Shown here in pieces: positions 1 through 64,000 of a stretch of 64,000 nt of DNA. The stretch's first letter is position 1; the number at the start of each line of letters is the position of its first letter. This DNA is from Agroathelia rolfsii (lineage: Eukaryota > Basidiomycota > Agaricomycetes > Amylocorticiales > Amylocorticiaceae): positions 3,445,001 through 3,509,000 of the forward strand of contig JABRWF010000005.1 of NCBI GenBank assembly GCA_018343915.1, written 5' to 3'. The position numbers and the translations under genes are program-made. Below the pieces are notes generated by a model, which had not been told where the DNA came from, made no database searches, and saw only the letters and a program-made list of their open reading frames with translations.

Positions 1-316
1 GTCATCGGCCTCGGCGTCGATTTCTACGCCGTCTACGTTCGCCCGGCCGCTAGAAGAGCACGAGGACGTTTTAGTGCATGATGATGCGACGTCGCAACCT
101 CAGGCTTGTGAGGATCCTTCGATGGAGGAGTGGAATAGGTGGGGAGCAGAGGAGAGGGCGATCGTTGATGATGTCGAGATGTTTGATGATCTTAACCCTG
201 TTGGTTTCTTAGATGAAGAGCACGAGGCTCTTCGCGAGGCGCAGGCACAGAGAGAGAAGGAAAGGGCTGCTGCGACGGAGAAGAAGGGCAAAGGGAAAGG
301 CAAGAAGAGACGGTAG
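1..316 (+). CDS. C-terminal end of an unrecognised protein (5' partial)
   Basis: The frame is open from base 2 to a TAG at 314-316, about 104 codons, so the gene begins outside the window. The visible part is Ser/Thr/Pro-rich, then acidic, then a charged helix-like stretch rich in Glu, Arg and Ala (around REAQAQREKERAAA). It ends in a basic tail, KKGKGKGKKRR, which could be a nuclear localisation or nucleic-acid-binding tail. I do not recognise the family. The ATG codons inside are unlikely to be the true start, because the frame stays open to the window edge with similar composition. Moderately confident that this is coding, with no function assigned. Confidence 0.55.
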   Translation, partial: SSASASISTPSTFARPLEEHEDVLVHDDATSQPQACEDPSMEEWNRWGAEERAIVDDVEMFDDLNPVGFLDEEHEALREAQAQREKERAAATEKKGKGKGKKRR

Positions 317-1125
317 TTATGGTCTCATTTTTTTTCTTCTTTTCGTTTCTCCACCGGAGTCATCGTACCTTGGGACCGTCTCTTTTGTTCGATCACAGTA
401 ATGACTATGCAAGCACCATCGTCATGTCCAGTGAACCGACCTTCGTACTTTGACTTAATGTAAGTCATATAGCTAGTAGAAACATGCCAAATATCAAATA
501 ATGTGTATTTTCGTGAACTATATGCCTTAACGGTACTCGAGAGAAGACCTGTATAAGTGGACAGCCTCTGCCTCTGGTCTGCTCTCTATTCATCTCTTCA
601 AGTGGCTCTCTTACTCTCCCCAGCTCTCTGATTGTGACACCCCTCTAAAGTTTCTATTGCACCACATCGTGCTCCTTACCAACATGTCGATCTTCATATA
701 ACACTCTCTCGTCTGCCAGTGCGGCCAGCTGCACACCCTACTGTATTACTTCCTTGGTTACGTCTCTCCCCCTACTCCCCCTCGGATCACAGCTCTAGCT
801 GAGATAGTGGACGTCTCCGAGAGTCTGATTAAGCATCGGAATCTCCACGTTCATCTCAGCAACACCCGTCTTACTATGCCCGCTTGGATACGTGCTATGA
901 ACGCAGACCAGTTGCACGTTGGTGTGCATAATTTATTCCCCACCTTTTTGTATATTCCAAGCGCCCACTATTGCCTACAACGGCCATTCATCAGCCATCT
1001 ACGTTTTACCTCATACAAAACCACATTGATTGATTGCTTCAAACTTCTCGTCCCCATTCCTATTATACATATACGTAAGTGCGATTTGATGTGGTCAACC
1101 TATTGGCAATCCATATACACGAATC
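317..1125. other. intergenic, no gene seen
   Basis: Downstream of the partial gene the sequence is pyrimidine-rich, notably about 560-800. No frame shows a recognisable domain. The 109-codon open frame beginning near 807 has no ATG start and no protein-like character. Confidence 0.5.
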
Positions 1126-1874
1126 TTATCCATTGATGACCCCATCCTTCCTGGTTTTTTTCTTATATTCATCCCTCAATGAATCCAGCAATTTCTCGGT
1201 TGGCACTGTAAATTTGAACTCCTCAGCCCACGTCTTGATTTCCGACCTCTTCACAGCATTGCCTCCGTGTTTCGTGATGAGTCGTTCCAAGGAACCTACA
1301 GCATCGCTCATATCATATGGACGAGCACCCGGCTTTGCTAGACGGTCAAGTTTTGTGAGCAAGGCATACCGCCATGGCGCCGCGTAAACGGCTAAGCCTG
1401 GCTCCCTGAAGACGATTTAATTTTGCTCTATGGCCTCGTCGTAGAGACGCTGGATGGTTCCTTCAGTGATAAGCTCATGGCAGTGAACGAGCACTTCGAG
1501 TCTCAGGCCTAATACCACGTACCTCAATAAACACAGGTGTGTGGTTATTCAACCAGTGATCTCCAAGCTTCAACTTGTTGGCTGCAACGTCTGCAGCAAC
1601 AATAACCCTCGTAAGGTCTTCATGCTTGCTCTTTGTCCGATAAAAAAAAATCCACATCCCCAGTGGACTCGCGTGTATGGAGCAAAAGGGTGTTCACTGC
1701 ACCGCCCACAGCAATGATGGAGATATTTTGGCCTTTGGAATTAAGAGATGCTGCAACATTCTTGAGACCTTGCCGAATGGTATCTGCGGACATAGGTTGC
1801 TCATCAGGTACATTAGGACGAGAGACTATATCGCGAAGGGACGCAATATCATTGGCGGAGAGGCAGTCGCCCAT
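1126..1874 (-). pseudogene. nucleotidyltransferase-fold protein, decayed
   Basis: On the minus strand the start is at 1874. The protein shows the nucleotidyltransferase signature VGGAVNTLLLHTRESTGDVD, with the GG and D-x-D pair of the fold. Directly after DVDFF the frame breaks at a homopolymer (nine A on the plus strand, about 1643-1651). The sense continues one frame over (ADVAANKLKLGDHWLNNHTP). A 49-nt intron at 1474-1522 (gtacgt...gag) joins to LITEGTIQRLYDEAIEQN, where a TAA at 1417-1419 replaces an expected sense codon. The frame then resumes with EPGLAVYAAPWRYALLTKLD to the stop at 1126. One frameshift plus one nonsense codon suggest a dead gene. The frameshift alone could be a homopolymer sequencing error. 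The substrate is unknown. Confidence 0.6.
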
Positions 1875-2864
1875 TGGGTGTGTATTATGTGACTAGAGTG
1901 TACCCATAGTGACAGCTGGTCTCTGAGTTATATATGTAGTACCGCACATCTATCATGATCTATGTACTAAGGAGGGGTCAGAAAGTGAAAAGCCCTTTGC
2001 TTTCTGTAAACAAAGTAGATTATACATGCAGGAATCTATCCTCGGCTTTGGCACCACTGTAAATTGGTCATTTGACTCATTTCATTGGGTGCTCAGTGCT
2101 TAACAGCAATGATTTGTCATTTAATTGGGTGTAAGTGAATGTTTTTATGAACTCATCACATATCCATGTTTAGTTGCATTAGAAATATCCGTATATGCAT
2201 ATCATTAAATCAATCCAATCTAGACCCCTATCGTACATGGAATGTAAGAAGACAATACGGCACCCCTGTTGCGGCGCTCCGTCAGCTTTCCGTATAACAT
2301 CAATGATGGTGAGATGAAAACTATTGAATGGGCTCTGCCTACTTGACCGTAATCACGCGAGGAGCTGCATTTGGCCCGAGCGGGGTTCTGGTTCTACGCA
2401 GAGCCTGCTGATGGTGTTGGATGACGTACCCATCCAAGTTTATATGGGTTTTTTTCAGCTACTAGTCACTATATCAGTGGATGATGGGTCTCAATGGGCT
2501 GGGCCATGATAGTATGCCTAATAGCCTAGTACAGCGCGACACCAACTTGACTAGCTTGGCTTGTCTACTCACTTACGGGGCCCAATTACTTCCGACGTAC
2601 AATCGGCGTTCAAGCTCAAGTTCACTGGCAAGCCGCAGCTGGATATCACCAACTTCTGACACTAGTACATGCCATTGGATATCAAGTTAGGCATTTGTCC
2701 AACCAGGCAATGGCTAACGATGTGCTTCTATAAGAATTACTTGTGGAATTTTCGCTAGTATCTGATCGTGTTTACACTGTTTAATGCCAATTGACTTTGA
2801 AAGAGCTAGGCTGAACTATTAGGGAAAAGGTACTAACATATAATCAATCCTATCTAATGCCTGT
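1875..2864. other. intergenic, no gene seen
   Basis: No supported coding. I searched here for the missing first exon of the downstream phosphoesterase, with its Asp-x-His metal motif, and did not find it. The nearest string reads SDTS, not SDTH, near 2655. Confidence 0.45.
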
Positions 2865-2899
2865 GGGGAATAACAAATACGTATAAATACGTATTCCCC
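2865..2899. repeat. inverted repeat / hairpin next to a splice acceptor
   Basis: GGGGAATA (2865-2872) pairs with TATTCCCC (2892-2899). Between them lie two copies of the palindrome ATACGTAT (2877-2884 and 2887-2894). The right arm runs straight into the AG acceptor of the phosphoesterase exon that begins at 2902. It could be the end of a small inserted element or just a local palindrome. Confidence 0.6.
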
Positions 2900-2901
2900 A
2901 G

Positions 2902-3679
2902 TATCACGCAAGCCGATGGCGACATTCTCATTCATGCAGGTGACCTCACCACATCCGGAACCCAACAAAAGCTTGACAATGTCCTATCCTGGCTCAACTC
3001 TCAACCTCATCCACACAAGTTCTTCATAGCAGGTAATCACGACACCGCTCTCGCAACTAGTACTACTGCCGAAATACAGCAATACATCTCATCGACCTTT
3101 CCAAGCCTTACCTATCTCCAAGAAACTTCTATAGAGGTGACAATACGTGGCCGTACCCTACATATTTACGACAGCCCATATACTCCTCAGCACGGTTCTT
3201 GGGCATTCCAAAACCCTCGGGTTCACTCTCAATGCTACTCACCCTCCACATCCGAATACCAAGCCGCCCAAATCTGGTCTCGCATTCCTCCACTCACTGA
3301 CATCCTGATAACACATGGCCCGCCACTAGGCCATCTTGATAGCGATCCTAGCTTGAATTCAGGCACATCACCAGCTGGGTGTTATGCACTGTTAAAGGCG
3401 CTATGGCATGTGAGACCGAAAGTGCATGTATTTGGGCATATACACATTGGGAGAGGCATGGAGTCGGTTAAATGGGATGCGGCCCAGAAGCAATATGAGG
3501 AAGTGCTCGCAAGGCGGGCGGGGTGGAGGGGGCTGGTTAACCTACTTTGGTACTGGGTACTGACATGGTTTTGGAGAGGAAGTCCTAGGGAAGTCGATGC
3601 TACTATGTTGATCAATGCCGCCTCAGTAGGGGGATTGAGAGACGATCAGAAGAGGGGAGCAATTACAGTAGATATTTAA
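2902..3679 (+). CDS. calcineurin-like metallophosphoesterase, 5' end missing
   Basis: The frame opens after a CCCCAG acceptor at 2896-2901 and runs to TAA at 3677-3679, about 259 codons. Metal-binding motifs of the calcineurin-like phosphoesterase family are clear: HAGDLT near the start, AGNHD about 40 residues later, LITHGPP in the middle, and FGHIHIG. The two His of GHIHIG and the Asp/Asn of the earlier motifs ligate the dinuclear metal centre. The first motif of the family, D-x-H, should sit about 20 residues upstream and is not found in the 1 kb before it. Either a distant first exon exists or the gene is 5'-truncated, perhaps at the hairpin. A hydrophobic Trp-rich segment (LVNLLWYWVLTWFW) sits near the C terminus. 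The substrate is unknown. Confidence 0.75.
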
Positions 3680-3981
3680 AGAGACGTTAATTGCAACCTT
3701 TTCTTTCTTCTTTCATTTAGCTGTTATAACGCTCAGTCCTTCGTGTTTTTATTTCTGCCTTATTCGAGATCCCTATATGGTTAGTCGGGTCGTGCCGAAT
3801 ATATATAAACATGTGCGTTCGTGAGTCTACCATCGATGAGTCCAGTAGAGAAACGTCTATATGCCTAGTGTTGAATTAAATGACAGTTGTGTGTGAAAAT
3901 CACGATAATGTACAAGCTTAAAAACAGAGTGTTTGATGTATATGTAATATGCATTTTCCCATGATAGTCTGGCTGTGAGTA
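3680..3981. other. convergent 3' region
   Basis: AT-rich spacer between the 3' ends of two converging genes. No coding seen. Confidence 0.5.
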
Positions 3982-4592
3982 TTAGTTACCAGCGTTGGCT
4001 GCTCTTTTGGCCTTCAGTCTTGCTTCCATCTTTGCCAGTGCAGCAAGACCGGCGTCTATGTTTCGCACTGACTCCGGTTTGTTTGTCTTGATGGAAGACG
4101 GCCAATCTTGTTCGGATATGCCGAGTTTGGTCAAAGAAGTACGCAGAGATTTGACGGATGCCTTATATTTGTCTTGCGCCTCGGCATAGAGATCCTGCAC
4201 GCATACGGCACACCCGGACATGCAGCATTCTGCGTAGGAAATTTCGCTTAATATCACTAATCTTCCAAAAACACATGGTACATACCTTCTGGACCAGGAG
4301 GAGTGGGTTCTTCAGGAATAACGAAGCCATGGAAAGTGGCAATAGGTCGCTTGTTCGGTGATGGTGCTGCTTCTTGGGAGCTCGCATCCTTGACCTTCGT
4401 TGGGCCTTTGGACATGGTGTCAATGTGTTGTGTCATCGACTTTTTCCCTCTGAGCATGCTCTCCAGCCTTTTATATCTTTCTGCAAGGTTTTGTCCGCCC
4501 CTTGGAGGGTTCTTCCATTGCGCCGCATTGGCAGTAGAAAGCTGACGTCTGAAGATGTGAGCAGCAGGAAGGCGGAAGGATGTATGTCGCAT
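3982..4592 (-). CDS. oxidoreductase-like (OXLD1-type) mitochondrial protein
   Basis: Two exons on the minus strand, 4286-4592 and 3982-4229, joined over a 56-nt intron (GTATGT...CTACGCAG). The N terminus (MRHTSFRLPAAHIFRRQLS) is basic, hydroxylated and free of acids, like a mitochondrial presequence. Across the junction lies the family signature of the oxidoreductase-like domain: a Pro-rich PEEPTPPGPE, then ECCMSGCAVCVQDLY, with the paired Cys expected for this short domain. The C terminus is helical and basic. The product is about 184 residues, normal for the family, whose biochemical role is poorly known. The gene is divergent from ribosomal protein eL20, with 312 bp between start codons. 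Confidence 0.9.
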
Positions 4593-4740
4593 AAAGAAAT
4601 GTCATCATGGCTTCGGCCCGATAATCCGTTTATGTTTGCTCTTATTTACCCCTCCGCCTCACCGAGTCCAGCTCTGTCGTAGGAGCACCGCCAACCGATA
4701 ACATCCTCAAGACAGCCTCAAGGAAGCGGATTTTCACACC

Positions 4741-4904
4741 GTATGTCCCCTTTCGTGCTACCCATTGTCTTTGTGCTTGTCCTGTATCTTTTCCTGGTCC
4801 AAAAAGCTGTGGGAATGGGCTGGATGGGCTGGTTCGCATCTGGATGTTGATTGGAATCTGACTACTGCGATTTATTTTTTCATCTTGCTTTTCCAATCCT
4901 TTAG
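4741..4904 (+). other. probable 5'-UTR intron of eL20
   Basis: GTATGT at 4741 and TTTAG at 4900-4904 frame a 164-nt intron whose acceptor abuts the ATG of the ribosomal protein gene. No ATG lies in the likely leader just before it. Introns in the leader of ribosomal protein genes are common in fungi. Confidence 0.5.
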
Positions 4905-5636
4905 ATGGGTATCAGCGAATATCAAGTTGTTGGTCGCCACCTCCCCACCGAACATGAGCCGACCCCCAAGATCTACCGCATGCGCATCTTTGCGCCCAAC
5001 GAAGTCGTTGCCAAGTCCCGTTTCTGGTACTTCCTGAGGTGCGTCTGTCTTGCGCCTCCGACATTGATCGAGGGAATGTTAATGCATCAATAGGCAATTG
5101 AAGAAGGTCAAGAAGGCTAGTGGCGAGATCATCGGCGTCAATCTCGTACGTATAACTACCATCGCGTAGATCCCTTGCAGCCCTCAAGAGGCAGGCGTTT
5201 GGGAATACTGACCAATGTCCACCACAATCTTGCTTGTGTGCGCCGCCCAATATAGATCCACGAGAAGAAGCCTTTGAAAGTCAAGAACTTCGGTATCTGG
5301 CTTCGCTACGACTCGCGCTCAGGCACACATAATATGTACAAGGAGTTCCGCGAACTCTCTCGTGCTGATGCTGTCAAGAGTCTCTACCAAGACATGGCTG
5401 CTCGTCACCGTGCTCGTTTTAGGTCTATCCACGTAAGATTCGGTTGTTCGTTCAGCGAGCCACATTTTTCTGATATCTGCTCCTAGATTCTCCGTGTTGT
5501 AGAGATCGAGAAGACCGCGGACGTGCGGAGGCCATACATCAAGCAGCTCCTAGAGCCTGGACTCAAGTTCCCCCTCCCTCACCGGGTCTCCAAGACCAAG
5601 TCTACCTTTGTTGCTCGTCGCCCATCGACTTTCTAA
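4905..5636 (+). CDS. RPL20: 60S ribosomal protein eL20 (L18a)
   Basis: Exons 4905-5038, 5094-5145, 5256-5432 and 5487-5636 give 170 residues, matching the family length of about 170-180. The start [14 protein letters not shown] and the stretches [40 protein letters not shown] and [20 protein letters not shown] are very close to known eL20 sequences. The protein binds 25S rRNA on the solvent side of the large subunit. All introns are 54-110 nt GT-AG. The second and third introns are in phase 0. The ATG sits directly behind a probable leader intron. Confidence 0.97.
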
Positions 5637-6575
5637 ATGTCATCGCATTACGGATAATTTCTTTCGAAAGCGTGGCAATAGTCAGGTCTATTACCAGCGG
5701 GCTTTTGGGGGTTTAAAATGTACGCTTATGAGTACGATCATACTTTGACATATGATATGCATATATACAGTTTACTGCCATATGAAATATTTGCGTTTTT
5801 CAGTGTATATTCAATGCTGAAACTGGGCGTATGATATCAACCGGGTGCTGCAGGATTAACGGTTGTCAAGCACTTTACAAGCATGCGTTTAATGAAGAGA
5901 ATACTCCAAAGAGTTTTTGATGTTTGTTGGTTGTCCACCGCACATCATGACAATCTGTCACTGTCAATTTGAATTGGACCATGCGTTGAGAATAGTGTTT
6001 GGCGCTGCTAGAGTGAAAGTAACAGCCCCTTATACCTCTAGTTTTCGGTCATCCTGATCTTCTTAACCACTTCGATGGCCACTGGCAATTTTCACCTCAC
6101 GCACAGGCATCCTATACCCTAGTCGTCGTTCAACGACCAAGTATGGGCGTTTAAAGCAAATCACGCCGTGCCTTGATTCGCATCACCGTCAGCTAGCTAT
6201 CATCAATAATAAGGCTTACCTGTTTCACCATGTTATTCCTGACCAAAAATTTTATATGCCAGTGACTTCGCAGATGGATTTGAGGATAGTAGTTTTGGAT
6301 TGTGAATCTAGTGTTAAATGTTGCTGGATGCTGCTTCGAATAATATTGTGCGTGTACTAGTAAATGACAAGGTCTGAGTTACGCGGAAACCGCATTGACA
6401 TAGAATGATTGACATTTTGAGGACAGCGTTTTGATGATTGCTATAATACGATCATGCATCGGCTTCAACGCGACATTGATGTTTGATGCATATATTTCCA
6501 AAACCTTATAGAATGAACTCAAGATTCTCAAAGCATATGAAACTACCCGCTGACTATTGGCACGCAACATCCCTC
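5637..6575. other. intergenic, no supported gene
   Basis: Holds the 3' end of eL20 and the promoter side of the first DUF6533 gene. A 63-codon minus-strand frame (6379-6570) has a helical look (IAIIKTLSSKCQSFYVNAV) and could be a relic fragment, but nothing identifies it. Confidence 0.4.
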
Positions 6576-8446
6576 ATGACTTCGATTGCTTATCTTCATA
6601 CTAGCCCTAGTGCTACTAATGCTTGGTCTGTTTACTTGCCGGAATGGCTTCCTTTAAATACTCATGCATATTATAATATCTGCATTCGTATTCAGGTATT
6701 CGACACAGTATACGGCTCTCGCCGGAATCAGTAAGTTCAAGTTACAAGCTCTCATATAATTGTGCGGCATGCGATACTCAGATGCTTTGCACTTGTTAAG
6801 GCATTCTTTACTATGAATATCTTCTCACAATATCAATGGAGATTGAAAGATTCTGGACGCGTGGCATGTCTTGGGCCGCCATACTGTTCTTTTTAAATCG
6901 CTACCTTGTTCTCATAGGCGAAGCGCCAACCCTTTGGGAGTATTTTTGGTCTTCCCAGGACATTGCATGGGATGAACACGTGCGTCAAAAGTACTTCGCT
7001 CTTTTGACAGCAATGCCCTAACCAGCCCTACAGATGTAAGCCCGTCAAAAAATGACATATATTAGATATGAAGCTGATACCTTACCGCCGGGATAGTTGC
7101 TCCAGCTTAGTGCATTTTCATGAATACTTCTCCGTTTTCGTTCAACTCGTTTCCGGGGGTGTGTCATTGAGTCCGCCCTATTTCTCCAATTAATGTTATA
7201 CTCATAAATATTTAGTCATGCTAATAATGCGAACATATGCTTTTTATGGTCAAAACCGTAAGATATTGATTTTACTTTGTGCAACGGCAATCGCTTGCAC
7301 CTCTGTCGGATGCGTATGTTTTGAAACTATTTCCTTGTGACATTTCCTGGTAACATAATGCTCACAGTGGTCCGTTCTGACGGGAGCTTCTTCAAGCCAA
7401 AACAACCAGCTGTTGTTTCCAGGATGCAGCTATGCTGTGGGTAGAACAGAGTGTGTTTTTGCATTACATTGTTCGGTGTCCTTGACTTACATTTTGTGCG
7501 AACTAGAGCAACACGTATGGAAGGTTAATTTTTTAGACCGCTCCAACTAATTCATATATTACAGATCTATTAATTGCATGGGCTGGGGTTCTGCTCTTCG
7601 ATAGCGTGGTAAGTGCCCAGCATTAAATGCAACCGGCCATTTTGTTGTCATATTGAATCGCGACTAGATATTCGTCTTGACACTTTATAAAGCCATCGAC
7701 TCATCTCTTGTCGCTCAATCAAGCCTTGTTAGTCGTCTTGTCAAAGACGGTGTGTAATCTCTGTCAGGAATTGATGGTTTGTGGGGCTAATCTGCCTTAG
7801 GTGCCATGTACTTTGGGTAAGTACTTTGCTCTGATTGGATCGTAGTATAACGAGACTGACCTCAACAGAATTATGACACTTGCCAACATCTTCAACGTGT
7901 CAACATTTGCCGTACGTTATATGCCTTATTATTTAGTCTTTGATATGTAGACACTTATGCAATTTTTGAATCAGGTTGCTGAGGTTGGAATTTATAATCG
8001 TGATGAATTTTCCTTAATAATGAAATATTTTTCAGCCTGTTTCCCGAGGATTCGGAACCTCCCTCGCAAACATGTCAGTCAGATTCTATATCTATACCAT
8101 GTTTTCTTACAACTTCTTTCTAGATTATCTTCCACTCTAATATCCCGATTATACCTCAATTTACGTGATCCTAAACTCGACCATATTGGACAAGAGCACA
8201 CTATTGGACTTGTAACAACCGTCGGCCCATTCACAGCAGCTACTGATAGTGGTGCTGGCGTTTTCTCTACAATTCTTCTAGAAGAAGAAAGCATAGAGTT
8301 GTCAACAATACAGGATGCTCGAGATGGTAAATATCAATCTCTTGTTGTTTTATTCCCTGTGATAATACGGTGTACAGGTGAACCTTGACTTCAATTGTTT
8401 AGAAACGGATGGGTATCATAGCCGCCGCCGCCGCCGCCGCCCGTGA
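6576..8446 (+). CDS. DUF6533 seven-helix membrane protein, tandem copy 1
   Basis: Sixteen exons: 6576-6625, 6696-6730, 6801-6979, 7034-7035, 7097-7158, 7216-7313, 7368-7450, 7507-7514, 7565-7608, 7668-7749, 7801-7816, 7869-7911, 7975-7983, 8036-8073, 8124-8326, 8403-8446. They sum to 996 nt (331 residues). The N-terminal DUF6533 block is clear: ILYYEYLLT, then LFFLNRYLVLIG. It is followed by a Cys, the helix ending MLIMRTYAFYGQNRK, the extracellular Cys segment FPGCSYA, LLIAWAGVLLFDSV, and the C-terminal LISRLYLNLRDP. The family is a large, functionally uncharacterised group of basidiomycete membrane proteins. Fourth, eighth and thirteenth exons are only 2, 8 and 9 nt and recur at the same sites in the neighbour copy. 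The last intron (8327-8402) is the least certain; without it the protein ends at 8388. With it the tail is poly-Arg from a CCG repeat (8421-8440). Confidence 0.85.
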
Positions 8447-9989
8447 TGGAGAAATATATTAATCAGAGATATAATTCCAGGCCTACATTGATCTCCGCTT
8501 GAAAAATCGTCCAAAACCATCCCGGTTGTGGCTTTTGTTCAGTGTAAGATAGCAAATCTAACAGACTTGCAATTAACCATGAGATCTATGAGGTCCTGGC
8601 TCCTGAAAGTTACACTTTGGTCTGCATAACATTACCGTAGGCCGACTTAAAGTTAGCATTATAAAGTCCTTCATTTTCTTATCAAAATCCCCATGGCCGC
8701 CCGTAATAACAGAGTAGCTCAAAATCACTTTAGCTTCGAGCCAGAGTTTGGGGTCAGGTTATGCGTTGTCATGCATTCAAGCTATTCAAAAAGAGAAGAA
8801 AAAATAGTAGTCAGGTGGCAGATGCAAATTTTCATACGTAAATTAGGGATATGCTGGTTACTGATGCGTGCTAATGTGCCATGATCGGATCATGAATCGC
8901 GATGTCACTCGCAGTATGAGTGCCAGGTCGTAACTATACCACCCCTTGACAAAGTCATTATCAACGTTACTGGTCAAATTATATCTCGAAGTATCAGATA
9001 TATCTCTTCGTCATAGATCACTGAAAATAACTACCGTTAGGCGCAAATAGTTTAGTGGCTCTTGTGCTCAACGTAGGCTTGGCATGTTGCTGATAGCAAT
9101 CGGTCGATTCATTTTTGATCACTAGTAAACTCGTGGACTAATTCAGTTCCTGTTCTGTGCCTCGGGCCTTATGGCCCTATGGCTTCACTGTATGTGTTAG
9201 AAAACTCAAAATGTCTGAATGTCTTCTGAATCATCTGAAACAGGCGCTCAGACATACTCGTGGGTTTACACACTTAGTAAGCGGCCACTCAGCGCTGGGT
9301 CTCAAATGCTTGGATAATGCCAAATGTTTATACGACTCGGATGTGCGATCCTCGGAGGGGTTTTCAAAATTGGAGCAGTTCTGGATTATGAATTCAGATA
9401 CCTTCTCGTGACTAATACCAGTAGTATTAAATGGTTTCGATTTGTTGACCTTTTCGGTAGTTTGTTTTGTTTTAAATATTACCAATTATGACTCAAGTTA
9501 TGGGATACTAGTACAGGAAATTAATTGATTTAGAATCATGGATCAATCGAGCCTCAATAGTGCATACTAGCCGCTGATACAGCTGCAAGTCCTGTGCGGC
9601 ACAATTGCATCATATTGTCTGGCATGCGCAAATGAGTTGCCTAGCTACTCTAGTGTTACTTACATCTTGCTCCTGACGATCGAAATGTGTATCCTCAGCC
9701 GGGCTCCGGCGTTAATGTGAAATTTACCAAGGAATTAACTGCAATATGTGGGTATGATCATATGGCACACTGATGGATTGATATCAGCACTAACTCCGAT
9801 ACGATCGTTCGGAGCTGAACGAAGGAACATCTGGAAAAACATGGTCACCCGGGGTCTTATAAGCCCATGTTGGCTTAGTCCCCTGTTCGCCTCGAGGATC
9901 CCCGTCCTTTTACCGCCGTCCTTTCGAGGCTTATAGCTCAAGCATGGTTTTGTAACTGCTGCAACATACGGCTTCCTGTTTCCTTGGTC
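8447..9989. other. intergenic between the tandem DUF6533 genes
   Basis: 1.5 kb without a supportable gene on either strand. Short frames (for example 8693-8884 and 9157-9411) do not resemble proteins, and no third DUF6533 copy could be recognised. Confidence 0.45.
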
Positions 9990-11935
9990 ATGGGCAACCC
10001 GTTTGTTCTATTTCAGCAGAACACTAGTGCTAGCCAACCATGGTTAGTCCATATTTTGACGTTTTTCCGTGTAAAATTCCCCTTTCCCTCTCTATTTAAG
10101 CGCCGTAGATCTGTCGGTGTGAAGTAGTTGCTAACACGCCTGGCACTTTATCCCAGGTTTCTAACGCAGTGTACAGCCCTCGTGGGACTGAGTAAGTGTC
10201 ACTTTACCCTCAATCTGTTCAACCCCTTGGATTCATGCCAATTTGAAAGCTATCCTTTATTATGACTATCTTCTGACGTTCCCCGCCGAGTTCGATCTCT
10301 TCTGGAACCAAGGAATTTCATGGGCATCATTTTTCTTCTTTCTAAATCGTTATTTGGTCTTGTTCGGTCACATACCAACAATTTGGCAATACTTCTGGTT
10401 GTCGACGAATATTCCTTATAACCAACATGTAAGAAAAGTCTTGACTAGCATCGGGCATGGAAGTGTATTCAACTGAACATTCAAACAGATGTACGTTCTC
10501 AACATAGTTTCATTTCAGTCAAAGCTGCAACGCTTTGATTGTCAGCTGTCACGGCCTATCCGCGTTTCATCAGTACCTAGCCGTTGTCGTCCAAGCAATT
10601 GCTGGGAGTAAGTCAAAATTTTCAACATCTGACGTGAAGGATCTCATCTCGAATACAGTCATGCTTATAATGCGAACCTACGCCCTCTACGCTCGTGATC
10701 GTAGGGTCCTAATTTTCCTGTGTACTGTGGCCTTTATTGGGATTGCAATTGGCTGTGTAAGTGGCTTGTTCTTGCCTACTAAACGTTCTGATCATCCTAG
10801 AGCATTATACTAGTGGTCCATTATGACCGAGCCTACAGACAACTTTCACTCGCCATTCGAGGGTTGCCGCTATCCGACAGATAGAGAAGAGTAAGTCTTG
10901 TTGGCCGGGTCTAATGCACCTATTAATGTCCTTTTTTCGTAGAGCCGTCCGTGAGTAACACCAACTGAACAAATGGAAAGAATATATCGTCACATAGATA
11001 CAGATCTTATCATCGCATGGTCGACAGTAGTGGTTTTTGATTCTATTGTGAGACACTGTTTGTTATGGTATTTCCTTTATTTCCGTCCTTCTAATCGCTA
11101 CCTGATAGGTCTTCATTTTGACCGCGCTAAGATCTATACGCATGTTTCGTGTACTTCAAAGTACTCTTGTCACCCGCCTTATGCGAGACGGTAAGCTTCG
11201 AGCTATTGACCAGACAAAGGACAATCAGTGACACCACTGTTTTCTTCTACAGGGGCCATGTATTTTGCGTAAGAAAATTTATAATATTAGTATCTGACAT
11301 AAATTCTTATTGATCGGGGATAAGTATCATGTCTCTTTCTAACATTTTTAACATCTTAACCTTTGTGGTATGCCTTTTTCCCATTAGCATTTCATATCCT
11401 GATTCTTATACCCTTTTTTTGCCAGTTTGCTCAAGTAAGGCCTATGGCCCTGTCAACTCAGAATACAACAAATTCTCATTTTGGTTCTTGTATAGCCCGA
11501 GGCACGAGGGTTCGGAACATCGATAACAAACGTGTTAGTCTCTCCTAAATCAAGTAACCCATATCAATGACAACTGAACTGATACATCATTCCCCCCCCT
11601 TTGACCCCCTTTTCCATTTTTACAGTTTATCATCAACGCTAATTTCCCGCCTATACCTCAATCTGCGCGACCCGGCATTGGAACAACAGTCCACGGACAG
11701 AAATTCGACGTCCCTGATGACCATCTCACAGCCGTTCCATGCTATCTCTCCCGCCCAGTTTCCGTTCCCGGATATATCACTCGATGAGGAAGGTGGCGGC
11801 GGTGGTGTTGATATAGAGCTGCAGTCCATACCCGTCGCGAAAACCTCTGGGGTTTACGTGGATGAGGCGACGTTTGGACGGGCGCGAGAACGTAGTGTTC
11901 ATTGGGATGGCTTGAACAACAATATCACCCCGTGA
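9990..11935 (+). CDS. DUF6533 seven-helix membrane protein, tandem copy 2
   Basis: Fifteen exons: 9990-10042, 10157-10191, 10250-10428, 10489-10490, 10546-10607, 10659-10756, 10814-10890, 10943-10950, 11004-11047, 11109-11190, 11253-11268, 11325-11367, 11426-11434, 11496-11533, 11626-11935. The sum is 1056 nt, 351 residues. Twelve internal exons have exactly the length of their counterpart in the copy 3.4 kb upstream, including the 2-, 8- and 9-nt ones. Key segments: ILYYDYLLTFP, FFFLNRYLVLFG, MLIMRTYALYARDRR, IIAWSTVVVFDSI, NIFNILTFVF, LISRLYLNLRDP. The cytosolic tail is longer and more acidic than in copy 1 and diverges fully from it. The start MGNPFVLFQQ is the only ATG in frame with the DUF6533 block. 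A tandem duplication followed by divergence is the simplest reading. Confidence 0.9.
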
Positions 11936-12197
11936 TGATGCATCATGATGATCATTGACTGGGATTTTCATTTTCATCTTCTTTTTTTCTTGGCAGTGTT
12001 TTCTTTCTTTATCATGCTGATAGAGAGGACATTTCATAAATTTGTAGCTTACATGATTGGTTGTACTTGTATTATACTCACATAGATCCCATGGTACGCG
12101 GAAAATTGTGCAATTGAAAATCATATGAGTCATTTCAGTCCAAGCTATTATTATGTGCTCTTTCCTTTCGCCAGTAAGCATAACAGCTTACACTATC

Positions 12198-13913
12198 TCA
12201 ACGGCCATAATCCTGATCCAAAATGAGGTGCGCCTCTACTGTACCATTCTCATACCTAATCCATGTCTCTAGGCCATCCTTTATATCAGTGGAAGGAAAC
12301 ACGATGTTTCTTACGCCGTGACCCCAGGATGGCGTACCGTCGTAGCCACCGTATCCCGAGTGCTTGTCAAAACAAAAGATGACTTCCTTAGAGGGTTCAC
12401 GGGCACACCATTCATTTCCGTGGTCTAGAATATCATATTGGGGTGTCACAAATAGTAAAAGGGAGAATTGGAATTATAGCCTGGGGTGCGTACCGTGACC
12501 AGATATAACAGCGCGGAGGTTGACGATGTGTGAATTGAGTGCGTCCCAGAAGGGGTCGTCCGCACCTGCGTCATCTGCAGAAACGGTGGCTTGTGCAGAA
12601 CCAACACCGAGATAGTCCTCTGGTGGGATTATATATATCAAGCACGATCATCAAGGAGAAATCGGAGGGGTGTTTACCATTCAAGCCCGGGTTCTTTTCA
12701 GGATTCAAGTGGGGCTGAACGTCCTGTATGACATGTCTATCTCAATTCTTCAATTAGTTCCACATGCGGCCAGTAAAGGAACTTATCCAGCGTACGGAGG
12801 AATATGAACAAATGCAAGGGCTTGTCTTTCTGACGCCGTTCCCCATACTTTCTCCATCTCAAGGGTCTCACGGGCAATCCAGTCGGCGACGGAAGCGTCA
12901 ACCCAGTCTGGTACTGGTTTAGAGTCCTTGCCTGCAGTAAAGCCACCTAAGGAAGAGGATCATGCATTGGTCTCCTAGTAAAGCTACTCATATAAGATGT
13001 ATACCTCGAGAGTCAAAGAACCACAGAACGAGAGCGGGCGAAGCAGCTAAAATTTGGAGTCAAGATTTCAATATATAAGACTCATGATAACCATGAGGAT
13101 ATTTGTATGCCCACCATCTTTGGATGGGTACACCTACTATTTGATTAGATTACGTCAAATAATGACATGAAGTGTGTACTCACCGGTACCCAATAAGTGC
13201 CTACCCCGTTTTCATTTGCACCTGGATATATGCGCGTGTAACTTAGAGGACAGATAACTTGTTCACGTATAATTTCTTCTAAGTGAGTAATGTTAACTTG
13301 GTTATCGTGATTCTAAAGTCAAAAGATGGCATAAGTATATCAGTCATAAATCCATAGAAAATAGCATACTCCGTGAACAGAAGAGAAGTGCACATGTGCG
13401 TCATTAAGCGGTCTCATGATTTCGTTAACCAAAGACGTTGAATTCTCACGGAACGTGTCTGGAGGAAATCAAGAGAAGAGCTTTTTAGAAAATAAAAATG
13501 TGGGATAATTATGAGGTAGTATGCAGACTTTCGCCTGTGATTAAGTCTCCATTAAGGACACTGGAAATATGTGTGAACACTTGGGACTACATTGGAAAAC
13601 AGGCTAAACAGACGTAGCCATACACATAGTCAGGCTTCTCGTCTGCCAGGATAGTCTTCATAAGTGCTATGGAATTGATGTCTTGTAGAGGACCCCAGTC
13701 ATCCCAGGGATTTTCACCAAAGTGAAGATCGGAGAAGACTGTGATCTTGAAAGTGCCATCTGGTCGAAAGACATTGCGAGGCTTGGTAGGATAAGGATCA
13801 AAAGAAGTGGACCAATGCTTTTGTGCACTCGGAGCAGCCCTAGCCGCATGTAGCCAGCCTAGCAGAGTAAAGACGGAGAGACGCAGAAACAATGGTGATG
13901 GTGGTAGTACCAT
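12198..13913 (-). CDS. Dcr2-type calcineurin-like phosphatase, secretory signal
   Basis: Ten minus-strand exons: 13624-13913, 13529-13560, 13370-13458, 13184-13312, 13115-13133, 13005-13046, 12796-12946, 12678-12736, 12494-12619, 12198-12424. Together 1164 nt, 387 residues. MVLPPSPLFLRLSVFTLLGW is a signal-peptide-like start. Every metallophosphatase motif is present in order: FSDLHFGE (D-x-H), LNGDLITGE (GD), HGNHDN, HIPPHV and GHGN/KHSGYGGY. The WGPLQD and WFFDSRG blocks are those of the fungal phosphatase family that includes yeast Dcr2 and Sia1, and the length is normal for short family members. Yeast Dcr2 dephosphorylates the unfolded-protein sensor Ire1 and acts in the cell cycle, but which member this is cannot be said. 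An upstream in-frame ATG at 14078 exists but would bury the signal peptide. Confidence 0.93.
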
Positions 13914-14164
13914 AGCAAGTACAGTAGTAGCCTGAGAGCCTGTCAGTGCCCGGTAGTGAGCATGCCATGGTAACGAGATGATGAGTTGCCTTGTCGGTTG
14001 TGTGATTACATAAGACGGGGCCCATGGCGTCACAGTGAGGCCATTCTGGCTTCCCGACGACTCATACGACCTTACCAAAGCCGATTCTTACAAATGCTGT
14101 AGTTCTAGTACATAATACATAATGAATTTCTTTATCCGTGCTGAATCAGCCCGCTTTGGCAAGG

Positions 14165-14172
14165 TATAAATA
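14165..14172 (+). promoter_or_regulatory. TATA box of the CmcJ-like gene
   Basis: TATAAATA lies 85 bp before the ATG at 14257. It is followed by a purine-poor leader ending in CTGCTAACATAATGGC. Position and sequence fit a regulated, TATA-type core promoter. No mapped transcription start supports this. Confidence 0.55.
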
Positions 14173-14256
14173 CATGACCTCATAGATCCTCCTGTCAGCA
14201 TCTCAATCTTACGACTCATACACCACTGAAAAACAACCCACTCAACTGCTAACATA

Positions 14257-15229
14257 ATGGCTATTGCTGCTGTACTTGCTCCCCATGATGTTCAGACAAG
14301 CTTGAACTATCTGGACGTTGCTGCTCTCGGCCAATCCCGTCCATATTACTATGTTAACGAGCCTCCAACCGGCGTACCCAAGACGAATCTCCAGGAAGAG
14401 CCCCATCCCGCAACTGTTCACGATGTACGTGGAAAGGAGGACACAGTCGGGCTGGACATTACCGGTTTCCAGTTCATTCATTCCCCAAGTGTGGAGAAGG
14501 ACTTTACGGACGAAGATAAGGTCAAAGAAGGGTATTATAAAGAGGTTGAGGAACTCTTGAAGAAGGAGACGGGTGCCAAGAGGGTCGTCATCTTTGATCA
14601 TACTATCCGGTGAGATAATACACCATTCGTGAACATTATTGAGAATGTCTAACTCATAACTATCAAACAGACGCACAGACGAACAAGACACGCGCGAGGC
14701 AGCCCTCAAGAGAGGACCTGTGGTAAGTTGACTCACTCATGATGCACCACTCTTATTCTGGACTGACTTTTACTTTTCCTCCTACTAGCAAAGAGTACAT
14801 GTTGACCAAACTACCGAAGCCAGCATTGCCCGTGTCCGTTATCATCTGCCAGAGGATGCTGACCGCTTGCTTAAATCCCGTGTGCGGATCATCAACGTAT
14901 GGCGGCCTATTGCCAATCCTGTCGCACACAGCCCCCTGGCTGTCGCCGACTATCGATCGCTCAACGCATCCAAGGATCTCATCCCCACGGCCCATATTTA
15001 TCCCGATCGAGAAGGTGCAACACTCAGCGTACGGCACTCGCCTGAACATCGGTGGTACTATCTCTCGGGCCAGACACCGGAAGAAGTGACTCTCATTAAG
15101 TGTTTCGATTCGCGTGAAGATGTGGCGAGGTTGACACCTCATACGGCGTTTCTGGACAGTACGAGTCCAGCAAATGCGCCTCAGAGGCAGTCCATCGAAG
15201 TTCGCGCGCTCGTGTTTGATGCCGAGTAG
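14257..15229 (+). CDS. CmcJ/NvfI-like (GA4 desaturase family) oxygenase
   Basis: Exons 14257-14609, 14671-14722 and 14789-15229, 846 nt, 281 residues. Family hallmarks are visible: KRVVIFDHTIR before the first intron, QRVHVDQT at the start of exon 3, RVRIINVWRPI, DLIPTAHIYPDREG, EHRWYYLSGQTPEEVTLIKC and a terminal SIEVRALVF. The family covers CmcJ of cephamycin synthesis and fungal asaB-like and GA4 desaturase-like proteins, thought to be Fe(II)/2-oxoglutarate-dependent or related oxygenases. His and Asp of HVDQ are candidate metal ligands. It usually acts on a secondary metabolite; the substrate here is unknown. A TATA box and a short leader suggest inducible expression. It converges on a WrbA-type quinone reductase. 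Confidence 0.93.
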
Positions 15230-16113
15230 AGATATTTTAGAACGATACGAGTCATGTTTGATTCATCGTACTTTATCATTGTATTTCTAGCGTATTTTAT
15301 CCACATATTGGGTTTCCTGATATTTGTATGTACCTATGTATTATGCATGTTATTTTTTGTTTTCGGACCGATGAAACACGCACTAGTGGGTGATTTTGCG
15401 CTCGTTCAAGCGAGTCATCAACGCCGGTTGATTATCGTAATGATTTGATCTTGACCGTAGGCTGATTTTGCATAATGCATCGATGATAGCTCAAATCGAA
15501 TCGAGACTGACGTTCACATTGACTGTAAGCGAAGTCGAACGTTGAACTGCCACCAATATCGCACCAATATCGCAGCATTGTCACGTAAGATCGTTCAAAT
15601 GCCTGGAGATATGATCCCTGCTAGTCGTTTTTCCTTCTGACCTTCAGGTTTCAAGTGCCGGTACAACGTGTCCTGTTTGAGCTCATTGTGCAACCATGTA
15701 AGCAGAACGTGATGGATCCACCACAAGTGCATAGATCCACATCGTAAGCCTAAACAAGTTATCCCGATTGGTTCGTGATCAATATGGCAGTTTGCCAACA
15801 ATTTCTCTCGGAGAATCAATGGGATAGTGGCAGTCTCAGGGGCTGGCTATATGCGGATAAAAAGAACTTGATATGAATAAGTCGTTATCAGAGGAGTAGC
15901 TCCATACCGGTAATTGTTTTACTAGTACACCAAGCACCTTTCAACCGTATGTTTTATCACACATTTTACAAGAGAAAGTTGGATCGTTTTTTTTTTTACT
16001 ACATTATAGGATATATTTTCAATTACGTGTGCTAAAAATTCCAAGAGTACAGAGGGAAAAGGGAAAATATTCTGATTACTTTTTAAAATTCTCATCGTTC
16101 TCGGGTTGATCAC
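15230..16113. other. convergent intergenic region
   Basis: Separates two converging genes. A 75-codon minus frame (15595-15819) shows no family. AT-rich towards 16 kb, with a run of ten T near 15990. No gene supported. Confidence 0.45.
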
Positions 16114-16973
16114 CTAGAATGTAACCTTCTTGAGTGTGTTGTAGAACGACTTGCCCTGGATCGTCGCGATCTCAAGCTCAAGGGCCGACGGCTGGCGTGA
16201 ACCATCAGCACCCGCGAGACCACCAGCACCCCATGGCGAGCCACCGTGGGCAGACTCAAGATTTGTGAGCTGGCCAAAGGCTGGGGCATAACCCAGGGGG
16301 ACGTAGATGATGCCGTGATGCACGAGTGTCGAGATCGAGTTGATGGCCGTCGTCTCCTGGCCACCACCGAGACCAGCTGTGGAGACGAAGACGCTAGCGT
16401 ACTTTCCAGCAAGAGCACCACTAGCCCAGAGCTGGCCAGTAGCATCCCAGAAGGCCTATGATGAAACAAGGAATATAATATAAGCACAATATATAAGTGG
16501 TGTCTGAAGGAAGGGATTTGTTACCTTCCACTGAGCGGGGAAGTTACCGTAGCGAGTGGGGATACCAAAGAGGAACGCATCATACTCTGGGAGATTGGAG
16601 GGCTCGATCACCTTGTAGTTAGGCTTGGGGGGTGCATGCATCTTGGCCAGGATTTCATCGGAGAGGGTCTCGGAAATCTGGAAGATCTCAGCGGAGCCAC
16701 CGGCCTCTTCGATGCCCTTCTTCTCAGCCTCGGCGACTGAAAAAGAAAGAGGATTAGTACTGTATGATAACAGGAATGGGGAAAAAGAGACCTACGCTTG
16801 GCAACATGACCATAGAGGGTGTAGATGATAATCGCAACCTTGGGACCAGCCATCTTTACTGATTCTTGCTGTTCTGTCTTGGGAGCAGGTGCAGTGGGTT
16901 GGGATGGTTTTGCGGGTTGGTCGTCAAAGTGGCTCTGAGTCTTCTTGGAGGGGAAACAGGGAAGACAACTCAT
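16114..16973 (-). CDS. WrbA/Pst2-type flavodoxin-fold NAD(P)H:quinone oxidoreductase
   Basis: Exons 16796-16973, 16525-16736 and 16114-16455, 732 nt, 243 residues. From residue 41, [13 protein letters not shown] opens the flavodoxin fold. [26 protein letters not shown] and [11 protein letters not shown] are the flavin-binding and active-site loops of WrbA proteins (fungal Pst2, Rfs1, Ycp4 and the allergen Alt a 7). It performs two-electron reduction of quinones with NAD(P)H and FMN, avoiding semiquinone radicals. The first 40 residues are a Pro/Gln-rich extension starting [11 protein letters not shown], whose Cys pair next to basic residues could be acylated and tether the enzyme to membrane. 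A second Met begins the conserved core, so a shorter form is possible. Confidence 0.95.
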
Positions 16974-17425
16974 GTATCTGGGGAATTACCTGGGAGGTCT
17001 CAGGTGTCTTATATCGATTTCGCTAGGCATATTTGGACGCATGTTGGTTCTTTCTCAGCTGGTTCGATACCGAACCCCAGATGACACACCTCCGTGTCAG
17101 CAACCGTGACAAACTTTTTTTCCTTATATGGTAAGAGTCCTGAGTAGTGATGTACCTTTTATGGAAGCTGGCTCTCATGTGCCCTTATGAGTTGCCTTTT
17201 ATGGCGCACAGACTCCCGCCCCTGACACTATCTGTTTGGACGATCAGAAAACCATCAATGGCGTATGGCATTTAAAATGCACAAATCGCGCCTTGCTTAT
17301 AGAGCCCATTGTATTTCTGTCAATTCCCATTACCTCACTATGCCCCCTGCTTATTTTGCCTGCACTGGCATACACATCAAGTTAATATACACCTCAGGGG
17401 GATATCATATCTACATTCCTCGTGT
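16974..17425. other. intergenic, upstream of WrbA-like gene and 3' of CSN3
   Basis: Contains the promoter of the quinone reductase and the 3' end of CSN3. No coding recognised. Confidence 0.5.
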
Positions 17426-19535
17426 TCAATACGCGCCCTCGTCCCAACCGCCCGGACCAGCTCCCCCTCGCAGCAAATCTTCTTCCGGCATGGAGAATCG
17501 ATCTTCTTCCTTGATCTTGGCCGCCTGACCACGGTTCCCGCGTGCGCGCAAGGTGCAAGTTTATAATAACAGCACAACATCAACTCATGGCTCAAGCAAA
17601 GAAGCAAAGGCGATACCCGCACCTTGGACAGATATTCTCGACTACGATTAATCTCGAGTTCGAGCTGCTCCAGCAGCACCGCTTGTTCTTGTGCGTCTAC
17701 TAACAGCCTATCGACTTCGAACTTGGAGTACTTTCCTGTCTGGGCTGAAGAACCACCCGTCTCGGCAAATGTCACAATACCATCCGCACTCAACGTGGCG
17801 CTTATTTCATCTGCTTCGATCTAAAGTAAAAATGGATTTAAGTTCCCGGCAACAGCAGCAAAAAAAGGGCAACATGGTCTGCTAGAAGACCTAATGGAGC
17901 GCTCGTGGCGCTTAAATAAATCAAGAATAAATACGTACCATGTTCAGAAGCAGTGATCGTACGCTCGCCTCGCTTTCCAGGCCTACTTCCTGCTGGATGT
18001 CCGCCAGGCTAAGACTAAGGTATGTCTTTGTCAGCTTCTGGATCGCCCACCGCGGAGCACGGTCTAATGCCTGCTGGACAAGTCCCAACGTGCATTCCTG
18101 AGTGAATTCACATGCATACCCAAAAAGCACCAACATGCGGAGAAAACGTCAGTAAACATGTTGTACCACCACCACAGGTAGCTGCACCATCAAAGACACA
18201 AAAACGATGTATTGCGGAAGATACGATGGAAAAACATTATACAAACAAAGAATCGTGCTCACCCGCTCGTATAAATCGTTATCTTTCTCGACATGTGCAC
18301 GTAATGAGTCTCGTTGAAGCGGGTAGTAGCTGGCAAAGGTTGTGTACGATGAATTCTTGACCATGCGTAACAATCCCACGCTGATGTACTTGGGCGTGGG
18401 TTGCGGCTGATATGCGTTATGATATATATTAAGGACAAATTAGCTCTCCTACACCTAGGAACCTCCGTCTGCCCCCCCCCCCCCCCAGTTTTCCACTTAC
18501 CTTGCCAAATGCAATGAGATGGACCAAAACTAAACGTTTGAGTGCTTCGACTTGTACCGCGCTTACGGCATTGCCCATGGCAGGGAACGTCGCGCATACT
18601 TCGAGCCAATCAGCCGCTTCTGTCCAGCGCTTGAGCATCGTGAGTGCGATTCCACCAAGGTAGTAAGTCGTCAATGCCTGTGTCGGTGTTATATCTGGAG
18701 AGACAGTTCTTTCGAATGTGGGTAGTTGGGACAACAGAGGAAGAATAGGGTAAAGATGTGCGGATGCTATGCATGCCTGAGCATATGGACGGAATAGTGA
18801 CATTTCTTAGTTGAAAATAATGTTTATAAGATGTTTGCGTACGGTAAACAGAGGCATGTGAATTGTTGTAAGTGTCGTACGATCGGGTGCATATCGAAGG
18901 AAGAGGTCACGTAGAGGCTGTATTATTGCTTTTGGATATTGCTATCGTTCACATTTACATGCATATTGAGTAAATAATCAACCAGATAACAAAACGGAGT
19001 GACTTCACTCACGCCAGCAATAGATGATGATGACAATGCTTGAGCAAATGCCGTTACTGTTATACAAAGCTTGTTAGCTAATTGAGCAGTTGACGGCGTG
19101 ATGGTTTTCATCTCGCCTTGCTGTGGCACTAATCTCGCTTGTTCAGGGTCAAATCGAGTGCAAAATCCATTCACCAGTTCCAATGGTGGGGAATTATCCG
19201 ATGTCAACCGTGCAGCCCTTCATTATATATCATCATGAGCAACATGACGATTAATTTCTTCATTCCAACCGAAAGAGTGATCCTCACAGAAAGTATAGTA
19301 ACCCTATTGTATGAGTGTGTGCATCAAGTAAATTCAGCGGGTCTGAGCTGCCCCCGTTCGCATCATTTACCGAGCTGGATAATAGAACGATTGGATGTTC
19401 GATAGAAATCCATAATAACGTCTGCGCGAGATGTAGTCTGCCTTCATTTGAGGCGTAATCCGTGTCTTTGATCAGTCGTATGATGTGCTCAGGTGATGGT
19501 GGAGGTGCAAAGGGATCTTGGGCCGTGGAAGACAT
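17426..19535 (-). CDS. CSN3: COP9 signalosome subunit 3
   Basis: Eight minus-strand exons: 19288-19535, 19013-19217, 18843-18941, 18501-18776, 18263-18406, 17939-18097, 17623-17820, 17426-17515. They give 1419 nt, 472 residues, close to the 400-450 usual for CSN3. Recognisable blocks: LDAHTHTIGLLYFL, the helical repeats with YYLGGIALTMLKRW and ATFPAMGNAVSAVQVEALKR, then the PCI domain with QKLTKTYLSLSLADI and IEADEISATLSADGIVTF, and a coiled tail (EQLELEINRSREYL). CSN3 is a scaffold subunit of the signalosome, which deneddylates cullin-RING ligases. The catalytic subunit CSN5 lies 10 kb away. One intron (18407-18500) contains a 15-C run. The acidic C-terminal exon is short but in frame. Confidence 0.93.
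18472..18486. repeat. poly-C run inside a CSN3 intron
   Basis: Fifteen consecutive C on the plus strand (poly-G in the transcript), between exons 4 and 5 of CSN3. Likely to vary in length and to be error-prone in sequencing. Confidence 0.85.
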
Positions 19536-20392
19536 AATGATGCTGCAACAATGATGACAACATAATTAGTCGGTGAAAGGGAATAGATCAAAACAAACTC
19601 ATGGGCACACGATTAGATTACAACAACTTGTACCAACCACAGGTACTTGATGTGCTGACGAAAGCGTTATCCAGCACTAGAAATTTCGGACGAGCCCTGT
19701 TAAAGCTATATGTAGTCTTGCGAAGGAGCCTGATTTCCTCAAGCACGAGATATCTATCAGATGCTGATGATTTTGTACTGAGCAGTCCAGTAAAGAGGCG
19801 GATATGGGCACGTATGATCCCTCTTCTGGAGTCTTCGTATACAAGCTTACGGTGTGCCGAATTGAAAGTCGGTGAAGAGACTTCGAGTGCAAGTTGGTGG
19901 TAGAGCAGTAACTTGACGCGCCATCGGCCCGCTACGTGAATGTGACGCTACGCGATACAGATCAAGTGGGCGTCAGCGAAAGTTGAAGCTTTTGAAGACG
20001 GACTGCCTATACTACCAATAGGAGACTACGCGACCACTGTTTCGAATATTAACTGGAACTAATTTTCTCACATCTCATCCGCCTTGACTCGATGCCGGAA
20101 GGACAAGATTCGGAGTGCCCCCTATTCATGATCCTCAAAAGCATCGGAAATCAAACGATCTTGTTCTCTCTCGAGTATTTGCAATATAGGAGGCAATTGA
20201 ACCCGAATCCTTGCTCCTTCGACATCCCTTCACTTACACGTAACAAGACAACCCCTAGACCATTCGAGCATAAATAAATGATAGGCTCCATTGTAGCTGG
20301 CCTCACTCTTGCATCCATATTCGCGACCGCGAGTCGTGATTAACTACTTACATTTTCTTGGCCTCTCTCGATTAAATCTCCTCTCAGTCAAC
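19536..20392. other. divergent promoter region
   Basis: Lies between CSN3 and a divergent membrane-protein gene. A 100-codon plus frame (19601-19903) and its antisense look like chance; neither has a known motif. Confidence 0.4.
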
Positions 20393-21375
20393 ATGCATTC
20401 AAATCATCACAGTTCAAGCCGATTCGTGTTCTCCCTCAAAGACTTACATGATTGTAAGCATTTGCATAACCTCATACATACCCGCATAGAGCTTACATTT
20501 GATTGTATCCAAGATCTAGATGAATCTGACCGAGGTCGCGAACGAATATTCCTAGGTAGTCCTTACTTTATCCCTCCACAATAGGTCTTAGCGTTTTGAG
20601 GCTGATACGTTGACATCACAGTAAGCTGCTTTGGAGCCATGCTCACAGTCATAATATCAGTAAGTTTTCCTATGCGTATTTCCTAAAACATCTTCTATGC
20701 TAATTTCACACCTCCATTTAGTGGGTCACACTCAGGAATATCAGCATATACTACGACGGATTTTCAGAACTTGCTCGCATGCGAAAACTATTCGGCATCG
20801 CATATATCGTCGTAGGAGCAATTGCAGCCCTCAGTGTTCTACTCTCATCTGTACGCTCGCATCGCTGGAAGATTCCTGCCGCAGTGGCATATATTATCAT
20901 AAATATCATCGATGCCGGTTTGTTGGCGGCGGCAGGAGTTATTCATTTCGTCTATCACATACGTCACAAGGGAGACGCAGTTGACGCTTGCGTGAAAGTG
21001 GCAAGAAAGACTGTTGGATCCGTTGTACGTCAACTATCATCATTATTTCCTATCGGCTCTTGTACTGACTCCCTATTATCTTGATTTACACAGAACCCCC
21101 TCGGTAACGGATTCCCAAACGCACCAGAGCCTAAGAGTGTATTATTGAAGTCCTGCGAACAAAGCTACTACACCGAAAAGTATGCGATCATTGTCATTGT
21201 TGTATTTACCACACTTTACTTTGGTGTCGCGTGCATTTGGGCCGGTATCTACTACTTCAAACAACTGAGAGACGAAGAAAACGGAACGATCAAACGTACC
21301 TACCAGAAGGATCCGATCGTATACTCTGAATACTACGTGGGTACGAACCCCTTTGAGCATTCCAACAGGAAGTGA
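20393..21375 (+). CDS. unrecognised four-helix membrane protein
   Basis: Likely exons 20393-20453, 20622-20659, 20722-21024 and 21094-21375, giving 227 residues in frame. The last two exons are secure. They hold three long hydrophobic segments, FGIAYIVVGAIAALSVLL, IPAAVAYIIINIIDAGLLA and IIVIVVFTTLYFGVACIWAG; the second exon adds a shorter one (FGAMLTVIIS). The C-terminal tail is hydrophilic and cytosolic-looking, with RTYQKDPIVYSEYYVG. The topology resembles the tetraspan proteins common in basidiomycetes. No tetraspanin Cys-Cys-Gly motif is seen. The first exon and the 168-nt intron after it are my weakest inference. The function is unknown. Confidence 0.7.
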
Positions 21376-21859
21376 AAGGGGTAAAAGAAATAGGAGAGAA
21401 TAACGCAACAAGAAGTCAAGGACATTGTATATGTATTATTATAATCAGTAAATGTTAACGACGAGTTACATATGTACGAATATATTTATGAATACTCGCA
21501 CGCTCCTCCCATGGCAAATATGAAATGCGTACGAACGACTACTTCGTAACTCAGTACAACCAACATCAACGTCATACACCGAAAACGACGCGCATCAATA
21601 AGGTTACCTAAAACCTGTGAAATGCATAAACGAAAATTGATAAATGTTTGATAAGCTACGATAATACGTTTCATTCGAAGCAATGAAAGGCTCAAGGCAC
21701 AAAATTCTACATGTTGATTTATGAATGGTTAGTCGAGACATCATACTAATAGTGAAAAAAATTGGTAGCAAGAGCTTCAGGGGAGCACATAATGTTCAGA
21801 AGACATTTTTTATATCATTGTTACAAATTGGATTTCACTTCTTTTAAACCACCTCCGAT
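21376..21859. other. convergent 3' region
   Basis: AT-rich spacer between converging genes, no coding seen. Confidence 0.5.
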
Positions 21860-24058
<2,199 letters not shown>

Positions 24059-25345
24059 GGCTGGCTGTGATGATGGGGGGTAGTGAGCAAGATGATATGC
24101 AAGTCGTTCGGTGCGCCGGGGGCTTGGGAGATTTCGGGTCTGTTGGGTATTCAATGACGGCGGGAACTAATGCTATGTCATCTCTCTATCAGCGGCACGG
24201 CGGACCGGCATCTCCGAAACCCGCATAGACCGGTGTGATATGAGTAGGACTTGGTATGTTCGACTTGGTATGTTCGACTTGGTATGTTCCAGTCCATTCT
24301 CTAGGACCGACACCACTGGTCATTTTTTATTATTATAAAACTTCTGGGTGCTCACCGGAAGAATAAGCGCTCTGAGATACATCGTGCCTACAATTAGCTA
24401 GAGTGCACTGTATAGTCTGTACTAGTAGACTGCAAAGATGAAAAGGTATGATTCTCTATGAAATTGTACTGTAGCCTAGTAATCTTTCACAAGTACGACT
24501 GCAAGATAAATGCTTGCTCATACCAAAGAAAAGAAAAACAGAATTGAATAGAAGAGATTGGGAGCATGGATAACGGGTGACTGTAGAGAAGAAGGTAAAT
24601 GTCTGCTGGCCAAGTACGAAATGTATGTTTTGTTGCCGACTAAAGAAGGAAGTTGGCCGGAACAAGCAGCCAAGGCAGGAATAAATAAGGGGTCTGCTCA
24701 TAGCTCACTTCAATTCCTAAACTTCAGCGCTTTAGTACTTCAGTGTGCATATTCGAGAAAGGTGCAGGGGTAAAATTAACCCTAGCATGAGAAAAATAAC
24801 GGGTAATGTATCACCAGAATTTGCGACTGTGATCGTAGCTATTGCATCATCGAACTCATGGAAGTGGCGGAGTTGAAAATTGTATTCGGCGATCTGTGCC
24901 GCGCAGCGATCTATATCATCTAGATGCACACTGTGCACAGTAATAAACTATGTTCAGCCAACTAGGATACTAGAGGTGTGTGTGTGTGGGGGGGGGGCTC
25001 TTTGCTTAGGGCCGCAGCATTCTTGCGAGTGTCATGAGATCCACTCAAACCATGCTACCAAGTCAGCTTGAATGACCACGACAGTATATATTAGTCTCGG
25101 TTGAACTTACCGGTATAGTACAGATTCTTTAATACAAACCGATGACTGAGTTGCCGCTATGCTTCCCATTCACATGACTATCAATGTTACGTGCTGTACG
25201 CATAGCTATTTCATGAGATGTGTTATCTCGAAGTATTATTTTTGATAAGAAGGTATCCCTGACCAGTTTATTGTTTTCGGTAAAGTGCTCCGTAGATTTG
25301 CAGTATAAAAGTGCAGGCTTTTAGTGCTTTGACCAAGCTATCGCT
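24059..25345. other. intergenic with simple repeats
   Basis: Contains a small minisatellite (24249-24290) and a GT/G run near 24975-24997. A minus frame at 24732-24938 (AEYNFQLRHFHEFDDAIATI) has some protein look but no known family and may be a relic. No gene is supported, and no start exon for the following reductase could be found here. Confidence 0.4.
24249..24290. repeat. three tandem 14-bp units
   Basis: ACTTGGTATGTTCG occurs at 24249-24262 and 24263-24276, and a third copy with one change at 24277-24290. It lies 190 bp upstream of PGI1, so it could matter to its promoter or be neutral. Confidence 0.85.
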
Positions 25346-28300
25346 TTGTCTAACGCGATCACTCATCGGAACAAGCAATGGGCTCTTTTTCTCCTTCCTC
25401 AGGGCGATCTGTTGCTCCATGAACTCCTTGATTATCGTATGCCGCATAATGGCGATATGCCCTTGTTTACACTTGCTTTCCCCGGACAAGAAGTCTTGAC
25501 GAATATTTCCTATTCTCAGTTTGGGAAGTTTGTCCACCAGGTTGCTTATCTTATACGACCAGACCCTTTTACTGGAACCGACAATGAAGTTATAGCCATT
25601 TTGGCTAACATCGACAACCTTGCTTACCATGCACTCACTATGGGCATCATTCGGGCTGGATTCACCGTAAGATGAAATATTTCTCTATGATAAGATTTGA
25701 CTAATCTTATGCTCAGCCATTTCCAATGTCCCATCGTAACTCTGCAGCGGCCATTATTCACATGCTGCAAACCACTGGCTGTCGTCGCATCTTGGTCACC
25801 CCTGAAGGCGATAATAGTACCATGGATGCTCTTATGAATTCTATATATGCGGGATGCCCTACAGACCTTGTCCTCAGCATTGAATACATCCCATCGCCCA
25901 ATGTGTTATACTCTTACATAACAGGAACAATCCCTGAGAGTTCTTGGAAAGCATATCCACCAAAGGAGCGATACCCCGACGATACTTGTATGTATCTCCA
26001 TAGCAGTGGAAGTACGGGTTTCCCAAAGTCAATCCCTAGCACATTCCATATGATGCGTGCAGCAATGAATATGGGTGGGCCCTTATTTGCTGATCGCGTG
26101 TTTTTATTCATTTATAAAGCATATTTTATGCATTCTACAGAGTACTTTGCAGATCGACTAACCATGGATCCGCCTCTTCAGAAATTTGGCGTTTATGGCT
26201 TACCTCCTTTTCATGGATATGGTAAGTAACTACCCCCCACTACTTGAGTTTTCTCGCTTTTACCGATTTCAATTGCTTGCAAAAGGATCTATACAGAGCT
26301 TATGGGAGCCCTGGAGACATGTTTCGGCACTCATATGCTTCCGCCAACTAGTATCCATCTAGATGACAATAATATCGTTACTTCTTCGTCTTGGGCACTT
26401 CCAGCTATACCGACATCAGATGCTATCATCAATAATATCAGAAGAACATGCCCTGAGGCTATCGCAACCGTACCTACGTTTTTAAATGACTGGGCAACTG
26501 AAGGGAATGAAGAAAAGCTGTCTACGCTGAAAGAACTGCGCATAATCGTATTTGGCGGTGGTCCCTTAGCATTTGACAAAGGCGAGTTCCTTGTTCGCCA
26601 AGGCCTCAAGCTCAGGTGCTCGTATGGAGGAACTGAGGTGGGTATCCTTTTCGGCTTTTTAGAATTATACTGAATGACTTTATAGTTCAAGATGGCTTCT
26701 TGCTTGTGGTTCCCAGAGGATCAGGAATGCAAGAATTGGAATTATTTCCGTCTGAGCAAACGTGTTTATGCATCACTAATTCCCCAAGAAGAGAGTGATG
26801 TGCCAGGAAACAGTGCTAACACGTTCGAGATAAGGCTTTTAGTAAGTAACGACCATTTTATTAAATCAGCTCCATTCAAGGGATTTGACAATAATTATAT
26901 GTTATGCAGCCGTGTGACACTCACGGCGTGTCTGTTTACAACTTCACTACCGAGGTCGAAATAGACGGAAAAATAGAAATAAGGAATGGATATGCGACCT
27001 CAGATTTGGTGCAGCGCCATCCAACTAAAGAAAATCTCTGGAAAATCTCTGCTTTACTTCATAACATGATGCCTTAAACAACTGTTAACTATCCTAAACA
27101 GTGTTGGTCGTCAAGATGATGTGCTCATCCTCTCTTCTGGCGAAAAGACCGTACCGGCTCCTATCAAAGAAGCGATTGTTCAAGACAAACGCATTCGGAG
27201 TGCCATTATTTTTGGACGTGGCCGTGACCAAGTTGGGGTGCTTATTGATCCCATCACACATGAGCAAGATAATGTCGCCTTCATCAATGATATATGGCCG
27301 ACGGTTCAAGCTGCCACCGCGAATTCCCCAGATTTCAGTCGTATCTTCAAGCACATGATTTTGATTGCGCGACAAGATAAGCCTGTCTTGCGGGCGGACA
27401 AAGGCACTTTGAAGAAGAAAGCGACAATTGCCTTGTATAGCGAAGACATCGATGCCTTGCAAGTACCTCACTATTTTCTCATGAACTACAGGATCTGATC
27501 AACTTTCATGGTCAGGTATGCTACCGCAGAAAAGAATCCTCCTATTATAGAACCACCAAAGAGCTGGTCCGAGCAAGACGTAAAGTCGTGGTTACTGGAC
27601 CATGCTGAGAAACTGAAATCTTCGTCTGCTGCGGAAACAAGACTGGATGTCAACCGTAGCGTCTTTGAACAAGGATTCGACAGTCTTAGCGCAACATTTC
27701 TGCGAAATCAAATCGTCTCTGCACTGCGCTACTTCGATTCGTGTTCCACGTCATCTGTACCGTTAACGAAGGCACTCCACTCAACGTTGTGTTCTCCCAT
27801 GCAGCGATCAGCGACCTTGCTTGCTACATCTCCAACATCACCTCCTCGGGCGATGTAAATACATCAAGCGAATCCATCATCTCCGAGCGAGTGAAAATTA
27901 TCGAAGAAACTATTGCACAGCTTTCTGCCGGCTTCCCCAAGCAAAGAAGGAATGGTCCCCTCAATATGCCTGTCGTGGTGCTTCTCACAGGTACTACTGG
28001 CAGCCTTGGATCATTTCTGTTAGCACCACTATTGCATAATGATAAAGTAAAAAGAGTGTATGCCTACAACCGGCCTGGAAGGAAGAACTTGAAAGAAAGA
28101 CAGATCGAAGCGTTTATTGATCGCAATCTTCCAGTAGATCTATTACATGGAGATAGAGTCGTCTTTGTTGAGGGTGACGCCGCAGCCGACAAACTTGGAT
28201 TACCGCCTTCACTTTATGAAGAGGTACGCTTGCTAAATAAGATTTCTGAAAGCCTTATTAGATTCGCTCGTCAGTGACGGCTGTGATCCACAATGCATGG

Positions 28301-29268
28301 AGGCTTGACTTTAATCTCGCATTATCATCATTTGAGCCACATTTGCTTGGCACAAAGCATCTTATTGAACTTGCTCTCTCTTCGCCCAATGCCAATTCCA
28401 TCCGATTCATGTTCACATCATCTATCGGTATCACGAAATCATGGCCCAAAGACAAAGGCCCATACCCTAAAGAAATGCAACATGAGGCTAGATATGCTGT
28501 AGGAGGCGGATACGGCGAGGCCAAGTACATATGTGAACGTGTATGTGATTTTTGTTACCGTTGTATTAGAGATAATTTATAGTAATCTTCATTCTATTCA
28601 GATCATTGAGAATAGCGGCCTACAAGCAACTTCCTTCAGAATCGGTCAGATTGCTGGACCTGTTCCTAACGGAGCTTGGGCTACTAGCGACTGGGTTGCG
28701 TTACTTGTAAAGTCGTCGATGACCATAGGCGCATTCCCAGACTTAGCTGGCACAACGGCATGGCTGCCTGTTACGGCTGTATCTGCTGCTATTATTGACG
28801 TATTGCTCAGCTCCGATCGGCCTCCTTTGGCATTGAATATAGTACACCCACGTCCGCTCAAGTGGACAGCTATCATGTCGGCAGTGCGTCAGGCGATCAA
28901 AGACAATGTCAAAGCAGCAAATGGAGCCGAGCTTCCACTGATCCCTTTCTCATTGTGGTTTGCCCAGCTTGAGAAGGCAGCCCAAATTACAAGCGAAGAA
29001 ACCTTACGCACTATGGTGTGTCAATACTGCTTCTCATGCCCCAAATACGAATCTTACCTGCTTTAAAAATCCTATAATAAAGATTCTTGACTTTTTGCGT
29101 AATTTTTTAAATGAGGATGATGGCGAGGGTACTGAAACAACAGGTCCCGTCCTCTCAACCGAGAAGATGCAGGCCCTGAGCGAGACTATTCGTACGCTTC
29201 CTGCGATTGGTGATGAGGACGCAAAAGCTTGGGTTAGGTACTGGAATTCAAAAGGCATGTTTGACTAG
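25346..29268 (+). pseudogene. adenylate-forming reductase (A-PCP-R), damaged
   Basis: Segments in order: 25346-25666, 25717-26221 (possibly with an intron 26076-26141), 26297-26637, 26686-26841, 26910-27046, 27102-27458, 27516-28223, 28262-28540, 28602-29015, 29083-29268. The adenylation domain shows YLHSSGSTGFPKS, YGGTE, NGYATSDL and GRQDDVLILSSGEK. The carrier domain has EQGFDSLS, with the phosphopantetheine Ser. The reductase domain has LLTGTTGSLGS (NAD(P)H loop) and YGEAKYICE (catalytic Tyr/Lys). Such enzymes activate and reduce a carboxylic acid to an aldehyde. Lesions: no in-frame ATG for the first segment; the donor after NLWKI reads CT, not GT, at 27047; and a one-base frame slip lies between about 27730 and 27775 in the carrier domain. 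One intron is GC-AG. Probably inactive, unless these are sequence errors. Confidence 0.75.
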
Positions 29269-29476
29269 GATAGTGTGATACCAATCCTTGGGAAGTACTA
29301 TGGTGCATATACCCCCTTTAATATTTTATTTAAAAACCAAGTTTACTGGTTGTGCCACCCAATGGTCTAGTTAAGTTGTAAATGAAGAAAGCATTACCCA
29401 ATTATCACTTCAAACTTTACTTAGTCACGGTCACGCGCGTCGCAATTGGCACTCTTCATCCAAATCTACTACTGTC

Positions 29477-30998
29477 ATGGCCTCCAGCTCTCAGGCTGGT
29501 ATCGCTCTTCAGACGTTCTCCCTTACAAATGACATAATAGAACTTGGACCTCAAGATGAGATATATCGATGGGACCCCGAGGAAAACAGACGGATCAACA
29601 ATGAATCGCTATGGACAAAAGAGTACATGCCACACAACTGATAATGCAATGCTTGCGTGTGGCTCTGACGATAGTGTGTTGTCTGTAGTCCGCATTACTT
29701 CAAGAAATGCAAGATATCCGCGGTGGCCTTGATCAAAATGGTGTATATCGTGCAATACGCTCCATCGCTCGCCTCTTAACGCATATATTATTGCATGCAG
29801 GTCATCCACGCTAGATCAGGCGTGCCCTATGAGATCATGGGAATTATGCAAGGCAAGGTTATGGGCGACACTATGGTGATCATGGACTCCTTTGCGCTGC
29901 CCGTACAGGGAACAGAGACCCGTGTAAACGCTGCCAACGAAGCGAACGAGTACATGGTCAATTATCTTGTCAACAGCCCTAAGGTATAGTTCCTACATTG
30001 GATAAAGACACAATGAAGTGAAGTTGAATGGATTTAGACAGGGCGTCATGAAAATGCTATTGGATGGTACCACTCTCACCCAGGCTATGGCTGCTGGCTA
30101 TCTGGTATCGACGTTAACACTCAGCTCGAGAATCAGAAGTTCCAAGATCCATTCTTGGCGGTAGTGGTATGTTCGCACCATATTACATCTCTCTTTTATT
30201 GTTGACAAGGATTCTAGATTGATCCCAATCGCACAGTATCGGCAGGCAAAGTTGACATTGGTGCCTTCCGCACATACCCTGAGAATTATACGCCGCCCAA
30301 TGCTGCTGCGTCGGAATACCAGTCCATCCCGCTCAACAAGATCGAAGATTTTGGTGCATATGCACATCAGTATTATCAACTCCCGGTGGAGATTTTCAAG
30401 TCTAGCTTAGACGACCGTCTGCTTGGTCTGCTCTGGAATAAGTATTGGGTGAATACTCTTAGCCAGAGTCCTCTAATTTCGGTCTGTCTATTTCGCTCCT
30501 CTCGTATACTCATGAGATGTTAATGGAAATGTGTTCCGTGATGATAGAACCGCGCATACGCCGCCTCACAACTGACAGATCTAGCTCAAAAGCTGGCCAA
30601 AGCGCAATCGTCTGTGAGCAGTACACGTGCGCCTGTTCCCAAGTTGACGGACGTGGAAGAATGCCAGAAAGAATATGCCAAGGCGAGTTATATTTAATTG
30701 AAGATAAGAAAAAAAATCAATGATTTTTCCTTGTCCTGCAGGAGGATAAGAAACCCGAAGAAAAAGAGAACTCACTTTCGAAGGGTGTTAAGGATAGGTA
30801 CGTATTACTCTTCCTCATCTAGATGCGGGAAGATCCCAATTTTGCTATAGTACGAAGATTGCGATCGAGGCACAGCATGGATTACTCGCGCAGGTGCTCA
30901 AGGATGTAATATTCTCCACTCGTCCTGGAAGCTCCTCTCCAGCCTCGGCAGCAGCACGAACAGAGAGCGCAATTGACACCGCCATGCAGATAGATTGA
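29477..30998 (+). CDS. CSN5: COP9 signalosome subunit 5, JAMM metalloprotease
   Basis: Exons 29477-29622, 29689-29740, 29801-29983, 30038-30166, 30218-30481, 30548-30682, 30742-30797, 30851-30998: 1113 nt, 370 residues. The MPN+/JAMM zinc site is complete: the Glu of YEIMGIMQG, then [17 protein letters not shown] with both His and the Asp. This subunit hydrolyses the Nedd8-cullin bond. [15 protein letters not shown] and the [19 protein letters not shown] insert region are typical CSN5. The intron at 30683-30741 begins GC (AAG|GCGAGT), a GC-AG intron; reading through it would stop after a few codons. Starts 208 bp after the damaged reductase, same strand. Confidence 0.97.
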
Positions 30999-31394
30999 TA
31001 TCATTGTTAGCAACACCAAATAATCATGTAAATTATTTGTACTATGGAAGAAGAGAAATCGGATGTGATCAGCATGTTGCGGAGCCTGTCTAAAAGTCAT
31101 CGCATAATGCACGTTGTGTAAACCAAGCCATAAATCGCACTTTTCCCTTCTTTCTTTGATTGTTGTACTTTCGCTTGCACGTCTCCGTTATCTGTTCAAG
31201 CGATAGTTTACTATTACACTGATGTATATGATTGTACAAAGATGAACAAGGATAGCACTGAAAACACGAAAATGGATCAGTCAATACATCGTCAATGCAT
31301 CATCGCCCATCATTTCTGGTTGCATTCGGACACGAAGTTACAGCTGTATCAGCACCTCAGCCACAAGTACGCTCCCCTTTTCCAAGGAAGAAGT
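30999..31394. other. convergent 3' region
   Basis: Spacer between the ends of CSN5 and the RBR ligase gene, no coding supported. Confidence 0.5.
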
Positions 31395-33890
31395 TTACAA
31401 CCGGTTATGTCGACATCTGCGGCACGCCAGCAACTCGCATCCCTGGCATCGCTAAAAGCGGAAGATCGAATAAACATAACAGGAAATACGCATGAACTAT
31501 AGAGACATACCAGAAGATAAATGGGCAGCATATGATGACAGGTCTGGCATCGTCCACCGCCAGACCGATAGCGCCATGTTTGGTGCGTACACTCATGGTT
31601 CACGCGCAGGTCGTCCATCGCCTCGTTCACGAGTCGCCGCCAGCAGTCGAGGTCAGCGGTGCTGCTCGATTTTGGCCTTGCTTGCACGCTGTTGTAACGA
31701 TCATGGTCGAGTGTACGTCTACTACTCGAGGGTGTGGGAGACATTGGGGTTGTGTTGGCGGACGAAGTAGGTGAGGCCACTAGCGAACTTCGCCATGATT
31801 GAGACGTCGATGCGCTGGCACCTGGAGAACTCAGACGGGAAGCCGAGGTGGGTGTTTGGTTTGTCGCCAACGGTGTACCGGCGACAGCGACTTCAGCATA
31901 CAAGGTGGGACGGCGGGAGGTAGCGTTTGCTGATTTCTGACGTCCGAATGGGTGAGCAGCAGCGGTGACATCACCACCAGCGCGCCGATTCCGTGCCCCG
32001 TTCGCATGGTCTTCTCGCGCGACTGGTAACGCGAAAAAGGTTGAAGAAGGACGAGCAGCATGCAAAGGCGTAGGTGCCGATGGTCGTTCCACTGGTTGCA
32101 CGGTGATCCCACCGTCTTCAGTGACAACCCTATACTCGGGCTGATGAGCATCACGCAGACGAACGGCTCGTTCTCGAGCTTCCTCTAACGCCCTCGCTCG
32201 TGCCGCTTGCGCTTCTCTGTATTCCTCCGCTCGACGCAAGACTGCAGCCCGAGCAGCGTCATGAGGCTGTTGTGCCTCGGGCTGTTCTGCAACCTGGGGA
32301 AGGGCGCGTTGTCGAGCTTGGAGTATTGCCCTTGCTCGAGCTGCCTGGGCCGCTCTCAATCGGCCTGCATCCTCTTCCAACCGGCCCGCTTGTGGAGGAG
32401 CCTCAGCCTGAGCAGGAGGCCGCTGAATGCCAAACTGCCTCTGAACGCGATCTTCGGCAGCGGTCATCAAACGACGCTCATCCCATTGCGGGCATCTGCA
32501 AGTCTTCCATCTAGCACGGCAGAGGTAACAAAACTAATATAAGAGTATTAGTCAGACATTGCATGCATGGAGCTCCCTTTGACCCAAAGAAGAGCAAATA
32601 TCTTGAGTCTTGGTAATCGAGACATACCTCTGTGCGGCAACGACATGTCATATGATAACAGCCCATGTTGAGCTCGATCATCTGCGCGCACCCAGGACAG
32701 CGCGCCCAGCCCTGACCGCGCGCGAGCGCCAACACATCAGCCGGACCATCGTTTTCTGCACTGCATGTATGCAGCGCCGCCACGCCGCGCACCTCGGCTT
32801 TGCATCTCGCACACGTCCTCATTCCACACCCCTTTGGGGGTTCGCACGTGTACATCTGCGTCTGCACGAGCCACGCAAGGCCGCTCCGTTCCTGCTGTGG
32901 GCCCAGAAAACGACTGCATCGCGGCGTGGCACAGTACACGCGTTTGAGGGTGCCCAACTCGGCCTGCCTCTCCGCAAAGAGCTCGAGCACGGCGGGCGTG
33001 AGCAGGGCGCGCACCATCTCGAGCGGGATCGGCTGACGGCAGCATTTGGGCGGGAAGAGCGATTCGTCGCGCGTGCTGGATTGGAAGAGGTCAATGATGC
33101 AGTCGCGGTCGTAGTGATGGCCGCAGGGCGCGCGGATTTCGGTGCCATGGATGGCATCTTGACAGATCACGCAGGTGTGTCCTGTGGGCCTGTTTTGTCT
33201 GTGTAGACAACACCGCCGTCAGTTTGTTTTGTTGCTCTTGGTATTTGGAGGGGCACCAAGGGGAGCAAATGAGCATATAGTCCTACCTATTATGATCTTG
33301 AGCGTTGCTGGTATCGGCGCTACCCGTAAAGAGGGAAGCAACCGCGCTGACGAACCACAATCCCCATGAATTTCTATTCTCGGTCCCTCGCTCGGCTTGA
33401 ACGTTGGCAACCCCGGCGGTGTTATCCTGAGCGGGTCTAAATGCATGCACAAATGAAAGAATTCAGTCGACTTGAATTCATAGATCCGAACCACCAACAA
33501 ACAACCTACCTTTCCTGGCGCGGTGCAGGTTCAGCAATCCGTACGCCGGGTCTAGTCCAAGCATGAGTTACTGTGGGGATTACAACTAGGAAGGAGTTCG
33601 ACGAAACCGCTACATAGTAGCACACAAGTGGTGAGTCAGCCTCAAGTGAGATAAGCTTACTGCACTACACGATCATGAACACGATTATGATTATGCAACA
33701 AGCCACGATTGGTATTAGCCTGGGGTGCTCCCCCTGCGAGCTCCAAAGCTATCTGATGATCGACATCAAACTGTGCTCGAGCGGCGTATTCTTCGTCCTG
33801 TAAGCGCCTTGCAAGCTGGGCGTCGTGATGGTAAAGATTCGGACTAGTGGCTTGAAATTGAACACCACGCGAGGAACTCGCAGTGGCCAT
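31395..33890 (-). CDS. RBR-type E3 ubiquitin ligase
   Basis: Six minus-strand exons: 33661-33890, 33510-33551, 33287-33436, 32628-33198, 31511-32533, 31395-31451; 2073 nt, 690 residues. Around residue 147, CVICQDAIHGTEIRAPCGH opens RING1, which ends PPKCC. The IBR follows (YCATPRCSRFLG, CGMRTCARCKAE). RING2 spans an intron: WARCPGCAQMIELNMGCYHM, then FCYLCRARWKTCRCP. The Cys after GCYHM is the expected thioester-forming residue of RBR ligases. Next come QWDERRL and a long Ala/Arg/Glu helical stretch, then a Ser/Pro/Thr-rich linker. A second Cys/His cluster closes the protein (HECTHQTW, CQTCHHMLP, RCQGCELLACRRCR). The N terminus has a charged helix (AQLARRLQDEEYAARAQ). The second small exon is the least certain. 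The substrate is unknown. Confidence 0.9.
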
Positions 33891-34464
33891 CAGCCGCGTC
33901 CCACGAGAGCACTACAAACACGAGGGAGGAAGGCAAGGGTGGGTAAGGCAACACAAGGGTGGACGATGCAGCTAGTGACATTTTAATAGTGAGATACGCT
34001 ATCGAGAATTCGTCCAGAAACGGGCGAGCGACGATCTTGTCAGATACGAGATTGTGATAGACACCCAAGCCTTCGAAGATGCATAATGAATAAAGTCTAA
34101 AATGAGCATGCGCAGCAGCAAATCGATGGTGGTAATCAATCCAGCAAACAGGGGTGCATGGTCAAGTGCCACGAAAGCCGTCTGAATGAAGGCGAGAGGC
34201 AGGGATTACGTCAGAAACATCACGTGACGTGGATGCGATTGTTGACAACCCAGAAGAAATCCATACGCTGAGGTGGTAGTCAATGTGGTATATTATCCAA
34301 AGCGCATGCGGATAGATGGGGCAGATATATACATGATACATGTAGAGATACTTCCTGATAACAGTTCTCTCCTTTGTTTGGATGTCAAATATAGCAATAA
34401 ATGTACGGCCGAGTAGCAGATAGCAGAACCCACAGAATGCATGAATACAGGATAAAGATGGGCG
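33891..34464. other. intergenic
   Basis: Promoter side of the RBR gene and 3' end of the next minus-strand gene. No coding supported. Confidence 0.45.
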
Positions 34465-35421
34465 TCAGGTGGACACGTCCATAGATGTATCAGTTGGAGG
34501 GGTGGCGTGGACACGGCCCGCCCAGACATCGTCGGGAACGCTATTGAAAATCTCGTCGTCGTATTCGTCAAAATAGTCGGAAAATGCGTCTCCCGATGCC
34601 TCTTCGTCTTCCGGGACGTAAATCTCATCCTCGTCGTACGCTACAGAATCCAAGTCTTCTGGGATCGGGACGCCGGCTGATGATACAACATATGTAAGGA
34701 ATTTCTGTAAATGAAATCCATGGATTAGTGCGTACTGTTCAGCTCATGTTCCCAGTTTTGTACGTCGTCATAATCCGGCTCGCTAGAGCCCACATCAAGG
34801 GAGTATGAGGCACGATAGCGGTGGCGCGTGCGGTGTTGTTCGTTTAATGCGATGCGGTGGTATAGCTATTCAAATAAATTGGAAAAAAAAAATTAGCGGA
34901 TCGCATTGAGGAAGTAGCAATAGACATAGACATACCTCCTGTTCCATCACTGCCTGGTCATCTTCATCCTCGTCGTCCATAATGTCATCCCCTTCCGCAG
35001 TGAATGGATCATCACTGGAGAATACTGCCGATAAACTGCGTTTGCCACGAACAGTGTCTTGCCTCTGCTTCTGTGCGCTTGCCAAGCGCATAGCACGGAA
35101 CTGTCGACGCAGGAAGCTCTTTTGTGGATCCTCGCCCGTGCCTGCTATGCTGGAAGAATCAACAAACGCACGGGGTGTGATCATGTGTCTAGAAGAGGAG
35201 ACGGTGGCATAGGAGGATGTGCGGGATTTGTAGTTGAGTCTATGTCGTGCGTGTGTGGCTGCCAGTGGGGATGTACGCGACTCAGACTCGGCGAGAGGTG
35301 AAGAGAGCAGAGGCGCGTGGGATTCATGGCTGCCTGTCCTTGACAAGGACGTCGACATGGCGTTCTGCTGAAGACGGGTGCGGTGTGTAGGTGTCGACGG
35401 TCCTGGTGCAAATGTCTGCAT
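34465..35421 (-). CDS. unrecognised acidic, Ser-rich protein
   Basis: Exons 34936-35421, 34736-34865 and 34465-34676, 828 nt, 275 residues, all in frame over 70- and 59-nt introns. The N-terminal third is Ser/Thr/His-rich and disordered. A basic helix follows (KSFLRRQFRAMRLASAQKQR), then an acidic run (DDIMDDEDEDDQAVMEQE). The middle exon has LYHRIALNEQHRTRHRYRAS. The C terminus is strongly acidic (YDEDEIYVPEDEEAS, YFDEYDDEIFN). No enzyme motif or transmembrane segment. Conserved-looking blocks in the second and third exons suggest a real protein-binding role, perhaps nuclear, but I cannot name a family. Confidence 0.75.
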
Positions 35422-36022
35422 TTTGCGCCTAGTCTTAACTTGTAAGGATGGACAAGTGTTTTGTCAATCGATAAACTTGACGCTTTCTCTTAGGTGCTTA
35501 ACTAAAGTCCTGTAAATGGCCAAATTGCGCGACGCGAATGGAAACGAAGGGTGTGACGCGTGATGGCCTGCTATGCGTGACGCACGCGTTGTTGATATCT
35601 GTTGACTGCTGTTCTTAAAATTCTGTGGATTGATAGACGTTGGTATGCTCGTGCCATCTCACTGTCAATACTAAATTTCATCTCTCCAGCCATCCTTGTA
35701 TCTTATGAGACGTATTTCACTATACTCTGGCTTTGCACCGAGTTATATTCGGGAACCATTCGGCGTGGACGGTTGGCACGCCCATATGCAACGGCTTGAT
35801 TTTCCTCGAGGTTGCATCATACGAATGAGCGCAGAATCTGTCGCATATGTCATAGTAATTTACCGCAGTCTAGGATTCAGCTTAATTTTATGCTCGAATC
35901 TAAAGCATGTCAACTCTGCTGCCACCTTTTGACTCGACAGACAGACACTTGCCGTCTCTTCCTCTGCCTCTCCCTCCCTCTCGGCCTCTCAACCTCTCTC
36001 GCCCTTTTGTTTGCCGTAACTA

Positions 36023-36040
36023 TCTCTCTCTCTCTCTCTC
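36023..36040. repeat. CT microsatellite
   Basis: Nine TC dinucleotides in a row within the CT-rich leader of the RRM gene. Confidence 0.9.
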
Positions 36041-36606
36041 ATGCGATGTCTGTGTATGCAGATTGCTCTACTTGTCCAAATGGAATTCGATGTCTGGTGA
36101 GACTACCGTGCAACGGAGAGATCGACGCTGTCGCCACATCTTCTAGGGATAGGCTCAGGCTTTTCTTCTTTTACGTAAGGTGATAGATTGGATGACCCGA
36201 ATAGGATAAAGATATACACATGGCTCCGTGTCGAACGCGCACTTTCCTGGCAAGGCGAATACCATTCGAGGCCGCCCTGGTTTCCCTCTTCAATGGCGGC
36301 CTTCGGTGGTAGCATGAGGCTCTCTCCCCCATCTTCTTTTATTTATTTTCTTCCTCTTTTCCCTTTTTCTTATCTAATCTCGTCCCACTTTCTCTCCTCT
36401 ATCGGAGCTTGAACAGGTATCCATAAAACCCCTCATCGTTCTCGACCTTTCTTCCCGTAGTCCCTCTCCCGGCTTCTCTCTCTTCTCTCTCTCTTTCTCT
36501 CGCTCTTTATTCGCCCTTTGCCTTTCTCCTTGTCTTTCTCGGCCATCCGAGCGCACTCTCCTCCTCAAATAGCGCTTGAGACAACCGTATCGACAGCTGC
36601 TCCTTG

Positions 36607-36647
36607 CTCTCTCTCTCTCTCTCTCACTCTCTCTCTCTCTCTCTCTC
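36607..36647. repeat. CT microsatellite, interrupted once
   Basis: Two long CT runs separated by a single A near 36626, 300 bp upstream of the RRM gene start. Confidence 0.9.
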
Positions 36648-36950
36648 TTTTCCACTGCTCTCTATTATTAGCTATTATTATTGCTATCGCTACATCGTAC
36701 CGCGTCACCTGTTAACTATCCTCTACTCCGCTCTCCCTGACATTATTACCAACGCATCAACCAGCCCACTTCTCTTACAATTCTTGCAGAATAATTAATT
36801 ATTTCCCAGTACTTCGCGTTCTTTTCCTTTTCGTTTTCTGTCCCTCCATTAAACTGTTAAGACGGTCGTCAACGATATTTTCTTTTTCTTAATTTTCTCT
36901 CTCTCCCCGAATAACTCTTTTTTTAAGTTTCTACTCTCCACCTCTTCGCC

Positions 36951-39900
36951 ATGTCTGATTCGTCGATTTCTATCTTCATTTCGTCACCTACAGAGCCTGT
37001 TTCCCCGTCACCAATCTCTATTTCGCTCGCCAAGGTCAAGGTCCCCGAGGACCAGGACGCCACACCCACCCCCACACCAGCCGTCAAGACGCCCGAGCCT
37101 GCATCTGTCTCGGTGGCGCCTCAGACTCCTGCGCCTGTGGCAGTCCCAGCCAACCAGGTCGATACCCTGCCCGCTTTGCCCTCATCTCCTCCCGATTCTG
37201 ACCTGTCTCAGCTCTCATCGCTGAGCTCAGGCGCTTTTTCAACCGATGAAGACGATGTACAAATCGAGCTTGGAGCCGATAGCATCTCTACCAACTTCGT
37301 CACGTTGCGTATTGGAGCGTCTCGCCCCTCTCTGGCCGAAGAAGACGCCAAAGGATCCACCGATGCGGACTTGGCGTTATTGCTACCAGAATCAACGACA
37401 ATGAAGGCGCTCGCGCTCAATGGTGACGGATTATCGCTGCTCCCTACGCGCGCGAGCAGCTCCGCAGAAAGATTGCCGATTTATGAAACACACCCCTCCA
37501 ATTCGCTCAACGGATCACCAACTTTATTACGCTCGCCACCTTTAATACGGCCTCCTACACGTACACGGGAGCCAAGTGCCGAAGAAATAAAGGAAGCTTT
37601 CAATAAGACAAAGAATGTCAACGTTACTGGTAAACTTTTTTTTTTTTTAAATATATTGATGTCTTTTCCATTCTTGCTGACATTAGTCTAGCCTATAGTC
37701 CGCGTCATGAAACTGATCGAACCCATATCAATCAGTCTCCTGCACAGATTGAACCTATCGCCCCCTCTTCCATCGATTCCTCCCGTCCAGACGATGCGTC
37801 AAGATCTGCAAAATCTACGAAGATGTCGCTGGCGGCAACAGTGACCGCACCCGTTTTCACTCCGCACAGTCATTCCCCTATCGAAAATCCCATGTTACCG
37901 AGTTGGAACACTATGTCGGCCGTTGTTCAGAACAAGAATTCCAGCGAGGGAAACTCAAACACACCTGTTCCTAACGTATACATCAATGGTCTTCCACCCT
38001 ATCTCCCCGAAGAGAAGCTGTATGCCCTCTGTTCTAACTTTGGAGTGATCAAGAGCGTGAGATGCTTTACAAGGCATATTGGGGAGAAGGAAACGTAAGT
38101 GGATCGTCAAAAATTCTTCTAGACCAATAATTGATCTATGGCCGCCACAGCGGATACGGATTTGTATTGTGAGTAATACCGTGTCCATCCTCCCCCCTTC
38201 CCGTTATTCAAGATATGCTGACCACCTGTCTTTAGGTTTGATTCGATTGAAGCAGGCGAGCGCTGTATAGAAACACTACGCAGGTACCGTAATCTTCATC
38301 CAAGTTGGTCTAAGGTAAGAATGGCGTTTTTTCTTGTTCGTCACGATTGGATTTTCAACGTTCCGATGCCTCTGATAGCAAATTCACAAGATTCCCGGTA
38401 CTATTTATCATTCCGGATCCGAAGAAGAAATCTGTATGTCAGAGCCCCTTTTGTTTGCTCTTCATTGTCCCTTATGCACGAGATAGACGACATAGGAGGA
38501 ATGACCGGCAACAGAGCCACCGAAGAATCGTTCAAGACGCGAATGGAGCGCCTGCACGACACCGCTTCAACTAATCTCTACATGGAAGGGTAATATGTTT
38601 TTTTTTCTAATAAACCTAGAAATTTAAATCACTCAATTACTTGATCAGACTCCCGCTAACCATCGACGAGCAATCTCTAGCTGGTCTGGTTGCGCCATAT
38701 GCAATCAAAAGCAGCAGATTCTTTCAAACGAAGCTAAGTGACCCTCCGAAGATGATTGCCTTCGTTCGGTGGGTTTTATTTTCTTCGGTAAAGCACATCA
38801 CTTCCACCATTTGACCACGTATTTCCAGAATGGAAACTCGCGTTGCGGCCGAGGAAATAATCGAGCGCCTGCATGGACGGATCGTTCGAGGCTGGAGTGA
38901 TGATGGTGCACGAATCTCCGTGAGGTTCGCGGACACGGCCGAACAGAGAGAACTTCGAGTAAGTCCGTCGTTTTTTCGATCAAGTCTGAGACCGTCTCAT
39001 AATATCATCAAGCGTAATGAGCGTACATCACATGAGGGGTCCGTTGGCACAGGCAACTCTCCTAACCGGCTTACGATTGCACAAGCGGCTCTCCTGAATC
39101 TGCGGGGGAAAGAACATATCCTTGATTTGCATGCACATCGCGACCCCAAACCCTCTCGTTCTCCAGGCATGCAAACTTCGTCATCCCTACAATACATCCC
39201 CGGCGATCTGGACTCGAAACACGGTCGTCGCCACATAGCCTCTCTTCCGCCGCCAGATGCAGATGGCAACCTTGACGTCAATGCTCTACAAGTGCCTGCA
39301 GATATCCATAAGCAATCACACACCCTTCACCTTCCACCAACCGTGTTAAATGTTACTCGCAGCGTTCCAGGGGATATAAGTGGCATGCGTGCTATGACCC
39401 ATAGTGGTTTGACACCAGCCGAAGAGTATCTAATTCGCGCTCGTTTTTCAGAACACAATTTTGGCATGCAGGCGGACTTCGCACATGATAATCATCTCAT
39501 TGATAGCTACGGTCAAGACATCCGGCAACTGTACGAATTATCCTGCCAAGTCAGGGCGCCTCTCGCGGATATCAGCATGCGTCCTCCTATTGTCAATGCG
39601 ACTTTCCAAGATCGTCCCAATCAGCCTGCCGCTCGACGTGGAGGTGCACCACATGGAAAGCATGTATCCCTGGAAAGAAACATGAACGAGAATATCTCTA
39701 CGAGCACCATAGATCCGTATAATATAGCTATGCATCGTAATTTCAATCTATCGCAAGAGCAGAACCTCCGCAACCTTATCGTCAATGGACAGTATCAACA
39801 GAATCATATTCACTCCAGTCATTCTCAGGTTAACGGCATTGGCATGAGTCGTCAGTCGGGTAAGAACATTGTCACGGCTTCTTCGCATGGTTGAGCGTTT

Positions 39901-40415
39901 TACCCATTCATTTTTATCTAGGCACCGTGCAATTTTTGCCATCTTTCGACAGAACGGACATATCTCCGACTCTCGATGTCCGGGATAATGCTCTCTTGCA
40001 GCGTCTCCATCAGCGTGCCAGCCTCGCCAACTTCTCGTCTCTAGGGCAAGCAGGAGCCGACGGTCTGCAAGCTCCGTACAGCGAAATGGAAACATCACCC
40101 GCGTTGACCTATGGATCCCGTACCCCGGCTTCCCTCAGCCCGTCGACGCCGTATCTCGCTGGAAGCAGCAAGGCAGCCAGCCATGACCAGGCAACAAGTC
40201 CCGAGATGCAGGTTAACGCTGGGTTCGTTCGCAAGGTCAACAGCAGTGGAGGCAAGGACCTCAAGATCCGTGGGCAGACCTCTGAAGAGTCTAGTCATCA
40301 CCACAACCACCGAGCTGTCCGATTCGTGGATCACTCTATGTTGGCTTCCGGTAAGCCATCAAAAAAGTGGGCTAATTCGAAGGCGCCGCATGCGCAGCTA
40401 CGTCGCGCTGCCTGA
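36951..40415 (+). CDS. RNA-binding protein with two RRMs
   Basis: Ten exons: 36951-37629, 37692-38094, 38151-38168, 38236-38314, 38379-38433, 38487-38589, 38649-38768, 38829-38958, 39013-39859, 39922-40415; 2928 nt, 975 residues. The first 225 residues are Ser/Pro/Thr-rich and disordered. RRM1 has RNP2 VYINGLPPYL and RNP1 GYGFVLF, the latter on an 18-nt exon. RRM2 follows with LYMEGLPL and a degenerate RNP1 (MIAFVRM), then AAEEIIERLHGR and ISVRFADTAEQREL. The order resembles RBMS/MSSP-like proteins and fungal Nrd1-type regulators. Regulation of mRNA is inferred. The long C-terminal half is low-complexity with His/Asn/Gln stretches and a KANSKAP-like basic end. A CT-rich leader precedes the start MSDSSISIF. 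Confidence 0.9.
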
Positions 40416-40996
40416 GTTCGTTCTATTCCTCTCTCTCTCTCTTTAATTCTTAATTACCTTTTCCTTTCCATGCCTTGCGTTCTTTTCTTTTTCGCATGCA
40501 CCATGACCAAGACGCAGATGATACACGTATATGCGTTTTAGAGTGAGTTTCCCCGCCTGTTTGAGGCGATGTTATATTCTTTTTCCCTTCGTATTTTTGT
40601 TGCCGCTCGTACTATGATTACAGCAGTATTTCGCCCCATCAAGTAGTAATGATTATGTAAATACATCTCGATCATGTGATTGAAATATATGCGATTTGCT
40701 TTGAATATGAACTTGCTGCTTGAGACAGATATGGGGGTAATACGAAGCCTGATGCATTATGTGTTCTTGCGAGAATGTATACCAAACATTATAATCTCAT
40801 GATGCACAAGACGCCCTTTACTTTGGTATGTTACCGAACCAGAACAGGGATGATGAAGTGAAAAGGTTGATATAAGAGTCATTAAGATGGATTATGTCTA
40901 TAAATAATTTTTAAGGGGAGTGCATCGTCTAAACCGTCAACATCAGGATGAAAGAGCTATGGAATACCACAAGTGGAAAACCATTTGCGACTCACA
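40416..40996. other. convergent 3' region
   Basis: 3' ends of the RRM gene and of the mitochondrial ribosomal protein gene. A short CT run (about 40428-40442) follows the stop. No coding. Confidence 0.5.
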
Positions 40997-42669
40997 TTAT
41001 AGGTCATCCTCCACGTCCTCCTCAAATGCGGCCTCCTCTTCTTGGAATTCCTCGTTCAATGGTTCTACATTCTCAGCACTGGCGGCGGCAGCGGTATTGG
41101 CAGGCTCGCTGCTGCCCGAGAAAGCCGAGTCGAGCGCCAGAGCGGCAGCACCCGAGGCGAGCATGTCACCGGTGGAAGTGTTGGACGAAGCAGAATCGAG
41201 CGCGTTACCGCTCGTGGAGGTGGAAGAAGAGGAGGGAGAAACCCTGCTGCCGTTGATCAACGCGCGGCCCTCGAGCTTCTTGGCGATCTCGAGCGCATCA
41301 TAGTGCAGAGCGTCGGGAAGCCCACGCGCACGGCCAGGGAGGAGCACGTGCGGCAGGATGTGCGTGTGGAAGAGTCTTTGTGCGGCAGAAGCGCCCTGTT
41401 AGTTCATTGGATGGAAATATGTCGCATTAGCCAATCCGTCTCTTGTAAGAAGACAAGAAGAGTGAAGAAAGAAAGAAAAGAAAAAAAACAGACGAATGAC
41501 GGAGAGAGAAGTAGTAGGAGAGAAACGCACAAATTGATGATAAACACCGCCCACGATGGCGTGCACGGTCTCGCCGTGAACTTTGTACAACCCGACGCTC
41601 TTCAACACTACGGGGCTGAAATCGGTCGGTTCAGGTGTGCGCAGCGTGTCGGCCTTGTCGCGTTTGTAGTTGGGCCCGCGGAGCGCGTGCGGCACGGGTG
41701 CGCTGGGCTGCCAGCGCAAGACGGCGCCGAAGTCAAGGTGGGGTGCAACGTGTTCGCCGAGGGCGTAACGGCCCACAGTGGACTCAATGATGGCGTCGTA
41801 GTCCCATTCAGCGACAGAGGAAGGTGGAGCGGTGAGAGCAGCGCGGTGCAGGAAAGCGAGGAGGTAGGTTTGCAGGGCGCGTCGGCCTGAAATAAATGAA
41901 GGGCTGTGAGTGAGTTATGCTGGTCTGGGTTGGAATGATAATAATTCTTAGAAGGGATCGGAGAGAGTAGTGATAATCATTGTATCAATGATTTAACAAG
42001 CAGAGAAATTCTATCCCGGCCTTGCTTTTCATGTCCGCATCCTATTGGAGGAAGCTCGTGTGACATTTACAAAACCTTCAATCCCACTGCTGTCTAGATG
42101 CATCCACAACGAAAGAAACTTCGCCGTCTTCCCCAGCCCCTCCACGACTTAGAAAGTGTACCCACCTATGAAGCTGAGGCGACCATTGTGACCCGTATGT
42201 GCAAGGTGATGACTCGAGTGCGTCAATATCCGCTTGGCGAGTTCAGGAGGGAAATTCAGCGTAGGGAAAAGCGAATTCAAGTGCCTTGCATAGCGCGCAT
42301 CTGGCACGGCCTTTGGCATCACACTTGTGGTCGAAGATGGTGTCGACTCCAACGCAGCAGCGGTTGCGCTCGTCCGTGAGTCTAGAGGCCGCAGCGAGGA
42401 TTTTGATTGAGAAGAAAGGATTACAGCGTCATTATGCAATGAAGAAGACGAGGATGCTGCTGCAGTCGCCGCTGAATGGCTCAGCCTGACAGAGAGGCGT
42501 ACGGCGGATGTGGACGCGCTATGGACGAGCTGAGTCCGACGAGCTGCTACTGCTGCTGTTTTAGACGTGGACGTATGCAAGTCAACATGCAAAACACAGG
42601 CAAGAATGCATAATTTGTTGAATACACACCCGTAGATGTTGACTTGAGTGCTCTGAGAGGACGAGACAT
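40997..42669 (-). CDS. mitochondrial ribosomal protein with RNase III-like fold (mL44/mL57 type)
   Basis: Exons 42630-42669, 42166-42555, 41531-41886 and 40997-41395, 1185 nt, 394 residues. MSRPLRALKSTST followed by an Arg/Ser/Ala-rich, acid-free stretch is a strong mitochondrial presequence. The RNase III-like domain is recognised by FPPELAKRILTHSSH, RLSFIGRRALQTYLL and IVGGVYHQFGASAAQRLFH, the last spanning an intron. The usual catalytic acidic residues of RNase III are not evident, as in the structural relatives of the mitochondrial large subunit. No double-stranded RNA-binding domain follows, and the C terminus is acidic. Introns are 74, 279 and 135 nt. I cannot decide between mL44 and mL57. 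Confidence 0.8.
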
Positions 42670-44955
42670 GGCCAAGAGACGAAATGAGCAGAAAGACCGG
42701 TCCTTTGCCTGAGCGACTTCAGTTTGAGAAGCCAAAATGTTGTGTGAAGGGTCAAGCGACTATGACAACCCAGAAAATTATAACCCCGGGTTGCTTCCGG
42801 GTTACTTCACTATAGCACACACCTTGGACATCTTGAACTTTCCATACCATGACAACACGGCTTACGGTTTATGCTTATATTTTCGTGCTGAAATGTCCCT
42901 ATCGTAACTAATCGCACCGTATTGTAGCCTGCAAGTTCGATTGATACGCTAGCCTACTCAAATTGGGCAATAACTGAATGATCGATGTTCCCTATCAATG
43001 GTCCTCGTCTTCCACCTACCAAAGCACTTTGGTGAAGGTACCTTTCACGTACACGAACATGAACAGACATTCTATACGCCTTTACCTATCCTTATTTAAT
43101 CCCTGGATTTCTCATAGGCTCACAACAATGCCAAAATGGGACTTTGGTCTCCCTTTGCTCAATTAGCAGCAGCAAAGACTTCTGCTCATGTACATAAACA
43201 AACCTTCGCCGTTGTACCAACGCCTTGCACCCCTCCGATTTCTTATTAAATGCATTCACTTTCAGCATTAAGTCGTGTAGATCATAGTTGAGTGGCATCG
43301 ACTTCCGAGACTACGAGCTTCTGTAGATCGATGAGATATAGATCGCCCTAGAAACTAGAAAGGTGTTCCTGTTAGAGAAATATCCTTACTATGAGCAAGC
43401 CCTCTTCATACACTGGTGTCTAGAACAGGCCCGCATTTTACTCCCCCTCCTTCCTTACCTGGCATGATGTAAATTACTGACAAATGTATGACCTAGTCCT
43501 AGGCGGTGGCTCTTATCATGCATTCTTGGCCCGTCCGACACTCAAGTATTGTGCTCTTCCCAGGAGGCGCCTCAGGCACGGGGAATTGACTGAAAAACGA
43601 TCCACGATGAAAAGTGCAGGTCGTTGAGCATGGGAAAGCACTACGATAAAATCGTGATAGAGGCGTCGACGGTTTTCGGTGTGAAAGCCGCCGAAGTTGA
43701 ATGAGGGCATGTTTTATTGCATCAACAATTAAGAGATAGGAATGTCTCAGTTATGTTACCAAGTAGCAGTTGATATTTACAGTTCCAGATGCCATCATAT
43801 TCGACACTGCGACCTACGTTTTCCTTGGTCCGGAACATTTATATTCATGATTGGTGCGGTAAAAATGATCGACGCTCAATGGGCAATCTTTGATACAAAC
43901 ATACATTTTATTCTAACCCGCTCATGGTTGGCAGCCAGTTATCGTAATGGGGCTGTTCACATTCTGTACCTGAGTAGTAGATGAAGCATGCATGAAGTCT
44001 TAGGCCTTAAACTCAAACCAACTCGCTTGGCTAAGGAACGCATTGGCTGTGCGTTCCTGATGACCTTTCAATTCAATGCTTGGTGTTTTGCAGCCAAGAC
44101 AGCCTCTTGGCACTAGAGGCTATATTCTACATTCAATCTCACAAATCAATCAAATATGGAGGTGATTATGACGATACCATCTTTATAATGGGATACTAGG
44201 AGTAGGCCGATTAATTGCGCCTGGTGATAGGTACAATTTCCTTTACCATGCCAATAATGCGCAGCTCCGTAAAATCATGCATGATTGTCTTCTGAAGAAA
44301 GTTTTCTAATATTGTAGCGTCCGAGTAACTCGGTCTGTAAGAAGTTTAGGAGAGACGGCGTTATTTCCCGTCAGTTTCCGAAACTGAACAAATGGGCTGC
44401 ACCCTATTCGTCCGTGACTCGGAATACTATTAGGTTCCGCATGTATGTTGACTGCACTTTCAAGACAGCTATGACCGTGAAGTGGAGGTCATAATTCGAG
44501 TGTACTCTCTTGGCTCCCAATATTTGTGGAGCGAACAATCTCTGCTAGCAGTTGCGATAACGGCACGATGCAACGACCATCAATACTTTTCAGCGACCTG
44601 GGTAACACAAACAGACTGATGAAGTAAGAAGATGCCAGAGTAATGGCGATGCAACTGACGGCGCCTGTGACTGCCGAGATAACGGCCCTGCGTTTGCTGA
44701 ACCCAGAGCAGGAGATCCGGGGTACACTCGGGTGATCGAGCAGCAGTAGCAGGAGCTGCAGCCCCTTTAGACGACGGAACGGGCTGACGATGTAAACATA
44801 GCAAATGGATCGGAAAAGGCCCCCTGAAGACAGAGAGAATGTGGAGAAACGTATAAAAGCAGGCGGTAGGGCGTGGCTGTGTTGGATGGATATATGCCCT
44901 CGACTAATTTGCTGCTTCACTTTGAATCTATCTCTTCGCACGAGACAAGAAAATC
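42670..44955. other. 2.3 kb without a supported gene
   Basis: Promoter regions of the flanking divergent genes plus about 1.5 kb of unassigned sequence. A 64-codon minus frame at 43516-43710 and a 150-codon minus frame at 44489-44941 have no recognisable motif; the latter runs antisense across the promoter of the next gene. Confidence 0.4.
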
Positions 44956-45642
44956 ATGAGCGCGACGCCCGGAACCATGACGCCCCTGCCACCACTCTCC
45001 ACTAGGACGTCATTCACCCGTGTCGACACAGACTACGAAGAGACACAGTCTGCTCTCGACGCTCTTGCTGCTCTTACTGCTGCTGTTGGAGAGCAGAGCG
45101 AAAGAATACCCTCGAGAATGTCTACAGCTGAAGAACAGCAAGATCCCCAGACGACGATCACCTTCCTCCTTGTCACTGGCAAGAGGAGGACAATGTCATT
45201 CGACCCTACTGCAAGCGTTGCACGGGTCAAGGAGCTCGTTTGGAATTCATGGCCTCAAGGTCTGCATTCGTTCTCTTTTTTTCTTCTCCCTCAATTCGCA
45301 TGAGCTAAGCAAGAAGCTGTGATATAGATTGGCAAGACGAGAGACCAACGACTCCCTCCTATCTGCGCGTCCTTTATCTGGGCCGTCTACTGCAGGATGA
45401 AGAGACGCTTGATTGTACGTACAACCTCTCCTCTTTTCGTGCACAAAGTCGACCACTGAGGCTTACTACTTTCTCTCTCTACAGCTCTGAATCATCCCGA
45501 TCCCACCCAACCGCTCATCGTCCACCTCTCAATTCGGCCTCAAGTAGAGCGCGAGTCCTCGTTTCTCAAACGTGGCTTCTCTCATGGCAGCGGCCCTGAT
45601 GCGGATGCCTCAGCGGGGCCTTGCTGCTGCATTATCTGTTAA
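44956..45642 (+). CDS. ubiquitin-like protein with C-terminal Cys tail (UBL3/MUB type)
   Basis: Exons 44956-45259, 45328-45414 and 45485-45642, 549 nt, 182 residues. After a Thr/Ser-rich N terminus the ubiquitin fold begins at ITFLLVTGKRRTMSFDP. It continues with VARVKELVWNSWP, SYLRVLYLGRLLQDEETL and LIVHLSIRP, matching the UBL3/MUB branch. The protein ends PCCCIIC, so the last four residues form a CAAX-like box with two further Cys before it, suited to prenylation and acylation and thus membrane anchoring. It lacks the Gly-Gly end of conjugated ubiquitin-like proteins. In animals and plants this family sorts proteins to vesicles or docks E2 enzymes at the plasma membrane; here the role is inferred. 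Confidence 0.88.
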
Positions 45643-48600
45643 TATGTCATGAATATATATTCATATGGTATGTTACATCTCATCTATCTCTGTTTGGTCT
45701 TTGCTAACTAATAGTTTCTCTTTCGGCCCCACATTTTCTTCGTTTTCATAGGCTAGGCTGAGATGTCAACGACTTTTGACGACGTATATACCTATGTGGG
45801 GATTGGAGCCTTTTCGCTAGTCCCCCACACTGATGACACTTGACTCACGCATTCCCCCTCACGTATTCCTCAAACCTCAAACACCTCCCCATCATACACA
45901 CGCACCCTCGCATACCTTTTGTCTCATCCCTCTTTGTACTTGTAGTAGCATTGCATTTTTTTTCATCTTCTTATTCTGCTTTTTCGTACTCTCTTCCGGA
46001 TGACCTTGTGGACGATTTCCAAGCGCCGATTCCCTTCCTACCCTTTCTTACTCGACCATCACCACTTTACCCGTTCCTCCTTCTGCATCCCCTCTTCGGA
46101 TAACGTGCTCGTGGCTCACGTTGTTTTCGTCCACCTGCTTGCCTAAGTTTTTTTCTTACGGCATGCGCATCACATGACCCAGCTGGGTTGTTATTAACGC
46201 AGTCTATAAATAACAACCCCATATACGTATGCACATACGTTATTCGGCGCCCTATTCATCCATCTTCTTTTATTGCATCAGATTACATTCTTCCTCCGTT
46301 CTGCATACCTGTCCTTGACCTCGCTTTCGCACTTTTTTGTTTTGGGTACATCGTCTCATCCTATGCGTCTTTCTAACCAATCGAATCTATTTTCCGGTTC
46401 TGTTTCAAGATTTTCTTTCCGCTTCTTACGCTTACCAGTAGCCCTTCTCTGGTGATTGTGCCTATTTCCTTCTCTTTTCCCCGCTTCTTTTCTGTTCCCA
46501 TGTATAATGGTATCGGCAAAGGGTGGAGGCGGCGCCTGTCTTTCTCACTCCAAATCAAATACAAAAGGTTCATCGATTCGTCTTTGACTTGACATATCGA
46601 CTTCAACGTTGCAGCGATTGTATGCGTACTCGCTGGACTGCCTTTCTTGCATGTGCATGTATACTGATTCTAATCATTCTATTCAATTTTCTATTACTGA
46701 TATCAATTGCGCATCTTTCTTCTTGTCTTTACTGTCTTCTTTTTCGCTTTTACTCCGACTGGAGGTTCTTGCTGTTTCAGAAGGCAAGAAGCTCCGGTCA
46801 TATGACGGTTTAGAAGATTACGCTAACCTTGATTAGGTGGGGAGTCAAGAGGAGCCTGTGGGCCCAACTACAGCTCGGCTCTCACTCATAATCAAACACA
46901 CTCGTGACTCGGGCATCACGCGAGAACGTGGTGCGCATATAGTTAACATCTAGGGTAAGCAAGCAAACTTAGCTGACTTTGACAACCAGATTTCGCCAAG
47001 ATAGGCAACTGGTTGTCGGAAACTAATGCCGATAATTTCGTTCATGATGTTCCTTGTGATTGCAAAGCTTTGCAGGTTTTGTTGCTCACAAATACCTGAG
47101 TTGTGTTTCGTAGAAAGTGGCGGTGGGAAGCTTGACTCAGAGATCAACGCCACGGTAAGGACCAGTTTTGTCCTACGCAACCATCAGCCCGAGAAAACAA
47201 TGTTTGTATAGGCATTTCATTCGTATCATTGCCAAGTCCCGAGTATGCCTGAGTTATATGATTGCAATGGTTTCTTTTCTAGGTTTTTAGTCCCAGTCTT
47301 TGACTGCCTGCCCTGCCCCTGGCCCATTCCGTAAGTCATGAGTACTGCCTGGACACTGGACATAAACACATGGGTATTGAATCCACACTAAGATATATCA
47401 GGGCTCAATTCTTTCGTGATAATCATTTTTTGCTTATATTATAAGTGAACCTGCGTCAATGTGGCGCCGCTGAATAATGTGTTAGCACATTCTATATGCG
47501 CCATCATCCTATCACTAATACAGGTCAGCTTGCCATCTATAATGGGATTGATAGCCTAAAACCAGGAATCCTGCTTTTTAATATTATGAATTGGTGCTAT
47601 AGTATGTCAGTGCATGCGCTTTATTGGTTCGTATGATATCCTCATCGACCGGATAGCCTTGATGCCGGTTTCTCAGGCTGATATACCCTATCGTATCACT
47701 GGTCTAATAACGGCAGTTATTGAGCATTATGGGAAAAGGCTAAGCGCTTTCTACTAAGAGAGGCATGATACCACATTGAGTATTGTCACTAAAGCGCGGG
47801 TCTAGGCTTGCAGTGCATCTCTCCTAAATCGCTCCATTTTTTCGCTTTTCAGAGCCTCATCTGCTACTCCCTCTCTGCTCAGCTGGCGAGTGGGAGATAT
47901 CTAAGAATCCCACCTGATTCTGAGAGCTGCCTTGACCCTACTGAGCCCACACCTTACATTGAGTCACGGCCTCGCTTAAACTGTCAGGCTACTGGAGAAT
48001 GATGGCATTCTTAACCATCTGCGATGCGTCTCTCCCACTGGTTTCTATTCGGCCGTGAATCGAAAAGTACGGGACACTTTTCTCCTACCTGTTCCCACAG
48101 CTGCTCTCTAAGTACAGGTTAAACAGCCTATTCAAACAACGATAAAGTGTAATATATATGTCTGCGTCTTTGATACTGAGTTATTGTCATAAAATACTAT
48201 GTGTGGTGTGGGTTGATGGGCTATTTGGAAATGCTTGGCTTGTAAATGGTTCCTCACCTTTTGGTTTATCGTTTCCTATATGTTTCATTTAATCATCCTT
48301 GACAAACTAGCAACTATTTGGCTTGTCGGAATCGTCACTGATTCTACCAATTGCTGCATTCCCTTATTCCTTTTTGTTGTTGTTTGCACTTCGAGTTACT
48401 ATCTAGACTTCACTTTCTGGGCATTTAATTTGTCTGATTCTCAAGAGCTTCTCTAACTCGATTCATAATTGTGGTTGTTTTCGAGTCGGTGATATCCTCT
48501 AAACTCATCATAATTTCCTTGTCTGGTATTTACACATTTTTTTTCAGAGCCGACTATTTCTCCCTTTTCTTTTTCGTATATACTTCGATTACAATCTTGC

Positions 48601-49331
48601 TTATCCTGCGTGGGCATTTGGCTTACTTTGCTTTATCGTGATCCATCACAATGCTGCTATTCTTGGTATCTTTATATATTATGTTAGCCCTGCAGCTCTT
48701 GGGAGGAAGGAGTAGCTTTGCAATCTGATTCTTAGTATATTTAATTCATGAATATTTGCCTTTGAATTTGTAGAACTCTCTGTAGTGAAGAAAGAGTACC
48801 TGAGTTTACCTTATGCGCGCTTTCGAACTGTACTCCAATCTACATATCATTCTCTTGCTACAGCAAAATATTTTCTTTGCATAGTTATTATTGTATCAGT
48901 AGCGCATACATTCAGAAAAACACGCGAATAAAATGAGACAAAAATAGGCGCTTAAACATATACTCTACACTAAATTCTTCTGGTCTTGCATATAACTCGG
49001 ATTGGTCTACCTGATTATCTCTGACTGGCTAGTGGCTGATTTGCAATGCACAAGAGTTTATATGTGATAACTGTTTTGGTATTATGCTTCACAAACACCA
49101 TTGTATAATCAATGACCGGTAATGACCACATTCTTTGCCACCACCCTGTTTGCTAGTTATTACTTTAGCATACACTTTATATTGATGATGTATGCCTCTT
49201 ATTCTTTAGCTTTGCTAAGATTTAGTTGTCATAACTCTATATACGTTTACATAACATTCACATCAAAATAGTAATCCTTTTTTTCCACAAGAAAGCGCAT
49301 ATCCAAAATAAAATTGGTGTTAATGAGTTAT
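45643..49331. other. 3.7 kb of AT- and pyrimidine-rich sequence, no gene recognised
   Basis: From 45,840 to 46,500 the plus strand is a pyrimidine-rich leader-like tract similar to that before the RRM gene, but no coding sequence follows. From 46.9 kb onwards the DNA is AT-rich. Frames at 46523-46813 and 48235-48456 are hydrophobic by composition only. Because a 17-exon gene sits just beyond in equally AT-rich DNA, further intron-dense exons could be missed here. Confidence 0.4.
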
Positions 49332-51344
49332 TCATAGCCAAATTTTGTTATCCACGTCAATTTCGTTCTTGTCGTTATCTCTAGGTTCTCCATCAACAAC
49401 ACCTCTTGCTATACTGTGATGAAGCTCTGCTTGAAAGTCTGGAGTAACTACTACCGGCCTAGGCAAGCGGGATAATTGGATCTCTGGTCGCCTTGTCCGC
49501 TCTTTTAATGAGACTTTGCGCAGATGAAGGATAAGACGGGAGCCCTATCACAAAGTATTTGAATAAATGAGTGTCTAGTCTAGTAACTAGGTTACTTGAT
49601 TGCTCACCGACACTGCAAATACGGCGGTATACTATCTTCATACATCTTTGAGTTTAAGTTATGATTAATATGTTAAAAGACGTACGGCTGTATCAGGCTG
49701 CCAAGATTGATTGGTAGGACTGGAGATGCATATGAGATTTCATATACTATAGTTATCACTGAGATAACTAAAGCCCATCAATTGATACTATAGGTGTTAG
49801 TAAATACATATTCTAGGATTAATATCTAATCGCACCAAAAATTCTAATAGAGAGGGGGGGGGAGGTTAGATGAAACCAAATTTGCTTTCATTAGAGCTGG
49901 TCAAAAATTTAAACTGACAAAGTAAGAAATATTACGCCATCATGCACAAATGAGGTCATCAGCGGCATTATAGATTCTTGACGTAAAATTTTGGATAATG
50001 ACATGTTTCCATTATCATCCCGACAGACATCAAGGAGACGATAGATTGTTAAGAAAAAGAATAGGCACACTAGGATAACGCTAGGAACTCTGCAGGAACA
50101 GCTTTTTAGTTTTCAATGTGAGATTATGAAAAAATCCAGACCTTAACCACATTATAATTACGGTTTGAAACCGTAAAGTGAAACAGTTAGATAATACATC
50201 AGTGTTAATGAATGGTGGGAGCTCCAAGAGTACATCCCGCAATGTAGTGACAGCCAAAATTGCAGGTACAAGCATTAACTGATAAAAATAAAGAACTATC
50301 ATCTTAGCATGGTTAGGTGCAGCAAGCATCAAGAATTACAAGCATACAATAGCAGAAGCTTTTATAGTTGTAAACTTAGATGACTTTTGAATAGAAATTA
50401 GACTATTACACACCTAAGTATATAGTATAAAGAAATCTTGTTACTACATAGGTAATTTAATAAGAAAGTAGCTTGAGTACTTGTGATATTTTATTATACA
50501 TACCTTTTGTTGAATAACCAAAAAGAGCCCGCAAACGTAGGAGAAAAATAAGGTTGACAACAGTTGAAAAGAACCAGGTAGTGCTTCTAAGGACAAAATT
50601 CAGGCATGATTCTGTAACTAATGCTTGATTACATACAATGTGTTATAATGCTGCCAGATACGGCAGCTTTATTTTGCAGAAGTGCAATAAAAACAGATAA
50701 ATCATAATGTATAATGTTTTGTTGTTATCTGCTTACAGCTAAAATACAAGTAAATATCTATAATATAATAGGCTCAACTTAATTGGATCAATTACCTCAA
50801 GAGTCATGTCCGGAGAGAACGAAACTAATATAAATAATATCAGTAATGCTAACATACAAAAAAGTGGTGTTTACCAAAGTTATTGAGCCTGATAAATATA
50901 ATTAGTAGGATGTCACCCTTAAGATGTCTCAAGACTTGTAGATATTACATCAAATTTATCAGTCCAAGATATCTTGTTATTAGATAGAGAACCTTGGGCA
51001 ATGACCAGCGTGAACTATAAATGACAATCCAAGTAAAACAACCCAATCTAGGTAACTCTAGATATTTCCTTACCGCCAAACCAGGTTGATCTATGGTATA
51101 TAGTAAGTATAAGTACCTATACATTAATCCTAGTTTAATCAAATATCACCTCTTCTCCAGATGTCAGGATGATATCCCACAGTAAAAATGCATTAGCTGC
51201 GACTTCAAAGTTGGGGGTTGAGAGTTTTTTATATGTTATTTGTTGCAGCAGGGATTATAGGGCAATGGTTTTCAATATACCTGCCAATATTTTGTTCCTT
51301 ATATCGAAAGTATAGGCTTCCATAATAACTTCTCTATTTGACAT
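49332..51344 (-). CDS. DUF6533 seven-helix membrane protein, third copy, 17 exons in AT-rich DNA
   Basis: Minus-strand exons: 51282-51344, 51150-51202, 51074-51090, 50949-51014, 50875-50888, 50796-50824, 50737-50738, 50637-50666, 50504-50586, 50414-50443, 50348-50358, 50142-50278, 49919-50089, 49836-49843, 49682-49767, 49608-49631, 49332-49544. The DUF6533 block reads AFLLWDIILTSGEE, INLVWRSRWSLPKVLYLITR over two introns. Later segments: CRIWQHYNT, FLLRLRALFGY, VPSVILVCLFFFLTIYRLL, SFVHDGVIF, SGSRLILHLRK, then an acidic tail. Eight exons are under 30 nt. One of them is a 2-nt exon (CT) before the conserved Cys, as in the two tandem copies. From exon 2 to the stop all phases agree. Exon 1 is in frame with two ATGs (51344, 51323), but its junction with exon 2 is off by one base. 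The N terminus is therefore uncertain. The family has no known function. Confidence 0.75.
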
Positions 51345-54300
51345 TTCGTAGTATTACTTGTCTCAGCTTTTTGTCTAAATAATTAGTGGTATAGCTTATG
51401 CCGTTTAGGCTACTGATGAAAAGGGAGGTATAGCAGTTAGATTATACTGATACATATACATTGCGACAGATATTTATATATGCACCCTCATCTGCACAGC
51501 TAATTCTCAGTCCTCAGATATTTTGGCGTAATCTATATCTTGAGCATCACCATCATGATACGGTCAGTAGTAAGATGAGCACTAGTTTCCATTGTTCCAT
51601 CACCAATGTTTTTGATAAGAACCAACTTGAAGCGGGAAGCAAAACCTTGTGATACAGCTTCTTTGACACCAGTGCTCAAAGCTGTAATTGGTCGAAATTT
51701 GGCATAGCTAATATCTTTTAGGCAAGACTTCATGCAATAAGCTAACAGTTAATATATGCAGTGAGTGCGCATTTTAATTGGCTTAACCGTTTGCATGGAG
51801 TTTAGCGCCTGAGCCAAGCAAATGGCTTGACCCTTGAATTAATAAGATTCCCAATGCATGTAGTAATTACTGTCTAGGGCACAAGATCGTACAGTATGCC
51901 GTTCAAACAAAGTATATAAAAATAAAACGCTGAACACAAGACCATTAGAGCTCCGTCGAGTGATGATATATCGATGATATCGATGGCGCCCTCCTTTATT
52001 TTACCAAACTAAATCATGTTCTTTTTTTAGAGACAACAAAGCAGTATAGACCATGTAATTACACGGGTCAGCACAAGTAGAAGTAGGGCTAAGCGTGTGA
52101 GCATCCGTCGAGTTGCCGCTGTTCATCTCTGCCACCTATCTGGATAGGTGTCAATGAACGTGGGAGCCTGCCTAAGGGTGACTATCTGCCGTCTGATAAT
52201 TTGTTTTACTCATTTAGGTCGGAATCTTGTGCGGAAATCCAGAGCCGCATTTTGTTGATGTATATCAATTGGTAGGTGGAGAGTAACTCAGAAAAGACGC
52301 TCTTCAGTCCTGATGACAGTTCCGCTCTTGCTGGACTTTTCATGATGACTTACATATTGTACAAGTAAACATCTGGGGTGTATATAAATATCCTTTAACA
52401 GAATAGAAAATTGTCGGTGTCAGAAAGTGATACTACGTATTAATCCGCAGACGTGAGCAGGGGCTAGTCCAAGTTATTTGATGTACTAGTAGGGACTTTT
52501 GCTAACTTCATTTGGATCACCACTATGTCCCGTCCTGGTAGGCTATTCGACAAAATAATGCACTCCAGGCATGCATTTCGATAAATCATGCATATTTTGT
52601 GACTTGACATTTTTCTCATAGCTAAAACGACGATAAGGATAGATAACATCATCGTGTCCAGCTTGAGAACATATGACACCATATGCGCCACGTACTTGCG
52701 CATACATGCTCCGATACCACTAAGTCCTGTTTCGGACTAGCTTATCGCAACTGATGACGGTGTAATCCATGATTGACATGCCGAAAACCCACGATCCATA
52801 GCTCTCTCTGCATTTCTCTGAGTATCCGCATCGTATACTAACTAACCATTTAGGAGCCTACGATTATTTGAATTGCTAGTCACGATATAATCATGAATGA
52901 ATCACACAATACATCATATATCGTCATACCGTCTCCAGGCATACTAAATTACACGCGATGTACATCGCCGGTACATGACCGGAGGGAGCCCGATAGGACA
53001 CTACCATTGATTCCCGTGTAGGCTTCAACTCGATCGATGTTCTTTCAAGTTCGCTCTGCACCGTTCACCAACTGCCGTGACTAGCGATGGAGACCTGTCC
53101 TAAGCGACAAGAGCTGCCGCTCATTTGAACAACGTAATGAAAACAGCGAACACAAAGGATTGCTATGATCAAGACTCCACCAACTCCGAACAAGCCCTGC
53201 ATTTACTCACCCCGCACGTTGGCAGGGCTATAATTTCCCCTTCGTCCTAGTAAACATACCACAATCATATTAGAATGGTAGACTATTATTTACACAATAC
53301 AGTACACTCGTACGTTTGGAAAACAGTATACCATCTCTTTCCCTCCTGCTAAATTAGTTCCTTTTTGTGTGAAACCAAAAAAAGGTCATTACGATCCATA
53401 ACCAGAAGTAACGTGACCATCTGTCAAAAAGTAGCCACAATTTTTGGAGCCACCATTGCTCACGTCAGCAGCAGCATGACCACAGGCGCCCGTAAAAAGG
53501 AGAATTGACACCATCACCGGTTGACTTGATGCTCCGACGCCGGTAAAACTGTCGTTGCAATGTTTTGATGATGGCCTACCAATTGAGTTTTTTGCATATG
53601 CCGGTCGGGTTCATGCTCTCGAGTCGGCCCGCCAACGGCAGATGGAGCGTGGTAAGTAAGTTCATATGGTCGGAAGAAGGAGGTCGATGGAGCAATTTGG
53701 AGCAACTCAATCAGCTCAATCAACCGGTTAGACGATGGGTAGGTAGGCACATTACAAGGATACGGCACAATCTCTTACGTGCCAGGAAGCTGTGTGCGTA
53801 CCAAGAATATCGCACGATACGATGCCAGAGCTCTTGTGTGTGGTGGAGGCGCCTGGCTTTCGTTCGGTGTCTCATCGTGGTTATCATGCCATCCGGCTTT
53901 CTTGGCGGTGATTTGATAGAGCCATGATTGAATTGAAGCATGTAGTCTAGACTGACAGCAATGAAGTGTGATCTGCGTGTGAGCAGCGTTATTATGCCAG
54001 CAAAACGACATGTATCACGGGTATGTGGGATATATTCGTTACTGCCACTAGGCAAGAAGGGGGAACGCGATATCGATAATGAGGGTCACAGCGATAAATC
54101 CAAATGTAGAAAAAAGGAAAAGGGGCACGGAACGTTACGGAATGAGAGTATTATCATATGATGAACATACGGGGCTCCGAGGGGGAAGAGGACCTCAACA
54201 GTAGTGGATAGCGTTTGCCATTATCCACAATTCGATGATGTATTGGAATAGGTATGGGTCATGCGTGGATTTGGCCAGACGTCAATGAGCTAATTCCAAG

Positions 54301-55068
54301 ACTGGGGTGACAACTCTGGTTCTCTTGGGGATACCATCTCCAAGACTTTTTTTTCTGGAGATCGCCAGCGGGGATATACGAAAGCAATGAATCAGTTTTT
54401 CAATTACGGCAGTGGCAAGTATCGGTTTTTTTTTTTTCACTATCGCAAAAAAGATGAGCAGGGATGTTGGTGGAGTATGCAATTTTTTTTTCGCGTCCGC
54501 AGATTTCTCCAAGAGCGAGCTCAATGAAAGGGATTGCCGGTGTCCTAGGCGCCGTTTGAGCGGGGAAAAGGCATGGAAAACTGGCGGGCCGTGTGTCAGC
54601 AGGCTTGGCACACGCGTAAACAACGATGATCATACACAGCCAGAGTGTGAGAATACGAGGGTGCGGACAGAAAGAAAAAAAAAGCTGTGTTATCGAGGGT
54701 CTTGGACTTAATAGAGAAGAGTTCTAGGCGACCGCACAAGCATCGAGACCGAGGGGGAGGGGGGGGGATAAAGCATGGACTTGAATAATTAGTGATGAGA
54801 ATAAGCCAGGTGATTTATCAGTCAATGAAGCATGTTATTATTGGTGGAGATTAGCCATTCCGTCGGCGGGCTTGGCTGTGCACAAGTCACGAATCTCAGG
54901 ATCGATCGCCCACACCGAACCCCTATGAAAAGTACGCACCGATTCCTCATCCCAACCCTCGTCGCTCATTTGCCCTCCCCAGTAGCACCACTATAATCAG
55001 CAGCGCTCTCCTTGACTGTGACGAGCAAACTCACCTGTCTGCCAATCCCTTTCCTTCAATAATCCATA
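51345..55068. other. 3.7 kb without a supported gene
   Basis: AT-rich to about 53 kb, then more balanced. A minus frame at 51533-51733 reads GVKEAVSQGFASRFKLVL and looks protein-like but has no family I can name. Frames near 53.5-54.1 kb exist on both strands at once and are judged to be chance. G runs near 54750-54768. The last 200 bp form the promoter of the DUF1275 gene. Confidence 0.4.
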
Positions 55069-56272
55069 ATGTCCAACCTTGCAACCTCCTCTCAACTTCC
55101 CAACTCGCCTGAGGTCACCGTCGTCGGTGGTCGTCCTGTTGCCTTACCTGAAGGCTCCCTCAAGAGCAAGGCCTCCTTTGCTAGTCGTGCTGATGCCGTC
55201 CCCGACCTCGAGCAGGGTCATGGCCCAATTCCGCCCAAGCGTTCCTCGAGTATCACCAGCCTCAAGACCTTCCTCAGCCAGGACGTTGACCCGAACCAGT
55301 CGACATTTCCCCTTGCCGCATACTGTTTCATGACCGGTCTTGTCAATGCGGTCACGTACTCGAGCGTCTTTGTCTGGGCAGGCTTCCAAACGGGCAACAC
55401 CGTTCAGGTGGGTTTGCATTCCATCTCTTATATATATACTCTCAGAGCTCACGAACGGATATAACGTCCTATTTTTTACTTTCTATCTATATGTTGCTGA
55501 TGAACGTTTGTTCTCTGCGTATATACGCTCTCCCTATGATTATTATTATTATCATCCATCTATGCATCCATCCATCTATACAACAACCAACAGCTCTCCA
55601 TGGCCCTCGCCCGCCTCTTCCAAGGACCAGTCGCCGAGCGGGACTACACCTTCCGTGTCTCGGACCGGATGGCGCTCACATCGCTGCTCGCCTTCCTCCT
55701 CGGTTCCTTCTTCGCTCGCCTCGGTGATAGACTCGGCAACAAGTCGCGCCGCTGGCTTATGCTCGGCTCGTTCTTCCAGGCGCTGCTCACCATGGCCGCC
55801 GCCATCTGTGTTTGGAAGAACGGTCAGCCCAGTCTCGCCGACGCCCGTGGCAGCCCATCCTGGACGACCGCCCTGGGCTACATTGCCACTGGTTTACTCA
55901 GCTGCAGCTTGGGTGTACAAAGTATCATGGCTAAGCGTCTCAACACCCAGTTCGCCACCAGTGGTACGTACACTTCTTTCATGCATCAATCACGCGCATA
56001 TATCCTAACTTTTCTCTCTTCCCTCATCGACAGTCGTTCTCACCTCCGTTTGGTGCGAACTCGTCGCCGACCCGAAGCTGTTCCATATGCGCAGTTGGAT
56101 TGTCTCGCGCGACCATAAGATGATCGCAATCTTCACGCTCTTCCTCGGTGGTTTCCTCGGCCGCGCACTCCTCGCTAGCATCGGCTCTGCCGCCACGCTT
56201 GGCATCGGCACCGGTGTGCGTCTCATCGTCGCACTCTCGTTCTTCTTCGTGCCAGGTGCCTTGCCCAAGTAA
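55069..56272 (+). CDS. DUF1275 (YoaK family) membrane protein
   Basis: Exons 55069-55407, 55594-55963 and 56034-56272, 948 nt, 315 residues. After a Ser/Pro-rich cytosolic N terminus comes the DUF1275 core: FPLAAYCFMTGLVNAVTYSS, VWAGFQTGNTVQ at the first exon end, LSMALARLF, DRMALTSLLAFLLGSFFARL, then LGYIATGLLSCSLGVQSIMA and VVLTSVWCELVADP. The C terminus holds two more helices (MIAIFTLFLGGFLGRALLA, VRLIVALSFFFVPGALP). The GNTVQ and TSVW motifs are those of the family, predicted membrane transporters of unknown substrate found in bacteria and fungi. Codon use is GC-rich at third positions, unlike its AT-rich surroundings, suggesting good expression. Confidence 0.93.
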
Positions 56273-57921
56273 ATGGTGTTTCTCTTTGGGCATAAAAAAA
56301 AAAAGAAGAAAAGATCACATTTTCTTGGTTGAAAGAGGGAAGAATGGTGTAATTTATGTGCGCGCACATTGTACAAAAAGATTGGGCCTTGCTGAGTGTG
56401 ATGAATGGGGTGGCTTCCGCCACGTACTTCATCATGACTCAGTGACTACAGCAAAGTACAAGGAGCAGCGGCTTGCCCACGGCACACTCGAGAGGATTCA
56501 GAGGGCACAATAACCCTGTAGCTTGGGCGGCGCGCTTCACACTGGACGCCGGCGAAGAACACTAAGTCCTCTCTTCTTGTCCTGCCGTGGATCGCATTGC
56601 ATCGGAACGCTTTGACCATTATTAGAGGCTTCGTATCTCCGTATCCCCATAAAGTTTCCCGTTTCTAATATAGATACATACATAGAGGCATTTTTTGTTT
56701 TTGTTTTGGTTTCAATTTTTTGATGATATTTTGCATGACACACGCGGACACTACTTGCATATTCTGTTTCTAGTCGTCCACATTTCCTTTTTTACGAATA
56801 TCTTCTCTTTTTTTTTTTTTTCTTCTTCTGTTCCTTTACAGTCACGACTTTTTTTGGTTACATCTCCATTTTGTCTGTTTAGACAGAAAATGCATATCGG
56901 TTTTTCCCTCACTGTCGTGCAATAGAACCTTCGGATGGATTTGTTGGGAGCGAACGCAATATAACACGCATACAGGCAATGAACATGTGATCTAATGATA
57001 TAATTAGAGTGTAATGCTGTATTACTATACGATTCGGTTCAAGATAAAACAGCAACAGCTTGCTGAATTCTAGAGCCTCCCTTCATTATAGGATGTTGTT
57101 GACTATCCCCAGAGTATATCATAATAACTTGGCGACGTCGCCGGGAGAGGTGGCAGAGCCGGGCCCGTAAAACAGTAGTTGCAGTAGCAAACACATGGAG
57201 TGTCAAGTACTGCGTGAACAATCGGGTAATCGGATGATAATGCGTCTGCGCTGTCAGTTTTTTTCGACCAGTTAGATCTAGGTGAATTAATGGAGAAGAT
57301 TCAAATGGTTTTGTGACTAAATATTTGAACAGATGATGGACGATGCTCAAGATAAATATTTTGAGGTTTTGTTCAAGTCGGTATCACTCCAGCCGACTCT
57401 TTACCGCCATTGGCGAAAGGCGGCTGATCATAATAACAACAGATTGGTTGGACTAGCAGAGTGAGTGCTGTGGTCTCGCAGTATTGGTTCCCTCATCTCA
57501 ACTATTTTTTATTTATTTAGATAAGCAAATGCCGTTAAGGTATATATCGACACGCAAACAGGTAAAGATGAGGCTCGCAGGTCCTTCATTGTGCATGAAG
57601 ATAGCAAGGTAGCGATGCAGCTTCTACAGTCGCTAGCTACGGTTGTTTATTTCTTGATGGCAAGCATGCGTTATGTAAAACTTAGATTAACCAAGCCTGA
57701 TAGCAGTCGAGCTGGATATAAATATGGCTGCCGAAGATTATGTCAGACGATTAGAAATGGTGGGTTATACTTTGCTATTGGTATAAAAGAGGGCTCATGA
57801 CCGTCGGTATAGAAAGCCGATGATTTGGGTAATGTGCTCCAATCTACCACTATCATAGTATTTTACTAGTATCTCTTTGGTATTCATAGCTGGTGACATA
57901 CAACTTTATAGACTTAATTAC
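56273..57921. other. intergenic, no gene recognised
   Basis: A T-rich 3' region, then about 1 kb of unassigned DNA. From 57,535 a frame reads VKVYIDTQTGKDEAR, which might be an N-terminal remnant of the NACHT relic that follows, but this is weak. Confidence 0.4.
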
Positions 57922-59095
57922 GTCGCAGAAGCGAGCTGGAGTGCTCAAATTGAGGACAAATGTTTGATAGGAATTCGCTGCGTGGTTCTATCAGATCTCA
58001 TTGAATGGTAGTGGTATGGCCGGAACAGGAAAGCCGGCACGCTCCGTGATCATCTTTACAGAGCTCGGTTGCTCGGAGGAAATTTCTTCTGCTCAAGGCG
58101 TGGTTCTGCTGAGCAACGAAACGTCGCCCGTATTATACCCACTCTAGCACGTCATTAGGTGCGGTTGGATCCACAATATAGGGAAAGCCCAGTAAGGTGC
58201 TTGAAACAAGAATCCGATATTGCGAGTGCTACAATCGGCATGCAGCTTGAGCGACTACTCATTAAACTGTGCTGTGGAGCACTGCATGCGCCTTCAACGC
58301 TGTTTATTGATGCTTCTGACGAAAGCGCTGAAGCTGACAAGACTGCGCGGTTGTTAGAAGCGATCTTCGAGAGGGCGGAGGTTATGCCCTTTTAATTATT
58401 TTTCCTCACGAGTCGGCCAGAAAGCCACATTTGAGACAAGTTTTTTCGGCCTTCACCTTTGAGCCAGACTACTTTGTACCTTCACAAAATAGAAGAAAGT
58501 ATGGTTGAAGCTGATATCCAGCCCTATTTAAACTTGAGGGACCATCTCGATTAAACAGAGCAGAGCTCAAGCAAGAAGCTCCCCGAGGAATGGTCGACAC
58601 ACAAACATATTCGGAGGCTTGCGTATCGTACCGATAAGCTGTTCATTTACGCATTCATGGCCTGCAGCTATATCAAATGCGCCGATTGCGTGGATTGACT
58701 CAACGTTGTCATTCAAATAGCAATCAGTTATGAACGACTGTTGACGCAGCGACTGGACGGAATGTGCACACTCATTCTCGATGAGGCAAAGATCCCCAAG
58801 GAAGTTGGTTCAAGCATTGCGTAAAATGTCTAACTGCATTATTATGCGTCCAAGAGACACTATCTTTGACGGGTCTTGCAACATTGATGGAGACCCAACC
58901 AAGGCGAATCAGGACCTTGATGGATGGTCTCCATTCTCTAATTCTCGTACCAGAAACAAACAACGATGGGCTGGTAACGACGTTTCAAACGTCTTTAGGA
59001 AATTACTTCGCCAATGAAAGTCGCTCAGGACGTCACATTATCACAAAAAAGTGGGGTCCTGAGCGTTATTACAAAAAATGCAGAGAATTGGATAC
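57922..59095 (+). pseudogene. NACHT (STAND) NTPase relic
   Basis: Pieces of a basidiomycete NLR-like NACHT protein can be read in order but in shifting frames. They are CLIGIRCVVLSDLIEW (linker), SGMAGTGK (Walker A, about 58009-58035), LLGGNFFCSRRGSAEQ, ARIIPTLARH, DIASATIGMQLERLLI, TLFIDASDESAE (Walker B region), FFLTSRPESHI (sensor), IRRLAYRTDKLFIYAFMACS, RLDGMCTLILDE and SLILVPETNNDGLVTTF. The frame breaks at several places (for example near 58010, 58170, 58394 and 58660) and contains stops, so no intact protein is possible. STAND NTPases of this type are numerous and fast-evolving in mushrooms, where some act in non-self recognition. No effector domain is visible. Confidence 0.75.
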
Positions 59096-60202
59096 TCCTA
59101 CGCCGCTGCTTACAAGTCTTGGGCCAACAGCTCTGCTTCAAAGTTGCAGAAGCAGCGACGTCATTTCTCAGCAACCAGTAGCAGCTTCTCACCAGATCAC
59201 GATCATGGGTTCTCACTTTCCTCAGATTTCCCGATATCTGGTTTTAATGATTCTACTCATGATACATAGAACAATTTCACATCCAACTATGAATCCGATT
59301 GGTCTAACAAAGGTCTATTTCCATGGATGCTAAATGATGCTCAAACCTCACCGCAGATCCCTCAAGCCCGCCGATCTACGTCTGATGGCCAGCTCTAGTT
59401 AGATCTGTCCAAATACTCGTAAAGGTCCCATTGGACAGACTACCGACGAACTCTGAGCCCAAACAAAGTACCTTCATTTATCACGGACATTGAACTTTAG
59501 GGTAAAGGTGACCGAATATCCCACTCATCTTCCAAAATCTCTGCTCATTAAATTGATAGATCATGTACTTGATGAAACTCGAGATTGATCGTAGCGTCTG
59601 TCGGGATACATTTTATATTTAGTTTGTAGAAATACTAACCCAAAAAAAAAATAATTCTCGCTGGTGATAACTCATATATTCATGTTGAAATATGAGTTTT
59701 TCTATTAGGGGCTTATAGACACATATTTCAGCAGAAATACCCTAGAGGAGAGAGATAGACGTGAGCCATGCTTTGAGCAACGACTTACTCCTGAATACAT
59801 CTGTAACTTGGAATCACTTGGATCATTTTCCTGTTCCTGAGCTCCGCATATTCACCTTGTTGCAACCAAAAGCGATAATAGTTCCCAAAGACAAAAAGAC
59901 AGTGGTATTGTAATGATACATTTAATTTGTTAAAGTAATCTAAAGCGTAATGTGTATCTATAGACAAACAGGCACGAATGATCAAAATACTACTTTGGCA
60001 ATATTTTTTCCGGAGAAAAGATAGTCCAAGTTGAAGGAGTGTGATAGTTTAGCAAAAGAGTGGAAGTGAGCAGGACTGACAGCCCTACGGAGGAAGGTTA
60101 TGCAAATTGAGGACAAGAAGAGAAGATAAGAGATAAGGGAAACGAGCGGACGAGGCTTTAAAGCACTCAGTATATGACACAAGGTAAGATGTATCCATTC
60201 AT
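59096..60202. other. relic tail and 3' region
   Basis: After the NACHT relic no coherent frame remains. TTGAAATATG (about 59680) and CATATTTCAG (about 59724) form a short inverted repeat. The last part is the 3' side of the DUF4436 gene. Confidence 0.4.
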
Positions 60203-61930
60203 TTAGTCTACATCTCCACTTGGAGACGGGTGATGTGAATAAGCAGGAGGCGGAAATACAAATTTGCGGTTCGTCGTCGCTCCTACTTGCCTGCTTGGTT
60301 CTTGTTCAAATCTAGAGCCGTCGAATTCAAGGTTCTGACACCATTCACCAAGCAGCAATGGTTTCAGACCGGGCCGCGTGAATGATGGCGTGGTAGGCGT
60401 TGTACTGCTAAGAACCGACCAAAAAGGTTGGTCAAATTCTCGCGCCTGCTGGCCATCCATAACCTTCAATTCCAGCCTTTTGGGACGACCCACCTTTTTT
60501 ACCGACACGGTCTTCTCCTGAAACGAGTCTGCTGATGCCCGAGTCGTCGGAAGGGTGAGATGTAACTCCGGATCGGTGTCGATGCGTAAGCTGGATTCGC
60601 TGCTCAGCTCACGAGCTCCGTGTACGATAAGCAGACAGATTACGGTCAAGCCAGAGAGTATCACTTGAGGAAAATATCCGATGCAATCTATACAATAATT
60701 ACCTTAATTAGACTCGGTGAAAGACAAGATCATGATTAACTATATGACTATACCAATTAAAACGCCTATGTGTAATAAATTAGAATGGATTCCTTGAAAT
60801 GAACAAAAAACTCGCCTTCAAATCCAGGGGCATCAACCATGCTATTGCGTATCTGAGGTAGTGTGATGACAATGGCAAACCCCGCAAAGATGTGCATTCG
60901 CATAGACTTGTCACTGGATCTTCTGAGCCCCATCCAGAAGTTGCCAATACATATATGGGTCAACATCCAGCCTACACCGAATAGAAAAAGCGTGAAGGCC
61001 CGAACAGATGAAGGTCGCTTGGCGTTAATTTGCATAAATCGCACAGGGCTTTCCGTGCCTCCATCCCCAGAAAAGGAGTAACTAGCTTTGTCGGTTGCAG
61101 CTATCCGAAAATTCGAGGTCTCGTATACTGTTGCCAACTTTGTAATAGCAAGGGATATATTGGGCGAGGAGATGCTAACGGAGGATGTTATGTCATAGTC
61201 GTCGAAAGGATACAGGCGAGCATTATGAACATCTGAATCGTATTCTTGGTCGAATTGGACGAGGTTCCGAATGCTAAGGTAATGTGAGAATTCGGTTTAA
61301 GCTCAGATTAGACAAGATAGCACTTACCTGTCCCGCTTGCCTGTGGCAGAGTCGAAGGGAATGAGAGAGGGGTCGTAGGAAAACGATGCTTTGTCATTGC
61401 TATATAAACGATTGTTATTTAATTTGATGTTAGGTTTGGAGAAGAGTTCGTACCCATCTACATATATGTCTATTGGTATAGCAGGGAGCCCACACGAGCT
61501 ATGATGTATACCCGTAGTGCCCGGCAGAATCAAGGCCTCACCACAGGCAATGATAGACCATCGAACTGTTATAGAAGGTTCCTCAACGTCAACCTCGACG
61601 TTTTCGCCGAATAGAACAATCCGAGTGAAGGGTAAACGGCGAATGAATTTCAGACAATGAATGGAATAGACGTACTCCAGGCTCTGACTCAGTTACAGCA
61701 TTAAGCATCTTCTGAACATAGGGCTCGGTTTCATCCGCCCCAAAGAAGGCGGAACAAATGGTAAGGATAAAGATACAAGAGGCCAAGACTGCTAGAGTGG
61801 CGATTGTGGTGCTTCCCAAATCGACAATACCCAGCCTAGATGGCGAAATACGTGTACTGGTATATCGCGGGCTTTCTGAGTCATTCCTTCGATTTGAGGG
61901 GGAACGAGAGTAAGACAAATGTGAAAACAT
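60203..61930 (-). CDS. DUF4436 membrane protein
   Basis: Minus-strand exons 61676-61930, 61454-61620, 61328-61399, 60816-61273, 60755-60766 and 60203-60687, 1449 nt, 482 residues. An N-terminal helix (TTIATLAVLASCIFILTICS) anchors the protein. The DUF4436 body follows: TVRWSIIACGEALILPG, SSCGLPAIPIDIYVDG, YDPSLIPFD, RLYPFDDYDI. Then come three C-terminal helices, VRAFTLFLFGVGWMLTHI, MHIFAGFAIVITLPQIRNSM and YFPQVILSGLTVICLLIV, and a basic Pro-rich tail. The fourth intron starts GC (GAAG|GCGAGT) and is followed by a 12-nt exon that restores the conserved GVLID. The first intron (61621-61675) has a good donor and length but ends GG, not AG; either the acceptor is mutated or the base is an error. 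Function unknown; family members sit in the plasma or vacuolar membrane by prediction. Confidence 0.85.
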
Positions 61931-64000
61931 GGTAGTTGGGGTATTACGCAGTTAAGTGTCCCGCGAGGCTTGGACAACAGACTCAGGGTGTATACCGGTC
62001 TTCATATAAGTGATAAAACGAGCAGCGAATAGACACATGCGCAATATAAGGCATTACGGGATTTTGGAGGCGCCTTCAGAGCGCTGTCAGACCGCCAAGA
62101 TATCTCAGATCAAGCTTTCCAGTTGATGTTCCTTACGTTTTAATTTCAAATGTTGCTGGCATGGACCGAGGAGTAGTCAAGAAACATTGAGGTTGTATGG
62201 GGTAGTGCATGAGAAATAATCCTATCCAATCGGTAAAAGAACTCGGGGCGGCTCCGTCGTGATCTTTATAATTCGTTAGACTAGCAAGCGCAAATGTGGC
62301 TCGCCTCTCGAAGAGAAGCTGTATGTTGCTTCGGCAGGATACCACAGTGTCAGTGCTCCATAGCCGGGTCTGAAATTGGCAGTGTGATACTACAATACAA
62401 GCTTCCCGTCCACAAGCGCACATGACTCGTACTATATGCATTCGTAGATTGTATGCCATTTCAGCCTGGAAAGTAGGTCAGGTTGCACTAGCAGGCTCAA
62501 ATGCCAGTAGAGGAAAGTGGTCAGTACGGTAAGAAACATTCAAATCCCAAGGAGCCGGATTTGCGAACATTGATTCTCGCATTTAGAGTGGGGGTCAGTG
62601 AGATGCACAATACATGCTTTTGACAATGCTTTTGAGAGGCTTGCGTGTTGTTCTGGATCACGGCTCTGCCTTAAGCACATCTAATTCGTTGAAAGCAAGA
62701 TATTTACATTGCTGGATAACTATTCGCGGGTCAGCGTAGTGATATTATTACATAATCATATGGGCCACGCCAACCACATTGCCACTGCTACCAGCCACAG
62801 CCGTGGCGTCCACTTGCCACTAACCCATATTGATTCAGTAAACATCGCAAGAGAATAATGAACCGTGCATGAGCTACTTGTCTCTATAGCTTATGAGGAC
62901 CCCCTCTTTGGTGCTGCCGCTCTTGATACTGATAAGGCGACCGAGCTAGGGCGCTCCGGTCAGGCACGAGTTCTTACCAGACCGCTAAAGCACAGAGATT
63001 CATCAGAACGCACCAGATAAATCTATTGTGGAAACCCTAACTTAGTTGGTAAGTAATGGGGTAACTGCCTTTGAAGGGATGCGTACCGACCGGATTTGCT
63101 GTCATACAGCCTGAGTCATTGAGTGTAATTTACGCCATTCTTAGTAGTAATTTCCCTTGTTCGCCTAAATGGAACTATTACGCCACTTATCTTGAGACTT
63201 TCTTTCACTTTCCGCCTTTCTTGGCCCATCTGAAAGATGCTCTTTAAGAAGGACAAAAAGCAACAGACCAAATCGTGTACTGACGTGTCTTATCTTATAG
63301 ACTTCTGCTTCACTCTTCTCCGAGTCACCCCGAAGCTCACCATGAAACACTCCGATATTGTTCGCTACTGGCATTTTGGAGATCATTACTGGCTGGATAA
63401 TTGGGTCTCAACCCGTAAGCACCTCGACAGGCACGACACATGAGCGCTTCAAATGTGTGGCTCCTAAAATGACATTGACCTCATGCTAGTATAGCCGATA
63501 GAATCGGAGAAACTCCTTATCTTCCTTCAGTCTGGGTGCTCAGCGTTCAGGGAATTGTCAAACGCATGCACTATATGGCAGTATAATCAACGATTCCCGG
63601 AAACATCCGGGATTCTTTTCGTTTACGGGAGTGGTGTCAATGCTATGCTTATGACTTCTACGGACGATGATGCATTAGATGAATTGCAGGCCGCAAAAGT
63701 GCCCTTCGGCGACGAACAAAGTGGGGTGTTGCAATTAGGGCTGAACAGCCTTTGGAGCTTCCGAAAGACCATCCCGAAAAGAAGTATGCGTACTCGTGCA
63801 TATCACGCACCAGCCTTGTCGCTATGATTTATTTGGTCACATTGTTGATAGCTTACTATCCACATTCTCATGGATAGTGTTAAAGACAACTTGTGCTTTT
63901 TTTCTATGTGTCATTTACATTACCGTAGTGTTCTTCTTGCCTTGCCTCGGAGCATCAAGAGTCAAAACACAAGTACGAAGGCTTTTTTGACGTATTTTGA
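61931..64000. other. last 2 kb, no gene recognised
   Basis: Promoter side of the DUF4436 gene, then unassigned DNA. The frames at 62133-62459 (minus), 63237-63443 and 63555-63827 (plus) lack known motifs and acceptable splice context. Confidence 0.4.

Follow-up and report, generated by a model that had tools for sequence, protein, structure and literature searches.

The three DUF6533 genes in the 64,000-nt window (the whole stretch of Agroathelia rolfsii DNA analyzed here) raise the question of whether an exon of only two nucleotides can be a regular part of a coding sequence. An earlier note on this DNA had placed such an exon at the same position in all three genes, here termed A, B, and C. 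The letters it described, two bases with AG directly before them and GT directly after, are present at all three sites. As a 2-nt exon, they are supported for genes A and B but not for gene C, and the observation as a whole was therefore confirmed in part. The reading frame on either side, said to be secured by protein similarity, was likewise borne out for genes A and B and not for gene C. The features are collected in Table 1.

Table 1. Positions in the window of the features of genes A, B, and C (slashes mark exon or codon boundaries)
Feature	Position	Strand	Details
Gene A upstream exon	6803..6979	+	177 nt from first matched residue; spliced-profile alignment
Gene A intron 1	6980..7033	+	54 nt, gtgcgt...cag
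Gene A 2-nt exon AT	7034..7035	+	context ACAG/AT/GTAAGC; spliced-profile alignment
Gene A intron 2	7036..7096	+	61 nt, gtaagc...tag
Gene A 62-nt exon	7097..7158	+	starts T/TGC; split codon ATT = I, then Cys
Gene B upstream exon	10250..10428	+	179 nt; phase 0 end (AACCAACAT)
Gene B intron 1	10429..10488	+	60 nt, gtaaga...cag
Gene B 2-nt exon AT	10489..10490	+	context ACAG/AT/GTACGT; spliced-profile alignment
Gene B intron 2	10491..10545	+	55 nt, gtacgt...cag
Gene B 62-nt exon	10546..10607	+	starts C/TGT; split codon ATC = I, then Cys
Gene B 8-nt exon	10943..10950	+	8-nt exon present in 9/12 full-length models
Gene B 16-nt exon	11253..11268	+	present in 12/12 full-length models
Gene B 9-nt exon	11426..11434	+	present in 10/12 full-length models
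Gene C CT, claimed 2-nt exon	50737..50738	-	TTAG/CT/GTAAGC letters present; exon unsupported
Gene C stretch resembling Cys exon and next exon of locus L045	50505..50615	-	TESC...LLRLRALFGYSTK; tblastn E=0.004

Spliced-profile models gave genes A and B the same architecture, and the half-introns have the normal sizes claimed for them (54 and 61 nt in gene A; 60 and 55 nt in gene B). The upstream exon of gene A holds most of the DUF6533 domain (38.5 bits against the PF20151 profile; curated cut-off 24.1) and ends in phase 0 (GAACAC), and its intron 1 contains a CTAAC branch-point match at 7018-7022, in which the A lies 12 nt upstream of the intron's last base. The nearest match in intron 1 of gene B is CTGAA at 10473-10477, which does not conform to CTRAY. 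With the AT included, gene B has an open frame across 14 exons encoding 335 aa, counted from the first placeable exon; the protein matched PF20151 above the cut-off of 24.1 (2.2e-12, 47.3 bits), and its protein matches showed at most 49% identity. The claim that the frame can continue only through the two bases was too strong, as both genes have in-frame models lacking the tiny exon, which either insert 3-12 residues ahead of the Cys or use a shorter upstream exon. The 2-nt models led these alternatives by 0.8, 11.8, and 8.5 bits in gene A and by 7.3, 26.7, and 15.9 bits in gene B (profiles 1, 2, and 3, respectively). The best third-round model of gene A retained the 2-nt exon but moved the following acceptor 9 nt downstream, giving a 53-nt exon and losing the Cys; for this reason, the second-round model was used for this gene (L061).

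The spliced-profile model of gene C stops at 50957, short of the claimed CT exon. The one tblastn match supporting its Cys region (TESC...LLRLRALF), to L045 with E=0.004, puts the Cys at 50604-50606, approximately 60 nt past the exon used in the earlier note. Gene C was accordingly not counted as a third case, and it looks decayed. The claimed exon reads LCRIW, which may correspond to a C-R-x-W motif of other DUF6533 proteins; the proposed chain of exons in gene C is therefore regarded as unsupported, not disproved.

Recurrence was assessed by a spliced-profile search of the genome in three rounds, with the second and third profiles built in part from loci already found. The first profile, in which insertions were cheap, yielded fewer 2-nt exons and favored inserts at some loci. 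In the third round, 44/82 DUF6533 loci yielded a 2-nt exon flanked by canonical GT-AG introns, always at the codon preceding the conserved Cys; gene A is included by its second-round model. L023 and L077, whose second-round models had implausible introns, were excluded from the third profile together with L081; L077 and L081 returned with normal structures in the third round and are among the 44, and L023 is not. L035 and L046 fall outside this group because the third round favored a 5-nt exon. Inspection by eye of part of the remaining loci added at least 16 with the 2-nt exon or a variant of it. Across the 44 loci, intron 1 spans 51-80 nt and intron 2 50-72 nt, the upstream exon always ends in phase 0, the split codon is never a stop, and no third-round model contains a stop. 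Direct joining of the flanking exons runs into a stop inside known downstream exons in 32/44 loci. The frame thus needs the two bases (phase 0 in 44/44), although in-frame detours with extra residues exist. The 12 full-length models share a single gene architecture, with the 2-nt exon in 10/12.

Across the 44 paralogous loci, this recurrence exceeds chance. Of the intervals, 44/44 contain AG-NN-GT with each half measuring ≥48 nt (3.07 expected); with a pyrimidine added before the AG, the count is still 44 (1.91 expected), and the strict form YAG-NN-GTRNG is found in only 16/44 (0.2 expected). When the same search was run on shuffled intervals, a 2-nt exon linking the same ends appeared in 10/176, some exon of ≤6 nt appeared in 32/176, and the score equaled or exceeded that of the real interval in 9.1% of runs. 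In 14 close pairs, the AGNNGT letters were identical at 84/84 positions, compared to 81.8% for intron bodies, so the exon is conserved within the family in this genome. A tree of the loci required 8 changes of the 2-nt-exon label versus a mean of 22.8 after shuffling, and this was counted against the best explanation; the exon may nonetheless have had a single origin in the family.

The two introns differ in their branch-point signals. CTAAY located 10-24 nt before the AG was present in 22/44 copies of intron 1 (2.3 expected under the null) and 2/44 copies of intron 2 (2.1 expected), with 18/135 for ordinary introns. For the looser CTNAY, the frequency in intron 1 did not differ from that in ordinary introns (p=0.41), nor did that of CTAAY in intron 2 (p=0.53). 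Both donors around the 2-nt exon are weaker than usual: among 29 representatives, G occupies position +5 in 41% and 24%, compared to 85% of ordinary introns, a value raised by the donor model. The branch-point asymmetry suggests ordered splicing. A further proposal, that the graded signals (strong CTAAY in intron 1, weak CTNAR in intron 2, and weak donors) enforce this order and make inclusion of the two bases a gate on the frame, is tentative and on balance doubtful. If true, the fidelity or rate of splicing could act as a single point of control over a whole GPCR-like family, here and across Agaricomycetes.

Comparison with other fungi was made using proteins, in two homologue sets, with the proteins from two of the searches taken from among the best 120 of 320 and the best 120 of 310; exclusion of P0062 (517 aa) and P0063 (701 aa) left 167 proteins in the gene A/B-type alignment. 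All transcript-like homologues (44/44 of the gene A/B type and 30/30 of the L045 type; 74/74) have the Cys in place and a loop of narrow length. In other Agaricomycetes, the junction is abnormal in 46/122 genome-derived models of the gene A/B type compared to 1/44 transcript-like proteins, and in 27/86 compared to 1/30 for the L045 type. The residue before the Cys is Arg or Ser, as would result from reading of the acceptor AG, in 21/27 long-insert models versus 1/44 transcript-like proteins of the gene A/B type, where the remaining 43 carry another residue (I in 21, T in 6, V in 4, and others). The same test is uninformative for the L045-type set because Ser is usual in its transcript-like proteins too (Ser or Arg in 26/30; another residue in 4/30). 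Valine before the Cys was considered as a sign of a misread donor and set aside, as the sets disagree: 0/30 transcript-like versus 13/79 for the L045 type (p=0.018), and 4/44 versus 18/107 for the gene A/B type (p=0.31). Among DNA of other species, a search of viral contigs gave no match. By comparison of proteins, the exon is probably present in other genomes. The 44 paralogous loci and the transcript-like proteins of other fungi together argue for an old, maintained exon; the earlier note had reached the same conclusion from gene C, and that basis does not hold.

The reading we favor, with a probability of roughly 0.87, is a 2-nt exon between two GT-AG introns that are recognized by intron definition and removed one by one, ancestral in the family. 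The conserved Cys lies where the third helix starts, and the codon preceding it would be split among three exons: the upstream exon ending in phase 0, the 2-nt exon, and an exon (mostly of 62 nt) supplying the third base. With the two bases lying between ordinary introns of ~60 nt, the introns would be removed successively, as a rule intron 1 first. Pairing of the intron 1 branch point with the internal AG would attach the two bases to the exon upstream; intron 2, which has the weaker branch-point signal, would then still have a normal donor. Because direct joining shifts the frame, the mRNA of this species is predicted to include the two bases almost constitutively. The exon would have been present before the family expanded in this genome, and the protein comparison suggests that it occurs in several Agaricomycete orders.

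The most serious competitor, itself improbable, dispenses with the 2-nt exon and assumes a single intron with another donor or acceptor, leaving intron-derived residues before the Cys. The in-frame models of genes A and B are of this kind, public models with such inserts exist, and in 10/44 loci the 2-nt model led the best model lacking internal exons of <10 nt by <6 bits (0.4-4.1). Such inserts vary between models, however, and are missing from the transcript-like homologues, whose loop is narrow in 44/44 and 30/30; nor would this reading account for AG-NN-GT in the middle of 44/44 intervals or for branch points before the internal AG. That internal motif is equally unexplained if a single intron of ~120 nt uses a noncanonical acceptor two bases upstream, so that AG is retained and the split codon becomes AGN (Arg/Ser). 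Such an event would restore the frame and agrees with the 26/30 L045-type transcript-like proteins that have Ser or Arg before the Cys, but it is contradicted by 43/44 of the gene A/B type, as well as running against 4/30 of the L045 type, and we consider it very unlikely.

Just as little credence is given to the idea that the loci are decaying and that the two bases restore, by chance, frames disrupted by small indels. Damaged loci do exist (the intron 2 acceptor has been lost in L059, L039 carries two additional bases upstream, and the model of L058 contains a stop), in addition to the apparent decay of gene C. Decay would nevertheless not be expected to leave the codon, phase, and sub-intron sizes the same in 44 loci with stop-free third-round models, or AGNNGT retained in 14/14 close pairs. 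Least probable of all is a stwintron, in which one intron lies inside a splice signal of another and both are wholly removed. Fungal stwintrons are described as adjoining short introns removed in consecutive steps, as proposed here; nothing between the parts is kept there, whereas removal of the whole interval here would leave the frame two bases short (phase 0 in 44/44; the Cys exon needs two bases). An AG directly before the GT, as in a zero-length recursive site, was found in 0/44 loci, and two bases intervene in 44/44.

Relative to the favored 2-nt exon, the closest precedents are constitutive 1-nt exons in plant APC11 and VPS55 (PMC4674806, PMC8831610), the Arabidopsis case having been reported in 2015. 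These are likewise shorter than one codon, flanked by canonical introns, missed by annotation, deeply conserved, and needed for the frame, and stepwise removal by intron definition is proposed for them as well. The exons described here differ in having two nucleotides instead of one, in their ~60-nt fungal introns, in occurring in at least 44 paralogous copies instead of one or two, and in the branch-point asymmetry; the RNA evidence is direct in the plant cases, and the evidence here is drawn from sequence. The suggestion that such exons challenge exon-definition models carries little weight in view of the Arabidopsis precedent and of the view that the short introns of fungi are recognized across the intron (PMC6616335); what the 2-nt exon does constrain is the removal order of its two flanking introns. 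For Phlebia radiata, also an Agaricomycete, 2-nt exons among predicted gene models are mentioned in a remark that itself names no family or conservation; here, a homologous exon could be traced through a family. Small internal exons are also described for other filamentous fungi, in P450 genes of Phanerochaete (shortest 6 bp; PMC1184071) and in Trichoderma Xlr2 (PMC11121469), but these are longer and treated as alternative, whereas the present exon is shorter than one codon and shifts the frame if skipped.

One- and two-base exons represent the limiting case of splice-site pairing, and with at least 44 homologous versions in one genome, the effects of branch-point strength and spacing, donor strength, and base identity on splicing could be read by comparison. 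The 2-nt exon would also explain a systematic fault in public DUF6533 models, approximately one-third of the compared genome-derived models being abnormal at this junction. This bears on work with DUF6533, a large family of fungal membrane proteins, such as that on SNB1 of Coprinopsis cinerea, a DUF6533 protein for which seven transmembrane helices are predicted and a role in fruiting-body development is reported (PMC10949477); the likeness to SNB1 was drawn at the level of the seven-helix protein, gene structure at this codon aside.

The earlier note placed 2-nt exons at 7034-7035 in gene A and 10489-10490 in gene B, both DUF6533 (PF20151) genes, and the bases at these positions match the DNA as it had read them. 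With the AT of gene B treated as an exon and the GT-AG introns spliced, an open frame of 335 aa in 14 exons was obtained, counted from the first exon that could be placed, and the protein exceeds the Pfam cut-off for DUF6533. Gene A has the same architecture. The window covers positions 3445001-3509000 of contig C5 in a 37.7 Mb genome of 8 contigs, and the DUF6533 profile gave 82 matches in the whole genome (L-numbered loci). DUF6533 genes are very numerous here, and many sit in tandem clusters. All 82 loci were aligned to a protein profile by spliced alignment in three rounds, with exon sizes left free. In the third round, the DUF6533 exon was followed by a 2-nt exon in 44 of the 82; the exon after that starts N|TGY in most of them, the TGY encoding a conserved Cys. 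The split codon before the Cys was TGG in 16 loci, GGN in 7, ATY and AGY in 6 each, AAR in 5, GTA in 3, and CGT in 1; none of the 44 had a stop codon there.

Beyond these, at least 16 loci carry a 2-nt exon or a variant of it, as judged by eye from printed DNA. AG-NN-GT is in place in 11 (L009, L011, L017, L026, L033, L034, L035, L040, L046, L059, and L073), although L059 has lost the intron 2 acceptor, L035 and L046 could use either a 2-nt or a 5-nt exon, and another residue replaces the Cys in L017, L033, L034, L040, and L073. One subgroup (L047, L058, L060, and L072) seems by eye to have a 5-nt exon instead. L039 retains a TG exon, but its upstream exon ends with two additional bases, which means that inclusion breaks the frame and skipping keeps it; this reflects either damage to the locus or a natural change to skipping. 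In the remaining 22 loci, no such arrangement was recognized in third-round models or, for part of them, by eye, and in 8 (L012, L014, L063, L066, L067, L076, L087, and L088) the third-round model places the Cys and its preceding codon in one exon.

Chance was assessed with dinucleotide shuffles. AG-NN-GT with both halves of at least 48 nt occurred in 44/44 intervals (3.07 expected), all 44 with a pyrimidine before the AG (1.91 expected); when a GTRNG donor was also specified, only 16 of 44 retained the pattern (0.2 expected). Because the 44 had been chosen by the search itself, the search was rerun on shuffled intervals. It placed a 2-nt exon between the same ends in 10/176 and found an exon of at most 6 nt in 32/176, and the shuffled score equaled or passed the real one in 9.1% of runs. 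The lead of 2-nt models over the best models without internal exons shorter than 10 nt ranged from 0.4 to 59.8 bits and was below 6 bits in 10/44 (L015, L016, L018, L020, L025, L027, L032, L044, L051, and L056). Among 14 close pairs, 84/84 AGNNGT positions were identical, versus 81.8% in intron bodies. With the flanking exons joined directly, the frame would reach a stop in 32/44 loci before the end of the known downstream exons; in the other 12, no stop was found within those exons.

Homologous proteins of other fungi were also examined at the junction. Three protein searches, two of them represented by the best 120 of 320 and the best 120 of 310 matches, supplied 285 proteins (P0001-P0285). 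Entries were considered transcript-like if they came from jgi or lgn contigs shorter than 5 kb with the frame intact through the region that holds 13 introns in gene B, a status assigned from contig size and source rather than read from a label. The Cys was in place in 44/44 transcript-like members of the gene A/B type set (167 aligned), 6-13 residues past a conserved position, and in 30/30 of the L045-type set (116 aligned), 21-23 residues past another. In 16-residue windows at the junction, up to 46/122 genome-derived models were abnormal in the gene A/B type set versus 1/44 transcript-like, and up to 27/86 versus 1/30 in the L045-type set. Elsewhere, the gene A/B type set had 0-15 abnormal genome-derived models per window, except at the 9-nt exon (19/123) and at one loop (25-28/123) that may simply be variable; the L045-type maximum was 10/86, at the 9-nt exon. 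At the 9-nt exon, abnormal public models form a second peak, weaker than that at the junction. In the gene A/B type set, R or S preceded the Cys in 21/27 long-insert and 15/80 normal-length genome-derived models and in 1/44 transcript-like entries, as expected for the long-insert models if the AG of the intron 2 acceptor was read as codon bases. Many public models of Agaricomycete members have inserts or lack the Cys at the junction. Abnormal models came from Armillaria, Mycena, Lyophyllum, Hypsizygus, Panaeolus, Trametes, Lactarius, Neolentinus, Athelia, Leucogyrophana, Suillus, and others, genera that we take to belong to several orders.

Branch-point motifs were counted 10-24 nt before the AG in the 44 first, 44 second, and 135 ordinary introns of these genes. 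CTAAY was found in 22/44 first (null 2.3), 2/44 second (2.1), and 18/135 ordinary introns (7.0); the corresponding counts were 27 (8.2), 5 (7.2), and 65 (23.3) for CTNAY and 9 (5.7), 21 (5.9), and 20 (17.4) for CTNAR. In place of the CTNAY signal typical of ordinary introns, which they lack, the second introns show CTNAR in excess. Among 29 chosen representatives, CTAAY occurred in 14 first versus 2 second introns (P = 0.0008) and CTNAY was rarer in second than in ordinary introns (P = 0.003), while no difference was detected for CTNAY between first and ordinary introns (P = 0.41) or for CTAAY between second and ordinary introns (P = 0.53), all P values being flattered by the nonindependence of paralogues. 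From this asymmetry in sequence we infer an ordered splicing reaction, possibly with a regulatory use. Removal would begin with intron 1, whose branch point would keep the upstream donor away from the far acceptor; intron 2 would follow, using the donor that comes after the two joined bases. According to PMC6616335, recognition of short fungal introns is taken to occur across the intron, so exon definition would be unnecessary for a 2-nt exon.

The portions of the open-access literature consulted contained no description of a 2-nt exon in DUF6533 genes; PMC8955403 is a second paper naming this domain. Exons of this kind are already known; the present one stands apart by its size, host group, copy number, and branch-point grading. 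In a domain-region tree, a branch with support of 97/90 joins eight foreign proteins and seven loci of the genome, 7/7 with the 2-nt exon. The exon label changes 8 times on the tree versus a shuffled mean of 22.8; with these changes, few columns, many open forks, and a midpoint root, the tree is compatible with one origin or with several. The structure model of a homologue resembles a seven-helix receptor, its apparent best match on a second look being Ste2.

Tiny exons are a hallmark of this family, with the 2-nt exon as the extreme case. Full-length spliced alignment of 12 loci gave a common plan of ~31, 164-179, 2, 62, 98, 74-86, and 8 nt, followed by 44+82 or a single 132-163, then 16, 43, 9, and 38 nt. 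The 2-nt exon was present in 10 of these models, the 8-nt in 9, the 9-nt in 10, and the 16-nt in 12. The two models without the 2-nt exon, L010 (a single intron at the site) and L074 (second half modeled only), both have it in the third round.

Coordinates of tiny exons of gene B and of gene C within the window
Feature	Position	Strand	Remark
Gene B, 8-nt exon	10943-10950		shared by paralogues
Gene B, 16-nt exon	11253-11268		shared by paralogues
Gene B, 9-nt exon	11426-11434		shared by paralogues
Gene C, DUF6533 gene	51191-50505	minus	first-part exons 42, 17, 58 nt

For gene C, the letters that the earlier note assigned to a 2-nt exon at 50737-50738 are present, but the exon has no homology support there and the gene was not counted. 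The gene is AT-rich and diverged, and its spliced-profile model stops at 50957. The sole similarity found for its Cys region (E = 0.004, weak) puts the Cys at 50604-50606, ~60 nt past the exon used in that note. Gene C is probably decaying; the plan of its first part resembles that of L090 (45, 17, and 58 nt). The window also holds an ORF at 22736-23809 (minus strand) that presumably resembles glucose-6-phosphate isomerase and, at 25726-29066 (plus strand), ORFs resembling what we take to be pieces of an adenylating reductase.
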